Origin: Streptomyces sp. NRRL F-2664
GTDB lineage: Bacteria > Actinomycetota > Actinomycetes > Streptomycetales > Streptomycetaceae
Length of the DNA stretch: 64,000 bases
Direction: 5' to 3'
Assembly: GCF_000719345.1 (NCBI RefSeq)
Contig: NZ_JOFX01000007.1
Span: forward strand, 147,075 to 211,074
Below are positions 1 through 64,000 of the stretch, in pieces; within the stretch, counting starts at the first letter, position 1, and every line of letters starts with the position of its first letter. A program made the position numbers and the translations under genes. The notes below the pieces were generated by a model. The model searched no databases, was not told where the DNA came from, and was given only the letters and a program-made list of their open reading frames with translations.

Positions 1-2
1 TC

Positions 3-1088
3 CTGGTGGCGCTCGGGGCCGTCGCTTCCGCAGCCGTGGGATTCGTGTCCGGCCCTCTGGTGGACCGCTGGGGTTTTAGGGCAACGGCTGCGGCCTCCTA
101 TGCGGTCGGCGGTATCGGAGCGGCGTGCATTCCGGTCGTGCACGCACTGGGGGCGCTGGACTTCCCCGTGCTCGCGGCGCTCGTCGTCGCCGCGAACGCC
201 CTGGACGTGCCGGCCACCGCGGCCGTGACCGGTCTGGTGCCCGAGCTGTCCGCCGACGCGGACATGCCGCTGGAGCGGGGCAACGCGCTGCTCGGCGGAG
301 TGCACCAGGTCGCCCAGCTGTGCGGGCCGCCCCTGGGGGGAGCCGCGGTCGCCCTGTTCGGCGTCGCGCACGTCCTGCTCGTCGACGCGGCGGCCTGCCT
401 CGCGGCGGCGGCCCTCGTCGCCGGCTGCATCACGGCGGGCCGGGCCGGGCCGCGGGGCGCGCGGGCCGTCGGCGGCTACCTGGTCGAGCTGCGGTCGGGG
501 CTGCGGCTCCTGCGCGAGCACCGGCTGCTGCGGGCCGTGGCCTTGTCGGGGACCGCCTTCAACGGGCTGGACAGCGGTCTGGCCGGCGTGGTCCTGGTGA
601 CGTACGCCTACCAGCACCTGGGGAGCGCGGCGAGCCTCGGTGTCCTGCTCACCGCATTCGGGCTGGGTGCGGTCGCCGGCACGGTGGGCTATGCCGTCGC
701 CGGGCACCGGCTCGGAGCCCGCCGGACGTACCTCGGCGCGGGCTTCGGCGTGGCCCTGCTGGTCGGCGCGCTGGCCGCCCTGCCCTCCCTGACCGTGGGA
801 GCCGTCCTGCTCGCGCTGCTCGGCGCCTTCGCCGCTCCGGTGGGCCCGGTGCGGACCGCTGTGCTCCAACGCAGCGTTCCGCACGAGCAGTACGGGCGGG
901 TCACGACGGCCGTCGACACGGCCGGACTGGTCGCCGTCCCGCTGGGGGCCTCGCTGACCGTGGTGCTCGTCGGCGCCGCCGGCCTGCGCCCTGCGCTCGT
1001 GACCCTCGCCTGCGCGTATCTGCTGGTCGTCTGCTGCTGCTGGGCGGCGCCCGCGCTCCGGGGGATGCAGGCCGACCGATCGCCGTGA
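3..1088 (+). CDS. MFS transporter, 5' end outside the window
   Basis: Integral membrane exporter of the major facilitator superfamily, probably for the cluster product. The frame is open from the first in-frame codon of the window. The visible protein begins just before the TM2-TM3 loop (motif A-like GPLVDRWGFR), so TM1 and the true start lie upstream. About ten hydrophobic segments follow, with a basic loop near residue 230 (GHRLGARRTY). It is the last gene of a unit entering from the left and stops 79 nt before the aldehyde-dehydrogenase-like gene. The MFS family call is firm; the substrate is inferred only from the location. Confidence 0.8.
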   Translation: MVALGAVASAAVGFVSGPLVDRWGFRATAAASYAVGGIGAACIPVVHALGALDFPVLAALVVAANALDVPATAAVTGLVPELSADADMPLERGNALLGGVHQVAQLCGPPLGGAAVALFGVAHVLLVDAAACLAAAALVAGCITAGRAGPRGARAVGGYLVELRSGLRLLREHRLLRAVALSGTAFNGLDSGLAGVVLVTYAYQHLGSAASLGVLLTAFGLGAVAGTVGYAVAGHRLGARRTYLGAGFGVALLVGALAALPSLTVGAVLLALLGAFAAPVGPVRTAVLQRSVPHEQYGRVTTAVDTAGLVAVPLGASLTVVLVGAAGLRPALVTLACAYLLVVCCCWAAPALRGMQADRSP

Positions 1089-1093
1089 TAGCC

Positions 1094-1131
1094 ATGACTG
1101 AACTTGACAATCAATGACTGGGGGTTGACGC
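1094..1131 (+). promoter_or_regulatory. Phased TGACT/TTGAC heptamer repeats upstream of the ALDH-like gene
   Basis: Heptamers ATGACTG (1094), TTGACAA (1104), ATGACTG (1114) and TTGACGC (1125) are spaced 10, 10 and 11 bp, so they fall on one face of the helix. Related phased heptamers occur at 9343-9501 and 19045-19068 in the same cluster. The pattern resembles direct-repeat operators of SARP-type activators, although SARP repeats are classically 11 bp apart. No regulator gene is in the window, so the binding protein is unknown. Confidence 0.45.
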
Positions 1132-1166
1132 TGGCTCTCCATGGACTCCGCCCCGAGGAGGGATAC

Positions 1167-2408
1167 ATGAGCTCCGCTCCCGCCTGGCCGACCGCTCTCG
1201 ACGAGCCGGTGCAGGTCCCCGACCCCGGACGGCTGGAGGCACTCCGCGCCGTCCGGGACTTCCTGGCCCGCGACCCCGGCGCCGTCCACGACCTGCTCTG
1301 CGAGATCTCCACGCACCGCGCCGCCGGGTACGAGATCGAGGCGACCATCGCCACGCTGGACGGCGCGCTCGACGAGTTCGAGAGGTACCGGCCGGGCCGG
1401 GTCCCGCGACTGGCGGTCTACATGCCGTCCAACGTCGTCCTCTACTCGTACGCCCTGTACCTGCTGGTGCCCGCCCTCTACGCGGACCGCCTGGTCTTCC
1501 GCCCCTCCAGCCAGGTCAAGGACCAGATGGGCCGGCTGCACCGGCTGCTCGCCGCGCACCACGGGCTGCCGATCGAGCTGACCAACGCCAGTCAGCGGGA
1601 GTTCCTGCGCGAGCACGTACGGCCGGCCGACGTCGTCGTCTTCACCGGCGCCTACCGCAACGCCGAGCAGATCAGGTCCCAGCTCGCCCCGGGCCAGCTG
1701 TTCCTCTTCCTGGGCTCCGGGGTCAACCCCTTCGTCGTCGCCCCGGGCGCCGACCTCGCCAGTGCGGCCCGCGACGCCGTCGAGATCCGGATGCACAACG
1801 CCGGCCAGGACTGCCTGGGCCCCGACCTGTTCTGCGTCCACGAGGACCTCCTCGACGCGTTCCTCGACGCCCTCGTCACCGAGCTCAAGGCCCTGCGCTA
1901 CGGGCCCTACACCGACCCGGACGCCGACTACGGGCCCGTCTTCTACGACGGGGCACTGGAGGAGGCCGCCCAGTTCCTGGCCCGCAACCGCCGCGCCATC
2001 GTCCACGGCGGCCACGTCGACTTCCGCGAGCGCCGCATGGAGCCCACCGTCGTCCTCGGCGAGGAGGTGACGCCGCGGACCCCGGTGCCGGAGTTCTTCG
2101 CGCCGGTCTTCAACGTCGTCGGCTACCGCGACCCGGAGGCCCTGGCGGCCACCCTCACCACCGCGGTGTTCACCGAACGCGCCCTCGGATCGAGCGTCTA
2201 CGGCGACGCCCCCGCCCTCGTCGAGGCCCTGCGACGGCGCACCACCGTCACCGTCGACACCACCCTGCTGTCCATCGACGACGGCAACGCGCCCTTCGGC
2301 GGATACGGGCGGATGGCGAACTACATCACCGACGGCACGCAGATGTGGACCGAACCGGTCCTCGTCTCCAAGGCCGTCGCCGAGCACCTCCCGGCGGCCG
2401 GCCGATGA
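1167..2408 (+). CDS. Aldehyde-dehydrogenase-like protein (atypical, possibly acylating)
   Basis: 413 residues, shorter than typical ALDHs (about 480-500). The start is the ATG after GAGGAGGGA at 1155-1163. The catalytic-cysteine motif is NAGQDCLGPD (Cys216). The C-terminal NAPFGGYGR matches the usual PFGG(Y/F) loop, and PEFFAPVF matches the EE(I/V)FGPV element. The segment corresponding to ELGG reads FLGSG (about 181-185), so the usual general-base Glu is missing. That fits a thioester-forming (CoA- or ACP-acylating) or reductive ALDH better than a hydrolytic one, but this is inference. It overlaps the TPP enzyme by ATGA. The two may make or consume an aldehyde for the acyl chain. Confidence 0.7.
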   Translation: MSSAPAWPTALDEPVQVPDPGRLEALRAVRDFLARDPGAVHDLLCEISTHRAAGYEIEATIATLDGALDEFERYRPGRVPRLAVYMPSNVVLYSYALYLLVPALYADRLVFRPSSQVKDQMGRLHRLLAAHHGLPIELTNASQREFLREHVRPADVVVFTGAYRNAEQIRSQLAPGQLFLFLGSGVNPFVVAPGADLASAARDAVEIRMHNAGQDCLGPDLFCVHEDLLDAFLDALVTELKALRYGPYTDPDADYGPVFYDGALEEAAQFLARNRRAIVHGGHVDFRERRMEPTVVLGEEVTPRTPVPEFFAPVFNVVGYRDPEALAATLTTAVFTERALGSSVYGDAPALVEALRRRTTVTVDTTLLSIDDGNAPFGGYGRMANYITDGTQMWTEPVLVSKAVAEHLPAAGR

Positions 2409-4123
2409 CCGACCGCACCCACCCCGGCGCCTGGCACGCCGTCGCCGACCACCTGCACCACCTCGGCACCGGCGCGGTCTTCGGGCTGCCCGGCGACGAC
2501 ATGGACCTGCTGGGCGCCCTGGAGGGCACCGACATCCGCTTCGTCCTGTGCCGGGACCAGCGCAACGCCCTGTTCATGGCGACCGGTTACGCCCTCGCCT
2601 CGGGCCGGCCCGGCATCTGCGCGGTCGGCAAGGGCCCGGCCCTGACCAACACCCTCACGGGCGTGCTGGAGGCGGCCTCCGCCGCCGCGCCCGTCGTCCT
2701 GATCGCCGGGGGCACCGCCCTGGACCGGCTGGGCACGGGCGCGTTCCAGGAACTCGACCAGCTCGCCGCGGTGCGCCCCTACGTCAAGTGGGCGGCCCGG
2801 GTGGACCACCCCGACCGGCTGGCGGGCGTCCTGGAGAAGGCCGTCGCCGTCGCCGTCAACGGCACGCCCGGCCCCGTGTACGTCGAGATCGCGGAGCAGA
2901 TCGCCGCGGAACCGGTCACCCGGACCGGCCCCTGGCGGCCCGCCGCCCCGCAGCGGCCGACCCCGGACCCCGACGTCCTGCGGACCACCGCGGACGCCAT
3001 CGCCACGGCCCGGCGGCCCCTGCTGCTCGTCGGCGGCGGCGCCCGGCACCGCAACACCGGCCGCCTCCTGGAGGACTTCGCCGACCGGCTCGGCGCCGCC
3101 GTCTTCACCACCGCCTCCGGCCGGGGCACCTTCGCCGAGGACCATCCCCTCTTCTGCGGGGTGTCGGGGCTCTACACGGTGGCGCCCGCCGACCGGCTGT
3201 GGCACGAGGCCGACCTGGTGGTCGCGCTCGGCAGCCGGCTGGAGGAGACCGCGACCTTCGGCTGGCCGAACGCCGCCGACCTGCCGGTGATCCAGGTGGT
3301 GGCGGGGGAGGAGAGCCTGGTCACGGGCAGGCCGGGCACCGGCGTGCTGGGCGATGTCGAGCGGACCGTCGCGGCCTGGACCCGGATGCTGGACCGGCCC
3401 GCGGGCGACACCGACTGGACCGGGCGGATCCGCGCGGTACGGCAGGCACACGCCGTGCGTGCGGCCGAGCGGGCGGCGGCCGCCGACGCGGCGGCCGCCG
3501 GACCGGCCGCGGGCGTACCCGTGGCGCGCGTGCTGACGGCCCTCGCCGACGCGGTGCCCGACACGCGCGTCCTCGTCCAGGAGAACGGCCTGCAGGACAT
3601 GTGGTCGTACTTCCACCCGCACTACAGCTGCGGGTCCCTCGGCGGGTCCGTCGTGCCCAGCGAACAGACACCGCTCGGCTTCGGCGCCGCGGCCGCCGTG
3701 GGCGTCGCCCTGGCACAGCCGGACCGGCCCGTGGTCGCGGTCGTCGGCGACGGCGCCTTCAACCTCTTCCGCTCCGAGCTGCCCACCGTCGCCGACACGG
3801 GCGTGTCCCTGCTGTACGTGGTCCTCGACAACGGCGGCTACGGGTGGCTGCAGACCAACCTGGACCGGGTCTCGGGCCCCGGCTCCCGGTTCTCCTTCAC
3901 CTCCGACCGCCCGACCGGATCCGCGGGCCTGGCCCACGCGTACGGACTCGGATACTGGCGGGTCGACAACCCCGGCGATCTCCACGGCGTCCTCCATACG
4001 GCATGGCGGCACTGCGTGGAGCACAACACGACAGGAGTGGTCGAGGTGGGAGTGTCCCTCGCCGACAGTCCTCCGGGAACCTCCGGGGCCGGCGGCGACT
4101 TCCCGCTGCGCGAGGACGAATGA
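2405..4123 (+). CDS. Thiamine-diphosphate-dependent enzyme, acetolactate synthase-like
   Basis: 572 residues with the three-domain ThDP layout: N-terminal PYR domain, central domain (about 190-340) and C-terminal PP domain. The ThDP/Mg motif is GDG at 448-450 with the partner Asn at 476 (LDNGGYG). In the PYR domain the catalytic Glu of the usual (R/C)xEQ motif is replaced: CRDQRNALFMATGYA has Asp51. This family makes or breaks C-C bonds next to a ketone, as in acetolactate synthase, benzaldehyde lyase and 2-ketoarginine decarboxylase (AruI). Cotranscription with an ALDH-like gene, and the ureohydrolase elsewhere in the cluster, make a 2-oxo-acid decarboxylase role attractive but unproven. The start overlaps the upstream stop (ATGA). 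Confidence 0.75.
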   Translation: MTDRTHPGAWHAVADHLHHLGTGAVFGLPGDDMDLLGALEGTDIRFVLCRDQRNALFMATGYALASGRPGICAVGKGPALTNTLTGVLEAASAAAPVVLIAGGTALDRLGTGAFQELDQLAAVRPYVKWAARVDHPDRLAGVLEKAVAVAVNGTPGPVYVEIAEQIAAEPVTRTGPWRPAAPQRPTPDPDVLRTTADAIATARRPLLLVGGGARHRNTGRLLEDFADRLGAAVFTTASGRGTFAEDHPLFCGVSGLYTVAPADRLWHEADLVVALGSRLEETATFGWPNAADLPVIQVVAGEESLVTGRPGTGVLGDVERTVAAWTRMLDRPAGDTDWTGRIRAVRQAHAVRAAERAAAADAAAAGPAAGVPVARVLTALADAVPDTRVLVQENGLQDMWSYFHPHYSCGSLGGSVVPSEQTPLGFGAAAAVGVALAQPDRPVVAVVGDGAFNLFRSELPTVADTGVSLLYVVLDNGGYGWLQTNLDRVSGPGSRFSFTSDRPTGSAGLAHAYGLGYWRVDNPGDLHGVLHTAWRHCVEHNTTGVVEVGVSLADSPPGTSGAGGDFPLREDE

Positions 4124-4148
4124 ACGACTGCGAGACAAGGACGAGGCA

Positions 4149-5051
4149 ATGGCCGTAGCGCTCTTCTTCCCGGGGCTCATTCCCACCCGGTTCGACGCGA
4201 TCAGCGAGTTCGTCACCACGAACGACCACGCCAGACGCAGATTCGCCGAAGCCGACGAGGTGCTGGGCTACTCCCTGGCCGATGCCTACCGCGAGGCGTC
4301 CATCTACGAATGGGAGGTCTTCGAGAGCGGGTTCATGGCGCTCACCCTCGCCCTCGCCGACTGCGCGCAGGACCGCCACGGCGGCCGGCCCGCCGTCTGC
4401 GGCGGGCAGAGCTTCGGCGCCTTCATGGCCGCCGTCCGGGCCGGGGCCCTGACCTACCCGGACGCACTGGAGCTGATCCGGCGCAGCGTCGCCGTCGAGA
4501 CGGACTACTTCGCGTCGCTGACCGAGCCGATCGGCTGCCACTTCTTCTACCGGCTCCCGCACGACACCGTCCAGCGGCTGGTCGAGGAGACCCGTGCACG
4601 CGGTGAGTGGATCGAGCTGTCGGTGGTCCTCGACGAGGAGGTGCACGCGGTGTCCGCGTCGATGCGCACCCTGGAGCGGTTCGAGCAGCGGGTACGCGAG
4701 GAGGGCGGATTCCCCTTCTACACGATGAACCGCGCCGAGCACTGCTCGGCCGTCTCCGGGCTGCGCGCCCGCCTGCACGACGAGGTCTACGGCACCGTGC
4801 CGTGGAACGCCCCGGACGTCCCGGTCCTGTCCGACGTCGACGGGCGGCTCCTGACCGACCCCGAGGAGATCAAGCAGGACCTGCTGGACGGCTGGACCAC
4901 ACCTGTCCACTGGCAGACCATCCTGCGGGGCCTGCACGCGGCGGAGGTCGACGAGGTGTGGATCCCGGGGCCGCGCAACATGTTCGCGCGGATCACCAAC
5001 AAGTCCATCCCCACCCGGGTGATCACCCCGAAGACGGTGCTCGAAGGGTGA
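4149..5051 (+). CDS. Acyl carrier protein malonyl/acyl-transferase (FabD-like)
   Basis: 300 residues, the usual FabD length. The nucleophile elbow is GQSFG with Ser88, where most family members have GHSxG. His198 in NRAEHCSA fits the catalytic His, and Arg111/112 in ELIRRSV is near the Arg that binds the malonyl carboxylate in FabD. It should load extender or starter units on the ACP encoded at 8033-8278. It lies 25 nt after the TPP enzyme, and its stop overlaps the GTG of the MFS gene (GTGA, 5048-5051). The family is clear; the acyl unit is unknown. Confidence 0.8.
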   Translation: MAVALFFPGLIPTRFDAISEFVTTNDHARRRFAEADEVLGYSLADAYREASIYEWEVFESGFMALTLALADCAQDRHGGRPAVCGGQSFGAFMAAVRAGALTYPDALELIRRSVAVETDYFASLTEPIGCHFFYRLPHDTVQRLVEETRARGEWIELSVVLDEEVHAVSASMRTLERFEQRVREEGGFPFYTMNRAEHCSAVSGLRARLHDEVYGTVPWNAPDVPVLSDVDGRLLTDPEEIKQDLLDGWTTPVHWQTILRGLHAAEVDEVWIPGPRNMFARITNKSIPTRVITPKTVLEG

Positions 5052-6628
5052 GCGCCGGCACGAAGACGCCGACGGACCCGGCGGGCCGCCGTGTCCTGTC
5101 GGCCGCGCTGTTCGCGAGCGCCCCGGCCGAGGTGCTCGACTTCCTGTTACCCCTGTGGGCCGGCTCGACCCTGCGGGCCGGGCCGTCCGTGGTGGGCGCG
5201 CTCATCGCCTTCGAGGCGGTGCTGTCCCTTCTCGTGCGCCCCCTGGCCGGGGAGCTGGCCGACCGTTTCGACCAGCGGCGGGTGGCCGCGGCCGGGGCGG
5301 GACTGTACGCCCTGTCCTTCGCGGGATATGCGCTCGCCGACACCCTGCCGGTGGCCTTCGCCGCGGCCGGCCTGGGCGGCGTGGGCGGCGCGCTGTTCTG
5401 GGTCGCGCTGCGGGCCTGGACCGGACGGGAGGCGGCGGACGGCGACGGGACGGCCGCCTACGGGAAGTTGCTGTCCGCCGAGGGGCAAGGAGCTTTCGTC
5501 GGCTACCTGGTGACGTTCTCACTGCTGGAACGGACCGGCTATCCGGCCCTGTTCTGGCTCGGCGCCGTCGCCTGCGTCCTGGCCATGGCCCTCCTGCTGC
5601 GCGGTCCGGGCGGACGGCCGGCCCGCCCCGCAGCCGGGCGCGACCGCCGGACGCGGGGGCCGCTGCGGCGGGGGGCGGCGGAGCGCCGGCTGCTGCCGCT
5701 GATGGTGGTGTCCGCGGTGACGGCCGCCGCCGAGGCCGGGCTGTGGATGCTGCTGCTGCTGCGGCTGCAGGGGGACCTGGAGCTGTCCCCGAACGAGATC
5801 GCACTGGTCTTCGCCCCCGGTTTCGTGGTGTTCGTGCTGCTGCCGGAGCACACCCACCACCTCACGGACCGGCTGGGCCGCACCCCGACCATGGTCGCCT
5901 CGTTCGCGGCGGGCACGCTGTTCGCGGCGGGACTCGCTGTCGTCGCCACGCCGCTCGCGATCGCCGTGTTCTGGACCGTGGCCGCCGCCTGCTTCGCGGC
6001 ACAGATCCCCGTCGAGCAGGCGACCGTGGCCGCCGCCTCCGGCGGTCGGATCGGCCGGGGCATGGGCCTGTACGAGAGCGCGCGACTGGCCGGTGTTGTG
6101 GTCGGCCCGCTGGTGATGGGCGTGCTCTACGAGCAACTCGGCTGGGTCGCCGCCTGCGCGGCGGCCGCCGTCACCTCCGCCGTGGGGGCGGTCGTGGTGC
6201 CGTTCGCGGTCCGCGTCCTGCGCCTGCCGCCGGAGGGGAAGAGGTCCCGGTCCGCGTCCGCGGCCGGAGCGGGGGCCGGCGCCGCGCCGGAGACCGTACA
6301 CAGGAGAGAGGACGGAGAAGACATGGACACGAGCAAGCCCGAACCGGCGCAGCCCTCGGCGAAGCCCTCGCTGGGCCCCAAGGAGCACGCCCGCAAGGAG
6401 CGCCGGGACTGGTACGTCCACACGGCCGCGTTCGTGCTGGGGCAGCTGGTCCTGTGGGCGCTGGACTCCAGTTGGCTCATATGGCAGATCACCGACGGCA
6501 GCGTGCCCGACGACCAGCGGGGGCCGCTGGTCTGGTTGGGCCGGATCTGGCTGACCATCTGGGTGATCGACACCATCTGGTCGTGGTCGTACACCATTTG
6601 GCCGCGGGAGAAGAAGGCGAAGTCGTAG
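5048..6628 (+). CDS. MFS transporter with C-terminal 2TM domain
   Basis: 526 residues: a 12-TM MFS exporter (about 1-400), a low-complexity Ala/Gly linker (about 400-420) and a C-terminal two-helix domain (about 440-526) resembling the Pfam 2TM domain (DWYVHTAAFVLGQLVLW ... WLTIWVIDTIW). An in-frame ATG at 6323 (codon 426), preceded by GGACGGAGAAG, could start the 2TM part as a separate 101-residue protein. Codon 34 (5147-5149) is TTA, the rare leucine codon read by bldA tRNA in Streptomyces. It is last in the 1167-6628 operon and probably exports the product or confers self-resistance. Confidence 0.75.
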   Translation: MSAGTKTPTDPAGRRVLSAALFASAPAEVLDFLLPLWAGSTLRAGPSVVGALIAFEAVLSLLVRPLAGELADRFDQRRVAAAGAGLYALSFAGYALADTLPVAFAAAGLGGVGGALFWVALRAWTGREAADGDGTAAYGKLLSAEGQGAFVGYLVTFSLLERTGYPALFWLGAVACVLAMALLLRGPGGRPARPAAGRDRRTRGPLRRGAAERRLLPLMVVSAVTAAAEAGLWMLLLLRLQGDLELSPNEIALVFAPGFVVFVLLPEHTHHLTDRLGRTPTMVASFAAGTLFAAGLAVVATPLAIAVFWTVAAACFAAQIPVEQATVAAASGGRIGRGMGLYESARLAGVVVGPLVMGVLYEQLGWVAACAAAAVTSAVGAVVVPFAVRVLRLPPEGKRSRSASAAGAGAGAAPETVHRREDGEDMDTSKPEPAQPSAKPSLGPKEHARKERRDWYVHTAAFVLGQLVLWALDSSWLIWQITDGSVPDDQRGPLVWLGRIWLTIWVIDTIWSWSYTIWPREKKAKS

Positions 6629-6654
6629 CCCTGCCGTACGCCGGCGCGCGGATC

Positions 6655-6681
6655 CGGCCCGGGGCGCCCTGCCCCGGGCCG
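6655..6681. terminator. Bidirectional terminator between MFS and P450 genes
   Basis: A perfect 11-bp inverted repeat (6655-6665 and 6671-6681) with a 5-nt loop sits between two convergent genes, 27 nt after the MFS stop and 15 nt before the P450 stop. There is no T-run, as is common for Streptomyces terminators. Confidence 0.7.
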
Positions 6682-6695
6682 GCGCCCGTCCGGGC

Positions 6696-7925
6696 TCAAT
6701 GCAGCTCCAGCGGGAGCCGGTCGTAGCCGCGCAGCGAGGTGAGGCGGGTCCGCGGCGTGGCCGGGCCGGCGTGCGCGATGTGCGGGAAGCGGGCCAGCAG
6801 CCGGGGGAAGACCACCTGGGCCTCCATCCGGGCGAGGGCGGCGCCCAGGCAGTAGTGGGCACCGGCGCCGAAGCTGAGCGAGCCGGACACGGGCCGGCCC
6901 GGCAGGAACGTGTCGGGGGACTCGTACCGTTCGGGGTCGCGGTTCGCCGCGGCGAGGAGAGCCACGACCTGGGTCCCCTTCCCGATGGGCACCCCGTTCA
7001 GTTCGGTGTCCTCGCCGGTCCAGCGCGAGGCGATCTGGATGGGCGGGGTGAAGCGCAGCATCTCGTCGACCCAGGCGGTCACGTTGTCGGGCTCGCCGCG
7101 CAGGCGGTCGAGGAGCCCGGGGTGGTCGAGGAGGGTGGCCGTGCCGTTGCCGATGAGGTTGCTCGTCGTCTCGTAGCCCGCCGAGTACAACAGGACCATG
7201 TTGGCCAGCAGTTCGCGACGGGTGAGGCGGTCGCCGTCCGCGTCGCGGACCGCGATGAGTGTACTCACCATGTCCTCGCGCGGATCGGCCTGTCGCTGGG
7301 CCACCAGCAGGCCCAGCCGGTCCCACAGTTCGGCGGTCGCCGCGTCGGCGCGCTCCAGGTCGGGGCCGGTGAGGTTGTTCTCGATGGCGGACGTGATGTC
7401 CCGCACGCGCGGGCCGAACCAGGCCCGGTCCTCCTCGGGGATGCCGAGCAGTTCGCCGATGACGGTGATGGGCAGCGGCAGGGCGAGCCGTTCCATCAGG
7501 TCGACCGGGCCCGTCGCGGCGTGTGCGGCGAGGTCGTCCAGCAGGGCGTCGGTCAGCCGCTCCACCGCCGGCCGCAGGCCCTCCACCCGGCGCGGGGTGA
7601 AGGCCCGGCCGACCAGGCGCCGCAGCCGTTCGTGGTGGGGCGAGTTCTGGTTGACCATCTCGCCCATGAGGGAGTGGACGGCCAGGTGCTCGGGTCCCTC
7701 GGGCCACGTGCGGGCGATCCACTCGTCGTCCTCGACCCGGAAGAGCGGGTCGCGCAGCACCCGGTCGCAGTCGGCGTGGCGGGTGACGACCACGGTCCCG
7801 TCGGGCAGCCGGGCCACGGGGGCCCGCTCGCGGAGCACCGCGTAGAGGGGGTGGGGGTCGGGGCAGCCGAGCGGGCTGAACAGGGCGCGAAGGGCCCGGC
7901 GTACCAGGACCCGGTCGTCGCTCAT
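6696..7925 (-). CDS. Cytochrome P450
   Basis: 409-residue soluble bacterial P450. The I-helix oxygen-binding motif is SAGYETTS (Glu252-Thr253), the ExxR motif is EMLR (288-291), and the heme-binding loop is FGAGAHYCLG with the ligand Cys359. Family role: NAD(P)H/ferredoxin-driven monooxygenation. It lies 107 nt downstream of the ACP gene on the same strand, so the acyl chain (free or ACP-bound) is the likeliest substrate; the peptide is another option. No ferredoxin or reductase gene is adjacent, so redox partners would be supplied from elsewhere. The ATG start has GGAGG about 6 nt upstream on the coding strand. Confidence 0.93.
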   Translation of the reverse strand: MSDDRVLVRRALRALFSPLGCPDPHPLYAVLRERAPVARLPDGTVVVTRHADCDRVLRDPLFRVEDDEWIARTWPEGPEHLAVHSLMGEMVNQNSPHHERLRRLVGRAFTPRRVEGLRPAVERLTDALLDDLAAHAATGPVDLMERLALPLPITVIGELLGIPEEDRAWFGPRVRDITSAIENNLTGPDLERADAATAELWDRLGLLVAQRQADPREDMVSTLIAVRDADGDRLTRRELLANMVLLYSAGYETTSNLIGNGTATLLDHPGLLDRLRGEPDNVTAWVDEMLRFTPPIQIASRWTGEDTELNGVPIGKGTQVVALLAAANRDPERYESPDTFLPGRPVSGSLSFGAGAHYCLGAALARMEAQVVFPRLLARFPHIAHAGPATPRTRLTSLRGYDRLPLELH

Positions 7926-8032
7926 GGTGCCTCCTGGCCCGGGCTCGTACGGTCGAGTCCGGGAGTGGGTGGGTGCGCCGCTCCGGCCCCCGGGTCGGGG
8001 CGGGCCGAAGCAGCGGCGGGAGGAACGGACGG

Positions 8033-8278
8033 TCAGCCGGCCAGCTGCTTCTCGATCCGGATCACGATGTCGGAGACCAGCCGGAGCTCCTTCAGCTCCT
8101 CCTCGGGCAGGCTCACGCCGAAGCGCTCCTCGGCGGCGACGATGACCTCGACCATCGCCAGGGAGTCCACGTCGAGGTCGTCGATGAAGGACTTCTCCTC
8201 GGTCACGTCGGCCGGCTCCACGTCGGCGACCTCGTTCAGGATCTCGGCGAGGCCGGAGATGATGTCTTCACGCGTCAT
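8033..8278 (-). CDS. Acyl carrier protein
   Basis: 81-residue acidic type II ACP. The phosphopantetheine attachment site is Ser39 in DDLDVDSLAMVE, matching the AcpP-type DSL motif. Helices and length agree with the family. It lies between the di-iron oxidase gene (102 nt upstream) and the P450 gene in one leftward unit. It is the only carrier protein in the window, so the FabD-like transferase, both ketosynthases, the FabI-like reductase and perhaps the ligase should all work on chains bound here. Confidence 0.95.
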   Translation of the reverse strand: MTREDIISGLAEILNEVADVEPADVTEEKSFIDDLDVDSLAMVEVIVAAEERFGVSLPEEELKELRLVSDIVIRIEKQLAG

Positions 8279-8380
8279 GGCGGTTACCTCTCTCGGGTTG
8301 TGTGGCGGTGGTGGTGGCTGGGGGGCCGGGGAGCGCGGAGCGGCGCGGGCCGGGTCCGCGGTCGCGGCGGTGGGCGCGGC

Positions 8381-9331
8381 TCAGCGGTCCTCTTCGGCGG
8401 GCGGCTTCGGGGCGGAGAGGTCGACGACGTGGTCGGCGAACTTCTTCTCGATGCCGATGAGCCGCAGCTGGCGGTACAGGCTCTCGATGCCGAGCTGCTT
8501 CATGGTGAGTCCCTGCGGGGCCGAGTCGGCCTCGCCGCCCTCCTCGATGTTGAGGGCGATCGGCGCGGCGAGCTCGATGATCTCCCGGATGTCGTCGCCG
8601 TAGCCCTCCTGCACGCCCTGGCGCAGCGCGTGCAGACCGAAGCTGACGTGCCGGGACTCGTCGCGGCACATCGCGGTGAAGCCGGCCTTCACCCCGGCGA
8701 GCAGCGGCACGCCGTGCAGGGAGTTGACGATGGCGCGCTGTCCGACGAGGGCCAGGACGCCTTCGGTGATCAGGTGGAAGAGCGCCACGGCGCGCAGCCA
8801 GCGGCGGTAGTCCGAGGGGTGCTGCTGCAGCTCCCTGATGACCTCGGTCTCGACGCGGCTCAGCTCCTGGTGGGCCGGCGTGACCATGTTCCACGCCTGC
8901 ACCAGCATCCGCCCGGGGTCGGGGTCCAGGCCGAGGACCTCCTCGCCGAGGCGCAGCATCAGCTGCGTGTGGCGGGTCTCGTCGGCGATCTGCGTACCGA
9001 GGTAGAGGTGGTCGCGCTCCTCCGGAGCTCCCGTGAGGATCGGGCCCAGCAGGTCGAGGCCGGTGTACTCGCCGATGATGAAGGTGGCGATGGACTCCTC
9101 GATCATCTTGCGCGCGGCCTTGGGGAGCCGCTTGTCGAAGTCCTCGCGGTCCGGCCCCAGTTCGATGGCCCGGGCCGACCACTGCTGCTTCTCCCAGCGC
9201 TCGTAGAGAGCCTGTGGCTGTGGCTGCTGTTCGGTGACGAGGTCGGCGTGCCGGAGGACGTCCCGCAGGGGGAGCTTCGGCATCTCGGCGAGGGAGGCGT
9301 CATCGAGTAACAGTGTGCTCCAGCGCGGCAT
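8381..9331 (-). CDS. Ribonucleotide-reductase R2-like di-iron oxidase
   Basis: 316 residues from ATG 9331, which has GGAGGG 5 nt upstream; a longer in-frame start at 9412 lacks a good RBS. Carboxylate/His metal ligands typical of R2/ferritin-like proteins are visible in order: MIEESIATF, ADETRHTQ, ITEGVLALV and DESRHVSFG. No R1 partner is nearby, so a role in nucleotide reduction is unlikely. R2-like ligand-binding oxidases and related di-iron enzymes oxidise C-H or N-H bonds, and here the first gene of an oxidase-ACP-P450 operon suggests acyl-chain oxidation. Codon 8 (9308-9310 on the plus strand) is TTA, a second possible bldA target. The exact reaction is unknown. Confidence 0.75.
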   Translation of the reverse strand: MPRWSTLLLDDASLAEMPKLPLRDVLRHADLVTEQQPQPQALYERWEKQQWSARAIELGPDREDFDKRLPKAARKMIEESIATFIIGEYTGLDLLGPILTGAPEERDHLYLGTQIADETRHTQLMLRLGEEVLGLDPDPGRMLVQAWNMVTPAHQELSRVETEVIRELQQHPSDYRRWLRAVALFHLITEGVLALVGQRAIVNSLHGVPLLAGVKAGFTAMCRDESRHVSFGLHALRQGVQEGYGDDIREIIELAAPIALNIEEGGEADSAPQGLTMKQLGIESLYRQLRLIGIEKKFADHVVDLSAPKPPAEEDR

Positions 9332-9577
9332 ATCAACCCTCCATGACTCTTGAGTCAAGTCCATGACTATCCATGAAGTCGACAGTGAACAGCACGCACG
9401 GCCCCTCGTCAACGCGAAGGGTTGCTGGTAGGGCTCGCCCGGAGAATCGCTCAGTCATATTTCTTGACTCGTGGGTCGAGAGTGTGTCAATGTTTGGTCA
9501 TCAGCCCGGCAGGCAGCCCCGACAGGCCCTCGCCGGACGGCTGTTGATGCTCACCACAGTCAGGGAGGGAGGCGGAC
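9332..9577. promoter_or_regulatory. Divergent control region with phased TGACT/TTGAC motifs
   Basis: This 246-nt region separates the leftward oxidase-ACP-P450 unit from the rightward KS-LanKC unit. Plus-strand ATGACTC (9343) and ATGACTA (9363) flank GAGTCAA (9352), and CTTGAGTCAAG (9349-9359) is an odd-centred palindrome. Near the KS side are CAGTCAT (9452), TTGACTC (9464) and minus-strand TTGACAC and ATGACCA (9484-9501). The motifs match those at 1094-1131 and 19045-19068, so one cluster regulator may act on both units. No convincing -10 box was found. Confidence 0.45.
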
Positions 9578-10903
9578 ATGGCGCAGACACGGGCTCGTTC
9601 CCGGGAACACGGCGTGGTCATCACCGGCAGCGGTGTCGTCTCCCCCATCGGCTGCACCACCGAGGAGTTCTGGGCCTCGGCCAGGGCCGGCCGCAGCGGG
9701 ATCCGCACCATCACCCGCTACGACGCCGCCACCCTTCCGACGCGGTTCGCCGGCGAGGTCGTGGACTTCGACCCGAAGCCGTACATGCCCAACAAGCAGG
9801 GCCGCCGCCTCGACCGGTACGCCCAGTTCGCCCTCGCCGCCGCCCTCCAGGCGGTGCGGCAGGCCGGACTGGACGTCGACGCCGAACGCGCCACCCGCAC
9901 CGCCGTCCTGGTGGGCTCCGGCTACGGTCCGGGCCAGCTCATGCAGGCGGCCGTCCACGACCTGCGCGACCACGGACGGCGCCGGATGACCCCCTACCTC
10001 GCCTCCAGCGGCTCGCTGGACAGCGCGGCGGGCGAGATCGCCGCCCGGCTCGGTGCGCGGGGCCCCTCCGGTGCCACCGCCACCGCCTGCGCGACCGGCG
10101 CCACCTGCATCGGCGACGCCCTGCGCATGATCCGCCACGGCTACGCGGACGTCGTCATCGCCGGCGGAGCCGACGACGCCGTCAACCCCCTCGACCTCGG
10201 CGCGGCCGCCAACGCCGGTGCGCTCTCCCGCCGCGACGACGAACCCGGCCGGGCCAGCCGCCCCTTCGACCGCGCCCGGGACGGGTTCGTCATGGGCGCC
10301 GGCGCCGGCATCGTCGTCCTGGAATCCGCCGAACACGCCCACCGCCGCGGCGCCACCGTTCTGGCCGAACTGGCCGGCTACGGCGCCACCACCGACGCCT
10401 ACCACTCCACCCACCCCCACCCCGAGGGACTGGCCGCCCGTCAGGCCATGACGGACGCCCTGGACGACGCGGGCGTACGGCCCGAGGAGATCGACCACAT
10501 CTCCGCCCACGGCACCGGCACCCAGCTCAACGACCGCATCGAGAGCGCCTCGATCCGCGCCGTCTTCGGGCGCCACGCCCTGCGCGTCCCGATCAGCTCG
10601 CTCAAGTCGATGACCGGTCACATGATCGGCGCCGCCGGAGCGGTCGAGCTGATCGCCGCGCTCCACACGATCCGCGACGGGATCGTGCCGCCGACCGTGA
10701 ACTGCGACGACCCGGAGGACACGGAACTGGACTACGTGCCGCACACCGCGCGTCCCCACGCCGTGCGCACCGTGCTCAGCAACTCCTTCGGATTCGGCGG
10801 ACACAACGCCGTACTCGTCCTGCGCGCCCCGTCCGGGGGCGCCCCGCAGCCGTCACTGTCCCCGTCCCCGTCCGAGCCGGAGCCCCAGGGAGGGAAGCGA
10901 TGA
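9578..10903 (+). CDS. Beta-ketoacyl-ACP synthase (FabF-like, KS1)
   Basis: 441-residue elongating ketosynthase. The Cys-His-His triad is complete: Cys171 in TACATGATC, His311 in HGTGTQLND and His348 in KSMTGHMIGAAGAV; the C-terminus has the NSFGFGGHNAV signature. The start follows GGGAGGGAGG. It catalyses decarboxylative Claisen condensation on ACP-bound chains. It is the first gene of the 9578-17102 unit and overlaps the lanthipeptide synthetase by ATGA, so acyl-chain and peptide machinery are translationally coupled. It carries a Ser/Pro-rich C-terminal tail of about 20 residues. Confidence 0.93.
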   Translation: MAQTRARSREHGVVITGSGVVSPIGCTTEEFWASARAGRSGIRTITRYDAATLPTRFAGEVVDFDPKPYMPNKQGRRLDRYAQFALAAALQAVRQAGLDVDAERATRTAVLVGSGYGPGQLMQAAVHDLRDHGRRRMTPYLASSGSLDSAAGEIAARLGARGPSGATATACATGATCIGDALRMIRHGYADVVIAGGADDAVNPLDLGAAANAGALSRRDDEPGRASRPFDRARDGFVMGAGAGIVVLESAEHAHRRGATVLAELAGYGATTDAYHSTHPHPEGLAARQAMTDALDDAGVRPEEIDHISAHGTGTQLNDRIESASIRAVFGRHALRVPISSLKSMTGHMIGAAGAVELIAALHTIRDGIVPPTVNCDDPEDTELDYVPHTARPHAVRTVLSNSFGFGGHNAVLVLRAPSGGAPQPSLSPSPSEPEPQGGKR

Positions 10904-13524
10904 CCAGCACCAGGCCGCAGCCCGAGGAGTACTGCCAGGCCGACCGCGTCTTCTACGACATCGCCGGCCGCCACAGCGAGGACGACACCTCCTGGTTCGC
11001 CCAGACCGGCGCCCCGGCCCACGAGGGCTTCGAGCGCCGCGAGATGGACGTGTGGATCGTGCACACGCCGATCGGCCACGCCATGCCGCAGCAGGGCTGG
11101 AAGATCCACATCTCCGGCCTCCCGGACAACGCCCGCCGCATCGTCGACGCCGCGTGGGACTACTGCACCCGCGAGGGACTGCCGTTCAAGTTCCTGCGCA
11201 GCGTCGACGTCCTGACCACCCACAGCCTCAAGTACGCACCCCGCTCCTCCAGCGGCAAGCTGGTCACCATCTACCCGAGCGACGAGCAGCAGCTGCGCCG
11301 CGCCCTGGAGGACCTGGGCACCCTCCTCGACGGTGAGGCGGGTCCGTACATCCTCACCGACCTGCGCTGGAACGCCGGACCGCTGCACGTGCGCTACGGC
11401 GGCTTCGTCGCCCGCTGGTGCACCGACGAGGACGGCTCCCCCGTCGCGGCGATCGAACGCCCCGACGGCACCCTGGTCCCCGACCGGCGCCGTCCCGTGT
11501 TCGAGGTGCCCGAGTGGATCGAGCTGCCCTCCTTCCTGGCCGAACAGCTCGCGGCCCGCGAGGCGAGCGGCTCCGCCGCCGACTTCCCCTACCGCGTCGA
11601 GCGGGCCCTGCACTTCTCCAACGGCGGCGGCGTCTACCTGGCGACGGACGCCGAAGGCCGCCAGGTCGTCCTCAAGGAGGGCCGCCCCCACGCGGGCCTC
11701 GACGGCCGCGGCCGGGACGCGGTGACCCGCCTGGCCCGGGAGCGCCGGGCCATGGAACACCTCGCCGGCATCCCCGGCATCCCCGCCCTGTACGAGCACC
11801 GCGTCGTGTGGGAGCACCACTTCCTCGCCGTCCAGCACCTGGAGGGCGACACGCTGCAGGGCTGGCTGGCCCGGCACTACCCGCTGACCAAGGCCGGTCC
11901 GTCCGACAAGGAACTCGCCGCCTACGCCCGCCGGGCGCAGGCCGTCGCCGACCGCATCGACCGGCTCGTCGCCGAGGTGCACGCCCGCGGCATGGTCTTC
12001 GGCGACCTGCACCCGGCGAACATCCTCGTCGACGACGAGGACCGCGTCGCGCTGGTCGACTTCGAACTCGCCGTCCCCGTCGAGGAGGCCGACCGGCTCG
12101 GCCTGGGCCACCCCGGCTTCGCCGGAGCCGGACGCACCGGCTTCGCCATCGACCGGCACGCCCTGGCCGCCCTGCGCCTGTGGCTGCTGTTCCCGCTCAC
12201 CGGGCTGGCCGAGCTCGACCCGGGACGCGGCGTGCGCCAGGCCGACATCGCCGAGCGGCGGTTCGCCCTGCCCGCCGGCACCCTGGACGCCGTACGCCGC
12301 GAACTGGCCCCCACCGAGCAGGCCCTCGACCGGGTGCCGCCCGTGCTCCGAGAGAGGCCGGGCGTCGACCTGGACGAGGCCCGGCCCGACTGGGCCTCGG
12401 TACGCAAGTCCCTGGCGGAAGCCGTCCTGCTCTCGGCCACCCCCGACCGCGAGGACCGGCTCTTCCCCGGCGACGTCCGGCAGTTCCTCACCGACGGGCT
12501 GAACCTCGCCCACGGTGCGGCAGGCGTCCTGTGGGCCCTGCACACCAGCGGCGCGGGGCGTTTCCCCGAGCACGAGGAGTGGCTGCTCGCGGCCGCCGAC
12601 CGGCGACCGCCGTCCCGGCCGGGCCTCTACGACGGGGCGCACGGAGTCGCCCACGTCCTGCGGGAGTTCGGCCACCGGAACGCGGCCGAGGCACTGCTGG
12701 ACCGCTGTGCCCCGGCCGTCGCAGCGCTGAGCGACCTGAGCCTGCAGCGCGGCACGGCCGGCATCGGCCTGGACCTGCTGGACGCCGCCGCCCGCACGGG
12801 CCGCGACGACCACCGGCGCCGCGCCCTGGACCTGGCCGACCGGATGGCCGCCGCGATCGCCCTGGGCACCGCCCCCGGCATCGCCGCCGGCCCCGGCCGC
12901 GGCAGTCGGGCCGGGCTGCTGCGCGGCTGGTCCGGACCCGCCCTGTTCTTCCTCCGGCTGTACGAGGACACGGCGGACGCCGCCCACCTCGACCTGGCGG
13001 TCCGGGCCCTCCACCACGACCTCGACCTGTGCGGGGCCGCCGAGGACGGCTCCCTCCAGGTGGACGGCGGGTTCCGGCTGCTGCCGTACCTGGAGGTGGG
13101 CAGCGCGGGCATCGCCCTGGTGGCCGACCAGGTCCTCGCCCACCGCCCGGACGCCCGACTGGCACAGGCGCTGCCGCTGCTGGTGCGGGCCGCCGAGCCG
13201 GAGTTCACCGTCGAGCCGCACCTGTTCGGCGGCCGGGCCGGCCTGCTGGCGACCCTCGCGTGCCTGCGCACCGGCGCCGCCGGAACGGCACCCGCGACGG
13301 CCGTGGCGCGACACCTGTCGCGACTGCACTGGCACGCGCTGTCCTACCGCGGCCACCTCGCCTTCCCCGGCGAGCAGTTGCGCCGGATCTCGATGGACCT
13401 GGCCACCGGCGGCCCCGGCATCCTGCTGGCCCTCACCGCGGCACTGGACGGACGGCGGGACTTCCTGCCCTTCCTGGCGCCGCGCACGGACCGCCCCACC
13501 GGCGTGGACCACCACGCCCCCTGA
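10900..13524 (+). CDS. Class III lanthipeptide synthetase (LanKC)
   Basis: 874-residue trifunctional enzyme. Residues 1-220 form the phosphoSer/Thr lyase domain, including the characteristic RSSSGKLVTIYP segment. Residues 235-500 are a Ser/Thr kinase-like domain with glycine loop SNGGGVY, Lys259, catalytic Asp369 in GDLHPANIL and metal-binding Asp387 in DFE rather than DFG. Residues 500-874 are a LanC-like cyclase with GTAGIG, GWSGPAL and FGGRAGLL repeats but without the Cys-Cys-His zinc ligands, which separates class III from class IV. It phosphorylates and eliminates core Ser/Thr and forms labionin or lanthionine rings. Its precursor gene follows 65 nt downstream. The start ATG overlaps the KS1 stop. 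Confidence 0.95.
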   Translation: MTSTRPQPEEYCQADRVFYDIAGRHSEDDTSWFAQTGAPAHEGFERREMDVWIVHTPIGHAMPQQGWKIHISGLPDNARRIVDAAWDYCTREGLPFKFLRSVDVLTTHSLKYAPRSSSGKLVTIYPSDEQQLRRALEDLGTLLDGEAGPYILTDLRWNAGPLHVRYGGFVARWCTDEDGSPVAAIERPDGTLVPDRRRPVFEVPEWIELPSFLAEQLAAREASGSAADFPYRVERALHFSNGGGVYLATDAEGRQVVLKEGRPHAGLDGRGRDAVTRLARERRAMEHLAGIPGIPALYEHRVVWEHHFLAVQHLEGDTLQGWLARHYPLTKAGPSDKELAAYARRAQAVADRIDRLVAEVHARGMVFGDLHPANILVDDEDRVALVDFELAVPVEEADRLGLGHPGFAGAGRTGFAIDRHALAALRLWLLFPLTGLAELDPGRGVRQADIAERRFALPAGTLDAVRRELAPTEQALDRVPPVLRERPGVDLDEARPDWASVRKSLAEAVLLSATPDREDRLFPGDVRQFLTDGLNLAHGAAGVLWALHTSGAGRFPEHEEWLLAAADRRPPSRPGLYDGAHGVAHVLREFGHRNAAEALLDRCAPAVAALSDLSLQRGTAGIGLDLLDAAARTGRDDHRRRALDLADRMAAAIALGTAPGIAAGPGRGSRAGLLRGWSGPALFFLRLYEDTADAAHLDLAVRALHHDLDLCGAAEDGSLQVDGGFRLLPYLEVGSAGIALVADQVLAHRPDARLAQALPLLVRAAEPEFTVEPHLFGGRAGLLATLACLRTGAAGTAPATAVARHLSRLHWHALSYRGHLAFPGEQLRRISMDLATGGPGILLALTAALDGRRDFLPFLAPRTDRPTGVDHHAP

Positions 13525-13589
13525 GTTCCGGACGGCACCCGCCGACCGGTCGTCCACTGACCCCGACACATCGGAGAGGAGGAAACACC

Positions 13590-13676
13590 ATGTCGATCGT
13601 TCTCGACCTGCAGGGCCTTGAGGTCCCCGCCGAGGAGACCACGCGCGTCGCCAGCACCGCCAGCAACCACTGCTGA
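13590..13676 (+). CDS. Lanthipeptide precursor, 28 residues
   Basis: Short ORF with a strong RBS (GGAGAGGAGG, 7 nt before ATG). The leader contains Leu5-Asp6-Leu7-Gln8, the class III leader helix motif recognised by LanKC enzymes. The C-terminus reads V-A-S-T-A-S-N-H-C, so Ser22, Ser25 and Cys28 form the SxxSxxC pattern that gives labionin, or avionin if Cys is oxidatively decarboxylated. Thr17, Thr18 and Thr23 are further dehydration sites. Leader and core share only 28 residues, so the mature peptide may be 8-12 residues, like the short peptides of lipolanthines and goadvionin. It lies after, rather than before, its synthetase gene. Confidence 0.9.
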   Translation: MSIVLDLQGLEVPAEETTRVASTASNHC

Positions 13677-13688
13677 ACGGGCTGAGCA

Positions 13689-13724
13689 GCTCCGGGTCCC
13701 GCCCTTCGGGGCGGGCCCCGGAGC
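13689..13724 (+). terminator. Hairpin with TTCG loop after the precursor gene
   Basis: 16-bp stem with one mismatch (13689-13704 with 13709-13724), closed by C(TTCG)G, an exceptionally stable tetraloop in RNA. It starts 12 nt after the precursor stop. It could be a partial terminator or a 3' stabiliser that raises precursor mRNA over the downstream fabI-ureohydrolase-ligase genes. Confidence 0.7.
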
Positions 13725-13805
13725 TCGTCCATTTCCGCGCGTCACGCGCGTTGTGCGCGCCGGACCGACCCGGCGCCCCCGAAGGACCGTGAGGGAGAGA
13801 CCCGG

Positions 13806-14576
13806 ATGAGCGGCCTGCTCGACGGCAAGAGACTCGTCATCACCGGTGTGATCACCGAGAGTTCGATCGCGTACGCGGTGGCCCGCCTCGCCCAGCAGGA
13901 GGGCGCGCGGATCGTCCTCACCGCGTACGGCCGCACCTCGCTGGTGCAGCGGCTCGCCCGCCGACTGCCCCACGAACCGCCGGTCGTGGAACTCGACGTC
14001 ACCGCGCCCGACCAGCTGGCCACCCTCGCCGACCGCGTCGGCGAGCACCTCGACGGCGTCGACGGTGTGCTGCACTCCATCGCGCACGCCCCGGCCGCAT
14101 GCCTCGACGGCGGCTTCATGACCGCCGGATGGCCCGACGTCTCCGCCGCCCTGCACACCTCCACGTACTCCCTCCAGGCCCTCGTGGTGGCCTGCCGGCC
14201 CCTGCTCCGCCCCGGTGCGTCCGTCGTCGGCGTCGACTTCGACGCCTCCCGCGCCTGGCCCGGCTACGACTGGATGGGCGTGGCCAAGGCGGGGCTGGAG
14301 GCGTGCAGCCGCTACCTCGCCCGCGAGCTGGGACCCGACGGCACGAGGGTCAACCTGGTCGCGGCCGGCCCCGTGCGCACCCTGGCCGCCCGCGGCATCG
14401 GCGGCGACGCTCCCGCCTTCGAGACCGACTGGGCGGCCCGCGCCCCTCTCGGCTGGGACCCCGCCGACGCGACCCCCGTCGCCCGTACCTGCCTGGCCCT
14501 GCTGTCCGACTGGCTCCCCGCCACCACGGGAGAGATCGTCCACGCGGACGGCGGCCACCACATGATCGGAAGCTGA
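13806..14576 (+). CDS. Enoyl-ACP reductase, FabI/InhA-like
   Basis: 256-residue short-chain dehydrogenase fold of the FabI branch. The N-terminal GVITESSIAYAVA matches the FabI nucleotide-binding loop. The catalytic Tyr and Lys are in the FabI arrangement Y(x6)K (Tyr154, Met157, Lys161). The C-terminus has TGEIVHADGGHHMIG, the usual FabI ending. It reduces the trans-2-enoyl thioester with NAD(P)H, implying a saturated chain or segment. Dedicated copies in clusters can also give insensitivity to FabI-directed inhibitors, a secondary possibility. GGGAGAGAC precedes the start; the ureohydrolase GTG begins one base after its stop. Confidence 0.88.
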   Translation: MSGLLDGKRLVITGVITESSIAYAVARLAQQEGARIVLTAYGRTSLVQRLARRLPHEPPVVELDVTAPDQLATLADRVGEHLDGVDGVLHSIAHAPAACLDGGFMTAGWPDVSAALHTSTYSLQALVVACRPLLRPGASVVGVDFDASRAWPGYDWMGVAKAGLEACSRYLARELGPDGTRVNLVAAGPVRTLAARGIGGDAPAFETDWAARAPLGWDPADATPVARTCLALLSDWLPATTGEIVHADGGHHMIGS

Positions 14577-14577
14577 C

Positions 14578-15606
14578 GTGCAGCACCTGGGATCCGCCCA
14601 CGGGCCCGACATCACCTTCCTCGGCGTCCCGCGGCTCGACCTGTCCGACCCGCCCGAGGACGCCGACGTGGTCATCCTCGGCGCCCCCTTCGACGGCGGC
14701 ACCTCGCACCGGCCCGGCGCCCGCTTCGGCCCGTCCGCGATGCGCCAGGCCTGCTACCTGCCGCAGAACGGCGCCCGCCGCAGCCTGGCCATGGGCGTGG
14801 ACCCGCTCACCGAACTGAAGGTCTACGACGCCGGGGACGTGCCCTGCTACTCCGGCGACATCGCGCAGAGCATCCGCAGCATCGAGCGGGCGGTGCGGAT
14901 GACGGCCGGGCTCGGCGCGATCCCCGTCGTGCTCGGCGGCGACCACACCATCGCGCTCCCCGACATGCGCGGGCTGGCGCGCCACCACGGCTTCGGGCGC
15001 ATCGCGATGCTGCACTTCGACGCCCACGCCGACACCGGCGAGGTGGAGGACGGCCCGCTGTACGGCCACGGCAAACCGATGCGGCAGCTCATCGAGTCGG
15101 GCGCGGTGCGCGGCGACCGCTTCCTGCAGATCGGGCTGCGCGGCTACTGGCCCGGCCCGCAGACGCTGCGCTGGATGGCCGGCGAGGGCATGCGCTCGTA
15201 CGAGATGTCCGAGATCACCGCGCGCGGGCTGCAGACCTGCCTCACCGAGGCCTTCGCCGTCGCCATGGACGACTGCGACGGGGTGTTCCTGTCGGTGGAC
15301 GTGGACGTCGTCGACCCCGGCCAGGCGCCGGGCACCGGCACACCCGAGCCGGGCGGACTGACCTCCCGCGAACTGCTGGACTCGGTGCGCCGGATCGCCT
15401 ACGAACTTCCCGTGGTCGGCGTCGAGGTCGTCGAGGTGGCACCCCCCTACGACCACGCCGACATCACCGCCTACCTGGGCAACCGGGTGGTCCTGGAGGC
15501 GCTCTCCGGCATCGCCCGCCGCCGCCGCGACCAGGCCCTGGGCACGCACTGGGACCCGCGCACCCCGCTGCTGGAACGGGAAACGCAGGAAGGAGCACAG
15601 CGGTGA
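14578..15606 (+). CDS. Ureohydrolase family protein (agmatinase/guanidinobutyrase-like)
   Basis: 342 residues starting at GTG 14578. All binuclear-manganese ligands of the arginase/agmatinase family are present: His123 in GGDHT, Asp148-His150-Asp152 in DAHAD, and Asp241-Asp243 in SVDVDVVDP. The family hydrolyses a guanidino group to an amine plus urea. Primary arginine or agmatine use would not explain its place between enoyl reductase and acyl ligase genes. Amidinohydrolases are known in polyketide pathways where a guanidino-acyl starter is later trimmed to an amine, so a guanidinoacyl chain is the preferred substrate here (inference). Its stop overlaps the ligase GTG (GTGA). Confidence 0.85.
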   Translation: MQHLGSAHGPDITFLGVPRLDLSDPPEDADVVILGAPFDGGTSHRPGARFGPSAMRQACYLPQNGARRSLAMGVDPLTELKVYDAGDVPCYSGDIAQSIRSIERAVRMTAGLGAIPVVLGGDHTIALPDMRGLARHHGFGRIAMLHFDAHADTGEVEDGPLYGHGKPMRQLIESGAVRGDRFLQIGLRGYWPGPQTLRWMAGEGMRSYEMSEITARGLQTCLTEAFAVAMDDCDGVFLSVDVDVVDPGQAPGTGTPEPGGLTSRELLDSVRRIAYELPVVGVEVVEVAPPYDHADITAYLGNRVVLEALSGIARRRRDQALGTHWDPRTPLLERETQEGAQR

Positions 15607-17102
15607 CCGCGACGACGACCGGCACACCGACCGCCCGGACGGCACCGGCCGCTCCGCCCGGCCGGCCGGCCGCCGCCCCCACCCCCGCGCTGGCCGACGC
15701 GGCCGGCACGCTCACCGGGGCCGCGCTCACCCGCAGGGTGCTCGCCGCCGCGGGGGAGCTGCGCGGACGCGGCGTCGGCCCCGGCGACCGGGTCCTGGTC
15801 AAGGGCGACAACTCCGTCGACTACGTCGTCGCCCTGCTCGCCCTGATGCACCTGGACGCCTCGCTGGTGCCGGTGGACCACCGCCAGACGGCCGCGGACG
15901 GGCGGTTCGCCGCCCGCCGGGCACGGGCGCGCTGGCTGCTGACCCGTCCGGCGGACGCCGCCGACTTCCCCGGCGAGTGCGTGCTGGACTATCCCGGCCT
16001 CGGCGCCCGTTCCACCCCGGCCGACGGGGAGGGCGACGGCGGGGAGGTCGACCTCGCCGCGTGGTTCGCCCGCACCGACGCCGTGGTGCTGTGGTCCTCG
16101 GGGACGACCGGCCCGCCCAAGGGCATCGTGAAGTCCGGGCGCGCCCTCCACGACAACACCCGGCGCACCATTGCCGCCATGGGCTACCGCGCCGACGACG
16201 TGCTGGCCCCGCTGCTGCCCTTCTCCCACCAGTACGGGCTGTCCGTGGTGCTGCTGTGGTGGCTGGCCGGCTGCACCCTGGCCGTCACCCCCTACCAGCG
16301 GCTCGACGTGGCCCTCGCCCAGTCCGTGGAGCACGGCGTCACGGCCGTGGACGCGGCCCCGTCCACCTACCACTCCCTGCTCGGCGTGGTGCGCCGCCGC
16401 CCCGAGCTGCGTGCCGCGCTGCGCCGGGTACGCGTCTGGGGTGTTGGCGGCGCCCCGCTGCCCGCGCCCCTCGCGGAGGCCTTCCCGGCCGTTCTCGGCC
16501 GGCCCCTCCTCGACGGGTACGGACTCACCGAGCTCGGCAACGTCGCGCTGGCCACCCCGCAGGCGCCCACCGGCTGCGGCAGGCCGCTGCCCGGCGTGGA
16601 GGTACGCGTCGTCCGCCCGGACGGCGCACCGGCCGCCCCCGGCGAACTCGGCGGGATAGAGGTGCGCTCACCGGGGTTGATGGAGGGCCGCCTGCGCGAG
16701 GACGGCACGCTCGACCCCGTACCGCAGGGCTCCTGGTACCCGACGGCCGACCTCGGGCACTTCGACGCCGAGGGCCACCTGTACGTCGTCGGGCGCAACC
16801 AGGCCGTGCACCGCTCGGGCTTCACGCTGTACCCGGAGAGCCTGGAGCGCAAGGCCGAGGCCTGCGGCCGGCAGGTCAAGGCGCTGGCGGTGGAGGACCT
16901 GCGGCGCGGCTGCACCCTGCACTTCGTCGTGGCCGACCCCGACGGGGGCTCGCCGGCCCAGTGGCGCCGGCGGATGGCGCCGCACCTGGCGGAATACGAG
17001 CAGCCCAACGCCGTGCACGTCGTCGACCGCTTCCCGCTGAGCGCGAACGGCAAGACCGACACGGCGGCCCTGCGGAGGATGATCGGCGTGGCGGCCGCCT
17101 GA
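15603..17102 (+). CDS. AMP-dependent acyl-CoA/acyl-ACP ligase
   Basis: 499-residue ANL-superfamily adenylating enzyme. The ATP loop is SSGTTGPPKGIVKSG; A5-type DGYGLTELG is present, and the C-terminal catalytic Lys lies in LSANGKTD. The N-terminus (about 35 residues) is Thr/Ala/Pro-rich and may not be folded. It activates a carboxylic acid as acyl-AMP and transfers it to CoA or directly to the ACP. It is the last gene of the KS1-LanKC unit and ends 116 nt before a strong hairpin. Candidate substrates are the starter acid or a free fatty acid. Confidence 0.88.
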   Translation: MTATTTGTPTARTAPAAPPGRPAAAPTPALADAAGTLTGAALTRRVLAAAGELRGRGVGPGDRVLVKGDNSVDYVVALLALMHLDASLVPVDHRQTAADGRFAARRARARWLLTRPADAADFPGECVLDYPGLGARSTPADGEGDGGEVDLAAWFARTDAVVLWSSGTTGPPKGIVKSGRALHDNTRRTIAAMGYRADDVLAPLLPFSHQYGLSVVLLWWLAGCTLAVTPYQRLDVALAQSVEHGVTAVDAAPSTYHSLLGVVRRRPELRAALRRVRVWGVGGAPLPAPLAEAFPAVLGRPLLDGYGLTELGNVALATPQAPTGCGRPLPGVEVRVVRPDGAPAAPGELGGIEVRSPGLMEGRLREDGTLDPVPQGSWYPTADLGHFDAEGHLYVVGRNQAVHRSGFTLYPESLERKAEACGRQVKALAVEDLRRGCTLHFVVADPDGGSPAQWRRRMAPHLAEYEQPNAVHVVDRFPLSANGKTDTAALRRMIGVAAA

Positions 17103-17217
17103 CCGGCCCCCCACTGCGGGCCCGGGTGGCCGGGTCGGCCGCCGGCCGCAGCGCCCGCCCGTCCCGGCCGGACACATCCCGGCCGCCCGCATCCCGTTCG
17201 GCCGCCTCCCCGGTGCC

Positions 17218-17252
17218 GGTCGCTCCGCCCGGCCCCCGCGGGCGGAGCGACC
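17218..17252. terminator. Bidirectional terminator between ligase and KS2
   Basis: Perfect 13-bp inverted repeat (17218-17230 with 17240-17252), 9-nt loop, placed 6 nt beyond the KS2 stop and between two convergent operons. Confidence 0.75.
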
Positions 17253-17258
17253 CGTCCT

Positions 17259-18440
17259 TCACCGCCGCAGCAGGACCAGCGAGGCATTGTTGCCCCCGAA
17301 GCCGAAGCTGTTCACGGCGGCCGTCCGCGCACCGGCGACCTCCATCGGCACCGTGGGCAGCACCACCCGGTCGGTCGGCTCCGGAACGGTGAGGCCGGCC
17401 GTGGGCGCGACCACGCCGCCGCGCAGCGTCCCGGCGGCCGCGGCGATCGCCGGTACCCCGGAGATGTGCAGCAGGTGGCCGATGGCGCCCTTGTGGGAGC
17501 TGACGGGCAGGGCGCGGGCGCCGCAGTCCGCGGCGACGGCCTCGACGGCGGCCAGTTCCGCCGCGTCCCCCTGACCGGTCCCGGTCGCGTGCGCGTGGAC
17601 GTGGTCCAGCCCGTCCACCGAGGCGTCGTCGAGGGCGGCGCGCATGCAGGCCGCGATCCGCCCGGTGTCGGACGCTGCGGACTTGGCGCCGGCCACCCGG
17701 CAGGCCGCGCCGGCGACCACGAGGTCGGCCGCCGCCCCCCGCGCGCGGGCCTGCGCCGCGCCCTCCAGGACGACGGCGCCACCGCCCTCGCCGAGGGAGA
17801 TGCCCGCCCGGTCCACGTCGAAGGGCCGGGCGGCGGTGCGGCCGACGGCCCGGACGACGTCCATGCTGGCGTACTCGTACCGGTTGAGCACCGACGAGCC
17901 GACCACGACGGCCACGGGCGCGGCGCCCGAGCGCAGCAGCTCGCGGGCGTATCCGACGGCGAAGACGGCGGAGGCGCAGGCGTGCGAGAGGTGCGCGGGC
18001 TGCCGGCCGGGGCCTGCGAGGACCCCGGAGAGGACCTCCTCCGGGTCCGGGCCCAGGAACTCCCGTTCGTCGACGGCCCGCCGACCGTGCCACCCGTCAT
18101 CCGGCGGGGGGAGGGGCGCCTGGCCGACGAGGAGCACGGCGGCGCCGTCCGGGAGCCGGGCGAGGCCGGCCGCGTGCAGCGCCTCGCGGAGCGCGGTTCG
18201 CGCGTAGGCGCTCTTGCGGGGGCCCTCCTCCGGCCCCGGTCCCGGCCGCGTCGTCGCGCCTCCCGCCCCCGGCCCCTGCTCGGGGACCTCGCCGACCGGT
18301 TCGCCCCGGTAGGGCGGTGAGGTGAAGCGGCGGGCGGCCGCGAGGGCGGAGCGTCCGCCGAGCAGGCCCCGCCAGTACGGCTCCACGCCCTGGCCGAAGG
18401 GGGTGACGAGGCCGAGGCCGCTGATGACGATGTCGCTCAC
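17259..18440 (-). CDS. Beta-ketoacyl synthase (KS2)
   Basis: 393 residues from GTG 18440. All condensing-enzyme residues are present: Cys155 in SHACASAVF, His284 in HAHATGTGQGD and His322 in SHKGAIGHLL, with a C-terminal NSFGFGGNNAS. It is therefore a competent KS rather than a chain-length factor, which would lack the Cys. The sequence around residues 55-75 is a Gly/Pro-rich insertion. It overlaps the upstream hypothetical gene by 4 nt (18437-18440). Its distance from KS1 in sequence suggests a different chain length or a priming step. Confidence 0.88.
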   Translation of the reverse strand: MSDIVISGLGLVTPFGQGVEPYWRGLLGGRSALAAARRFTSPPYRGEPVGEVPEQGPGAGGATTRPGPGPEEGPRKSAYARTALREALHAAGLARLPDGAAVLLVGQAPLPPPDDGWHGRRAVDEREFLGPDPEEVLSGVLAGPGRQPAHLSHACASAVFAVGYARELLRSGAAPVAVVVGSSVLNRYEYASMDVVRAVGRTAARPFDVDRAGISLGEGGGAVVLEGAAQARARGAAADLVVAGAACRVAGAKSAASDTGRIAACMRAALDDASVDGLDHVHAHATGTGQGDAAELAAVEAVAADCGARALPVSSHKGAIGHLLHISGVPAIAAAAGTLRGGVVAPTAGLTVPEPTDRVVLPTVPMEVAGARTAAVNSFGFGGNNASLVLLRR

Positions 18441-19003
18441 AGGCCGGACGCCTTCCATGCGGTGGCGAGGGCGAGGTGGTCCGCGTCGCGCGGGTCCTCG
18501 CCGGGGACCACGATCAGGTCCAGTACGACGGCGGCCGGGCGCCCGACGCCGACAGCAGGGGTGAACTCCGCGCCCGGCAGCGGTGGTTGCGCCAGCAGGT
18601 AGCAGTCCCCGCGATGCTCGGCGGCGGTCAGCCAGGTGCGCACCAGCTCGGAGGCCTCCATCCCGACGGAGTCCGAGGGCCGCAGCCGGCGGGCGGGGTC
18701 GTGGCAGCGGGCGACGAAGCGCCGGGCTGCCCAGGTGCCGTAGTCGTGGCACAGGACGTACAGCGCGGCCGTCGCGCGCAGGTCCGGCGGCAGCGAGCCG
18801 AAGGCGGCTGCGAGGGCTGCGGAGGCCGCGTCCTGGGGCTTGCGGTGCACGGACGGCGCGGAAGCCGATGCCGCTGCCGTTTCCGCTCCTGCTTCCGCTT
18901 CCACCGCCGTCGGCCACGGGAAGGCGGCCACCCGCGCCCCGTCGGTGCCGGCCAGCGCCCGGTGCCACCGCACGGCGGCGGGCCCCCTGGTTCCTGTCGT
19001 CAT
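18437..19003 (-). CDS. Hypothetical protein coupled to KS2
   Basis: 188 residues from ATG 19003, which follows GAGGGG; an alternative ATG at 19027 lacks an RBS. No family recognised with confidence. There is an Ala-rich linker near residues 35-55 and a central helical region with RATAALYVLCHDYGTW and EASELVRTWL. No signal peptide or membrane helix is apparent. The stop/start overlap with the KS2 gene implies a shared task, for example as a thiolase-fold or hot-dog accessory subunit, but no motif supports a particular fold. It may be cluster-specific. Confidence 0.6.
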   Translation of the reverse strand: MTTGTRGPAAVRWHRALAGTDGARVAAFPWPTAVEAEAGAETAAASASAPSVHRKPQDAASAALAAAFGSLPPDLRATAALYVLCHDYGTWAARRFVARCHDPARRLRPSDSVGMEASELVRTWLTAAEHRGDCYLLAQPPLPGAEFTPAVGVGRPAAVVLDLIVVPGEDPRDADHLALATAWKASGL

Positions 19004-19086
19004 CCCCACCCCTCTACCGAAAGTCATGATCTGTCGAATATGCTCAGTCGGCAGTCAAGTTTTGTCAACGAATGGAAAGGGGAGTC
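19004..19086. promoter_or_regulatory. Divergent promoter region with phased heptamers
   Basis: On the minus strand, TTGACAA (19062-19068) and TTGACTG (19052-19058) are exactly 10 bp apart, followed by CCGACTG (19045-19051). The 17-mer spanning the first two matches the 1104-1120 element at 13 positions. The region lies between the KS2 unit and the glycosyltransferase unit. Confidence 0.45.
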
Positions 19087-20277
19087 ATGCCGCTTCACGT
19101 CGGGTTCGTGGGGATCGCATGGCACGGCCATGTGAACCCCACCCTCGGCCTCGTGGAAGAGCTGGTGCGCCGCGGTCACCGGGTCTCCTACGCAGTGACC
19201 GAGGCGTTCGCCGAGACCGTACGGGCCGTCGGCGCGGAGCCCGTCGTCTACCGCAACCCCGTCGACGACGCCCTCACCGACGACGGCCTGGACATCTCGC
19301 CGACGGACTTCCTGCGGGAGGCCGAGGCCGCCCTGCCCGTGCTGGCCGAAGCCTGGGCCGAGGACCGGCCCGACCTCATCGCCTACGACGGGATCGCCTG
19401 GGCCGGCCGCGTGCTCGCCGCCCGGTGGCACCTCCCGGCCGCCGAGATGTGGCCCTCCTTCGTGTCCAACGAGCACTTCTCCCTGGAGGCGGAGTTCCTC
19501 GCGGACCAGCCGCTGCACCCCGGGGTCCTGCGGTTCGTCCGGGAACTGACCCGGTTCCTCACCGCGCACGGCCTGCCCGCGACCTCCGCCGCCGACTTCC
19601 TCGGCCACACCGAGCCGCTGCGCCTGGTCTTCCTGCCGCGGTCCTTCCAGTACCGCGGGGAGACCTTCGACGACCGCTTCGCCTTCGTCGGCCCCTGCGC
19701 CGGCGAGCGCGGCTTCCAGGGCGGTTGGAGCCCCGCCGCCGACCACCGGCCGGTGCTGCTGATCGCCCTGGGCACCGCCTGCTACGACTGGCCCGACTTC
19801 TTCCGCATGTGCGCCGAAGCGGTCGCCGACCTGCCCTGGCAGGTGGTCATGGCCTACGGCCCCGGGCTCGACCCCGCCGACTTCGGCCCGCTGCCCGACC
19901 ACGTCGACGCCCGGCCGCACTTCCCCCAACTCGCCGTCCTGCGCCACGCCGACGCCTTCGTCACGCACGGCGGCATGGGCAGCACCATGGAGGCCCTCCT
20001 CCACGGGACCCCGATGGTGGCCGTCCCGCAGACCCACGAACAGACCGCCGTCGCCGAGCGCATCGACCGGTTGGGCCTCGGAGTACGCCTCGACCGCGAC
20101 CGGCTGACCGCGCAGACCCTGCGCGAAGCCCTCCTACGGGTCATGGGCGACCCCGGCATCCGCGCCAACGCCGCCCGCATGCGCACCGAACTGCGCTCCG
20201 CCGGAGCCGCTCCCGAGGCCGCCGACCGGCTGGAACGCCTGGCCGCGTCGGCCGCCCCCGCCGCGGCACACACCTGA
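19087..20277 (+). CDS. GT1 glycosyltransferase, macrolide glycosyltransferase (MGT) type
   Basis: 396 residues from ATG 19087, preceded by AAGGGGAG; the in-frame ATG at 19072 is less likely. The N-terminus GFVGIAWHGHVNPTLGL carries the acceptor-activating His of GT-B family 1 enzymes. The C-terminal donor-binding signature is present (HGGMGSTMEALLHGTPMVAVP, about 295-315). MGT enzymes transfer a sugar from a UDP- or dTDP-sugar to hydroxyls of natural products, often for resistance. No sugar-nucleotide biosynthesis genes are in view, so a common donor (UDP-glucose or UDP-GlcNAc) is likely. First gene of the 19087-22414 unit. Confidence 0.9.
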   Translation: MPLHVGFVGIAWHGHVNPTLGLVEELVRRGHRVSYAVTEAFAETVRAVGAEPVVYRNPVDDALTDDGLDISPTDFLREAEAALPVLAEAWAEDRPDLIAYDGIAWAGRVLAARWHLPAAEMWPSFVSNEHFSLEAEFLADQPLHPGVLRFVRELTRFLTAHGLPATSAADFLGHTEPLRLVFLPRSFQYRGETFDDRFAFVGPCAGERGFQGGWSPAADHRPVLLIALGTACYDWPDFFRMCAEAVADLPWQVVMAYGPGLDPADFGPLPDHVDARPHFPQLAVLRHADAFVTHGGMGSTMEALLHGTPMVAVPQTHEQTAVAERIDRLGLGVRLDRDRLTAQTLREALLRVMGDPGIRANAARMRTELRSAGAAPEAADRLERLAASAAPAAAHT

Positions 20278-20322
20278 CCGCCACCCCTCCACCCATCCAG
20301 AACCTTCATTCAGGGAGTCGCC

Positions 20323-21045
20323 ATGCAGGGCAAGCTCGTCAGGCTCGAACGGCCCAGGGACGAGGACTACGAGCTGATGGCCCGGTGGTTCGGGCCCGAC
20401 GCCCCCGCCGCCGTAATGGCCGCCACCGACGGGGACGTCGTCACCGCCGAGGAGTTCCGCCGACTCGACCAGAGCGGCGGCCTGCGCCAGTTCGCCGTCC
20501 GCGACGCCGAGGACCGCACCGTCGGAGCCGTGCACTTCAAGGCCCAGGGGCCGGTCGGCGGCTACGTCCTCGGCGGCGCCATCGGCGACCGCGAACTGTG
20601 GCGCCGAGGCCTGGGCGCCGAGGCCTTCGACCTCCTCATCGACCACCTCTTCCACGCCCGCAACGCCCACCGCGTGCAGTTCACCACGGCGCTCTACAAC
20701 AAGAACGTGCTCCGGCTGGTGACCGGCGTGGGCTTCACCCTGGAGGGCATCCTGCGCGAGTACTTCTACCTCGACGGCCGCCACCACGACGGCGCGGTGT
20801 GGGGCTTGCTGCGCCACGAGTACTACGCGGCCGTCGAGGAGCTCAAGCGCACCGACCCGACCTTCGTCCTGCCGGACGCCGTACCCGAGGCCGACAAGGC
20901 CCAGGCCCGCCGGCTTCTCGCCGAGTACATCGCCGGACCCTTCGGCAAGACCTCGACGGGACTCCTGCTCGACGCCGCCGGTGTGACGGCAGGCGCCGCC
21001 GCCGGGGACGGCGGCCTCGACCGTACGCACGAGGACCAGCGGTGA
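20323..21045 (+). CDS. GNAT-family N-acyltransferase
   Basis: 240 residues. The N-terminal 175 form a RimJ/RimL-like GNAT fold with acyl-CoA-binding segment around RRGLGAEAFDLLI and the C-terminal YNKNVLRLVTGVGF element. Residues 175-240 are an extra tail with no known motif. AGGGAG precedes the ATG. In goadvionin biosynthesis a GNAT enzyme joins the long acyl chain to the lanthipeptide N-terminus, and this gene is the best candidate here for the same step. Alternatives are N-acetylation of an amino sugar or self-resistance acetylation. The stop overlaps the PIG-L gene (GTGA). Confidence 0.82.
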   Translation: MQGKLVRLERPRDEDYELMARWFGPDAPAAVMAATDGDVVTAEEFRRLDQSGGLRQFAVRDAEDRTVGAVHFKAQGPVGGYVLGGAIGDRELWRRGLGAEAFDLLIDHLFHARNAHRVQFTTALYNKNVLRLVTGVGFTLEGILREYFYLDGRHHDGAVWGLLRHEYYAAVEELKRTDPTFVLPDAVPEADKAQARRLLAEYIAGPFGKTSTGLLLDAAGVTAGAAAGDGGLDRTHEDQR

Positions 21046-21806
21046 CCTCGCCGCGCTGGCGCACGGTGGTCCTCTCCCCGCACTTCGACGACGCGGCCCT
21101 GTCCGTCGCCGGCCTGCTGGGCCGGCTGGACGGCCCCGCCGCCGTGGTCACCGTCCACGGCGGCGCCCCGCCCGCAGGCGCCCCCGCCTCCTGGTGGGAC
21201 GCCGGCTGCGGCTTCGCCACGGCCGGGGAGGCCCACCGGGTACGCCTGGAGGAGGACGCGCGGGCCTGCGCCCTCATGGGCGCGGACCAGCTCGCCCTGC
21301 CCAATGCCGACAGTCCGTACCGCGACGGCGGAGCCCCCCTCGCCGGACTGGACGAACTCCTGCGGGAGCTGCACCCCGACACCCGGGTCCTGGTGCCGCT
21401 CGGAACCAACCAGCCGGACCACGCGGCCGTCCGCGACCAGGCGCTCGCCGCACTCGCCGACCCGGCGGGCCCCCGGCCGTACGTCTACGCGGACCTGCCC
21501 TACACGGGCGCCGTGCGCCGGTGGGGCACGGACGCCGCGGTCGAACGCCTGACCGTCGACCCCGCGTACGGGGGCGCGTTGCGCGAGACCGCCGCCCGCC
21601 ACCGGATGCGGGTGGCCTACGACGTCCGCCTCGACGACGCCGAATGGGCCGCCAAGCGCGCCGCCATCGTCTGCCACGGCTCGCAACTCGCCGCAGTGGC
21701 CGTCGGCCACGGCCCGTTCCTGCGCAGGCCCGGCCCCCTCCAGGCCGAACTCGTCTGGGAGCTGGAGCACTCCGCCGACACCCCCGCACACACCCCGGAG
21801 CCCTGA
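21042..21806 (+). CDS. PIG-L family N-deacetylase
   Basis: 254 residues from GTG 21042. The zinc/catalytic motif is SPHFDDAAL (His14, Asp16, Asp17), a variant of the usual AHPDDE, and the second His comes from NQPDHAAV. The family removes N-acetyl groups from GlcNAc-containing substrates. Next to a glycosyltransferase and a NodS-like methyltransferase, deacetylation of an attached GlcNAc is a reasonable hypothesis. Start and stop are both overlapped by neighbours, so the GNAT, PIG-L and methyltransferase genes are tightly coupled. Confidence 0.85.
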   Translation: MTSPRWRTVVLSPHFDDAALSVAGLLGRLDGPAAVVTVHGGAPPAGAPASWWDAGCGFATAGEAHRVRLEEDARACALMGADQLALPNADSPYRDGGAPLAGLDELLRELHPDTRVLVPLGTNQPDHAAVRDQALAALADPAGPRPYVYADLPYTGAVRRWGTDAAVERLTVDPAYGGALRETAARHRMRVAYDVRLDDAEWAAKRAAIVCHGSQLAAVAVGHGPFLRRPGPLQAELVWELEHSADTPAHTPEP

Positions 21807-22414
21807 TGTCCGCCACCCGCCGCACCTCGGTGTCCACCGCGCACTTCGACCGGGCCTACCGCTCCCGGACCGACCCCTGGGGCACCCTCCACAAGCCCTA
21901 CGAGCAGGAGAAGTTCGCCGACACCGCGTCCCTGCTGCCCGCCGGGCGGCGCTTCGGCTCCGCACTGGAGATCGGCTGCGGCGCGGGCGCCCTGACCCGG
22001 CTCCTCGCCCCGCACTGCGAGGAGCTGCTCGCCACCGACTGCTCCGCCGCCGCCGTCGAACAGGCCCGCGCCACCTGCGCGGACCTGGAGGGCGTCTCCT
22101 TCGCGACGCTGCGGGTGCCCGAGGACCTGTCCGACGGACAGGCGGACCTCGACCTCGTCGTCATGTCCGAGGTGGGCTACTACCTGTCGGACGCGGACCT
22201 GCACCTCGCCGCCCGGCGGATCCGCGCCCGGCTGCGGCCCGGCGGCCACCTGCTGCTCGCGCACTGGGTGCACGAGGGGCCCGGGGACGTCATGACCGGC
22301 CGCGGGGTCCACGAGGCGTTCCGTGCCGTTCCGGGGACGGTCCAGGTCGACGGCAGGGACGTGAGCCGCTACGGCGAGACCTACCGGCTGGACCTGCTCC
22401 GGCGCGCACCGTAG
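21806..22414 (+). CDS. SAM-dependent methyltransferase, NodS-like
   Basis: 202 residues. The N-terminal block HFDRAYRSRTDPWGTLHKPY and YEQEKF are characteristic of NodS-type N-methyltransferases. The SAM-binding motif I is ALEIGCGAG (about 52-60), and acidic motif II follows (LLATDCS). NodS methylates the free amine of deacetylated chitooligosaccharide, so a primary amine (sugar, or an omega-amine released by the ureohydrolase) is the expected acceptor. Its ATG shares one base with the PIG-L stop. It is the last gene of the cluster on this side. Confidence 0.85.
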   Translation: MSATRRTSVSTAHFDRAYRSRTDPWGTLHKPYEQEKFADTASLLPAGRRFGSALEIGCGAGALTRLLAPHCEELLATDCSAAAVEQARATCADLEGVSFATLRVPEDLSDGQADLDLVVMSEVGYYLSDADLHLAARRIRARLRPGGHLLLAHWVHEGPGDVMTGRGVHEAFRAVPGTVQVDGRDVSRYGETYRLDLLRRAP

Positions 22415-22450
22415 GCCTGGAGGAACCGCAATCCCACCGCCGCCGACGTC

Positions 22451-22479
22451 TTGTCCACGGAGCTACCCGTTAGTAGCCT
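22451..22479 (+). promoter_or_regulatory. Candidate SigHrdB-type promoter for the 22521 gene
   Basis: TTGTCC (22451-22456), 17-nt spacer, TAGCCT (22474-22479), 41 nt before the ATG. A 9-bp inverted repeat (22415-22423 with 22477-22485) overlaps the -10. Confidence 0.4.
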
Positions 22480-22520
22480 CCAGGCGTCGAACAGGCTTGT
22501 GACACGTGGGGGGTGGGCGC

Positions 22521-23021
22521 ATGGTGCTGCGAAGACTCGTGGCCGGACTGGCCGCGATCGTGCTGGTCGCGGAAGCCGCCGTGCTCGTGCTCGTCCACAT
22601 CGTGCTGGGCCGCACCACGGCCAACCAGTCGATGTCCATCGCGGGCAGCGACCCGGAGGTCATGTCCAAAGCCACCTACGCCATGGGCGCGGGCATGGGA
22701 GCCTTCCTGCTGCTGTGCGCCGTGCTGGCCGCCGCCACCGCGCTGCGCGACCGCTCCCCGGGCCGCTTCGCCCGCGTCGTGCTCATCAGCGCCGCCGTCA
22801 CCCACGCGGTGCTCGGCATGCTCGCCGTCGGACTGGTCGGCTGGGCAGCCTTCGTGACCCTGATGCTGATCCTGTGCCTGCTCGTCCTGATCCTGACCCT
22901 GTACCCCGCCGCCCGGCAGGACGGCGAGAGGGCGGAGCGCCGCGAGGGCGACGGCGGCGGCCCGCCCGGGCACGCCGGTGGTCCGCCGCCGCCCGGGGAG
23001 CTCAAGCCCACAGGTCCGTGA
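22521..23021 (+). CDS. Four-TM membrane protein, unknown function
   Basis: 166 residues with about four hydrophobic segments (near 5-27, 52-75, 85-105 and 107-125), then a hydrophilic Gly/Pro/Glu-rich C-terminus. No recognised domain. ATG 22521 follows a G-rich stretch that can serve as RBS. Its last 20 nt overlap the convergent maf gene. It lies outside the biosynthetic unit and is probably the first core-genome gene right of the cluster. Confidence 0.7.
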
Positions 23022-23622
23022 TGGACACGTCCAGTTCGCCCAGCAGGGAGCGCAGCAGCGGCATGGACAGCCCGATCACATTGCCGTGATCCCCGTCGAT
23101 GCCGTCGATGAACGGCGCCGACAGCCCGTCCAGGGTGAACGCACCCGCCACGTGCAGCGGCTCACCGCTGGCCACGTACGCCGCCACCTCCGCGTCCGTC
23201 GGCTCGCCGAAGCGGACCGTCGTCGACGCCGTGGCCGACACCTGCCGCCCGGTCGCCGTGTCGATCACGCAGTGCCCGGTCCGCAGCACACCGGCCCGGC
23301 CGCGCATCGCCTTCCAGCGCGCGGTGGCCTCGTCGGCGTCCGCGGGCTTGCCCAGCGCCTCGCCGTCCAGTTCCAGGACCGAGTCGCAGCCGATCACCAG
23401 GGCGCCGGCGGCCTCGTCCAGGCCGGCCACCACGGCCGCCTTCGCCTCGGCCAGCGCGAGCGCCAGCGCGGCCGGCTCGTCGTGGTCCAGGGTGTCCTCG
23501 TCGAAGCCGCTGACGATCACGTGCGGGGCGAGGCCTGCCTGCCGCAGCAGGTTCAGCCGGGCGGGGGAGGCGGAGGCGAGGACGACCTTGCGGGCGTTCG
23601 GGGGCTGGGGCGTGGCAGTCAT
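23002..23622 (-). CDS. maf: Maf-like nucleoside-triphosphate pyrophosphatase
   Basis: 206 residues from ATG 23622 (an ATG at 23631 is in frame). Typical Maf motifs are visible: N-terminal [30 protein letters not shown] with the catalytic Asp, and the C-terminal [14 protein letters not shown]. Maf proteins hydrolyse non-canonical nucleotides and affect septation. It follows mmpB in the leftward carboxylase unit. Confidence 0.92.
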
Positions 23623-23653
23623 GCCCGCCATCGTAGGTGCGGCCGGGGGCGGC

Positions 23654-23788
23654 TCAGAAGTGGCTCACGCCGAGGACGTACACCACCACGAGCATGGCGA
23701 GGGCGAGCACCACGGTGAGCCGCCGGATCATCGCCTGCGCGTCGCGCATCTCCTCGGGCGGCTCGTTCTTCGGGTCGGACCAGAGCAT
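23654..23788 (-). CDS. mmpB: Morphogenic membrane protein MmpB
   Basis: 44-residue peptide: a hydrophilic N-terminus ([17 protein letters not shown]) and one C-terminal TM helix ([17 protein letters not shown]). It matches the small conserved Streptomyces membrane protein found between the carboxylase epsilon gene and maf. The product is implicated in morphogenesis; the mechanism is not evident from sequence. The gene lies 31 nt upstream of maf. Confidence 0.85.
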
Positions 23789-23815
23789 GTTCCGATCCTG
23801 GCCCCGGGAACGGGT

Positions 23816-23847
23816 GCGGCGCCTGAGTACGGGTACTCAGGCGCCGC
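23816..23847. other. Perfect 15-bp palindrome with TGAGTAC core
   Basis: Left arm 23816-23830, two-base centre, right arm 23833-23847. It lies between accE (stop 20 nt away) and mmpB (start 27 nt away) and reads CTGAGTAC-GG-GTACTCAG at the core. It can be an intercistronic hairpin or a protein-binding palindrome. TGAGTAC half-sites recur at 63406-63492. Confidence 0.6.
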
Positions 23848-23867
23848 CCCGCGTTCACGTCATCCGG

Positions 23868-24080
23868 CTATCCGGGCCAATACGTACGGCCCCAGGCCCG
23901 CGGCCCCGGCTGCGGCAGCCGCCGCCGCGCCACCCGGGCCGGCGTCGACCACTCGTCCGCGACCTGCGGGGCGCCCGGCGGCGTCGCCGCGGCCAGCTGC
24001 GCCGCGCGTGCCCGGACCACCGCCAGTGCGGCGGCCAGCTCCTCAGGGGTCGGATTGCCCTTGACGACCTTGATCACCAC
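23868..24080 (-). CDS. accE: Acyl-CoA carboxylase epsilon subunit
   Basis: 70 residues. The N-terminal IKVVKGNPTPEELAAALAVV helix is the signature of the small epsilon subunit that stabilises the actinobacterial alpha-beta carboxylase. The C-terminus ends in the typical W-G-R-T-Y-W pattern. AGGAGG precedes the GTG start. It lies 18 nt downstream of the beta-subunit gene, consistent with a two-subunit operon; the biotinylated alpha subunit is not in this window. Confidence 0.9.
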   Translation of the reverse strand: MVIKVVKGNPTPEELAAALAVVRARAAQLAAATPPGAPQVADEWSTPARVARRRLPQPGPRAWGRTYWPG

Positions 24081-24098
24081 GGTGACCTCCTGGAGGGA

Positions 24099-25691
<1,593 letters not shown>

Positions 25692-25736
25692 CGGGGTCGC
25701 GGCTCCCTGCATGGTGTCAACTGCCTGGTCAATTGA

Positions 25737-25767
25737 TTGACTACTGCTGGCTACTGGTGCGTAGCGT
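25737..25767 (+). promoter_or_regulatory. Candidate promoter for birA
   Basis: TTGACT (25737-25742), 19-nt spacer, TAGCGT (25762-25767), 56 nt before the birA ATG. The long spacer weakens the call. Confidence 0.3.
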
Positions 25768-25822
25768 ATCGGCGGGCATGGCGCTCGGCAGTGCGGCGTT
25801 TGACACACCTACATTGGGTTGC

Positions 25823-26689
25823 ATGACGCCATCAGATGCATCAGCCGGAACCTCCGCGGGTCGTTGGTCGAGCCTGGAGCGGCCGCCGCTCAATGCCGCC
25901 GCGCTGCGGCGGGCCCTCGTCACCGGGGACGGGCTGTGGACCTCCCTGGAGGTGGTCGCCTCCACAGGGTCCACCAACACCGACCTCGCCGCACGGGCGC
26001 CGCAGCTGCCCGAGGGGGCCGTCCTCGTCGCCGAGGAGCAGAGCGCCGGGCGGGGCCGGCTCGACCGGAGCTGGGTCGCACCGGCCCGGTCCGGGCTGTT
26101 CTTCTCCGTGCTGTTCAAGCCCGGTGACGCCGTGCCGCAGGAGCAGTGGGGCTGGCTGACGCTGCTCGCCGGCGTGGCCACCGCGACCGGGCTCTCCCGG
26201 GCCGCCGGCGTGGACACCGCCCTCAAGTGGCCCAACGACCTGCTGGTCGGCGTGGCGGGTGAGGAGCGCAAGACCGGCGGCATCCTCGCGGAACGGGTCG
26301 CCGACGGCATCGTCGTCGGGATCGGGCTCAACGTCACCCTGACCCAGGAGGAGCTCCCGGTGCCGACCGCCGGCTCGCTGGCACTGGCCAAGGCCCCCGT
26401 CACCGACCGCGAGCCGCTGCTGAAGGCCGTCCTGCGGTCCCTGGAGGAGTGGTACGGGAACTGGCGCGCCGCCGCGGGCGACCCCGCCGCCAGCGGCCTC
26501 CAGGAGACCTACGCGGCGGGCTGCTCCACCCTCGGCCGGCACGTGCGCGCGGAGCTGCCGGGCGGCCGCTCCCTCACCGGAACGGCCGAAGCCGTCGACA
26601 GCGAGGGCCGCCTGGTGATCCGTACCGCCGAGGGGACCCACGAGGCGGTGGGCGCCGGCGACGTCGTCCACCTGCGATCCGTGCACTGA
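25823..26689 (+). CDS. birA: Biotin--[acetyl-CoA-carboxylase] ligase
   Basis: 288 residues. The ligase signature is complete: GSTNTDLA, the adenylation loop AGRGRLDRSW (GRGR), LKWPNDLLV, GGILAE and GIGLNV. There is no N-terminal helix-turn-helix domain, so it is a group I, non-repressor BirA. It attaches biotin to the carboxylase alpha subunit via biotinyl-AMP. It is placed head-to-head with the carboxylase genes. Confidence 0.94.
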   Translation: MTPSDASAGTSAGRWSSLERPPLNAAALRRALVTGDGLWTSLEVVASTGSTNTDLAARAPQLPEGAVLVAEEQSAGRGRLDRSWVAPARSGLFFSVLFKPGDAVPQEQWGWLTLLAGVATATGLSRAAGVDTALKWPNDLLVGVAGEERKTGGILAERVADGIVVGIGLNVTLTQEELPVPTAGSLALAKAPVTDREPLLKAVLRSLEEWYGNWRAAAGDPAASGLQETYAAGCSTLGRHVRAELPGGRSLTGTAEAVDSEGRLVIRTAEGTHEAVGAGDVVHLRSVH

Positions 26690-26908
26690 CCGGGCGGGGC
26701 CCGGCCGGCGGGGTCCGGCGCGCCGGGCCGGGTCCGGGCCGGCCGCGCCCCCCGGACCGCGGCGCGGGGCCGGGGGCCGTGCCCGGATCGAGGCCGGGCG
26801 GGGGAGTGAGCTACGGCACACCTGCCGTATGGTTTAGGCGATCCCGCTGCTCGTGGTGATCATCCGGTTCGGCAGGGCAGTGCGCACGGAATGGACAGGA
26901 GGCGGCCC

Positions 26909-28057
26909 TTGACCGTCGACGACTCTGCTTCCGGCACGTCCGCCCCCGGCCCCAGCGGTCCGGGCACCCCGATCGGGCGCGACCAGCACACCCCCCACCA
27001 CGAGGTGGACCACACCGTGCAGCCGACGGCGGACCCCCTCGCGATCCGCCTGGAGCAGCTGATCCTCGGGGCCGAGCGCCGGTACACGCCCTTCCAGGCC
27101 GCCCGGAGCGCCGGGGTCTCGATGGAGCTCGCCTCCCGCTTCTGGCGTGCCATGGGCTTCGCCGACATCGGCCAGGCCAGGGCGCTGACGGAAGCCGACG
27201 TGCTGGCCCTGCGCCGGCTCGCCGGCCTGGTGGAGGCCGGGCTGCTGTCCGAGCCGATGGCCGTGCAGGTGGCCCGGTCCACCGGGCAGACCACGGCGCG
27301 GTTGGCGGAGTGGCAGATCGACTCGTTCCTGGAGGGCCTCACGGAGCCGCCCGAGCCGGGGATGACCCGTACGGAGGTCACGTACCCCCTGGTCGAGCTG
27401 CTGCTGCCGGAGCTGGAGGAGTTCCTCGTCTACGTCTGGCGCCGCCAGCTGGCGGCGGCCACCGGGCGCGTGGTGCAGGTCGCCGACGACGAGGAGATGG
27501 TCGACCGGCGGCTCGCGGTGGGCTTCGCCGACCTGGTGGGCTTCACCCGCCTGACGCGCCGGCTGGAGGAGGAGGAGCTCGGCGAGCTGGTCGAGTCCTT
27601 CGAGACGACCGCGGCGGACCTGGTGGCCGCGTACGGCGGCCGCCTGATCAAGACGCTGGGTGACGAGGTGCTGTACGTCGCCGACGACGCGGCGACGGCG
27701 GCGGAGATCGCGCTGCGGCTCATCGAGACGATGGAGGCGGACCCGCAGATGCCCGAGCTGCGGGTCGGGATCGCCTTCGGCACGGTGACGACCCGGATGG
27801 GTGACGTCTTCGGGACCACGGTGAACCTCGCGAGCCGGCTGACCTCCATAGCCCCCAAGGACGCCGTCCTGGTGGACGGGGCGATGGCGGAGGAGCTGTC
27901 CCGGACCGGTGCCGCACCGGTGTCGGAGAAGGAGGCGGAGGCGGAGCCCGGCGAGGGCGCGGCCTACCGGTTCGCCCTCCAGCCGATGTGGCAGCGCCCG
28001 GTGCGCGGCCTGGGCGTCGTGGAACCCTGGTCCCTGACCCGCCGCAAACGCCGCTGA
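26909..28057 (+). CDS. cya: Class III adenylate/guanylate cyclase
   Basis: 382 residues from TTG 26909, chosen because GGAGG lies 6 nt upstream; ATG 26891 is in frame but has no RBS. The N-terminal half contains an adenylate-cyclase regulatory-type helical region (about 45-160). The C-terminal catalytic domain has the metal Asp in VGFADLVGFTRL, a second Asp in TLGDEVLYVADD, and transition-state Asn/Arg in VNLASRLTS. No membrane segment is present, so the enzyme is cytosolic. It resembles the Cya protein that makes cAMP for Streptomyces germination and development. Confidence 0.9.
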   Translation: MTVDDSASGTSAPGPSGPGTPIGRDQHTPHHEVDHTVQPTADPLAIRLEQLILGAERRYTPFQAARSAGVSMELASRFWRAMGFADIGQARALTEADVLALRRLAGLVEAGLLSEPMAVQVARSTGQTTARLAEWQIDSFLEGLTEPPEPGMTRTEVTYPLVELLLPELEEFLVYVWRRQLAAATGRVVQVADDEEMVDRRLAVGFADLVGFTRLTRRLEEEELGELVESFETTAADLVAAYGGRLIKTLGDEVLYVADDAATAAEIALRLIETMEADPQMPELRVGIAFGTVTTRMGDVFGTTVNLASRLTSIAPKDAVLVDGAMAEELSRTGAAPVSEKEAEAEPGEGAAYRFALQPMWQRPVRGLGVVEPWSLTRRKRR

Positions 28058-28588
28058 CCCCACGTGCCTGCGGGAGGGCCCGGCGGGGGCCGCTGGGCGG
28101 GCCGGAGTCGCTGGGCAGGGCCTGACCCGCCGGGCTCCGGCGATGCGGGCACCCGCGCCCCGGCACCGGCGCCGTGCGCTGCGGACGTGGCCCTGCGCGG
28201 GTGAGTGCGGACGGTGCCGAACCCATCGGGCGCCACCGGCGCGGGCATCCGCCCCCGGGCACTGGCGCCCTGCGGCCGGATGCCGCCAGACGGGCCCGAC
28301 CCCCCCGCCGGCTGTGCGAACCCGGCCACGGCGATCCGGTCCTTGGGTCGCACGTCGGCGAACCCGGCCGGGCGGCGCCGAAGCCGCCGTGCGTCGAGGC
28401 CCCCACACCCCCCGGGCGCTCGGGGGCGTGTCCCGGAGCGGCCTGTACCCCGGCCGGGTGGCCGAGAGGCGTAGGGCGGTCGGGTCGGGCGGGGCCCTGT
28501 GACCGGACTGCTGGGGGGCGGGGGCCCTACCGATCGGCGGGAGAGCGCCTACTATCCCGACGTAACGTTCGTTAACCGGGAGGGTCCT
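28058..28588. other. Long GC-rich intergenic region without a convincing gene
   Basis: 531 nt between cya and the enoyl-CoA hydratase gene. Open frames exist on both strands but show no RBS, family signature or normal codon bias. An imperfect direct repeat of about 38 nt (GCGGGCAYCCGC cores at 28145 and 28239) is visible. Only the last 40 nt look functional (promoter and palindrome at 28550-28574). Confidence 0.6.
28550..28574 (+). promoter_or_regulatory. -10 box and TetR-like palindrome before the enoyl-CoA hydratase gene
   Basis: TACTAT (28550-28555) fits a -10 hexamer. Eight bases on, TAACG-TT-CGTTA (28563-28574) is a perfect inverted repeat lying over the expected transcription start and 14 nt before the ATG. 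The pattern resembles operators of TetR regulators of fatty-acid or phenylacetate degradation. Confidence 0.5.
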
Positions 28589-29386
28589 ATGGCGTCCGAG
28601 TTCGAGTCGGAGTTCGTGGCGGTGCGCCGCCACGAGGGCGGGGTCGCGGAGCTGGTCCTGGACCGCCCCAAGGCCATGAACGCGGTGTCCACCGACATGG
28701 CCCGCGCCATCGGCGCGGCCTGCGCCGCGCTGGCCGCGGACCGCTCCGTGCGGGTGGCCGTGCTCTCCTCCGCGGCGGAGCGGGCCTTCTGCGTCGGGGC
28801 CGACCTCAAGGAGCGCAACTCCCTGTCGGACGCCGAGCTGGTACGGCAGCGGCCGACCACGCGCGGGGCGTACGGGGGTGTGCTGGAGCTGCCCATGCCG
28901 ACGATCGCGGCGGTGCACGGGTTCGCGCTGGGCGGCGGCTTCGAGCTGGCCCTGGCCTGCGACGTGATCGTCGCCGACGAGACCGCGGTCGTCGGCCTGC
29001 CCGAGGTGTCGGTGGGTGTGATCCCGGGTGGCGGCGGTACGCAGCTGCTGCCGCGCCGCGTGGGCGCCGCGCGGGCCGCCGAGTTGATCTTCACGGCGCG
29101 CCGGGTGGAGGCCGCGGAGGCGCTGTCCCTGGGGCTGGTGGACTCCGTGGTCCCGGCGGGCCGGGACACCGACGAGGCGCTGGCGCTGGCGTCGCGGATG
29201 GCCGCGAACTCCCCGGTGGGCCTGCGCGCGGCCAAGCGCGCGCTGCGCCTGGGGCACGGGATGGACCTGGCGGCGGGTCTGGAGATCGAGGACGCCGCGT
29301 GGCGCACGGTCGCTTTCTCGGGTGACCGCGCGGAGGGCGTGGCGGCCTTCAACGAGAAGCGCAAGCCGAACTGGCCGGGGGAGTAG
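28589..29386 (+). CDS. Enoyl-CoA hydratase/isomerase family protein
   Basis: 265 residues from ATG 28589 after GGGAGG. Crotonase-fold oxyanion segments are seen in AFCVGADLKER and AAVHGFALGGGFELAL, and catalytic Glu positions are retained in LPEVSVGVIPGGGGTQ. It probably hydrates 2-enoyl-CoA in beta-oxidation. It is monocistronic in appearance, with its own -10 and palindrome. Confidence 0.9.
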   Translation: MASEFESEFVAVRRHEGGVAELVLDRPKAMNAVSTDMARAIGAACAALAADRSVRVAVLSSAAERAFCVGADLKERNSLSDAELVRQRPTTRGAYGGVLELPMPTIAAVHGFALGGGFELALACDVIVADETAVVGLPEVSVGVIPGGGGTQLLPRRVGAARAAELIFTARRVEAAEALSLGLVDSVVPAGRDTDEALALASRMAANSPVGLRAAKRALRLGHGMDLAAGLEIEDAAWRTVAFSGDRAEGVAAFNEKRKPNWPGE

Positions 29387-29573
29387 CCCCACCTGCCGGG
29401 GCCCGGCCCACTCCGGGTGCTGCCCCGGTGCCACGGGCCGGGGCTCGGCCCGGGTGGGTGGCCGGCCGGACGGATCGCCGCGCCTGCGGCCCTCGGCCCG
29501 CCTCGGTTGCCGGGGCCGGCCGGCGCCGGGAGTCGGGGGCGGTGCGGGCCGGGGGGAGCTTGGGCGGGCCAAA

Positions 29574-29617
29574 AACTGGCGCCAATTATCTCAAAATCAG
29601 ACAAAAGTCCCTAACCT
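29574..29617 (+). promoter_or_regulatory. Palindrome and possible -10 before the diguanylate cyclase gene
   Basis: AAcTGGCGCCAaTT (29574-29587) is a 14-bp palindrome with one mismatched pair, inside an AT-rich island that stands out from the flanks. TAACCT (29612-29617) lies 6 nt before ATG 29624, as in leaderless Streptomyces mRNAs. No -35 match was found and no BldD-type site is evident. Confidence 0.35.
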
Positions 29618-29623
29618 GGGGTG

Positions 29624-30742
29624 ATGGGAGCTGACGGGCGGCTGCGAGCCGTGGTGGGCCTCGCTCAGGCGATGGCCGCGGCGTGCACGCCGCGCGACAG
29701 TGTGCGTGCGGCCGCGCGGGGCGCACGGCTGGCGATGGACGGCTCGTTCGCCGCGATCTCCGCGTGGGAGCGCGAGCGCGGTTGCCTGCGCGTGCTCGTC
29801 AACGAGGGCGAGCGACGGGTGGGCGAGGAGGAGTTCCCCGAGGACGAGTCCTACCCGGTGCACGACTTCCCCGAGGTCACCGAGTTCCTCCATGAGCGGT
29901 GGGTGGGCGGCGGCGGCCCGCACGCCTGGGTGGAGAGCGCGGTGGGCGACCGGCCGGGGCGGCGCGTCGAGGCCCTGCGCCGCCGGGGCCGCGGTACGTG
30001 CGTGGTCGCACCCGTCGTGCTCAGCGGGCGGGCCTGGGGCGAGTTGTATGTGGCCCGGGACGAGGGGCTGCCCGACTTCGACGAGGACGACGCGGAGTTC
30101 GCCACCGTGCTCGCCGCTGTCGTCGCGGCCGGCCTCGCGCAGAACGAGCGCCTGGAGGAGGCTCGGCGGCTCGCCTTCACCGATCCGCTGACCGGCCTCG
30201 CCAACCGACGGGCGGTCGACATGCGCCTGGACGAGGCGCTGGAGGAGCACCGGCGGACCGGTGTCGTCGTCAGCCTCGTCGTCTGCGACCTCAACGGGCT
30301 GAAGAGGGTCAACGACACCCTCGGGCACGCCATGGGCGACCGGCTGCTGGAGCGGTTCGGGTCGGTGCTGAGCCTGTGCGGGGCCATGCTGCCCGGGGCG
30401 CTCGTGGCGCGCCTGGGCGGTGACGAGTTCTGCCTGGTCGGGGTCGGGCCCTCGGCCGACGACGTCGTCCGCGTGAGCGAGGAGCTGTGCACGCGCGCCG
30501 CCGCGCTGGAGCTCGGCGAGGGAGTGGCCTGCGGGGTGGCCTCCACCGGCGATCCGATCGGGCCGCTGAAGTCCTCCCGGCGCCTCTTCCGCCTCGCGGA
30601 CGCGGCCCAGTACAAGGCGAAGGCGGCGCGTTCGGCCGGGCCGGTGGTGGCGGGCCGGGACACGGCGGTGGTACGCCTCGCGGACGCCGCCGCCCAGGAG
30701 GAGGCGCCCGGCGAGCGGCGGCGCTTCCGCGGCCGGCCATGA
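29624..30742 (+). CDS. cdgE: GAF-GGDEF diguanylate cyclase
   Basis: 372 residues from ATG 29624 (GTG 29621 adds one residue). The N-terminal GAF-like sensor (about 1-165) is followed by a GGDEF domain with AFTDPLTGLANRRAVD and an intact active site RLGGDEFCLVG. No EAL domain and no membrane helix. It makes c-di-GMP, which controls BldD and the developmental switch in Streptomyces. Domain order and neighbours (cyclase, enoyl-CoA hydratase, hutH) match the CdgE locus as I recall it from S. coelicolor; the symbol rests on that. Confidence 0.82.
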   Translation: MGADGRLRAVVGLAQAMAAACTPRDSVRAAARGARLAMDGSFAAISAWERERGCLRVLVNEGERRVGEEEFPEDESYPVHDFPEVTEFLHERWVGGGGPHAWVESAVGDRPGRRVEALRRRGRGTCVVAPVVLSGRAWGELYVARDEGLPDFDEDDAEFATVLAAVVAAGLAQNERLEEARRLAFTDPLTGLANRRAVDMRLDEALEEHRRTGVVVSLVVCDLNGLKRVNDTLGHAMGDRLLERFGSVLSLCGAMLPGALVARLGGDEFCLVGVGPSADDVVRVSEELCTRAAALELGEGVACGVASTGDPIGPLKSSRRLFRLADAAQYKAKAARSAGPVVAGRDTAVVRLADAAAQEEAPGERRRFRGRP

Positions 30743-30872
30743 CCACGCCGGCCTGCCCGGCGCCGGCACTGCCCGCGCCGGCAGTCCCCGCGCCGCGCCC
30801 CGCGCCCGGCCCCCCGCCCGGCCCCGTCGGGTAAGGGGCCCGCTGGGTGCGCGATCGTGACAGTTCCAGCTA

Positions 30873-30901
30873 GTGACATGCAGCGATTCAATCCGTAGGG
30901 T
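30873..30901 (+). promoter_or_regulatory. hutH promoter, possibly leaderless
   Basis: GTGACA (30873-30878), 17-nt spacer, TAGGGT (30896-30901), which is 7 nt before ATG 30909. A second GTGACA lies 16 bp upstream (30857-30862). No Shine-Dalgarno sequence precedes the gene. Confidence 0.5.
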
Positions 30902-30908
30902 GCTGAAT

Positions 30909-32456
30909 ATGGATATGCACACTGTCGTGGTGGGGACGTCCGGTACCACCGCCGAGGACGTCATCGCCGTTGCCCGGGGCAACGCACGGGTCGAGCTGTC
31001 CGGCGAGGCGCTCGACGCCCTCGCCCGCGCCCGCGGGATCGTCGACGCGCTGGCCGCCAAGCCCGAGCCCGTCTACGGGGTGTCCACCGGGTTCGGCGCC
31101 CTCGCCTCCCGGCACATCAGTCCCGAGCTGCGGGCCCAGCTCCAGCGCAACATCGTCCGCTCGCACGCCGCCGGCATGGGTCCGCGCGTCGAGCGCGAGG
31201 TGGTCCGCGCGCTGATGTTCCTCCGGCTCAAGACCGTCGCCTCCGGCCACACCGGTGTGCGCCCCTCGGTGGCGCAGACCATGGCCGCCGTGCTGAACGC
31301 CGGGATCACCCCGGTCGTCCACGAGTACGGCTCCCTCGGCTGCTCCGGCGACCTGGCACCGCTGTCCCACTGCGCGCTCACTCTCATGGGCGAGGGCGAC
31401 GCCGAGGGCCCCGACGGCACCGTCCGGCCCGCCGGCGAGCTGCTCGCCGAGCACGGCATCGAGCCCGTCGAGCTCCGCGAGAAGGAGGGCCTCGCCCTCC
31501 TCAACGGCACCGACGGCATGCTCGGCATGCTGGTCATGGCCCTCGCCGACCTCGACCGGCTCTACAAGTCCGCCGACATCACCGCCGCCCTCACCCTGGA
31601 GGCGCTGCTCGGCACGGAGAAGGTCCTGCAGCCCGAGCTGCACGCCATCCGCCCGCACCCCGGCCAGGGCGCCTCCGCCGCCAACATGGCCGCCGTGCTG
31701 AAGGGCTCCGGGCTGACCGGGCACTTCCAGGAGGAGTCCGCACCGCGCGTGCAGGACGCGTACTCCGTGCGCTGCGCCCCGCAGGTGGCCGGCGCCGGCC
31801 GCGACACCATGGCGCACGCCGCCCTGGTCGCCTCCCGCGAGCTGGCCTCCGCCGTGGACAATCCGGTGGTGCTGCCCGACGGCCGCGTGGAGTCCAACGG
31901 CAACTTCCACGGCGCCCCCGTCGCCTACGTCCTGGACTTCCTCGCCATCGCCGCCGCCGACCTCGGCTCCATCGCCGAGCGCCGCACCGACCGGCTGCTC
32001 GACAAGAACCGCAGCCACGGCCTGCCGCCGTTCCTCGCGGAGGACGCCGGCGTGGACTCCGGTCTGATGATCGCCCAGTACACGCAGGCCGCCCTGGTCA
32101 GCGAGATGAAGCGGCTCGCCGTGCCGGCCTCGGCCGACTCGATCCCCTCCTCCGCCATGCAGGAGGACCACGTGTCGATGGGCTGGTCGGCCGCCCGCAA
32201 GCTGCGTACCGCCGTCGACAACCTGACGCGGATCATCGCCGTCGAGCTGTACGCGGCCACCCGCGCCATCGAACTGCGGCACGGGCTGACGGCCGCCCCG
32301 GCCAGCCTCGCCGCGATCGCCGGAGCACGCGCGGCGGGCGTGCAGGGGCCGGGGCCGGACCGTTTCCTCGCCCCCGACCTGGCCGCCGCCGACGAGTTCG
32401 TCCGTACGGGCGGGCTGGTCGCCGCGGTGGAGTCGGTGACGGGCCCGCTCGCCTGA
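30909..32456 (+). CDS. hutH: Histidine ammonia-lyase
   Basis: 515 residues from ATG 30909; ATG 30915 is the alternative, giving an MHTVVVG start. The enzyme deaminates histidine to urocanate. The prosthetic MIO triad is encoded as Cys145-Ser146-Gly147 in GSLGCSGDLAPLSH, where most HALs have Ala-Ser-Gly; the Cys form is, as I recall, usual for streptomycete enzymes. Catalytic Tyr (VYGVSTGFG) and the C-terminal QEDHVSMG are present. Monocistronic between its own promoter and a strong terminator. Confidence 0.95.
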   Translation: MDMHTVVVGTSGTTAEDVIAVARGNARVELSGEALDALARARGIVDALAAKPEPVYGVSTGFGALASRHISPELRAQLQRNIVRSHAAGMGPRVEREVVRALMFLRLKTVASGHTGVRPSVAQTMAAVLNAGITPVVHEYGSLGCSGDLAPLSHCALTLMGEGDAEGPDGTVRPAGELLAEHGIEPVELREKEGLALLNGTDGMLGMLVMALADLDRLYKSADITAALTLEALLGTEKVLQPELHAIRPHPGQGASAANMAAVLKGSGLTGHFQEESAPRVQDAYSVRCAPQVAGAGRDTMAHAALVASRELASAVDNPVVLPDGRVESNGNFHGAPVAYVLDFLAIAAADLGSIAERRTDRLLDKNRSHGLPPFLAEDAGVDSGLMIAQYTQAALVSEMKRLAVPASADSIPSSAMQEDHVSMGWSAARKLRTAVDNLTRIIAVELYAATRAIELRHGLTAAPASLAAIAGARAAGVQGPGPDRFLAPDLAAADEFVRTGGLVAAVESVTGPLA

Positions 32457-32475
32457 CCCTCCGCATCGGTACCGC

Positions 32476-32529
32476 ACGAACGGCGGGGGCCGCCCCGGGA
32501 CGGATCCCGGAGCGGCCCCCGCCGTTCGT
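32476..32529. terminator. Strong bidirectional terminator after hutH
   Basis: Outer 18-bp perfect stem (32476-32493 with 32512-32529), one mismatch, inner 6 bp, loop CGGA (32501-32504). It lies between convergent genes. Confidence 0.85.
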
Positions 32530-32562
32530 TTGCCCTGTGCCCGCGAGCCGGCTGCCGCGGGG

Positions 32563-32901
32563 TCACGCCCCGGGGGAGCGGCGCACCGAGAAGGCCACGA
32601 AGGCAGCCCCGACACCGAGGCAGAAGGTCCCGCCCAGCAGGTACGGGGTGGTGTCGACCGAACCGGTGTCCGCGAGCGAGAGGGACTGCGCCCGAGCGCC
32701 GGAAGCGGAAGGGGCCGAGCCCGTGATGGTCCCGGTGGCCGCCGCCCCGTCGGCCGTGACCGCGGTGTTCGCGCCCGCGGGTACGCCGGAGGCTCTCTCC
32801 GCCGGGTCCGGCGCGGTCGCACCAGCCGAGGGCACGAACCACAGGGCGGCGAGGAGGGTGGTCGCTCCGAGAGCGGTGAGCAGCGGTCGCCGTGCGGACA
32901 C
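32563..32901 (-). CDS. Small secreted LADTG-anchored (class E sortase substrate) protein
   Basis: 112 residues from GTG 32901 after GGGGG. Signal peptide about 1-29 (hydrophobic core LLTALGATTLLAALWF, cleavage near AGA). A low-complexity Ala/Thr/Ser/Gly spacer follows, then LADTG (76-80), a hydrophobic helix (about 87-105) and an RR-containing tail. This is a complete cell-wall sorting signal of the LAxTG type used by Streptomyces class E sortases (as in long chaplins). With only about 46 residues between signal and anchor, the mature protein is tiny. No sortase gene is nearby. Confidence 0.75.
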   Translation of the reverse strand: MSARRPLLTALGATTLLAALWFVPSAGATAPDPAERASGVPAGANTAVTADGAAATGTITGSAPSASGARAQSLSLADTGSVDTTPYLLGGTFCLGVGAAFVAFSVRRSPGA

Positions 32902-32995
32902 GGTGCGATCCCCCTTGTGGCAGCAGCGAATTGGCCGTGTGCGGTGATGCTACGGAAAGGGGCGGGTCGTGGGAAAGTCAGGGCTTCCGCGGGCT

Positions 32996-33001
32996 TACTC
33001 T
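32996..33001 (+). promoter_or_regulatory. -10 box for a possibly leaderless gene
   Basis: TACTCT, 7 nt before ATG 33009, with no Shine-Dalgarno sequence in between. Confidence 0.3.
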
Positions 33002-33008
33002 CCGTCGT

Positions 33009-33350
33009 ATGAACCCTTCTGAGACATCACGATATGTACGACTTCGGGTGGATCTGGTACTTGAAGTGCCGGACGCCCAGGCGCTCACGGGAGCCGCGCT
33101 CGAACACATCAAGGCCGACGAGTTCATGCCGGACGAGGAACGCAGCCATGCGGAAGCCGCCGTCCGGGAGGACGAATCGGAGGCCCTCGCCTACCTCGTC
33201 GACCCCACCGACCTGGTCCTCGACATCCCCGGGGTGGAGCTGGCGCAGGCCTCCTGGAGCAGCGAGCCCGTCGAATACGACCCCGAGTCGATGGAGTGGG
33301 ACCTCGACGAGGAAGATGGGGACTTCGACGAAGAACCCGACAACGCCTGA
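33009..33350 (+). CDS. Acidic hypothetical protein
   Basis: 113 residues, strongly acidic (Asp/Glu-rich, especially the last 25). No known domain. ATG 33009 is preferred over the longer upstream frame, which has a Cys/Arg-rich stretch unlike a real protein. Codon use and conservation-like composition (alternating beta and helix, LRVDLVLEVPDAQALTGAAL) support a real gene. No RBS; see the -10 box 7 nt upstream. It precedes the transpeptidase gene by 145 nt on the same strand. Confidence 0.65.
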   Translation: MNPSETSRYVRLRVDLVLEVPDAQALTGAALEHIKADEFMPDEERSHAEAAVREDESEALAYLVDPTDLVLDIPGVELAQASWSSEPVEYDPESMEWDLDEEDGDFDEEPDNA

Positions 33351-33495
33351 CCGTGCGGTTGCCCACATCCCAACGGAATGTGGAACCGGCCGGCGCCGTT
33401 AACGCGTTGTCAGGACCAGGCAGGGGGCTGCGTCCCCCTGCCGGGCCAACCCCGGGACGGCGGTCTCGGGGTTCCCGGCAACGATGGAGTGGCGT

Positions 33496-34755
33496 GTGAG
33501 GACGGACAGCAAGCGGCGGAGAAGGGCCCTGGCGGCCATATCCGTCGTGCTCGGCGGCGTACTGGTGCTCTCGGCGTGCAACGACGAGGGCGGCGGCGAC
33601 CCGAAGGGCAACGGGGAGGCCAGCAAGTCCCAGGCGGACGTGGACGCGGCAGCGGCCAAGGACGCCTCGAAGGCCAAGATCACCATCACGCCGAAGGACG
33701 GCGCGACCAACGTCGGTCTCAACGACTCGGCGAACGTGGCCGTCACCGACGGCACGCTCACGCAGGTGGAGCTCAAGACGAGCGAGGGCACGGCCGTCGC
33801 CGGCGACATGGCCGCCGACGGCAAGAGCTGGAAGCCGAAGGGCGCCCTGAAGCGCTCGACGAAGTACGCCCTGTCGGCGACGGCCAAGGACGCCGACGGC
33901 AAGGAGGCGCACGAGAACGCCTCCTTCACGACCATCTCCCCGGAGAACAGCTTCGTGGCCTCCTTCGTGCCGGAGGACGGCCAGACCGTCGGCGTCGGCA
34001 TGCCGGTCTCGATCACCTTCAACAAGGCGATCAAGGACAAGAAGGCCGTCCAGGCGGGCATCACCGTCTCCTCCAGCAGCGGTCAGGAGGTCGTCGGCCA
34101 CTGGTTCAGCGCCCAGCGCCTGGACTTCCGCCCCGAGCAGTACTGGCAGGCCGGCTCGACCGTCACGCTGAAGCTGGCGCTGGAAGGCGTGCAGGGCGCG
34201 CCCGGTGTCCAGGGCGTCCAGAGCAAGACCGTCACCTTCAAGATCGGCCGCAGCCAGGTCTCCACGGTCGACGCGAAGACGAAGAAGATGACGGTCACCC
34301 GGGACGGCGCGGTCATCAAGACCATCCCGATCTCCGCGGGCGCCCCCGCCAACCCGACCTACAACGGTCAGATGGTGATCTCCGAGAAGTTCAAGGAGAC
34401 CCGGATGAACGGCGCGACCGTCGGCTTCACCGACGCCGACGGCAAGGGCGAGTACGACATCAAGGACGTCCCGCACGCGATGCGCCTGTCGACCTCCGGG
34501 ACGTTCCTGCACGGCAACTATTGGGGCGCCGACTCGATCTTCGGCAGCGTGAACACCAGCCACGGCTGTGTCGGCCTGAACGACGTCAAGGGCGCGGGCG
34601 ACCCGAACCAGCCGGCCGCCTGGTTCTACGACAACTCGCTCATCGGCGACGTCGTCACGGTGGTCAACTCCCCGGACAAGACCATCAAGCCGGACAACGG
34701 CCTCAACGGCTGGAACATGAGCTGGGCCGAGTGGAAGGCAGGCTCGGCCGCCTGA
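33496..34755 (+). CDS. L,D-transpeptidase lipoprotein (YkuD, Ig-like domains)
   Basis: 419 residues from GTG 33496 (GGAG 5 nt upstream; ATG 33484 lacks an RBS). Signal peptide with basic N-terminus (SKRRRR), hydrophobic core and lipobox LSAC with Cys28 as the lipidation site. Two Ig-like domains (about 65-150 and 155-255) precede a YkuD domain whose catalytic motif is SHGCVGLND, with upstream HGNYWG. It forms 3-3 crosslinks in peptidoglycan, outside the membrane, and the Ig domains act as a spacer. Carbapenem-sensitive by family. A 13-bp hairpin follows. Confidence 0.93.
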   Translation: MRTDSKRRRRALAAISVVLGGVLVLSACNDEGGGDPKGNGEASKSQADVDAAAAKDASKAKITITPKDGATNVGLNDSANVAVTDGTLTQVELKTSEGTAVAGDMAADGKSWKPKGALKRSTKYALSATAKDADGKEAHENASFTTISPENSFVASFVPEDGQTVGVGMPVSITFNKAIKDKKAVQAGITVSSSSGQEVVGHWFSAQRLDFRPEQYWQAGSTVTLKLALEGVQGAPGVQGVQSKTVTFKIGRSQVSTVDAKTKKMTVTRDGAVIKTIPISAGAPANPTYNGQMVISEKFKETRMNGATVGFTDADGKGEYDIKDVPHAMRLSTSGTFLHGNYWGADSIFGSVNTSHGCVGLNDVKGAGDPNQPAAWFYDNSLIGDVVTVVNSPDKTIKPDNGLNGWNMSWAEWKAGSAA

Positions 34756-34790
34756 CACAGGACGCGGCCGGCACGCGTACGCACCGCACG

Positions 34791-34826
34791 GGACGGCGGG
34801 GAATCCTCACGGGTTCCCCGCCGTCC
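34791..34826 (+). terminator. Terminator after the L,D-transpeptidase gene
   Basis: Perfect 13-bp inverted repeat, 34791-34803 with 34814-34826, 10-nt loop, 36 nt after the stop codon. Confidence 0.75.
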
Positions 34827-34874
34827 GCCGTTCCCTGCCGTCCGCCGTCCCCGGCGGCGCCGGGGAGGCGGGCC

Positions 34875-34946
34875 GAACCCCGGGGCGGCCGAAGACCCCG
34901 GGACGGCCGACGACCCCGGGGCGGCCGAAAACTCCGGGGCGGCAGG
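34875..34946. repeat. Four tandem 18-bp repeats
   Basis: Units at 34875, 34893, 34911 and 34929 share the core ACCCCGGGGCGGCCGA; unit 2 has one change in the core and unit 4 has three. They end 13 nt before the TAGATT box of the next gene. Confidence 0.8.
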
Positions 34947-34959
34947 TCCGGACACCCCC

Positions 34960-34965
34960 TAGATT
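34960..34965 (+). promoter_or_regulatory. -10 box TAGATT, leaderless geometry
   Basis: TAGATT lies 6 nt before ATG 34972, with no RBS, typical of a leaderless transcript. Confidence 0.4.
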
Positions 34966-34971
34966 CGGCCC

Positions 34972-35930
34972 ATGACGATCCGCGCCCTCGCCCTGCCCCC
35001 GACCGACGCCGAGGTGGACGCCTGGCTGGCGGTCCTGGCCTCCGCCGCGGCCGCCGACTGCCCGGAGCTGCCCGCACCCTCCCGGGTGGAGGTCGCCGGG
35101 CGGCTGCGCGTGACGCCGGCGCGCGGCAGGCCGTGCTGTGGACGGCCGGCGAGGACACGGGCGTGGCGGCCCTGCTGCTCTTCACCGAGGAGGGCAACAC
35201 GCACAACGCCTTCCTGGACGTGCTGACGGTGCGCCCCGAGGAGCGGCGCCGGGGCGTCGGCACCGCCCTGTGGGAGCGGGTCCGCGAGGAACTGCTCGCC
35301 CAGGGCCGGACCTCCGTCGCCGCCATGGTCACCCTCGACGGACCCGGTCAGGCCTTCGCGGAGGCGCTGGGCTTCACGAACGTCCTGCCGATGGCCTGGT
35401 ACGTGCAGGACCTCCCGCCCGCCGGACCCGCCCCGGCCCCCGAGACGCCCGGCTACGAACTCCTGACCTGGCACGGCCTCGTCCCCGACGCGTGGGCACC
35501 CGCGGCGGCGGCCGCGCACGCGGCCATGGAGGACGCACCGACCGGCGACATGGAGGAGCGCATCCAGACGTGGACCGCCCAGCGGCTGCACACGCTCCAG
35601 CAGTTGATCCTCGACCGGGGCGGGGAGATGGTCACCGTCGCGGCGGTGACCCCCGACGGCGAAGTGGCGGCCTACACGGAGATCGTCCTGCCGGACCCCG
35701 CGGGCACCGGCGCCGTCCAGTACGACACGGTGGTCGTCCCCGCCCACCGCGGCCGCGGCCTCGGACGCGCCGTGAAACGGCACATGGCCGTCCAGGCCGC
35801 CGCCCGATACCCGCGGCTGCGCCGCATCGCCACGACGGTGGCCGACGAGAACGGCCCCATGCGGGCGGTGAACGAGGCGCTCGGCCACCGGCGGGAGCGC
35901 GGCGTCGGCATCTTCCAGATCAAGCTCTAG
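34972..35930 (+). pseudogene. Tandem GNAT acetyltransferase gene with a frameshift
   Basis: The N-terminus (MTIRALALPPTDAEVDAWL, to about residue 50) is in one frame and the rest is in another, from ARQAVLWTAGEDTG to the stop at 35930. The two parts join without gap at about 35105-35130, in a GC-rich stretch. The downstream part contains two GNAT acyl-CoA-binding sites, RPEERRRGVGTALW and VPAHRGRGLGRAVK. The intact protein would be about 320 residues. Either a one-base indel has broken the gene or the assembled sequence has an error there. Full conservation of the second frame favours a recent event or an error. Confidence 0.75.
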
Positions 35931-36017
35931 GGCGCCAGAACCCGCCGTCCCGCGGGTCCCCGCCCGCTTCCGCACGGGCCCGGAGGCCGCCGCGCGCCGG
36001 CGGGGACCGCCTGGCGG

Positions 36018-36686
36018 CTACTCGCCGGCTGCCGGGGCCACACCGATCGGGCAGGAGACACCCGTCCCGCCGATGCCGCAGTAGCCGCCCGGGTTCTTGT
36101 CCAGGTACTGCTGGTGGTGCGCCTCCGCCGGCCAGAACGGGCGGTCCGACGCCGGCAGGACGGCCGTGGTGATCGGGCCGTAGCCCGAGGAGGACAGCAC
36201 CTGCTGGTAGGCGGCCCGGGAGGCCTCCGCCGTCGCCTGCTGGGCGGGGGAGTGGGTGTAGACCGCCGAGCGGTACTGGGTGCCGACGTCGTTGCCCTGG
36301 CGGAAGCCCTGGGTGGGGTCGTGGGACTCCCAGAACAGCTTCAGCAGGGCCGCGTAGGAGACCTGCGCGGGGTCGAAGACCACGCGGACGACCTCGGTGT
36401 GCCCCGTCAGGCCCGAGCACACCTCCTCGTACGTCGGATTCTCGGTGAAGCCGCCCTGGTAGCCGGCCAGCGTGGTCCACACCCCGGGGGTCTGCCAGAA
36501 CTTCCGCTCCGCGCCCCAGAAACAGCCCAGTCCGAAGTCGGCGACCTCCAGGTGGGCCGGATACGGGCCGGCCAGCGGATTGCCCAGCACGGTGTGCTTC
36601 TCGGGCAGGGCGAACAGCGGCTCCGCGCGGCCCGTCAGGGCCTCCTCGCGGGTGGGGAGCTCGGGCGTACGGCGGTACGAGAACAT
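36018..36686 (-). CDS. msrA: Peptide methionine-S-sulfoxide reductase
   Basis: 222 residues from ATG 36686, which follows AAGGAGGG. The catalytic Cys55 is in [11 protein letters not shown]-terminal Cys residues ([14 protein letters not shown]) can serve as resolving cysteines. It reduces the S-epimer of methionine sulfoxide, using thioredoxin. Full length for the family, cytosolic. Confidence 0.95.
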
Positions 36687-36854
36687 GGATTCCCTCCTTG
36701 TGGAAGGGACAACGGACGCGGGCGGGCCGGGATTCCCCGCCCTGCCCCCCTCCTGCCCCACAGGCATCCCACGCCACCATGATCGCGGTGTCGGCGTTGA
36801 CGAGGGCAACCGTTCGTCGCCGTCCGCGGTGGGGGTACCCGCGCGTAGCCCCCG

Positions 36855-37961
36855 CTACTGGGGGAGCGTGGCCGGGGAGCCGCCGTTCGCCTCGTAGCCG
36901 GCGACCGCCAGCGCCCGGTACACCGCGTACTGCGCCGCCGGGTCCTCCGCCGCCGACCACGGCAGCGCGCCCACGTAGCCGTCGACGTGCCGGACCTGCT
37001 CCATCGCCTCCGCCCAGCGCTCCATGTTCACCAGGAACATCAGCAGCAGGTGCCGTACGTGCGCCAGCATCGGGTCGTCCTGCCGGGCCGTGTGCACCGC
37101 GTACAGGGCGCCCTCCACGGCGCGCGTCACGGCCTCACTGCGGTGGAAACCGCTGCTCAGGATCATGTCCGGCAGGTTCTCGTACAGCGCGAACAGGGGC
37201 AGCGCCGCCAGCAGCGAGCCCTGCGGGGCGCGGGCCGCGGCGGCGTGCGCGAAGGCGTCGGCCTTCTCCCGCGAGCCGTGCCACTTCGCGCACCAGTAGT
37301 GCAGGGCCGCCAGGTGGGCGCCCATGTGCTCCGGCGCCCGGTCGATGACCTTCGCCCACAGCTCGTCGAACTGCGCCTCCGGGTACGCAAGTCCCCGGGC
37401 GATCGCCAGCTCCGTGATGTACGGGACCGGGTCCCCCGGCGCCAGCAGCGCCGCCCTGCGGCACGCCTCCCGCGCCTCCTCCAGGATGATCCGGTGGTCC
37501 TCGGAGCCGACCCCGCCCGACTGCCGCCACGCCTGCTGCACCAGCAACTCGGCGTGCACCTGCGCGCCGCCCGCGTCCTTGTCCGCCTCCAGCCGCCACG
37601 CCTTCAGCCACTGCGCGCCCGTACCCGGCTGCGCCGCCAGTTCCAGCGCCGCCGAGCCGCCGAAGGCCTGCACGCGCTGCCAGCGCCGCTCACCCTCGCG
37701 GGGGGTCCCGGCGAGCAGCTGCGAGGCCGCCTGCCACTGCCCGGTGCGCCGCACGTTGTCGAGGGCGTCCATCAGGTCCTGGTCGGGCCCGGGGATGCGG
37801 ATGTCGAGGTCCTCCTGGCGGTCGAACCCGTAGTTCGCGGGATCGGCGGCGTCGGGGCTGCCCGGCGCGACCAGGCGGATGCCGCCGCGCCGGCGCCGGA
37901 CGAACGGGCCGACGATGAACACGATCATGAGCATCGCGAACAGGAACCACAGAATCTCCAT
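36855..37961 (-). CDS. Membrane-anchored helical-repeat protein, unknown function
   Basis: 368 residues from ATG 37961 after GGAGG. One N-terminal TM helix (ILWFLFAMLMIVFIVGPFV) followed by basic residues, then a soluble all-helical domain rich in Ala/Leu/Trp with TPR-like spacing (about 80-360). No catalytic motif. The orientation is likely with the repeat domain in the cytoplasm by the positive-inside rule. It is divergent from metB with 77 nt between the starts. Confidence 0.75.
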   Translation of the reverse strand: MEILWFLFAMLMIVFIVGPFVRRRRGGIRLVAPGSPDAADPANYGFDRQEDLDIRIPGPDQDLMDALDNVRRTGQWQAASQLLAGTPREGERRWQRVQAFGGSAALELAAQPGTGAQWLKAWRLEADKDAGGAQVHAELLVQQAWRQSGGVGSEDHRIILEEAREACRRAALLAPGDPVPYITELAIARGLAYPEAQFDELWAKVIDRAPEHMGAHLAALHYWCAKWHGSREKADAFAHAAAARAPQGSLLAALPLFALYENLPDMILSSGFHRSEAVTRAVEGALYAVHTARQDDPMLAHVRHLLLMFLVNMERWAEAMEQVRHVDGYVGALPWSAAEDPAAQYAVYRALAVAGYEANGGSPATLPQ

Positions 37962-38026
37962 GCCTCCAGCGAACCAGACCGAGGGGGCGACAGGCCAATA
38001 GGGGGGGTGCACAGCGGGCCTGGGCA

Positions 38027-38032
38027 TAGCAT
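38027..38032 (+). promoter_or_regulatory. -10 box TAGCAT for metB, leaderless geometry
   Basis: TAGCAT is 6 nt before ATG 38039; there is no RBS. Confidence 0.35.
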
Positions 38033-38038
38033 CGGACC

Positions 38039-39196
38039 ATGAGCGACGACAGCCACGAGCACCAGAGCTTCGAGACCCGCGCGATCCACGCGGGCAACAC
38101 GGCGGACCCGCTGACCGGCGCGGTCGTGCCCCCGATCTACCAGGTCTCCACATACAAGCAGGACGGCGTCGGCGGCCTGCGCGGCGGTTACGAGTACAGC
38201 CGCAGCGCCAACCCGACCCGCACCGCGCTGGAGGAGAACCTCGCGGCACTGGAGGGCGGCCGGCGCGGCCTCGCCTTCGCGTCCGGACTGGCCGCCGAGG
38301 ACTGCCTGCTGCGTACGCTGCTCGCCCCCGGCGATCACGTGGTCATCCCCAACGACGCCTACGGCGGCACCTTCCGCCTCTTCGCGAAGGTCGTCTCCCG
38401 CTGGGGCGTGGAGTGGTCGGTGGCCGACACCTCCGACGCCGACTCCGTACGCGCCGCACTCACCCCGAAGACGAAGATCGTCTGGGTCGAGACCCCCTCC
38501 AACCCGCTGCTCGGCATCACCGACATCGCCGTGGTCGCCGACATCGCGCGGACGGCCGGCGCCAAGCTGGTCGTGGACAACACCTTCGCCTCGCCGTACC
38601 TCCAGCAGCCCCTGGCGCTGGGCGCGGACGTGGTCGTCCACTCGCTGACGAAGTACATCGGCGGGCACTCCGACGTGGTCGGCGGCGCGCTGGTCACCGC
38701 GGACGAGGCGCTCGGCGAGGAGCTGGCCTACCACCAGAACGCGATGGGCGCAGTGGCCGGGCCGTTCGACTCGTGGGTCGTGCTGCGGGGCATCAAGACG
38801 CTCGCCGTGCGCATGGACCGGCACGCGGAGAACGCGGCCAGGATCGTCGAGGTGCTCCAGCGGCACCCGAAGGTCACCAAGGTCCTCTACCCGGGCCTGC
38901 CCGAGCACCCCGGCCACGAGATCGCCGCGAAGCAGATGCGCAACTTCGGCGGCATGCTCTCCTTCCAGGTCGCCGGTGGCGAGGAGGAGGCCGTCGCGAT
39001 CTGCGGCCGCACCAAGATCTTCACGCTGGCCGAGTCCCTGGGTGGCGTCGAGTCCCTCATCGAGCACCCGGGCCGGATGACGCACGCGTCGGTGGCGGGC
39101 TCGGCCCTGGAGGTCCCCGCGGACCTGATCCGGGTGTCGGTGGGCATCGAGAACGTCGACGACCTCATCGCGGACCTGACGCAGGCACTGGGCTGA
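38039..39196 (+). CDS. metB: Cystathionine gamma-synthase
   Basis: 385-residue PLP enzyme of the Cys/Met metabolism family. The PLP Lys is in SLTKYIGGH; YEYSRSANPTRTALE binds the phosphate and inhibitor side. It joins an activated homoserine and cysteine in trans-sulfuration; distinction from cystathionine gamma-lyase by sequence alone is uncertain. Monocistronic, with a hairpin 12 nt after the stop. Confidence 0.88.
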   Translation: MSDDSHEHQSFETRAIHAGNTADPLTGAVVPPIYQVSTYKQDGVGGLRGGYEYSRSANPTRTALEENLAALEGGRRGLAFASGLAAEDCLLRTLLAPGDHVVIPNDAYGGTFRLFAKVVSRWGVEWSVADTSDADSVRAALTPKTKIVWVETPSNPLLGITDIAVVADIARTAGAKLVVDNTFASPYLQQPLALGADVVVHSLTKYIGGHSDVVGGALVTADEALGEELAYHQNAMGAVAGPFDSWVVLRGIKTLAVRMDRHAENAARIVEVLQRHPKVTKVLYPGLPEHPGHEIAAKQMRNFGGMLSFQVAGGEEEAVAICGRTKIFTLAESLGGVESLIEHPGRMTHASVAGSALEVPADLIRVSVGIENVDDLIADLTQALG

Positions 39197-39207
39197 CCAC
39201 CCCGCGC

Positions 39208-39244
39208 ACCCCGCCGGACCGACACCTGCCCGGCCCGGCGGGGT
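39208..39244 (+). terminator. Terminator after metB
   Basis: Perfect 10-bp inverted repeat, 39208-39217 with 39235-39244, 17-nt loop. Confidence 0.6.
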
Positions 39245-39310
39245 CCCTCCGCCTCGCCGGCCGTGGCGCTCCGTGCCTTGGCGGGGGGACGCGCGGTGCA
39301 GCCGGTGGGG

Positions 39311-39565
39311 TCACCAGCCTTCCAGGGGTGGGGAGACGTCCGTCGGGGGCCCCGCCCAGGGGCGGGTCAGCGAGGCCCACACGGTGAAGGCCACCGCCGC
39401 GGCGAACAGCACCGCCCAGCCGAACCGGCGCAGCGCCCGGCGCCGCCGCAGGAGCCGGTCCCCGCGGGCCGCCGCCCCCGCGGCAAGGCCCGTCGGCACC
39501 ACCGGGTAAGGGCCCTCCAGGAGCTGCTTGACCTGCGCTTCCTTGCGGTCCGGGAGCCCGCTCAC
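39311..39565 (-). CDS. Small single-TM protein
   Basis: 84 residues from GTG 39565, whose start overlaps the stop of the sigma-like gene (GTGA). A basic hydrophilic N-terminus of about 45 residues (DRLLRRRRALRRF) is followed by one TM helix (GWAVLFAAAVAFTVWASL). No known domain. Translational coupling suggests it may work as a membrane partner or anti-sigma-like regulator of the upstream protein, an inference from context only. Confidence 0.65.
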   Translation of the reverse strand: MSGLPDRKEAQVKQLLEGPYPVVPTGLAAGAAARGDRLLRRRRALRRFGWAVLFAAAVAFTVWASLTRPWAGPPTDVSPPLEGW

Positions 39566-39990
39566 GCCGCCTCCCGGACCCGCATCAGCGACACCGCCCG
39601 GTTGCACAGCACGCGGACCCGCTCCACCGGCATGCCGAGCTGCGCCGCCGCGACCTCCTCCGCGACCCCCTCGTAGAGCCGCAGGACGAGCACCAGCCGC
39701 TCCGCCGGGCTCAGCCGCGCCAGCACCCCGGTCCCGCCGTGGTGGCGCCAGCCGGTGCGGGCGAAGGCCGCGCACAGCTCGTGACGGGTGAAGTCGTACG
39801 GGTCGTCCGCGCGCAGCCGCCGCCAGTGCGCGTACGTACGCGCCAGCGCGCCCGCGAGCAGCCGGCGGGCCGACTCCGGCTCTCCGGTGAGCAGCACCGC
39901 GACATGCAGGAGCCGCCCGGCCGCGCCCGCGACGAAGGCCTCGAACTCCGCGTAGGAGCCCGCCTGTTGATCAACCGCCCGCATCTTCAC
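39562..39990 (-). CDS. Sigma-70 region 2/4-like (SigE-family ECF) protein
   Basis: 142 residues from GTG 39990 (ATG 39984 possible). The layout follows SigE-type ECF factors: a region 2-like helical half (FVAGAAGRLLHVAVLLTG ... ARTYAHWRRLR) and a region 4-like HTH (LSPAERLVLVLRLYEGVAEE ... VERVRVLCNRAVSLMR). Region 2 is shorter and less conserved than in active sigma factors, so promoter recognition is uncertain. It forms a two-gene unit with the small membrane protein. Confidence 0.65.
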   Translation of the reverse strand: MKMRAVDQQAGSYAEFEAFVAGAAGRLLHVAVLLTGEPESARRLLAGALARTYAHWRRLRADDPYDFTRHELCAAFARTGWRHHGGTGVLARLSPAERLVLVLRLYEGVAEEVAAAQLGMPVERVRVLCNRAVSLMRVREAA

Positions 39991-40040
39991 ATAGTGCGGC
40001 CGGTGGGACCCGTCAGGTCAATAGGACGGACAGACTCCGC

Positions 40041-40562
40041 TCAGGAGGCGGGACCGGCCTCGGTCACGGCCGCCATCAGCTCCGACAGCGACAGGTTGAA
40101 GCGCGTCAGCAGTCCGGTGAAGGACTCGCGCTCGTCCTCGCTCCAGCCCTCCGTCACCCGGGCCATCAACTCGCGCCGCGAGGACCGCACCTCCTCCAGC
40201 CGCGCCAGCCCTCGCGGGGACAGCGCCAGGACCACGGCCCGCCCGTCCTCCGGGTGCGAGGTCCGCTTGACCAGGCCGCCGTCGACCAGCGGCGCGACCT
40301 GCCGGGTCACCGTGGAGGAGTCGATGCCCATGCCCCCGGCGAGCGCCTTGACGCCCATGGGGCCCTCCAGGTCGAGCCGGTTGAGCAGCAGGTAGGCGGC
40401 GCGGTCCATCGAGTTGCGGGCCTGGCCCACGCCGCCCAGACGGGTCTGCTCGGCGCGGCGGGCGAAGACCGCCACCTGGTGCTGGAGCGCGTCGAGGAGA
40501 CCGGCTCCGGCAGGCGCATCGGCCGGCACGGGCAGATCGGAATTGGCCGGGGAGGAAGGCAT
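40041..40562 (-). CDS. MarR-family transcriptional regulator
   Basis: 173 residues. The winged-helix core shows DRAAYLLLNRLDLEGPMGVKAL, the recognition helix GIDSSTVTRQVAPL and the wing VKRTSHPEDGRAV, all typical of MarR. The N-terminal 25 residues are disordered. It is divergent from threonine dehydratase, with GTAC-rich inverted sites in the shared 222-nt region, so it may control itself and that gene. The ligand is unknown. Confidence 0.88.
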   Translation of the reverse strand: MPSSPANSDLPVPADAPAGAGLLDALQHQVAVFARRAEQTRLGGVGQARNSMDRAAYLLLNRLDLEGPMGVKALAGGMGIDSSTVTRQVAPLVDGGLVKRTSHPEDGRAVVLALSPRGLARLEEVRSSRRELMARVTEGWSEDERESFTGLLTRFNLSLSELMAAVTEAGPAS

Positions 40563-40629
40563 GGCCGTGGGCTCTCTTCGCGTGGGTCCGACAAGGATGG
40601 GGGACAGAGTACGCGGCCCTGCGGCGGCT

Positions 40630-40657
40630 CGTACGCCTCGTACGAGAACTGGTACGG
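40630..40657. promoter_or_regulatory. CGTACG repeat cluster, candidate MarR operator
   Basis: CGTACG at 40630-40635 and 40639-40644, and GGTACGG at 40651-40657, together give overlapping inverted CGTAC/GTACG pairs within 28 bp of the intergenic region between marR and the threonine dehydratase gene. Confidence 0.4.
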
Positions 40658-40784
40658 CCTGCACGGGCGGCCGTCCCGCGGCCGTCCCGGATGGCGAGAT
40701 CCCGCCCCTCGGACCGGCGGCCCGCGCCCCTTCCCTCCGTGGACGCTCAGGGCCCGGTCGCGGCCGGGCTGCGAGACTGACGGC

Positions 40785-42017
40785 ATGAACTACCGTGTGC
40801 CCCAGCCCGTCCCGCAGGTCATCCTCGACGACGTCCGGGGGGCTCAGAAGATGCTGTCCGGCGTCTCCCGGGTCACGCCCATGGAAGGCAGCAGGCACCT
40901 CTCCGCCCTCACCGGGTCGCCGGTCCACTTCAAGTGCGAGAACCTCCAGCGCACCGGCTCCTTCAAACTGCGCGGGGCCTACGTGCGCATCGCCGGCCTG
41001 CGCCCCGAGCAGCGCGCCGCCGGCGTCGTCGCCGCCAGCGCCGGCAACCACGCCCAGGGCGTGGCCCTGGCCTCCTCGCTCCTCGGGGTCCGCTCCACCG
41101 TGTTCATGCCGGTCGGGGCGCCGCTGCCCAAGGTCGCGGCGACCCAGGAGTACGGGGCCGACGTACGCCTGCACGGACAGGTCGTCGACGAGACCTTCCT
41201 CGCCGCCCAGGAGTACGCGGACCGCACCGGCGCGGTGTTCATCCACCCCTTCGACCACCGCGACATCATCGCCGGGCAGGGCACGGTGGGTCTGGAGATC
41301 CTGGAGCAGTGCCCGGAGGTCCGCACCATCCTCGTCGGTCTCGGCGGAGGCGGGCTCGCCGCCGGGGTCGCGGTCGCGGTGAAGGCGCTGCGGCCCGACG
41401 TACGGGTGGTCGGAGTGCAGGCGGCGGGCGCCGCCGCGTACCCGCCCTCCCTGAGGGCCGGTCACCCCGTCTCCATCGACGGCCCCAGCACGATGGCCGA
41501 CGGCATCAAGGTGGGCCGCCCCGGAGACGTCCCGTTCAGGATCATCGCCGAACTCCTCGACGACGTGCGCACGGTGTCGGAGGACGCCCTCTCCAGCGCA
41601 CTGCTGCTGTGCCTGGAACGGGCGAAACTCGTCGTGGAGCCGGCCGGGTGCAGTACGGTGGCGGCCTTGCTGAGCGAGCCCGAGCTGTACGGCTCGGGCC
41701 CGGTGGTGGCCGTGCTGTCCGGCGGCAACGTCGACCCGCTGCTGCTCCAGCGGATCCTGCGGCACGGCATGGCGGCCGCGGGCCGGTACCTGTCGCTGCG
41801 CCTGCGCGTGGCCGACCGGCCCGGGGCGCTGGCCGGGCTCCTGGGGGTGCTGTCGGTGGTGGATGCGAACGTGCTGGACGTGAGCCACGTACGGACCGAC
41901 CCGAAGCTGGGGCTCACGGAGGTGGAGGTGGAGCTGCACCTGGAGACCAAGGGGCCGGAGCACTGCGCCGAGGTGGCGCGCACGCTGCACGGGGCCGGAT
42001 ACAAGGTGATGGGCTAG
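40785..42017 (+). CDS. ilvA: Threonine ammonia-lyase with ACT domain
   Basis: 410 residues. PLP Lys61 lies in TGSFKLRGAY, and the phosphate-binding loop is GLGGGGLAAG. An ACT-type regulatory domain is at about 325-405 (LSLRLRVADRPGALAGLLGVL). It converts threonine to 2-oxobutyrate, feeding isoleucine and, through propionyl-CoA, polyketide extender supply. The single short ACT domain fits the TdcB-like/short IlvA forms, so catabolic or biosynthetic use is open. The start has no strong RBS; GAGACT lies 6 nt before ATG. Confidence 0.9.
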   Translation: MNYRVPQPVPQVILDDVRGAQKMLSGVSRVTPMEGSRHLSALTGSPVHFKCENLQRTGSFKLRGAYVRIAGLRPEQRAAGVVAASAGNHAQGVALASSLLGVRSTVFMPVGAPLPKVAATQEYGADVRLHGQVVDETFLAAQEYADRTGAVFIHPFDHRDIIAGQGTVGLEILEQCPEVRTILVGLGGGGLAAGVAVAVKALRPDVRVVGVQAAGAAAYPPSLRAGHPVSIDGPSTMADGIKVGRPGDVPFRIIAELLDDVRTVSEDALSSALLLCLERAKLVVEPAGCSTVAALLSEPELYGSGPVVAVLSGGNVDPLLLQRILRHGMAAAGRYLSLRLRVADRPGALAGLLGVLSVVDANVLDVSHVRTDPKLGLTEVEVELHLETKGPEHCAEVARTLHGAGYKVMG

Positions 42018-42189
42018 GCCTGCTCTGCGGGACGACCCGGCCGCGCTCGACCGTGCCCACGGCGCCCGCCGCGACCACCCGCCCCCCACTCGTTCGGCCG
42101 CGCGGACCCCGCGCCGCGCCCCTAGGATTTGCGGATGAATGCCCGAATAGCGTGACCCCACTGGCCCCATTCACACTGGGAGAATCCCT

Positions 42190-43239
42190 ATGCCAGGTGC
42201 TATATACGCCGAGGGTCTGGTCAAGGCCTTCGGCGACGTACGGGCTCTGGACGGCGTCGACCTCGACGTCCCGCAGGGCACCGTCCTGGGCCTGCTGGGC
42301 CCGAACGGAGCGGGCAAGACCACGACCGTACGCGTCCTGACCACCCTCCTGCGCCCCGACAGCGGCAGGGCCGTCGTCGCCGGCATCGACGTGCTCAAAC
42401 ACCCCAACGAGGTCCGGCGCGCCATCGGCCTCTCGGGCCAGTTCGCGGCCGTCGACGAATACCTCACCGGCCGCGAGAACCTCCAGATGGTCGGCCAGCT
42501 GTACCAGATGCGGGCCAAGGCGGCGAAGGCGCGGGCCGCCGAGCTCCTCGACCGCTTCAACCTCGCCGACGCCGCCGACCGGCCCGCCAAGACGTACTCC
42601 GGCGGTATGCGCCGGCGCCTCGACCTCGCCGCCGCGCTCGTCGTCAGCCCGCCCGTCATGTTCATGGACGAGCCCACCACGGGACTCGACCCCCGCAACC
42701 GCCAGCAGCTGTGGGGCATCATCCAGGAACTGGTGGCCGGCGGCACCACCCTGCTGCTGACCACCCAGTACCTGGAGGAGGCCGACCACCTCGCGGACGA
42801 CATCTGCGTCGTCGACCACGGCAAGGTCATCGCCCGCGGCACCTCCGACCAGCTCAAGGCGCGCACCGGCGGCGAGCGCGTCGAGGTCGTCGTCCACGAA
42901 CGCGACCACATCGCCACCGCCCGCGAGGTCCTCGCCGGCTTCGGCAAGGGCGGGACGACGGTCGAGGAGCACACCCGCAAGCTGACCGTGCCGGTGTCCG
43001 GCGGGGCCAAGCTGCTCGCCGAGGTCATCCGGGAACTGGACGGCCGGGGCATCGAGATCGACGACATCGGCCTGCGCCGCCCCACCCTCGACGACGTGTT
43101 CATCTCCCTGACCGGCCACGCGGCGGAAGGGGCGGCCGACGACGGCAACGGCGCGGGCGACGGCGACGGCCGCAGCGGGGGAGAGACCGGTGCCGGGGCC
43201 GGGGGCCGCAGGGCGGCCCGGAAGGAGGCGGCGAAGTGA
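42190..43239 (+). CDS. ABC transporter ATP-binding protein, DrrA-like
   Basis: 349 residues. Walker A is LLGPNGAGKTTT, the signature motif is YSGGMRRRLDLA, Walker B is VMFMDEPTTGLD, and the switch His is replaced by Gln in LLTTQYLEEAD, a hallmark of the DrrA drug-resistance subfamily. The C-terminal DrrA extension contains LRRPTLDDVFISLTG. The last 30 residues are Gly/Asp-rich. GGGAGAA precedes the ATG. It energises export by the downstream permease; the stop overlaps it by GTGA. Confidence 0.94.
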   Translation: MPGAIYAEGLVKAFGDVRALDGVDLDVPQGTVLGLLGPNGAGKTTTVRVLTTLLRPDSGRAVVAGIDVLKHPNEVRRAIGLSGQFAAVDEYLTGRENLQMVGQLYQMRAKAAKARAAELLDRFNLADAADRPAKTYSGGMRRRLDLAAALVVSPPVMFMDEPTTGLDPRNRQQLWGIIQELVAGGTTLLLTTQYLEEADHLADDICVVDHGKVIARGTSDQLKARTGGERVEVVVHERDHIATAREVLAGFGKGGTTVEEHTRKLTVPVSGGAKLLAEVIRELDGRGIEIDDIGLRRPTLDDVFISLTGHAAEGAADDGNGAGDGDGRSGGETGAGAGGRRAARKEAAK

Positions 43240-44093
43240 CCACCACCTCCCCGCGCCCGGACCTCGCGGCACCGAGCCCGCGCGGCGGGCTCGCCCAAGG
43301 CATCGGCGACTCCCTGGTGATCGCCAGGCGGAACCTGATCCGGATGTCCCGGATCCCGGAGATGATCATCTTCGGCGTGATCCAGCCGGTCATGTTCGTC
43401 GTGCTGTTCAGCTACGTCTTCGGCGGCTCGATCAGCGTCGGCGGCAGCACCTCGCCCGCCGCCTACCGCGAGTTCCTGATGGCCGGCATCTTCGCCCAGA
43501 CCGTCACCTTCGCCACCGCCGGCGCCGGTGCGGGCATCGCCGACGACATGCACAAGGGCCTGATCGACCGCTTCCGCTCCCTGCCCATGGCCCGCGGAGC
43601 GGTCCTCACCGGCCGCACCCTCGCCGACCTGGTGCAGACGTCGCTCACCCTCGTGGTCCTGGCCGTCGTGGCCCTGCTCGTCGGCTGGCGCACCCACACC
43701 AGCGCCGGCGAGGTGCTCGCCGGCTTCGGCCTGCTGCTCCTGCTCGGCTACGCCTTCTCCTGGATCGGCGCACTCATCGGCCTGTCGGTGCGCACGCCCG
43801 AGGCGGCCACCTCCGGCGGGCTGATCTGGCTCTTCCCGCTGACCTTCATCTCGAACGCCTTCGTCCCCTCCGAGAACATGCCGCCGTTCCTGCGGACCAT
43901 CGCGGAGTGGAACCCCTTCAGCGCCACCGTGCAGGCCTGCCGCGAGCTCTTCGGGAACCTGCCCCCGGGCTATCCGGTCCCGGACGCCTGGCCCATGCAG
44001 CACCCGGTCGCGGCGTCCGTCCTCTGGTCGGTGCTGATCATCGTGGTCTTCCGGTCCCTCTCGGTCCGCAAGTACCGGTCGGCGACCGCGTAG
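43236..44093 (+). CDS. ABC transporter permease, DrrB-like (ABC-2 type)
   Basis: 285 residues from GTG 43236 with six predicted TM helices. The ABC-2 signature is visible as DRFRSLPMARGAVLTGRTLADL and, after TM5, LTFISNAFVPSENMP with IAEWNPFSATVQACR, typical of DrrB exporters. It pairs with the upstream ATPase to export a hydrophobic drug or lipid. Distance from the lanthipeptide cluster (20 kb) argues against a dedicated role there. Confidence 0.93.
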   Translation: MTTTSPRPDLAAPSPRGGLAQGIGDSLVIARRNLIRMSRIPEMIIFGVIQPVMFVVLFSYVFGGSISVGGSTSPAAYREFLMAGIFAQTVTFATAGAGAGIADDMHKGLIDRFRSLPMARGAVLTGRTLADLVQTSLTLVVLAVVALLVGWRTHTSAGEVLAGFGLLLLLGYAFSWIGALIGLSVRTPEAATSGGLIWLFPLTFISNAFVPSENMPPFLRTIAEWNPFSATVQACRELFGNLPPGYPVPDAWPMQHPVAASVLWSVLIIVVFRSLSVRKYRSATA

Positions 44094-44099
44094 GCCGGC

Positions 44100-44149
44100 C
44101 CGCACATGCGTGATGCCCGGCCGGAGAACCGGCCGGGCATCATGTGCGG
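44100..44149. terminator. Bidirectional terminator between the ABC operon and greA
   Basis: 14-bp perfect stem (44111-44124 with 44129-44142), loop AGAA, extended after a 4-nt bulge by 7 bp (44100-44106 with 44143-44149). Confidence 0.85.
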
Positions 44150-44198
44150 ATCCGGGACGCGCGAGCGCGAACGGGCGACCCGCCGGGATCGAGAGTGA

Positions 44199-44696
44199 TC
44201 AGCCGGTGAAGGGCTTGACGTCCAGGATCTTCACCGAGGCCTTCTTGCCGTTCGGCAGCTCGTACTCGGCGTCCTCGCCGATCGACTTGCCCATGACGCC
44301 CGTGCCCAGCGGCGACTGCGGGGAGTACGTCTCGAAGTCGCCGGACGCGTACTCGCGCGACGCCAGCAGGAACTCCATCGTGTCGTCCTCGTCGCCGTCG
44401 AAGGCGATCCTCACGAGGGTGCCCGGCGCCACTACGCCGTCGGACGCCGGCGCGGTCCCGACCTTGGCGTTCTCCAGGAGCTGCGTGAGCTGGCGGACCC
44501 GGAGCTCCTGCTTGCCCTGCTCCTCCTTGGCCGCGTGGTACCCGCCGTTCTCGCGCAGGTCGCCCTCCTCGCGGGCGGCTGCGATCTTCGCGGCGATCTC
44601 CGTGCGGGCGGGACCAGAGAGGTAGTCCAGCTCCGCCTTCAGCTGGTCGTACGCCGCCTGGGTCAGCCAGGTGACGCTCTCGCTCGTCTGGGTCAC
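44199..44696 (-). CDS. greA: Transcription elongation factor GreA
   Basis: 165 residues. The N-terminal coiled coil contains EIAAKIAAAREEGDLREN with the acidic tip Asp/Glu that coordinates Mg in the polymerase secondary channel; GGYHAAKEEQG follows. The C-terminal FKBP-like domain ends in SPLGTGVMGKSIGEDAEY. It stimulates cleavage of backtracked RNA. Monocistronic. Confidence 0.95.
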   Translation of the reverse strand: MTQTSESVTWLTQAAYDQLKAELDYLSGPARTEIAAKIAAAREEGDLRENGGYHAAKEEQGKQELRVRQLTQLLENAKVGTAPASDGVVAPGTLVRIAFDGDEDDTMEFLLASREYASGDFETYSPQSPLGTGVMGKSIGEDAEYELPNGKKASVKILDVKPFTG

Positions 44697-44881
44697 GGGT
44701 GCTCCTCGTCGGTACAGGGGACTACACGCCCGCCAGCGGCGGGCGAAACCACGAGCCTAACAATTCGGGAAGAAAAGGGGGAGGACCCCAGAGGGCCATT
44801 GCCCCGCGGACCGCACTCCCAAGCCCCTGCCGGGGGAGGAGGCGGAGGGCGTGCCCGGGGGTGTCCGCGGGCCGTCGCGCG

Positions 44882-45295
44882 TCAGCCGGCGGAGGCGGCG
44901 GGCTGGCAGCCGACCAGCTCGATCATGGTGGCGCGGCCGGTGGTCCTCAGCGAGACGACCTCGTCCACCCGTGACGACGGCTGCGCGAAGACGAAGTCGC
45001 CGCGGCCGACCTCGGCATGCTCCTCGTCCTGCGACACCATGGTGCAGACACCGGTGACCGAGGCGTCCTTGCGGACCTCCAGGTGCACCTTCACCTCGGT
45101 GTCGGACATCACCTGGAACTTGATCACTTCGGCGCTCACGCTCCGTCCGGCGATGTAGTCCCAGCCGATCCAGCCGATCACGCCCAGCAGCACGGCGCCC
45201 AGAGCCGCTCCGATGATCTTGAGCTTCCGGTCCGTACGCTCGTCCGCCGACCGGCCGTAACGGCCCTCGGGCAGTCCCTCGCGCACCGCGCTCAT
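44882..45295 (-). CDS. DUF4307 membrane protein
   Basis: 137 residues from ATG 45295 (GAGAGGAA upstream; ATG 45301 is in frame). One N-terminal TM helix (IIGAALGAVLLGVIGWIGW), then an extracytoplasmic beta-rich domain with two Cys (CTMVSQDEE and VGCQPA) that could form a disulfide. This matches the actinobacterial DUF4307 family; the function is unknown. It is divergent from mca, a frequent neighbour. Confidence 0.82.
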   Translation of the reverse strand: MSAVREGLPEGRYGRSADERTDRKLKIIGAALGAVLLGVIGWIGWDYIAGRSVSAEVIKFQVMSDTEVKVHLEVRKDASVTGVCTMVSQDEEHAEVGRGDFVFAQPSSRVDEVVSLRTTGRATMIELVGCQPAASAG

Positions 45296-45411
45296 GATCA
45301 TTTCCTCTCGCTGGGGAGGCTGGGGCCACCGGGTCGCCCCTGGAATTTTCCGTCCCCCAGTTCGGTCACTATAGAAGCCGAGTGTCGCGCCGAATCGCAG
45401 AGGATCCTGTT

Positions 45412-46293
45412 TTGACCGAGCAGCTTCGACTGATGGCCGTCCACGCCCACCCCGACGACGAGTCGAGCAAGGGCGCGGCCACGATGGCCAAGTACGTGTC
45501 CGAGGGGGTCCCCGTGATGGTCGTCACCTGCACGGGCGGCGAGCGGGGCTCCGTACTGAACCCCAAGCTCCAGGGCGACAAGTACATCGAGGAGAACATC
45601 CACGAGGTCCGCGCCAAGGAGATGGAGGAAGCCCGCCAGATCCTGGGCGTCGAGCAGGAGTGGCTCGGCTACGTCGACTCCGGCCTCCCCGAGGGCGACC
45701 CGCTGCCCCCGCTCCCCGAAGGCTGCTTCGCCCTCGCGGACGTCGACGAGGCCGCCGGCGAGCTCGTCAAGAAGATCCGCGCCTTCAAGCCGCAGGTCGT
45801 CACCACGTACGACGAGAACGGCGGCTACCCGCACCCCGACCACATCATGACCCACAAGATCTCCATGGTCGCCTTCGACGGAGCGGCCGACACCGAGAAG
45901 TACCCCGAGGCCGAGTACGGCCCCGCCCACCAGCCGCAGAAGCTGTACTACAACCAGGGCTTCAACAAGCCGCGCACCATCGCCCTGCACGAGGCGATGC
46001 TCGCGCGCGGCCTGGAGTCCCCCTACGGGGAGTGGCTGGAGCGGTGGAAGGAGTTCGAGCGCAAGGAGCGGACCCTGACCACCCACATCCCCTGCGCCGA
46101 CTTCTTCGAGATCCGTGACAAGGCGCTCATCGCGCACGCCACGCAGATCGACCCCGACGGGGGCTGGTTCCGCGTCCCCATGGAGGTCCAGAAGGAGGTC
46201 TGGCCCACCGAGGAGTACGAGCTCGCGAAGTCGCTCGTGGATACTTCCCTCCCCGAGTCCGACCTCTTCGCGGGCATCCGGGAGAATGCCTAG
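45412..46293 (+). CDS. mca: Mycothiol S-conjugate amidase
   Basis: 293 residues from TTG 45412 (AGAGGA upstream); GTG 45382 would add ten residues. The PIG-L/LmbE zinc motif is AVHAHPDDESS with the second His in YPHPDHIMTH. Conserved Mca segments CTGGERGSVLNPKLQG and YYNQGFNKPR separate it from MshB. It cleaves mycothiol conjugates to a mercapturate and GlcN-Ins, for detoxification. Actinobacteria-specific. Confidence 0.94.
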   Translation: MTEQLRLMAVHAHPDDESSKGAATMAKYVSEGVPVMVVTCTGGERGSVLNPKLQGDKYIEENIHEVRAKEMEEARQILGVEQEWLGYVDSGLPEGDPLPPLPEGCFALADVDEAAGELVKKIRAFKPQVVTTYDENGGYPHPDHIMTHKISMVAFDGAADTEKYPEAEYGPAHQPQKLYYNQGFNKPRTIALHEAMLARGLESPYGEWLERWKEFERKERTLTTHIPCADFFEIRDKALIAHATQIDPDGGWFRVPMEVQKEVWPTEEYELAKSLVDTSLPESDLFAGIRENA

Positions 46294-46295
46294 CC

Positions 46296-46514
46296 ATGAG
46301 CGCTACCCAGGCAGCACTGACCCAGCTCCTCCCCCTGGCGGGTGACACCTTCGACAAGGACAAGGTGACCCCCGGAATCCTGGGCTTCCTCGTGTTCGCG
46401 GCCCTCGCACTCGGCGTGTGGGCCCTGATGAAGTCCATGAACCGCCACATGGGCCGCGTCGAATTCGAGGAAGCCCCGGAACCCCCGGCCCCCGCCCCGA
46501 AGCCGACGAACTAG
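46296..46514 (+). CDS. Small single-TM protein after mca
   Basis: 72 residues, start 2 nt after the mca stop. N-terminal amphipathic part, one TM helix (ILGFLVFAALALGVWALM) and a Pro-rich tail (EAPEPPAPAPKPTN). No known function; coupling to mca suggests co-expression only. Confidence 0.75.
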   Translation: MSATQAALTQLLPLAGDTFDKDKVTPGILGFLVFAALALGVWALMKSMNRHMGRVEFEEAPEPPAPAPKPTN

Positions 46515-46606
46515 CCACCGACCCGTACGGCGCCCCGCCCCGGCGGGGCCGCCGGACCGCGCGCGGGCGCGCGGGCCCGAGGCCGCCATGCCGCGGCGAC
46601 CGCACC

Positions 46607-46672
46607 GCGGCCGCCGGGCCGGCCGACCGCACCCGCGGCCGCCGGGCGGAGGCCGCCTGCGGCCGCCGGGCC
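46607..46672. repeat. Three GC-rich direct repeats
   Basis: GCGGCCGCCGGGC occurs at 46607, 46635 and 46659 (28- and 24-bp spacing) with a degenerate fourth copy near 46697, in the intergenic space between convergent genes. Confidence 0.65.
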
Positions 46673-46720
46673 GGGCCACCGACGCCACCCGGGGCCGGGG
46701 CCGCCGGGCGGCCGGCCGGG

Positions 46721-49700
46721 TCAGGGGCGCGGAACGCCCATGATCTCCCGGGAGTGCAGGTTCGGGACCAGGCCCAGGCGCCACGCCTGCCAGCCCTCGG
46801 CCGGGTCCACACCCCGGCCCAGGACCACCCCGTAGGTCTCCAGGCACTCCTCCAGCCGCCCGTCACGCGCCGGGTGCGGCGCCGCCACGAGCCGCGCCAG
46901 CTCCGCCCGCGCCTCCTCCGGCACCCCCGCACCCACGTACGGCAGCAGCGTGCACCGCAGGAACCGCGCCCAGTCCTCCCCGCGCCGGTCCCCGTACGAG
47001 ATGAACAGCCGCACGGCCTCCTCGCACAGCCCCAGCGCCTGCGACAGCCGCCCGTTCCCCGCGTCGACCACCGCCAGCTCCACACACGTCCACGCCTCGC
47101 CGTGCGCCAGCCCGATCCGCTGGAAATCCGCCCGCGCGTCCACCAGCAGCTGCCGCGCGAACCCCGAATTGCGCAGGTTCCCCGTCTGCGCCGCCCGCTG
47201 GTCCCGCGTCACCCGGCCCGACTGGTGCCGGGCGTGCGCCAGTCCGTACACGTCCCGCATCCGCGAGAACATCGTCCGGGCCCGCTCCAGCTCCCGCACC
47301 GCCCGGTCCCGCTCCCCACCCACCTCCAGCGCCTGTCCCAGGTAGTACTGCGTCCACGCCTCGCCGCGCGCGTCCTCCGCCTCCCGGTGCCGGGCCAGGG
47401 CCTCCCGCAGCCGCTCCACCGCCGGCCCCGGGTCCCCGTCCACCACCCGCGCACGGCCCAGCTGCGTCAGCGCCCACGCCTCACCACGGTCGTCCCGGGT
47501 CCGCCCGTACAACTGCAGTGCCAGCTCCAGCTTCCTCTCCGCCCGCTCCACCTCACCGAACCGCAGGTGGACCTGACCCAGCTGGAAGTGCGCCCACGCC
47601 TCCCCGTGCACGCTCTCGCTCTCCCGGTGCAGCGCCAGCGACTCCTCCAGCAGCCGCGTCGCCTCCGCCAGGTGCGCCAGGTCCCGCTCCACCGCCGCCA
47701 GCGCGTGCAGGCCCCACGCCCGGTCACCGGCCAGCTCCGCCGGCTCCTGCAGCACCAGCGCCTCCCGGATCCGCACCGCCGCCTCCGGCAGGTTCCCCTG
47801 GTGGTGCAGGGTGATCCCGAGCGAGACCAGCGCCATCGCCGCCCCCGCCTCCTGATGGGCCTCCATGTACTGGTCCACCACCGACGTCAGCGTCGTCCGG
47901 GCCTTGTCCAGCTCCCCCAGCTGCCGCGCCGCGATACCCGTACGCCACTGCACCGACCGCACCAGCCGGCCCTGCGGCCCCGCCCGGTCCGGCCGGCCCT
48001 CCGCCGCCACCGCCCGCGTCAGCTCGTCGATCTCCCCTAGCCGGTACAGGTCGCCGCGCAGCAGGCAGAAATCGCACAACGCCCCCAGCAGGTCCAGCAC
48101 CGCCTGCTGGTCCACCCCCTCCGACTGCCGCAGCGCCGCCGTGATGACACTCGACTCGTCGTCCAGCCACCGCAGCGCCGCATCGAGCGAGACGAAGCCG
48201 TGCCCCCCGAAGTGGTTCGCCCGCGTCGACATCTTCCCGTCGACCATCCGGATCACCGAGTCCGCCAGCTGCGCGTAGTCGCGGATCAACCGCTCGTGCG
48301 CCGCCACCGCCTCCGCCCGGTCCTCGTCCGACGCCGGCCGCGCCGCCGCGTACGCCCGTACCGCGTCATGCATCCGGAACCGCTGCCCCCGGACCCGCTC
48401 GATCAGACCGGCCTCCCACAACTCCTCCAGCGTCCCCAGCGCCGCCTGCTCCGGTACGCCGGCCAGCGCGGCCGCCGCCGCACCGCCCAGCGACGCCCGA
48501 CCCGCCAGCGGCAGCCGCCGCAGCAGCAGCCGCGCCGGCTCGGCCAGCCGGGCATCGGCGGCCCGCAGCGCTGCCTCCACCGGATGCAGCCCGGCCGCCC
48601 CCGCCGCGGGAACGACCCCGCCGTCACGCACCAGCGGAGCCAGCATCCGCAACGCCAGCGGCAGCCCACCGCCCAGCTCCACCACCGCCGCCACCCCGGC
48701 AGCGCCCCCCACGGCTCCCGTGCCCGCGGCTGCCTCCGGCGCCAGCGCCCGCACCAGCTCCGCCGCCCCGTCCGCGTCCAGCCGCTCCACCGGCAGCTGA
48801 TGCACCCACGCCGCCAGGTCCCCCGGCAGCTCCAACGGCTCCCGCGCCGTCACCAGTACCAGGCTCTCCGAGCGCTCCGGCACCAGCATCCGCACCTGCT
48901 CCGCATCCGCCGCGTCGTCGAGGAGCACCGTCACCGGCAACCCCCGCAGGTGCTGGTGGTACAGCTCGCCCAGCCGCCGCACCTGCTGCTCCGCCGACGC
49001 CCCCTCCCGGAACAGCAACTGCTCGCGCGGCGCACCCAGCCGGTTCATCAGGTGCAGCAGCGCCTCCCGCGTCGACAGCGGCGCCTCCCCGGGCCCGCCG
49101 CCGGGCGCACCACCCCGCATGTCCACCACACACGCACCCCGGAACTGGTCCCGCAGCGCGTGCGCCGCCCGCAGCGCCAGCGCCGTCCGACCCACCCCCG
49201 GCTCCCCGTACAGCACCACGACCACCGGCCGGGTCTGCGTACTCGCCCGCGCCGCCTGCACCCACTGCGCGATCCGCGTCAACTCCGCCCGCCGGCCCGC
49301 GAACCGCCCCGCCACGTCCGGCAACTGCCCGAAGGACTGCTCCAGCGCACTGCGCCGCCTGGCCTCCGCGCTGCGGTCCACCCCGCGCAACCCCCCGGGC
49401 GCCCGCATCGACGACGCCGCCACCGGCCGCGGCAACCGCGCCGCCGCGGCCACCGCCCGCTGCTGCTCCAGGAACGGACGTATCCCGCGCACCTCCAGCG
49501 CCGACAGCCACTGCAGCCTCAACTGCTCCGCCCCACCGGGGCGGCCCAGCTCACCCGCCCGCCGATGCGCGGCGGGCACGTGCCGGGCCGTCACCCTCGC
49601 CACCGTCGCCACCGCGCCCGCGATCCCCACCACCGCGCCCGCCGTCAGCGCCGTGCCCGCGGCGACACCCAGCGACAGGTCCGCCCCGACGGCCGCCGCC

Positions 49701-49987
49701 GCGGCCACCGCCGTCACCAGCGCCGCCGTCGAGGTGTCCCCCCGCCGGAACGCCTCGCCCAGCGACTGCTCCCCGGCCGCCGCCTCGTCCAGCGCCCGTA
49801 CGTACGTCTCGTACTCGGGTGCCGCACGCGCGGCCAGCGCGTCCAGGGCCTCCCGCCCGCGTGCCAGCAGAGCAGCCCCGTCCACGGCCCCGCCCGCGGC
49901 CTCCGCCGAGCCCGCCCCCCTCCGTACCGCCTCGTCCACAGCCCGCTCCAACAGGCGCTCGGCCTCACCGCGATGGCTGTCCCGCAT
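46721..49987 (-). CDS. STAND-type NTPase with C-terminal TPR-like repeats
   Basis: 1088 residues from ATG 49987. Residues 1-200 form an Ala-rich helical N-terminus with two hydrophobic stretches ([20 protein letters not shown] and following) that may insert in the membrane. The NB-ARC-like NTPase (about 235-520) has Walker [11 protein letters not shown], with Arg in place of the usual Lys, and Walker [12 protein letters not shown] winged-helix-like region with [20 protein letters not shown] follows. The C-terminal 450 residues are repeats of about 40 residues with GEAW(A/T) motifs ([20 protein letters not shown] and similar), i.e. TPRs. AfsR/regulator-like without a DNA-binding SARP domain. 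The signal and target are unknown. Confidence 0.85.
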
Positions 49988-50265
49988 CGGCATCCCCCTC
50001 GAAGAGCTCCGGCAACGTCCCCCAAGTGTCGTGCGGGACTGTGCCGCGCGCGAGGGAATCTGAGCTGGTTCAGAGGGAAGCGACCACCCCTGCCCCATCG
50101 CCCGGGCCCTCCCAACTCCCGTGCCGCCGTGCTCCGATGACCCGACGCCCCGCCCGCACCCCGCGCCCTGCGTCCCGTACCGGCACCGGGACCCGCGACG
50201 CCCGGACCCGCGACCTGGCCACCTTCCTACGGCGGTGATCCGGGCCCGTGCGGCAGGATGGAGAC

Positions 50266-52329
50266 ATGCCGAATCGCCTTGCGAACGAGACCTCGCCGTA
50301 CCTGCTCCAGCACGCGGACAACCCCGTCGACTGGTGGCCGTGGTCGCCCGAGGCCTTCGCCGAGGCGCGCGAGCGCGGCGTGCCGGTGATGCTGAGCGTC
50401 GGGTACAGCAGCTGCCACTGGTGCCACGTCATGGCGCACGAGTCGTTCGAGGACGAGCTCGCCGCCGCCTACATGAACGAGCACTTCGTCAACATCAAGG
50501 TGGACCGGGAGGAGCGGCCCGACGTCGACGCCGTCTACATGGAGGCCGTGCAGGCCGCCACCGGGCAGGGCGGGTGGCCCATGACCGTCTTCCTCACCGC
50601 GGACGCCGAGCCCTTCTACTTCGGGACCTACTTCCCGCCCGAGCCCCGGCACGGCATGCCCTCCTTCCTGCAGGTACTCGAAGGCGTACGGACCGCCTGG
50701 ACGGGCCGGCCCGACGAGGTCGCCGACGTCGCGCGGAAGATCACGCAGGACCTGGCCGGACGGCAGCTGGACTACGGGAGGGCCGGGACACCGGGGCCCG
50801 AGGAACTCGCTCAGGCACTGCTCCGGCTGACGCGGGAGTACGACGCCACACGCGGCGGATTCGGCGGAGCCCCAAAGTTCCCGCCGTCCATGGTGCTGGA
50901 GTTCCTGCTGCGCCACCACGCCCGCACCGGTGCGGAGGGGGCGCTGCAGATGGCCGCCGACACCTGTGAGGCGATGGCCCGGGGCGGGATCTACGACCAG
51001 CTCGGCGGCGGGTTCGCGCGGTACTCCGTGGACCGCGAGTGGGTGGTCCCGCACTTCGAGAAGATGCTCTACGACAACGCCCTGCTCTGCCGGGTCTACG
51101 CCCACCTGTGGCGGTCCACCGGTTCTGAGTCGGCGCGGCGGGTGGCGCTGGAGACCGCCGACTTCATGGTCCGGGAGCTGCGGACCGCCGAGGGCGGCTT
51201 CGCCTCCGCGCTCGACGCCGACAGCGAGGACGCGGTGACCGGCGGGCACGTGGAGGGCGCGTACTACGCCTGGACGCCCGCCCAGCTGCGCGAAGTGCTG
51301 GGGGAGGAGGACGGGGCGCTCGCCGCCGGGTACTTCGGGGTGACCGAGGAAGGCACCTTCGAGCACGGCAGGTCGGTGCTCCAGCTGCCGCAGGACGGGC
51401 CCGCGGTGGACGCCGAGCGGATCGCCGGGATCAGGGCGCGGCTGCTGGCCGCGCGGTCGCAGCGGCCGGCGCCCGGGCGGGACGACAAGGTCGTCGCCGC
51501 CTGGAACGGCCTGGCCATCGCCGCGCTGGCGGAGTGCGGGGCGTACTTCGAGCGGCCCGACCTGGTGGAGCGGGCCACCGAGGCGGCCGACCTGCTGGTG
51601 CGGGTGCACTTCGACGCGGCCGCCGGCCGGGCCCGGCTGGCGCGGACCAGCAAGGACGGCCGGGTGGGCGCCAACGCCGGGGTGCTGGAGGACTACGGCG
51701 ACGTCGCCGAGGGCTTCCTGACCCTGGCGGCGGTGACCGGCGAAGGGGTCTGGCTGGAGTTCGCCGGGTTCCTCGTGGACCTGGTCCTGGACCGGTTCAC
51801 CGCCGAGGACGGGTCGCTGTACGACACGGCGCACGACGCGGAGAAGCTGATCCGCCGGCCCCAGGACCCGACCGACACGGCGGCGCCGTCGGGGTGGACG
51901 GCCGCCGCGGGCGCGCTGCTGTCGTACGCCGCGCACACCGGGTCCGAGGCGCACCGTACGGCGGCGGAGCGGGCGCTGGCGGTGGTGCACGCGCTCGGTC
52001 CGCGCGTGCCGCGCTTCATCGGGCACGGGCTGTCGGTCGCCGAGGCGCTCCTGGACGGGCCGCGCGAGGTGGCGGTCGTCGGACACCCGGAGGATCCGGC
52101 GCGGGCGGCGCTGCACCGGGCGGCGCTGCTGGGGGCCGCTCCCGGTGCGGTGGTGGCGGTCGGCGAGCCGCAGACCGCGGAGGACGGCGAAGGGGAGTTC
52201 CCGCTGCTGGCCGGCCGTACGCTCGTGAACGGTCTGCCGGCGGCGTACGTGTGCCGGCACTTCGTCTGTGCGCGGCCCACGACGGACCCGGCCGAGCTGG
52301 CGGAGCAGGTGGGGGCGGCGCGTCCCTGA
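50266..52329 (+). CDS. DUF255 thioredoxin-domain protein (YyaL/SSP411-like)
   Basis: 687 residues from ATG 50266 with GGAG upstream. The N-terminal DUF255 thioredoxin-like domain contains [20 protein letters not shown] and the redox-like [14 protein letters not shown]. The C-terminal two-thirds is an (alpha/alpha)6 glucosidase-like barrel ([44 protein letters not shown]). Widely conserved from bacteria to animals (spermatogenesis-associated protein 20); the biochemical role is not known. A strong terminator follows. Confidence 0.93.
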
Positions 52330-52346
52330 CGGATGGACGGTGGCGC

Positions 52347-52391
52347 CCCGGCGGGTCGCCCCCGCCCGCCGGGCCGGGGCGACCCGCCGGG
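52347..52391. terminator. Bidirectional terminator between the DUF255 gene and trhA
   Basis: Perfect 16-bp inverted repeat (52347-52362 with 52376-52391), 13-nt loop, between convergent genes. Confidence 0.85.
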
Positions 52392-52410
52392 TGCCCGGCC
52401 CGCGGGCGGC

Positions 52411-53175
52411 TCAGTGCTGGTACGCGGCGAGCGAGATGCCGACGTAGTGGGCGACGAAGGCCGCGAGGGTCAGGGAGTGGAAGACCTCGTGGAAGCCGAA
52501 GAAGCGGGGGGAGGGGTTGGGCCGCTTCATGCCGTAGATGACGCCGCCGGCGCTGTAGAGGAGACCGCCGACGATCACCAGGACCAGGACGGCGATGCCG
52601 CCGGTGCGCAGGAAGTCGGGGAGGAAGAAGACGGCCGCCCACCCCATGGCGATGTAGCAGGGGGTGTACAGCCAGCGCGGGGCGCCGACCCAGAAGACGC
52701 GGAAGGCGATGCCGGCGGCGGCGGCGATCCACACCGCCCACAGCAGGGTCCGGCCGGTCGACGGCGGCAGCAGCAGCACGGTCAGCGGGGTGTAGGTGCC
52801 CGCGATGATCAGGAAGATGTTGGCGTGGTCGAGCCGCCGCAGGACGGCTTCGCCGCGCGGTCCCCAGGTGCCGCGGTGGTAGACCGCGCTCACGCCGAAG
52901 AGCAGGCAGGCGGTGAGGATGTAGATCCCGCAGGCGACGCGGGCGCGCGTCGAGTCGGTGAAGGCCATGAGGGCCAGGCCCGCGACGATCACGGCGGGGA
53001 ACATCCCCAAATGCAGCCAGCCGCGCAGCAGCGGCTTGGCCTCGATGGCGGACTCGACGGCCTCTGCGGCCTCGATGACGGGGGAGGCCCCGGAGGCCGG
53101 TGCGGCAGCGGCCTCGGAGGCCGGGACGGCGGCGTCGGTGGCCGGGACGGCGGCGTCAGAAGTCATGCGCGCCAT
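52411..53175 (-). CDS. trhA: TrhA/hemolysin III family membrane protein
   Basis: 254 residues (ATG 53175; ATG 53166 gives 251). A low-complexity Ala/Pro/Ser N-terminus of about 45 residues is followed by seven TM helices. Conserved zinc-site residues of the PAQR/HlyIII family are present: SAVYHRG, LDHANIFLIIAGTYTP, and HEVFHSLTLAAFVAHY. Bacterial members influence membrane homeostasis; true haemolysis is doubtful. A perfect palindrome (53179-53196) sits 3 nt before the start. Confidence 0.9.
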   Translation of the reverse strand: MARMTSDAAVPATDAAVPASEAAAAPASGASPVIEAAEAVESAIEAKPLLRGWLHLGMFPAVIVAGLALMAFTDSTRARVACGIYILTACLLFGVSAVYHRGTWGPRGEAVLRRLDHANIFLIIAGTYTPLTVLLLPPSTGRTLLWAVWIAAAAGIAFRVFWVGAPRWLYTPCYIAMGWAAVFFLPDFLRTGGIAVLVLVIVGGLLYSAGGVIYGMKRPNPSPRFFGFHEVFHSLTLAAFVAHYVGISLAAYQH

Positions 53176-53178
53176 GCT

Positions 53179-53196
53179 ACCTACGGGTCCGTAGGT
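53179..53196. promoter_or_regulatory. Perfect 8-2-8 palindrome at the trhA start
   Basis: ACCTACGG-GT-CCGTAGGT, immediately upstream of the trhA ATG and in the 211-nt space shared with pckG. It may be a repressor operator or an RNA hairpin at the 5' end. A second palindrome, CTCACGTGAG, lies at 53240-53249. Confidence 0.5.
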
Positions 53197-53386
53197 TCCG
53201 GCTGATCGCCTTTACGGAAGATTGACGGACGTGGCAATGCTCACGTGAGAGGCCCTCTGGACATATGCGCACATCCACCGGATGATCAGATGAGTGCGGT
53301 CGACACCGGATGAGCGGAGCGCGAAGCGTCCGGGTCGCAGCCCCCACGGGGCCAACACCAAACAAACCCCTCAACAAGGAGCAATC

Positions 53387-55210
53387 GTGGCGCGCGAGAA
53401 CGCGGCTCCCACCATCCCGACGACCCACCAGGAGCTGATCTCCTGGGTGGACGAGATCGCAGCCCTCACCCAGCCGGACCGCGTCGTCTGGTGCGACGGC
53501 TCCGAGGGCGAGTACGAGCGCCTGTGCGAGGAGCTCGTCGCCAAGGGAACGTTCAAGAAGCTCGACGAGACGAAGCGCCCGAACTCCTACTACGCCGCCT
53601 CCGACCCCTCCGACGTCGCGCGCGTCGAGGACCGCACCTTCATCTGCTCCGAGAAGGAGGAGGACGCGGGCCCGACCAACCACTGGAAGGCCCCCGCGGA
53701 GATGAAGGACATCTTCGCCGGCGAGAAGGGCATCTTCCGCGGCTCCATGAAGGGCCGGACGATGTACGTCGTCCCGTTCTGCATGGGCCCCCTCGGCTCC
53801 GAGCTCTCCGCGATCGGCGTCGAGATCACCGACTCCGCCTACGTCGCCGTCGCCATGCGCACCATGACCCGCATGGGCAAGCCCGTCCTCGACGAGCTCG
53901 GCACCGACGGGTTCTTCGTCAAGGCCGTCCACACCCTCGGTGCTCCGCTCGCCGAGGGCCAGACCGACGTGCCGTGGCCCTGCAACACCACCAAGTACAT
54001 CTCGCACTTCCCCGAGACCCGCGAGATCTGGTCCTTCGGCTCCGGCTACGGCGGCAACGCCCTGCTCGGCAAGAAGTGCTACGCCCTGCGCATCGCGTCG
54101 GTCATGGCCCGCGACGAGGGCTGGCTCGCCGAGCACATGCTCATCCTCAAGCTCACCCCGCCGCAGGGCGAGTCGAAGTACATCGCCGCCGCGTTCCCGA
54201 GCGCCTGCGGCAAGACGAACCTGGCCATGCTGGAGCCCACGATCCCCGGCTGGACGGTCGAGACCGTCGGCGACGACATCGCCTGGATGCGCTTCGGCGA
54301 GGACGGCCGCCTGTACGCGATCAACCCCGAGGCCGGCTTCTTCGGCGTCGCACCCGGCACCGGCGAGCACACCAACGCCAACGCCATGAAGACGATGTAC
54401 GCGAACACCGTCTTCACCAACGTCGCGCTCACCCCGGACGGCTCCGACGTCTGGTGGGAGGGCATGACCGAAGAGGCCCCCGCCCACCTCATCGACTGGA
54501 AGGGCAACGCCTGGACCCCGGAGTCCGGGACCCCGGCCGCCCACCCCAACGCCCGCTTCGCCGTCCCGGCCTCACAGTGCCCGACGATCGCCCCCGAGTG
54601 GGAGGACCCCAAGGGCGTCCCGATCTCCGCGATCCTCTTCGGCGGCCGCCGCGCCTCCGCCGTGCCGCTGGTCACCGAGTCCTTCGACTGGAACCACGGC
54701 GTCTTCATCGGCTCCAACATCGCCTCCGAGAAGACCGCCGCCGCCGAGGGCAAGGTCGGCGAGCTGCGCCGCGACCCCTTCGCCATGCTGCCGTTCTGCG
54801 GCTACAACATGGGCGACTACATGGCCCACTGGGTCAAGGTCGGCGCCTCCGCGGACGCCGCGAAGCTCCCGAAGATCTACTACGTCAACTGGTTCCGCAA
54901 GAACGACGCGGGCAAGTTCGTGTGGCCCGGCTTCGGCGAGAACAGCCGCGTCCTGAAGTGGATCGTCGGCCGCCTCGACGGCACCGCCGAAGGCGTCGAG
55001 ACCCCCATCGGCATCCTGCCGACCAAGGACTCCCTCGACCTCGACGGCCTCGACCTGCCGGCCGAGGACCTCGACTTCCTCCTCACCGTCGACAAGGAGG
55101 TCTGGCGCGAGGAGGCCGCCCTGGTCCCCGAGCACCTCAACACCTACGGCGACCACACTCCCAAGGAGCTGTGGGAGCAGTACCACGCCCTCGTGGAGCG
55201 CCTGGGCTGA
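53387..55210 (+). CDS. pckG: Phosphoenolpyruvate carboxykinase (GTP)
   Basis: 607 residues from GTG 53387 (AAGGAG upstream). GTP-type PEPCK motifs: kinase-1 loop FPSACGKTN with the hyper-reactive Cys, kinase-2 [13 protein letters not shown]-binding [18 protein letters not shown] and guanine-binding FPFCGYN-like [11 protein letters not shown]. It converts oxaloacetate and GTP to PEP, the entry to gluconeogenesis. Full length. Confidence 0.97.
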
Positions 55211-55218
55211 GCCGGGAC

Positions 55219-55270
55219 ACGCCCTGAAGAAGGGCACGCCCTCGCAGAAGGGCACGCCCTGAAGAAGGGC
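55219..55270. repeat. Three tandem 17-18-bp hairpin repeats after pckG
   Basis: Units at 55219-55235, 55236-55253 and 55254-55270 read ACGCCCTgaagAAGGGC, the middle one with a variant loop. Each can fold as a GCCCT/AGGGC mini-hairpin. They begin 8 nt after the pckG stop, with no gap between units. Confidence 0.85.
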
Positions 55271-55278
55271 CGATGAAC

Positions 55279-55336
55279 GTGGGAGCCCCCGACCAAGCGG
55301 CGTCCCACCGCTGTGGGAGCCCCCGACCAAGCGGCG
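55279..55336. repeat. Two 24-bp direct repeats, 34-bp period
   Basis: Identical 24-mers at 55279-55302 and 55313-55336 (GTGGGAGCCCCCGACCAAGC plus four more bases). The first is closed by TCCCAC, making a GTGGGA/TCCCAC hairpin. No coding function is apparent. Confidence 0.85.
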
Positions 55337-55361
55337 CCCACCGCAGCACCGACCCGCCCGG

Positions 55362-55976
55362 TCAGGAGCGTCCGCGCTCCTCCAGGTAGGTCGTGTGCGT
55401 CTGCTGACGGCGGGCCTCCACCTCGTGGAGGCCCGCCGTTACGCGTCGCGCCTCCTCCCGCAGCAACCCCAGCTGCCGCTCCAGGTGCCGCTCCGGCGAG
55501 TCACCGCCCGGCGCCATCCGGCTCCACCACCGCGTCCGGTGGTAGGCGTCCACGCTCTCCGGCACGTCCTGCCGCACCCCCCGGGACACCGCGTGCACCG
55601 CCTCCGGATCGGTGACCAGCACATCGGCCACCCACCCCGGCTCCAGCAGCGCCCCGTACAGCTCCAGCAGCTGTGCGAGCGCCTCACCGGGACCCGCCGG
55701 CACCTCCACCTCGGCCACGTACTCCCGCAGCCGCCGGAAGTCCTCGCGCAGCACGCCCAGTTCCTCCCGCGGATCGAACGCCGGAGGCGCCGTCCGCTCC
55801 GGCGGCGCGAGCAGCGCACCCGCCCCGTACAGTCCGGCCACCACCACCGGCCAGTACGCCCCGGCCGCCCCGGCCAGGGTGAGGGCCAGGCCGGCCACGC
55901 CGCAGGCGCAGCCGGCCAGGTTCTTCTTCGACTCCAGGTACCTCAGCACCCCGGCCGCGCGCCTACTGGTAGCCAC
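55362..55976 (-). CDS. Membrane protein at the end of the TelA-VWA operon
   Basis: 204 residues. Two adjacent TM helices near the N-terminus (about 20-37 and 41-58) and a cytoplasmic helical domain with charged coiled-coil segments (PREELGVLREDFRRLREYV; HLERQLGLLREEARRV). No known family, though the layout resembles small proteins often co-occurring with TelA. The start overlaps the VWA gene by 14 nt. Confidence 0.75.
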   Translation of the reverse strand: MATSRRAAGVLRYLESKKNLAGCACGVAGLALTLAGAAGAYWPVVVAGLYGAGALLAPPERTAPPAFDPREELGVLREDFRRLREYVAEVEVPAGPGEALAQLLELYGALLEPGWVADVLVTDPEAVHAVSRGVRQDVPESVDAYHRTRWWSRMAPGGDSPERHLERQLGLLREEARRVTAGLHEVEARRQQTHTTYLEERGRS

Positions 55977-57579
55977 GGATCTCCTCGAAGGCCCCGGCCA
56001 GCGAACCGTTCCCGCCAGTGGCGTCGAAGAGCCGCCCCCCGGTCAGTTCGGTGATGTGGGTGAGCTCCTTGCGGTCCGAGTCGCCGAACAGCACGGCGAA
56101 CACCGGCGTCCGCCGCTGCGCCTCGGGCAGCGCCGCGTAGAAGGAGTCGAAGTGCCCGGCCCCCACGCCCTCGGTGTTCTCGCCGTCCGTCATCAGCACG
56201 ATCGAGGTGAAGGCGTCCGCGCCGCCCTTGCCCAGCTGCTGGTACGCCGCCTCCAGGCTGCCGTAGACCGCCGTACCCCCCTCCGGCTCCAGCGCCTGCA
56301 CGTCCCGCCGGATCGCCTCCAGGGCCGGACCCGGATTGCCCGGCTCCACCACGTGCGTGTTCACCTCCTTCACCTTCGATCCGAACGGCAGCAGCGTGAC
56401 CTCCTCGCGGTCCCGGAAGCGCCGCCCGGTCCCCGAACTGCCACTGCCCGTCAGATCGGTCAGCGCCGACCGCAGCCGGCCGATACGGTCCTCGTCGCCC
56501 ATCGACCCTGAGGTGTCCAGCACGTACACCGTCCGCGACGGCCGGCGCAGCTCGTTCTCGTAACTGGCCAGCAGCCCGTCGGCCACCGACCGCGACCCCG
56601 GGAACGGCAGCTCGCGGCGCTTCTCCTGGTCCAGCCCGGCCGCCGGCGCCACCCCCGCCGCGACCGGGCGGCGCAGCGTCCGGTCGGTGATCGCCCGCTG
56701 CGCCTCGGCGCCCCGCAGGTAGTCCGTCAGCGCCCGCCCCGCGTCACGGGCCCCGGCCGGAGCCGACGTCAGCAGGGTCAGGGGATAGTGCGCCGTCACC
56801 ACGCCGTCGCGCGGCCGGACCACTGTCAGCGGCTCCCCGCCGCCCTTCGCGTCACGGTTCATGGACAGCAGCACCGACTCGTAGTTCACCAGCGCGTCCA
56901 CGTCCCCGCGCCTGCCGTACGCGGCCACCAGCCAGCCCGACGACCCCGACGTCAGCCTCTGCCCGGCGAAGAACTCCTTCAGCCGGGGCGCTGCCGCCCT
57001 CACGTCCGCGTCGCTCAGCGCCGCCTGCGCCCCCGACAGCCCCGACGCCACGGAGACCAGCGCGGAGAAACCGGAGTTGGACCGCACCGGGTCGGTCATC
57101 CCGTACGTCAGCCTCCCCGCGGTCACGGCCTCGTGCACCGCCGGCCAGGTGACCTCCCCGGGCTTCCAGCCGAGCCGGGCCATCGCCTGCGGCTTCACCC
57201 CCAGCGCGACCGGCGAGGACATCACCGGCGTCTCGCTGGACAGCTTCCCGGCGGCCTCGGGCCGCAGCCTCAGGTAGTCGTTGGAGGACAGCCAGATCGC
57301 GTCGTACTTGCCGTCGGCCTCCCCGGAGGCGACCTGGTCGGCGGCGTCCAACGTCCCCGACCAGGTGAGCTTCACCGTCACCCCGGTCGCCTTCCGGGCC
57401 TGTTCCAGCACCGGTTCCATGTCCGCGAGCTCGCTGGAGGCCAGCACCCGCAGCACGCCCTCCCGGTACGCCGTCTGCTCCGGCCCGGCCGTACCCCCTC
57501 CGGAGGTGCAGCCGCCCGCGCCCACGAGCGAGGCGAGGACCGCGGCGGCGATCCAGGCGCGGCCGGTGCGCCCCCTCAC
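55963..57579 (-). CDS. Lipoprotein with substrate-binding and von Willebrand A domains
   Basis: 538 residues. Lipoprotein signal: RTGR N-terminus, hydrophobic core and Cys24 in GAGGCTSGG. Residues 40-310 resemble a type 2 periplasmic binding protein (LRVLASSELADMEPVLEQA; DAIWLSSNDYLRL). Residues 340-538 are a VWA domain with a full MIDAS motif DTSGSMG and a later TDGEN. Binding-protein/VWA fusions occur with TelA-like proteins, and their function is not established. Its ATG overlaps the telA stop (57576-57579). Confidence 0.88.
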   Translation of the reverse strand: MRGRTGRAWIAAAVLASLVGAGGCTSGGGTAGPEQTAYREGVLRVLASSELADMEPVLEQARKATGVTVKLTWSGTLDAADQVASGEADGKYDAIWLSSNDYLRLRPEAAGKLSSETPVMSSPVALGVKPQAMARLGWKPGEVTWPAVHEAVTAGRLTYGMTDPVRSNSGFSALVSVASGLSGAQAALSDADVRAAAPRLKEFFAGQRLTSGSSGWLVAAYGRRGDVDALVNYESVLLSMNRDAKGGGEPLTVVRPRDGVVTAHYPLTLLTSAPAGARDAGRALTDYLRGAEAQRAITDRTLRRPVAAGVAPAAGLDQEKRRELPFPGSRSVADGLLASYENELRRPSRTVYVLDTSGSMGDEDRIGRLRSALTDLTGSGSSGTGRRFRDREEVTLLPFGSKVKEVNTHVVEPGNPGPALEAIRRDVQALEPEGGTAVYGSLEAAYQQLGKGGADAFTSIVLMTDGENTEGVGAGHFDSFYAALPEAQRRTPVFAVLFGDSDRKELTHITELTGGRLFDATGGNGSLAGAFEEIRGYQ

Positions 57580-58763
57580 AGGGCACCGCCCTCGGCCGCG
57601 TCCGCGGTCCGGGTCCGCGCCAGGTACGCCGACGCGTTCTGCAGCTCACCGGCGAGGGACTCCACCGTCGCGGCCATGTTCTGCGTCGCCTGCACCTTGA
57701 ACGTGTCGATCGCGTCCAGCGTCCGGTAGATCTGCGCGAAGGCCGTCCGCAGCGTCTCCGCGCCCACCGCCGGATCGGCCGCGATCCGCTGGATCTCGCC
57801 GCTCTGCGTCGACAGCATGTCCGCGTTGCCGCGGATCAGGTCCTCGGTGGTCCCCTTCAGGGCGCCCACCTGCTCCATCACCGTGCGCTGGCGGTCCAGG
57901 GCCGAGGCCAGCATCACCGCGATGCGCAGCGCCGAGACGGTGGTCGTCGCCGCCCGGTCCACGCCCTTGACCAGCTCGTCGTTGCTGCGCCGGACCACGT
58001 CCATCGCCAGGTAGCCCTGGGCGCAGACCGCCAGCTGCGTCAGCAGGTCCTGGTGCTTCTGGCGGACCGGGAAGAGCACGTCCGCGCGCAGCGCGTCCGC
58101 CGTCCGCGGATCGGTGCGCTCGGCCTCGGCGACCCGCTGCCCGACGGCGGCGTCCAGGGCCTCGGTGAGGACCGCGTACTCCTGGAGCCTGCCCATCGTC
58201 TCCCACAGCCGGGAGCGTTCGGTGTGCAGAGCCGCGTTGTCGCGGCGCAGCTCGTCCTGGCCGCTGCGCAGCGCACCCACGATCCTGTTCAAGGTGGCCT
58301 GCGAGGAGGCGTACTTCGCCACGTGGTCGCGGAACCTGTTGCCGCCGGGCAGCTTCGAGAGCAGCCTGCGGGCCCCCTTCGCGGGCGTGTCCCGCGGGTC
58401 GAGGTCCTCGACGGTGCGCCGCAGCTCGACCAGCGAGCCGGCCACACGCGCCTGGGCGTCGCCGCCTCCGTCGGAGCCGAGGGAGCGCACCGCCCGCTCC
58501 AGCATCCGGTTGGACTGCTGGGCGGAGCTGCGGATGTCGGCCGAGCCGAGCGCGGTGATCTCACCGATGCGCTGCGCGAACTCGGGGGAGCGGGCGTCGA
58601 TCCCGGCGAGCGAGTCGACGTACTCCCCGGCCCGGCGGGCCATCTCCTCGCGCACGCCGTCCTGGAGGGGTACGAGGCCGGCGGCCCGGTCCCTGCGGAC
58701 GGGCGCGACGGGCTCGGGAGCGCTGAGGACGAGCGGAGCGTCCTCGGGAGGTGTCAGTGTCAT
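57576..58763 (-). CDS. telA: TelA-like toxic anion resistance protein
   Basis: 395 residues with the TelA/KlaA layout: N-terminal extension with Pro/Ala, then a long helical bundle (GNRFRDHVAKYASSQATLNRIVGAL; HQDLLTQLAVCAQGYLAMDVVRRSNDELVKG, quoted in part). No membrane helix. TelA proteins were named for tellurite resistance on plasmids, but the chromosomal Streptomyces forms probably act in envelope stress or phage response. Second gene of a four-gene unit, 15 nt after the binding-protein-like gene. Confidence 0.87.
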   Translation of the reverse strand: MTLTPPEDAPLVLSAPEPVAPVRRDRAAGLVPLQDGVREEMARRAGEYVDSLAGIDARSPEFAQRIGEITALGSADIRSSAQQSNRMLERAVRSLGSDGGGDAQARVAGSLVELRRTVEDLDPRDTPAKGARRLLSKLPGGNRFRDHVAKYASSQATLNRIVGALRSGQDELRRDNAALHTERSRLWETMGRLQEYAVLTEALDAAVGQRVAEAERTDPRTADALRADVLFPVRQKHQDLLTQLAVCAQGYLAMDVVRRSNDELVKGVDRAATTTVSALRIAVMLASALDRQRTVMEQVGALKGTTEDLIRGNADMLSTQSGEIQRIAADPAVGAETLRTAFAQIYRTLDAIDTFKVQATQNMAATVESLAGELQNASAYLARTRTADAAEGGAL

Positions 58764-58778
58764 GGTGTGCGAGTCCCC

Positions 58779-59882
58779 CTAGCCCTTGGCGCGCTGCGCG
58801 AGCGCCATGAGGATCTTGACGGTGGGTGTGCCGACCTGCCGGATCCCGGTCAGTGCCGGGTTGAGGCGGTCGGCGTGCGGAGCGGTCGCGGCCGTGAACT
58901 CGGCCACCCCGTCCTGCGGCCGGAACCCCCGCAGCACGGCCAGCTCGCGCAGCTTCGGATCGGTGGCGAGGAGCGTGCCCAGCTCCCGCGCGTCCTCGCT
59001 GAGCGGGACGAAGGTGTGCGCCGTGTTGACGGTGGTGTCCGGGTAGAGCACCACCATCTCCCCGGGGTCCTGCTTCTGCAGCAGCAGCGAGGCCACCTGC
59101 GACTCGTAGACCAGGATCAGCGGTTCGCCGCTGCCGCTGATGAAGGCCCGGAAGGGGTCGTCGCTGCTCGTCTCCAGCGCGCCCTGGACGGAGATCAGCT
59201 TGCGCATCAGGGGTGCGGTGCGCTCGATGCCGGCGTCGTCGGAGACGACGGTGTTTGCGTTGGCGACGTTGGAGGCGGCGGCGAGGAAGAGCGCGCCGGA
59301 GTTGGAGGAGGCCGGGTCGGTGGTCTTGACGAACACCGTGCCGGTCAGCTCGGGATGGGCGGGGGCGCCGGGCAGCTGCTGCCAGGTGCGGTCCTCGGCG
59401 GCTGCCTTGAGGAAGGGGCCCATCAGCAGGGTGCCGGAGTTCTTCCCCGTCAGGGTGGCCAGGCCGCCCGCCGCCAGTACCCCCGCCGCGTTCGGGCGGG
59501 CGATCACGACGAGCGGGGAGTAGAAGGGCCTGGTCTCCTGGGCTCCCTTGAGTCCGACCGCCGCCGCGACCTCCTTGGCGGGTTCGCTGCTGCCGGGGAA
59601 GGCGAAGTCGAATTCCTTGAGGGCCATTTGGTCCATCGCCCAGGAGCCCGAGGTCTCCGTCTTGACGAGGTAGCCCTTGGCGGCAAGGGCTTTGACGACG
59701 TCCGGGTCGCGGAAGAACTCCGCCTTCTCGGATCCGATGACGCCACGCACGGTCTTCGTTGCCGTGGATTCTGGGTGATCCTGCCCCTGCAGTGCGACGT
59801 AGAGCACGCCACCGATCAGGAGGAGGCCCAGGACGATTCCTAGGATGCGTCTCACGGGTGCAGCGTGCTCACGGAAACCCAC
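58779..59882 (-). CDS. Membrane-anchored solute-binding-like protein
   Basis: 367 residues from GTG 59882; GTG 59855, just before the TM helix, is an alternative. One N-terminal TM anchor (ILGIVLGLLLIGGVLYVALQ) and an extracytoplasmic type 2 binding-protein fold (IGSEKAEFFRDPDVVKALAAKG; DFAFPGSSEPAKEVA; SGEPLILVYESQ). It is distantly similar in plan to the binding region of the VWA lipoprotein in the same operon, so two paralogous binding modules are co-expressed. No ABC permease or ATPase is linked. Confidence 0.75.
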   Translation of the reverse strand: MGFREHAAPVRRILGIVLGLLLIGGVLYVALQGQDHPESTATKTVRGVIGSEKAEFFRDPDVVKALAAKGYLVKTETSGSWAMDQMALKEFDFAFPGSSEPAKEVAAAVGLKGAQETRPFYSPLVVIARPNAAGVLAAGGLATLTGKNSGTLLMGPFLKAAAEDRTWQQLPGAPAHPELTGTVFVKTTDPASSNSGALFLAAASNVANANTVVSDDAGIERTAPLMRKLISVQGALETSSDDPFRAFISGSGEPLILVYESQVASLLLQKQDPGEMVVLYPDTTVNTAHTFVPLSEDARELGTLLATDPKLRELAVLRGFRPQDGVAEFTAATAPHADRLNPALTGIRQVGTPTVKILMALAQRAKG

Positions 59883-59993
59883 ATTCCGCGCCGTCTTGAG
59901 TGAACGGCAGGTGTCCAGGCGGTCCCACTTCGAAATGCTGTGTGAGTTCGCGGGTGCTGGTGGGCGGGGCGGCCGCCCGGGAGGATCGGGGGC

Positions 59994-60446
59994 ATGGGCG
60001 TGAGCGCGTTGAAGTGGCAGGGCTGGCTGGTCGGCCTGGTGGCGATCGCCGGTCTGCTGGTGTTCGCCCCGCTGGGCCTGTACGTGTGGGCGAGCGGCGG
60101 TGAACCGCAGGCGGAGCCGCCGCGGGCGGCGGTGGAGGACGTACGGGTCACCGGCTGCCGGGTGGACCCGGCCAGCCGGCGGGTGACGGCCGCGGTCGAG
60201 GCGACCGGGCGCGGCGAGGGCGTCGGCGCGTACGTGGTGACGGTGGAGTTCCGCGACCGGGCCGAGGCCGACCCGGGACGGCGCGCGGCGCAGGCGCTGG
60301 TGCGCATCCCGGGCGTGGCCCCGGCCGCGACCGAGTACGGGGAGGCCGTCGGGCCGGTGTGGCCGGTGGCGACGGTGCCCTGGTGCGGGGTCGCCGGCGC
60401 GGAGTTCACGCCGGCGGCCCCGACGCCCGGGGCCACGGCACCCTGA
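59994..60446 (+). CDS. Small membrane-anchored protein
   Basis: 150 residues from ATG 59994 (GAGGATCGGGGG upstream). An N-terminal TM helix (WLVGLVAIAGLLVFAPLGLYVW), then an extracytoplasmic beta-rich domain of about 90 residues (VEDVRVTGCRVDPASRRVTAAVEATG) with two Cys, and a Pro/Ala tail. Function unknown. Divergent from the TelA operon with 111 nt between. Confidence 0.7.
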   Translation: MGVSALKWQGWLVGLVAIAGLLVFAPLGLYVWASGGEPQAEPPRAAVEDVRVTGCRVDPASRRVTAAVEATGRGEGVGAYVVTVEFRDRAEADPGRRAAQALVRIPGVAPAATEYGEAVGPVWPVATVPWCGVAGAEFTPAAPTPGATAP

Positions 60447-60533
60447 CGGGCGGCGGACCCCGGCGGGTGGGGCTCGGGGGGCGGGTCAGGCCTGCCCGGC
60501 GGGCGAGGCGGGTGCCCGCTCAGGCGTGGGACG

Positions 60534-61184
60534 TCACCGCACCCTGACGACGACCGTGCTGCACACCTTGTCGGCGAAGGTCTGCTTCTTGGCGTCCCAC
60601 AGGGGCCACAGCCAGCCGAGGTAGCAGGCCATGCTGTCCAGGGCGTGCGCCAGCTTGCGGACGAAGGCCATGCCGAAGCCGAGCGTGGAGCCGTCGGCCT
60701 CGCGGTGCAGGCTGATGCCGACGATCTTCTTGCCCTGGGTCTGGCCGGTGGTGCCCTCCTTGTGGAGCTGGAAGAGGCCCATGCCGATGGCGTACAGGAA
60801 GCCGACGAGGCTGAACACGCCGGCGATCGAGTCGCCCGCCTCGTTGCCGGCGAACGCCGCGCCGAGGCCGATCAGCGCGTACATCGGACCGGCGATGATC
60901 AGCAGGTCGAGCAGGTACGCGCCCACGCGCAGACCCCAGTGGGCCAGCGGCGGCATCCCGCCCGGCATCCCCGGCATGCCCTGCATGCCGGGGGGCGGGT
61001 ACGCGCCGTAGTTCGCCGGCGGCGGAGTCTGCTGCGGGTAGCCGTACTGCGGGGCGGCGCCGGGCGCCGGCTGCTGCGGGTAGCCGTACTGCGGGGGGAC
61101 GCCCTGCGGGGCCTGCTGGCCGTAGCCGGGCTGGCCCTGCGGGGGCTGCTGGCCGTAGGGGTTGTTCGGATCGCCGAAGCTCAT
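60534..61184 (-). CDS. RDD family membrane protein
   Basis: 216 residues. The first 75 are a Gln/Pro/Gly/Tyr low-complexity segment with repeats of PQYGYPQQ. The RDD domain follows (LRVGAYLLDLLIIAGP with the Arg-Asp pair; GQTQGKKIVGISL; FVRKLAHALDS) with about three TM helices. RDD proteins are implicated in ion or solute transport. The repeats resemble those of Streptomyces proline-rich membrane proteins. Confidence 0.88.
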   Translation of the reverse strand: MSFGDPNNPYGQQPPQGQPGYGQQAPQGVPPQYGYPQQPAPGAAPQYGYPQQTPPPANYGAYPPPGMQGMPGMPGGMPPLAHWGLRVGAYLLDLLIIAGPMYALIGLGAAFAGNEAGDSIAGVFSLVGFLYAIGMGLFQLHKEGTTGQTQGKKIVGISLHREADGSTLGFGMAFVRKLAHALDSMACYLGWLWPLWDAKKQTFADKVCSTVVVRVR

Positions 61185-61375
61185 TGGCGCATCTCTCCAG
61201 GGGCTCGATCGGGGACGAAGCGGAGTGGAGGAGATGGTCCCTATGAGCGGCCTCCCCCGTGCTGCCGCGATGTTTCAGCCAACATCGTGTTCGGAGCACG
61301 GGGATCTGTCCAATTCATGGCCCCGCGGTCGACGGCAGGACGGTACCGGAAGGGCCGACCGCATCGGCCATGGCA

Positions 61376-61408
61376 CCCGGTCCGGAGCCTCCGCGGCCCC
61401 GGACCGGG
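61376..61408 (-). terminator. Terminator after the 61414-61824 gene
   Basis: Perfect 10-bp inverted repeat (61376-61385 with 61399-61408), 13-nt loop, 6 nt beyond the stop codon. Confidence 0.65.
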
Positions 61409-61413
61409 GCCGT

Positions 61414-61824
61414 CTAGTGGACGCCGGCCAGGTCCGGGGACTCCAGTGCGGCGGCATGCGCGTCCATGCGCTCGGCGGCGAGGATCGCGACGGTGGTGTC
61501 GGCGCGGGACGCGGCGACGAGGAGTGCACGGGCGGCGAGGTCGTGCGCGCGGCGGTGCAGCGCGGCGTCGTCCCCCGCGTCGGCCCCGGACACCCGGCCG
61601 GCCTGCGGCGCCCGGGCGGGCTGGGCTCCGCGCAGCCGGGCGACCTGGGCGGCGATCGCGTCGGCGGCCTCGTCGAGCCCCAGTTCGTCGGTGACGGCGA
61701 GCAGGGCTGCGAGGTGGCCGGCGAGCTGGATGTCCAGTGCTTCGGCGCGGCTGCGGTGGGGGTAGTCGACCGTGGCGCCGCCCATGCGCTGGACGACCGG
61801 CTTCGTGCGGATCGGCTCGTACAT
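61414..61824 (-). CDS. Hypothetical helical protein
   Basis: 136 residues from ATG 61824 with CAGGAGG upstream. Ala-rich and mostly helical (AEALDIQLAGHLAALLAVTDELG; HRRAHDLAARALLVAASRAD), with no membrane helix or known motif. The upstream region (61855-61885) is unusually AT-rich for this window and probably holds its promoter. Confidence 0.65.
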   Translation of the reverse strand: MYEPIRTKPVVQRMGGATVDYPHRSRAEALDIQLAGHLAALLAVTDELGLDEAADAIAAQVARLRGAQPARAPQAGRVSGADAGDDAALHRRAHDLAARALLVAASRADTTVAILAAERMDAHAAALESPDLAGVH

Positions 61825-61933
61825 GAGGAGGCCTCCTGCGTGGTCAGGAGACCATCCTACATTGGATTGGTTCTAAAGTTGAGCTGGATCCTGATGTTGG
61901 CCGGTGTGTGTGCCCGTGGCGCGATCGGTGCGC

Positions 61934-63145
61934 TCAGGCCTGGCTGTAGCCCTCCAGGAAGTTCCCGATCCGGGTCACCGCGTCCGCCAGGTCCTTGGCG
62001 TTGGGCAGGGTCACGATCCGGAAGTGGTCGGGCTCGGGCCAGTTGAAGCCCGTCCCGTGCACGACCATGATCTTCTCGGCCCGCAGCAGGTCCAGGACCA
62101 TCTGCCGGTCGTCCTTGATCTTGTAAACGGTCGGGTCCAGCTTCGGGAAGGCGTACAGCGCGCCCTTCGGCTTCACGCACGTCACGCCCGGGATCTTCGT
62201 GAGCAGGTCGTACGCGACGTTGCGCTGCTCCAGGATCCGTCCGCCGGGCAGGACCAGGTCCTCGATGGACTGCCGGCCGCCGAGCGCGGTGGCCACCGCG
62301 TGCTGCGAGGGCATGTTCGCGCACAGGCGCATGTTGGCGAGGATCGTGAGGCCCTCGATGTAGTCGGTGGCGTGCTTCTTCGGCCCGCACACGGCCATCC
62401 AGCCGGCCCGGTAGCCCGCGACCCGGTAGTTCTTGGACAGGCCGTTGAAGGTCAGCGTCAGGACGTCCGGAGCGATCGCCGCCGTGTTGAAGTGCTTGGC
62501 GCCGTCGTAGAGGATCCGGTCGTAGATCTCGTCCGAGCAGACGACCAGGTTGTGGCGGCGCGCGATGTCCGTCAGGCCGCGCAGCATCTCCTCGTCGTAC
62601 ACCGCGCCGGTCGGGTTGTTCGGGTTGATGATCACGATCGCCTTGGTGCGGTCGGTCACCTTGCGCTCGATGTCGGCGAGGTCCGGCATCCAGTCGGCCT
62701 GCTCGTCGCAGCGGTAGTGCACGGCCGTGCCGCCGGCGAGGGAGACCGAGGCGGTCCACAGCGGGTAGTCCGGCGCCGGGACCAGCACCTCGTCGCCGTC
62801 GTCGAGCAGTGCCTGCATCGACATCGTGATCAGCTCGGAGACGCCGTTGCCGAGGTAGATGTCCTCGACGTCCAGGTCGATGCCCTTGGTCTGGTAGTGC
62901 TGCATGACCGCACGGCGCGCGGACAGCAGGCCCTTCGCGTCGCCGTATCCGTGGGCGGAGCCCAGGTTGCGGAGCATGTCCTCAAGGATCTCCGGCGGGC
63001 ACTCGAAGCCGAAGGCCGCCGGGTTGCCCGTGTTGAGCTTGAGGATGCGATGACCTGCTGCTTCGAGCCGCATCGCCTCTTCGAGCACGGGGCCGCGGAT
63101 CTCGTAGCAGACATTGGCGAGTTTCGTTGACTGGATCACCTGCAT
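61934..63145 (-). CDS. PLP-dependent aminotransferase, AlaA-like
   Basis: 403-residue class I/II aminotransferase. The PLP Lys is in TFNGLSKNYRVAGYR, the cofactor Asp/Tyr are in CSDEIYDRILYD, and NPNNPTGAVY binds the substrate carboxylate. The N-terminus IQSTKLANVCYEIRGPV is typical of glutamate-pyruvate AlaA enzymes. It likely interconverts alanine and pyruvate with glutamate. Monocistronic. Confidence 0.92.
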   Translation of the reverse strand: MQVIQSTKLANVCYEIRGPVLEEAMRLEAAGHRILKLNTGNPAAFGFECPPEILEDMLRNLGSAHGYGDAKGLLSARRAVMQHYQTKGIDLDVEDIYLGNGVSELITMSMQALLDDGDEVLVPAPDYPLWTASVSLAGGTAVHYRCDEQADWMPDLADIERKVTDRTKAIVIINPNNPTGAVYDEEMLRGLTDIARRHNLVVCSDEIYDRILYDGAKHFNTAAIAPDVLTLTFNGLSKNYRVAGYRAGWMAVCGPKKHATDYIEGLTILANMRLCANMPSQHAVATALGGRQSIEDLVLPGGRILEQRNVAYDLLTKIPGVTCVKPKGALYAFPKLDPTVYKIKDDRQMVLDLLRAEKIMVVHGTGFNWPEPDHFRIVTLPNAKDLADAVTRIGNFLEGYSQA

Positions 63146-63587
63146 GACGGGAGCTTACGGGGCCGGGTGCGGGCTGGACCTGCCTTTTACCTGAGAGACG
63201 CGAGGGTCGATTTATCCCGATTGGCGCGATGGGCGGGTAGGCGCGCGCTCTTCCCTTGGAATCCGGGGCCGCAGCCGCGACCGGCCTGCGGAATGGGTGC
63301 GCCGAGCTGCGCGGAAAACCGGGTGTTGCCCTCGTCACCCCGGGCGGGTGCCCTGCGGTCGGGGGCGCGAGCGCCCGGGGATGGGGCGTGCGGGGGGCTG
63401 TGTCCGGGCTGAGTACCGAGACGGGTACGGGGTCGCGGCGCGGATCGGTTCACGTGGATCGACTCCGTGGGCTGAGTACCCGGGCTGAGTACGCGCACTC
63501 ATGCGGCGGGCCGGGCCGCGGGGGAGGCTGGTGCCCTGAACCAGGGCGAGCGATGCCTGAACGGCGGCAACTAAGGGGCACGGGGCA
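63146..63587. other. 442-nt intergenic region with TGAGTAC repeats
   Basis: No convincing gene. GGGCTGAGTACC occurs at 63406-63417 and 63469-63480, and GGGCTGAGTAC at 63482-63492; the last two are 13 bp apart. The repeats lie 95-180 nt before the next gene and share the TGAGTAC core of the palindrome at 23816-23847. Confidence 0.6.
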
Positions 63588-63821
63588 GTGGACTTCGTAG
63601 TCGGTGACATGGCGATCACCACGGTCGGCACGGATGGGGACGACCGGGCGATCGAGTTCCTGGTCAGGCCGGAGGGGACCCTGGAGGAGGGGCACTTCGC
63701 GATCTTCCGTGAGCACGGCCAGGGCTGGGAGGCCGCCCGCCTGACCATCGACCCCGCGGCGGGCAGCGTCCCGGTGGCGGCGATCGAGTGGGCGGTCGAG
63801 TTCGCTCGCGAATACCTGTAG
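63588..63821 (+). CDS. Small conserved-looking hypothetical protein
   Basis: 77 residues from GTG 63588. Composition is balanced (beta-alpha pattern, DMAITTVGTDGDDRAIEFLV, EGHFAIFREHGQGWEAARL, AIEWAVEFAREYL), with no TM helix and acidic overall. No family recognised. AAGGGGCACGGGGCA may serve as RBS. Confidence 0.55.
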   Translation: MDFVVGDMAITTVGTDGDDRAIEFLVRPEGTLEEGHFAIFREHGQGWEAARLTIDPAAGSVPVAAIEWAVEFAREYL

Positions 63822-63940
63822 GGGAGCGGGAGCGGGGAGGGGTGGGGGTGGCTTCGGTGGGCGGGCTTCGATGAAGCGGTATCAGGGAGGGTCTGGGGGT
63901 TTCCCGTCAGTCCCATCGTCCTTCCGTGCCGGGTCGGTCC

Positions 63941-63999
63941 GTCAAGGGCGCTCCCTTCGGTCGCGTCGCTTCGCGATGGAGCTTCGCTCCACCCTTGAC
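63941..63999. repeat. Hairpin-rich inverted repeat at the right edge
   Basis: GTCAAGGG (63941-63948) pairs with CCCTTGAC (63992-63999). Inside are TCGCG/CGCGA (63961-63965, 63972-63976) and GGAGC/GCTCC (63978-63982, 63986-63990). It forms a compact multi-hairpin element that may continue beyond the window. Confidence 0.6.
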
Positions 64000-64000
64000 C

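What the first reader, a model, noticed from the sequence alone, without database searches (positions are those of the whole stretch)
1..22414. Lanthipeptide-fatty acyl hybrid cluster with an unusual enzyme set
Seen: LanKC, precursor, ACP, acyltransferase, two ketosynthases, enoyl reductase, ligase, P450, di-iron oxidase, GNAT, two exporters and tailoring genes in five adjacent units. Known: lipolanthines (microvionin) and goadvionin join class III lanthipeptides to fatty-acid or polyketide chains. Inference: this cluster makes a related lipopeptide. The combination of discrete type II enzymes with a ureohydrolase, TPP enzyme, R2-like oxidase and a GT/PIG-L/NodS block does not match a product I know.
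Basis: partly seen in the sequence, partly recalled or inferred. Interest (0 to 1): 0.85.

Follow-up and report, generated by a model that had tools for sequence, protein, structure and literature searches.

The report
Lipid-lanthipeptide hybrid gene cluster
A roughly 24-kb block of genes in a Streptomyces-like bacterium appears to make a small ring-shaped ribosomal peptide joined to a custom-built fatty chain; it belongs to a small family that resembles the lipolanthine antibiotics but seems to lack one of their signature enzymes and carries a chain-building gene set that also occurs beside quite different genes elsewhere.

Summary
In detail: 20 genes in five divergent units, one of them a 28-aa class III precursor (13590-13676) whose last eight residues, ASTASNHC, have the S-x-x-S-x-x-C spacing of the lipolanthine nocaviogua. 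One small gene stays unidentified. The cluster begins about 1.6 kb before the window and ends at 22414. In two cluster-less relatives the flanking primary genes are neighbours, so it is a discrete insertion. Five related loci (with the window, four lineages) keep LanKC, precursor, KS1, KS2, ACP, acyltransferase, ligase, TPP enzyme, dehydrogenase, R2-like oxidase, P450, enoyl reductase and GNAT; arginase, GT, PIG-L and NodS are not at two of them. Best reading: an acylated class III lanthipeptide. It is not a standard lipolanthine: no LanD was found in the cluster, and in one relative two of three precursors carry residues after the Cys, so labionin is likelier than avionin; an unclustered LanD is not excluded. 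The TPP enzyme has Gln for its activating Glu in 11 of 11 loci read. TPP, dehydrogenase, ligase and R2-like enzyme form a portable module also found without LanKC. Starter chemistry is unproven; an arginine-derived amino/guanidino starter is my best guess. New variant of a known kind.

The parts
1..1088 (+). MFS exporter 1 (starts at about -111, before the window)
   Evidence: PF07690 104.8 bits; conserved in G036 and G923
1104..2408 (+). Aldehyde-dehydrogenase-like protein; Cys motif GQDC kept, region of the ELGG Glu divergent (read by eye); start codon uncertain (1104, 1167 or 1209)
   Evidence: PF00171
2405..4123 (+). TPP enzyme with Gln in place of the activating Glu (RDQR)
4149..5051 (+). 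VinK-like acyltransferase between carrier proteins
   Evidence: PF21124 VinK_C; best solved relative 5czc E 2.1e-49, (labelled malonyl transacylase there; that it is VinK is recalled)
5048..6628 (+). MFS exporter 2
   Evidence: PF07690
6696..7925 (-). Cytochrome P450 (FGAGAHYCLG intact)
   Evidence: PF00067
8033..8278 (-). Acyl carrier protein (DSL)
   Evidence: PF00550
8381..9331 (-). R2-like di-iron oxidase (two E-x-x-H motifs)
   Evidence: PF00268; NF006200 78.7 bits, below its cut-off 194
9578..10903 (+). Ketosynthase 1, FabF type
   Evidence: TIGR03150 520.8 bits, cut-off 493.75
10900..13524 (+). LanKC class III lanthipeptide synthetase; start overlaps KS1 stop by 4 bases
   Evidence: NF038151 1021.5 bits, cut-off 575
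13590..13676 (+). Precursor MSIVLDLQGLEVPAEETTRVASTASNHC; core probably ASTASNHC
   Evidence: NF038154
13806..14576 (+). FabI/InhA-type enoyl-ACP reductase; 53% to the second copy in the genome
   Evidence: NF005908 391 bits, cut-off 299
14578..15606 (+). Agmatinase/guanidinobutyrase-type ureohydrolase, metal motifs intact (accessory)
   Evidence: TIGR01230 181.1 bits, cut-off 174.3
15603..17102 (+). AMP-forming acyl ligase
   Evidence: PF00501
17259..18440 (-). Ketosynthase 2, divergent, Cys/His/His present
   Evidence: sequence
18437..18850 (-). Small conserved protein of unknown fold paired with KS2
   Evidence: no family; alignment; model pLDDT 54, not usable
19072..20277 (+). GT1 glycosyltransferase, MGT family (accessory)
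   Evidence: TIGR01426 414.5 bits, cut-off 260
20323..21045 (+). GNAT N-acyltransferase, candidate for joining chain and peptide
   Evidence: PF13302; present in all six loci; relatives
21042..21806 (+). PIG-L deacetylase (accessory)
   Evidence: PF02585
21806..22414 (+). NodS-like methyltransferase (accessory)
   Evidence: PF05401; NF041650 73.4 bits, below its cut-off 300

Best explanation
The cluster makes an N-acylated class III lanthipeptide. Shown from sequence: LanKC with a cognate precursor, a discrete acyl-chain set (ACP, FabF-type KS, divergent KS2, FabI-type reductase, VinK-like acyltransferase, AMP ligase), two oxidases and a GNAT, found together in six loci. Inferred: LanKC phosphorylates and eliminates Ser/Thr and closes a labionin-type ring over S-T-x-S-x-x-C. 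An unclustered protease frees an 8-9 residue core (ASTASNHC). In parallel a 2-oxo acid, possibly arginine-derived, passes through the TPP enzyme, dehydrogenase-like protein and AMP ligase onto the ACP; KS1 extends it with FabI, and with ketoreductase and dehydratase from primary metabolism (S. composti has its own). R2-like oxidase and P450 oxidise chain or peptide. The GNAT moves the chain to the peptide N-terminus. Where present, the ureohydrolase turns a guanidine into an amine, and GT, PIG-L and NodS decorate the product.
For: Six loci hold the core together; KS1 and LanKC overlap; the block is one insertion. Nine of nine precursors (six distinct sequences) carry S-T-[AVI]-S-[NS]-[HNAG]-C; nocaviogua has Avi2/Avi5/Avi8 in an 8-residue peptide with a long acyl chain (PMC10435860). 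S. composti has a FAS1-like dehydratase and a ketoreductase where the others have the arginase, completing a reductive cycle. The GNAT recurs with the acyl module in a locus without LanKC. 8 of 35 GNAT relatives share a longest-contig length with one of the 120 listed (of 220) R2-like relatives, a proxy for lying on the same contig. TPP, dehydrogenase and ureohydrolase resemble 5-guanidino-2-oxopentanoate decarboxylase, semialdehyde dehydrogenase and guanidinobutyrase, the arginine transaminase route (recalled).
Against: No product seen. The TPP enzyme lacks the activating Glu (11 of 11 loci read), scores higher to acetolactate-synthase models than to the guanidino one, and none of the 25 models shown of 54 reaches its cut-off, so it may not be a plain decarboxylase. 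The dehydrogenase is far below every named model shown (best 72.5 bits against a cut-off of 730). Ureohydrolase is not at two of six loci. No transaminase, ketoreductase or dehydratase was called in the window cluster. The relatives without LanKC showed no ureohydrolase in the stretches compared either, so the module may serve another acid.
Confidence: 0.6

Rival explanations
1. A standard lipolanthine: the C-terminal Cys is decarboxylated to avionin by a LanD encoded elsewhere, or by the cluster P450.
For: In window, L006, L007, G036 and L008 the Cys is the last residue, as in nocaviogua. PF02441 proteins exist elsewhere: 4 copies in three of five cluster genomes searched (G000, G042, G923) against 3 in the other two and in each of three cluster-less relatives, so an extra unclustered one is possible. 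The P450 is in all six LanKC loci and was not found in the LanKC-free stretches.
Against: No PF02441 hit on the cluster contigs of G000, G036, G042, G048 and G923 (the S. composti genome was not searched). Two of three G923 precursors have residues after the Cys.
Confidence: 0.27
2. Two neighbouring clusters: a small lanthipeptide locus (LanKC and precursor) inside an unrelated acyl metabolite cluster.
For: The acyl module occurs without LanKC in G518 and in the Mg1-type loci.
Against: KS1-LanKC overlap; same gene set in six loci; single insertion.
Confidence: 0.08
3. FabI and the GT are self-protection genes rather than biosynthetic ones: a drug-insensitive enoyl reductase and an inactivating glycosyltransferase.
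For: FabI is a 53% paralogue of the other copy in the genome; GT1 is in the MGT family and also matches the OleI self-immunity model below its cut-off (330.6 of 700 bits).
Against: FabI lies just downstream of LanKC and the precursor in all six loci; S. composti adds KR and DH beside it, as for chain building. GT1 was not found at two of six loci.
Confidence: 0.12

Closest known systems
Lipolanthines (microvionin, nocavionin, nocaviogua)
   Same: Class III synthetase, short core with S2/S5/C8 spacing, N-terminal long acyl chain with a guanidino end (chain here inferred)
   Different: No LanD found in the cluster; non-terminal Cys in some precursors; TPP/dehydrogenase/ligase/R2 module. No microvionin or nocavionin gene sequence was compared here
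Goadvionins
   Same: Peptide-polyketide hybrid; the 2020 paper's title names an acyltransferase that joins the halves (title seen in reference lists; GNAT family recalled)
   Different: Type I PKS in goadvionin (recalled); here discrete ACP, KS and FabI. GdvG sequence not available for comparison
Labyrinthopeptin-type class III lanthipeptides (recalled)
   Same: LanKC, LDLQ leader motif, S-x-x-S-...-C labionin motif, no LanD
   Different: Short core and a co-occurring acyl-chain set
Arginine transaminase catabolic route (AruI, KauB, GbuA; recalled)
   Same: TPP enzyme, semialdehyde dehydrogenase and guanidinobutyrase resemblance
   Different: No transaminase called; Glu to Gln in the TPP enzyme; dehydrogenase far below the named models shown

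Membership tests
Lipolanthine | Class III LanKC synthetase | tested here: met
   NF038151 1021.5 bits over 575
Lipolanthine | Precursor with class III leader and S-x-x-S-x-x-C core | tested here: met
   9 of 9 precursors in six loci
Lipolanthine | LanD decarboxylase in the cluster, giving avionin at a C-terminal Cys | tested here: not met
   No PF02441 match on the cluster contigs of five genomes; Cys not terminal in 2 of 9 precursors. An unclustered LanD is not excluded
Lipolanthine | Long N-terminal acyl chain made by clustered PKS/FAS genes | tested here: inconclusive
   KS1, KS2, ACP, FabI, acyltransferase and ligase conserved with LanKC; product not observed
Goadvionin-type condensation | GdvG-like acyltransferase joining chain and peptide | not testable with these tools
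   A GNAT is present and conserved, but no GdvG sequence was available
Labionin lanthipeptide | Labionin cross-link | not testable with these tools
   Only the motif and absence of a clustered LanD were tested; needs MS/NMR
Type II PKS with chain-length factor | KS partner lacking the active-site Cys | tested here: not met
   KS2 keeps the Cys (SHACAS) and both His (read by eye)

The most novel reading that the evidence does not exclude
A separate family of acylated labionin lanthipeptides without LanD, whose chain starts from a unit made by a portable four-gene module (Glu-to-Gln TPP enzyme, dehydrogenase-like protein acting on thioesters, AMP ligase, R2-like oxidase) performing chemistry not yet described, which bacteria have combined with at least three kinds of biosynthetic genes.
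Probability: 0.38. Interest if true: 0.75.

Novelty: new variant of a known kind. Interest (0 to 1): 0.58.

Why it matters
Few lipolanthines are reported (12 before nocaviogua A and B, PMC10435860), some with strong activity against resistant Gram-positive bacteria. This family would add members built by discrete fatty-acid-type enzymes, probably with a different ring terminus, and points to an unexplained starter module shared between different biosynthetic settings that could be studied or mined.

Tried and rejected
Fatty-acid genes beside LanKC in Lentzea (L009) were first taken as a relative; the order acyltransferase-FabH-ACP-FabF behind a regulator is what I recall as the primary fatty-acid operon, so it was set aside. 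The other 25 distant LanKC loci show at most scattered weak hits (25-34%) to other cluster genes; many have labionin-type precursors of another shape (a motif scan that can miss some). KS2 as chain-length factor: rejected, active Cys present. Fold of the small protein: model too poor, no fold search made. TPP as clavulanate-type carboxyethylarginine synthase: weaker than many other matches. BbmA, the best solved relative, could not be traced in the papers. Ligase and dehydrogenase had no solved relative at the strict limits used. A phylum sample for true lipolanthine loci gave, apart from the window's own, only LanKC at 41-49% identity in 9 of 306 genomes counting the own (loci not read further), so no side-by-side with microvionin was possible. 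A GNAT hit in G095 (36%) had no other cluster gene around it but a kinase-like hit to LanKC. G088 (dehydrogenase-like, 33%) lies in a different ketosynthase locus. The 'prec' row of the tables was translated one base out of frame and is not used; precursors are taken and the separate G036 line. Note 1 gives the precursor one base too high.

Papers: PMC10435860, part 1 of 4 plus a term search; passages only of PMC7268733, PMC9505594, PMC12159101, PMC6602434, PMC7441235, PMC10373908 and PMC10604976; search listings otherwise. The original microvionin (2018), lipolanthine leader (2020) and goadvionin (2020) papers were not read. No title or abstract start in the listings describes this cluster; the library holds open-licence papers only.
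Full report
What is there. The window is bases 147075-211074 of contig 7 of a 7.98-Mb genome. Gene calling on codon periodicity and profile searches give five units: + MFS1, dehydrogenase-like, TPP enzyme, VinK-like acyltransferase, MFS2; - R2-like oxidase, ACP, P450; + KS1, LanKC, precursor, FabI, ureohydrolase, AMP ligase; - small protein, KS2; + GT1, GNAT, PIG-L, NodS-like. Six gene pairs overlap by four bases (KS1-LanKC, dehydrogenase-TPP, acyltransferase-MFS2, ureohydrolase-ligase, small protein-KS2, GNAT-PIG-L), so the units are probably operons. The cluster runs over the window start: MFS1 begins at about -111 and a regulator-like gene lies at about -1591 to -428; the latter has no Pfam match in the form called.

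Borders. Upstream lies a biotin carboxylase gene (about -5094 to -3331), downstream the 22521 gene, Maf and a carboxyl transferase. Of the four cluster-less genomes I fetched two (G012, G004); in both the biotin carboxylase gene stands next to the homologue of the 22521 gene. In the window genome what lies between about -3331 and 22521 is therefore an insertion, and the GT/PIG-L/NodS unit is inside it.

Relatives. A pattern search with LanKC in 84,980 species genomes returned 29 loci. Three are close: S. virginiae NRRL ISP-5094 (92%), S. rimosus NRRL WC-3904 (79%), S. composti SBST2-5 (78%). The R2-like protein added G036 (95% identical DNA to the rimosus locus over 9.9 kb) and G923 (LanKC 65%), whose second part lies on another contig. 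R2-like hits of at least 81% identity were in 4 of 392 genus genomes, the own included, and in 2 of 287 family genomes (G048 is in both). Counting near pairs once, there are four lineages: virginiae type (window and L006, 87-92% DNA identity), rimosus type (L007, G036), composti, G923. All six loci have LanKC, precursor, KS1, FabI, AMP ligase, dehydrogenase, TPP, acyltransferase, MFS2, ACP, R2, P450, KS2, small protein and GNAT. Ureohydrolase, GT1, PIG-L and NodS occur in the window, L006, L007 and G036 and were not found at the L008 or G923 loci (rest of those genomes not searched for them); two lineages each way are too few for a statistic.

Precursors. Nine peptides (six distinct) in six loci all carry S-T-[AVI]-S-[NS]-[HNAG]-C at or near the end. 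In seven the Cys is last; in two of three from G923 it is followed by Q or GQ. Nocaviogua's peptide is Ala1-Avi2-Val3-Ser4-Avi5-Asn6-Gly7-Avi8 (PMC10435860), the same 2-5-8 spacing as A-S-T-A-S-N-H-C. AviCys-type ends need a flavin Cys decarboxylase, LanD (PMC10373908 passage). No PF02441 protein lies on the cluster contigs of the five genomes searched. Copy numbers genome-wide are 4, 3, 4, 3 and 4 in G000, G036, G042, G048 and G923 and 3 each in three cluster-less relatives, so an extra unclustered one in three genomes cannot be ruled out. A labionin with a free carboxylate is the simpler reading; a P450 or unclustered LanD is possible.

Acyl chain. KS1 is a FabF-type enzyme, and the FabI-type reductase is 53% to the other copy in the genome, so it is not a recent duplicate. 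The window cluster has no ketoreductase or dehydratase of its own, but S. composti has both where others have the ureohydrolase, which argues that a chain is elongated and reduced. KS2 keeps its catalytic triad and is not a chain-length factor.

Module. Dehydrogenase, TPP enzyme, AMP ligase and R2-like protein recur in two other settings. In G518 (GC 62%; thought to be a Rubrobacter because names a R. radiotolerans relative at 45% on a contig of nearly the same length) they lie with VinK, GNAT, KS1 (55%), FabH, ACP, FabZ-like, ketoreductase and PPTase genes and no LanKC hit. In Streptomyces sp. Mg1 plasmid pSMg1-3 and G240, G302, G933 and G1047 they lie with KS2 and mostly a relative of the small protein, in the Mg1 record beside AsnB, TauD, ATP-grasp and other genes, without a LanKC hit in the stretches read. 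The Mg1 ligase is an AMP-binding protein by annotation and Pfam but gave no match to the window ligase at 1e-5; gene calls in G302 are fragmentary and its dehydrogenase and ligase were not called. In all 11 loci where the TPP site was read (G302 not among them) the activating Glu is Gln (RDQR). What this module makes is the main open question. The resemblance of the TPP enzyme, dehydrogenase and ureohydrolase to the arginine transaminase route, and the guanidino chains of known lipolanthines, make an arginine-derived amino or guanidino starter my best guess (about 0.35), not a result.

Function of the rest. GNAT as the joining enzyme rests on family and presence in all six loci. GT, PIG-L and NodS could add a sugar, deacetylate it and N-methylate it, as in Nod-factor logic (recalled), or the methyltransferase could act on the chain amine; neither is tested. 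The GT could equally be for self-protection.

Verdict. The finding is real, its description accurate and its inference mostly right; the departures from lipolanthines and the shared module are the new points. On rereading the calls I lowered confidence slightly (0.62 to 0.60; novel case 0.40 to 0.38; avionin rival raised to 0.27) because three of five cluster genomes carry one PF02441 copy more than the controls. No product evidence exists here.

Noticed in passing
L099:840-1286 and 1403-2392 (G518): A 148-residue open frame with repeated segments (two copies of a ~45-residue unit holding FSYSNW, plus one FSYGNW) and an adjacent 329-aa protein, both without a Pfam match, stand beside the acyl module; possibly a multi-core peptide precursor and its enzyme.
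   Followed up: partly
L106 (Streptomyces sp. Mg1 plasmid pSMg1-3), G240, G302, G933, G1047: A recurring cluster without a LanKC hit that holds TPP, KS2 and R2-like genes (dehydrogenase and ligase too where called); in the annotated Mg1 record also AsnB, TauD, aldolase, PrpF and ATP-grasp genes; product unknown to me.
   Followed up: partly
window 2405-4123: TPP enzyme whose activating Glu is Gln in each of the 11 loci read; unusual for the acetolactate synthase family.
   Followed up: partly
G000:C1:462820-465360 and G000:C38:18988-20022: The same genome has a second LanKC-like gene (47%) and a third LanC-like domain.
   Followed up: no
L009:4727-8100: In Lentzea waywayandensis a LanKC gene lies beside what looks like the primary fatty-acid operon (recalled order); a trap for hybrid-cluster predictions.
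   Followed up: partly
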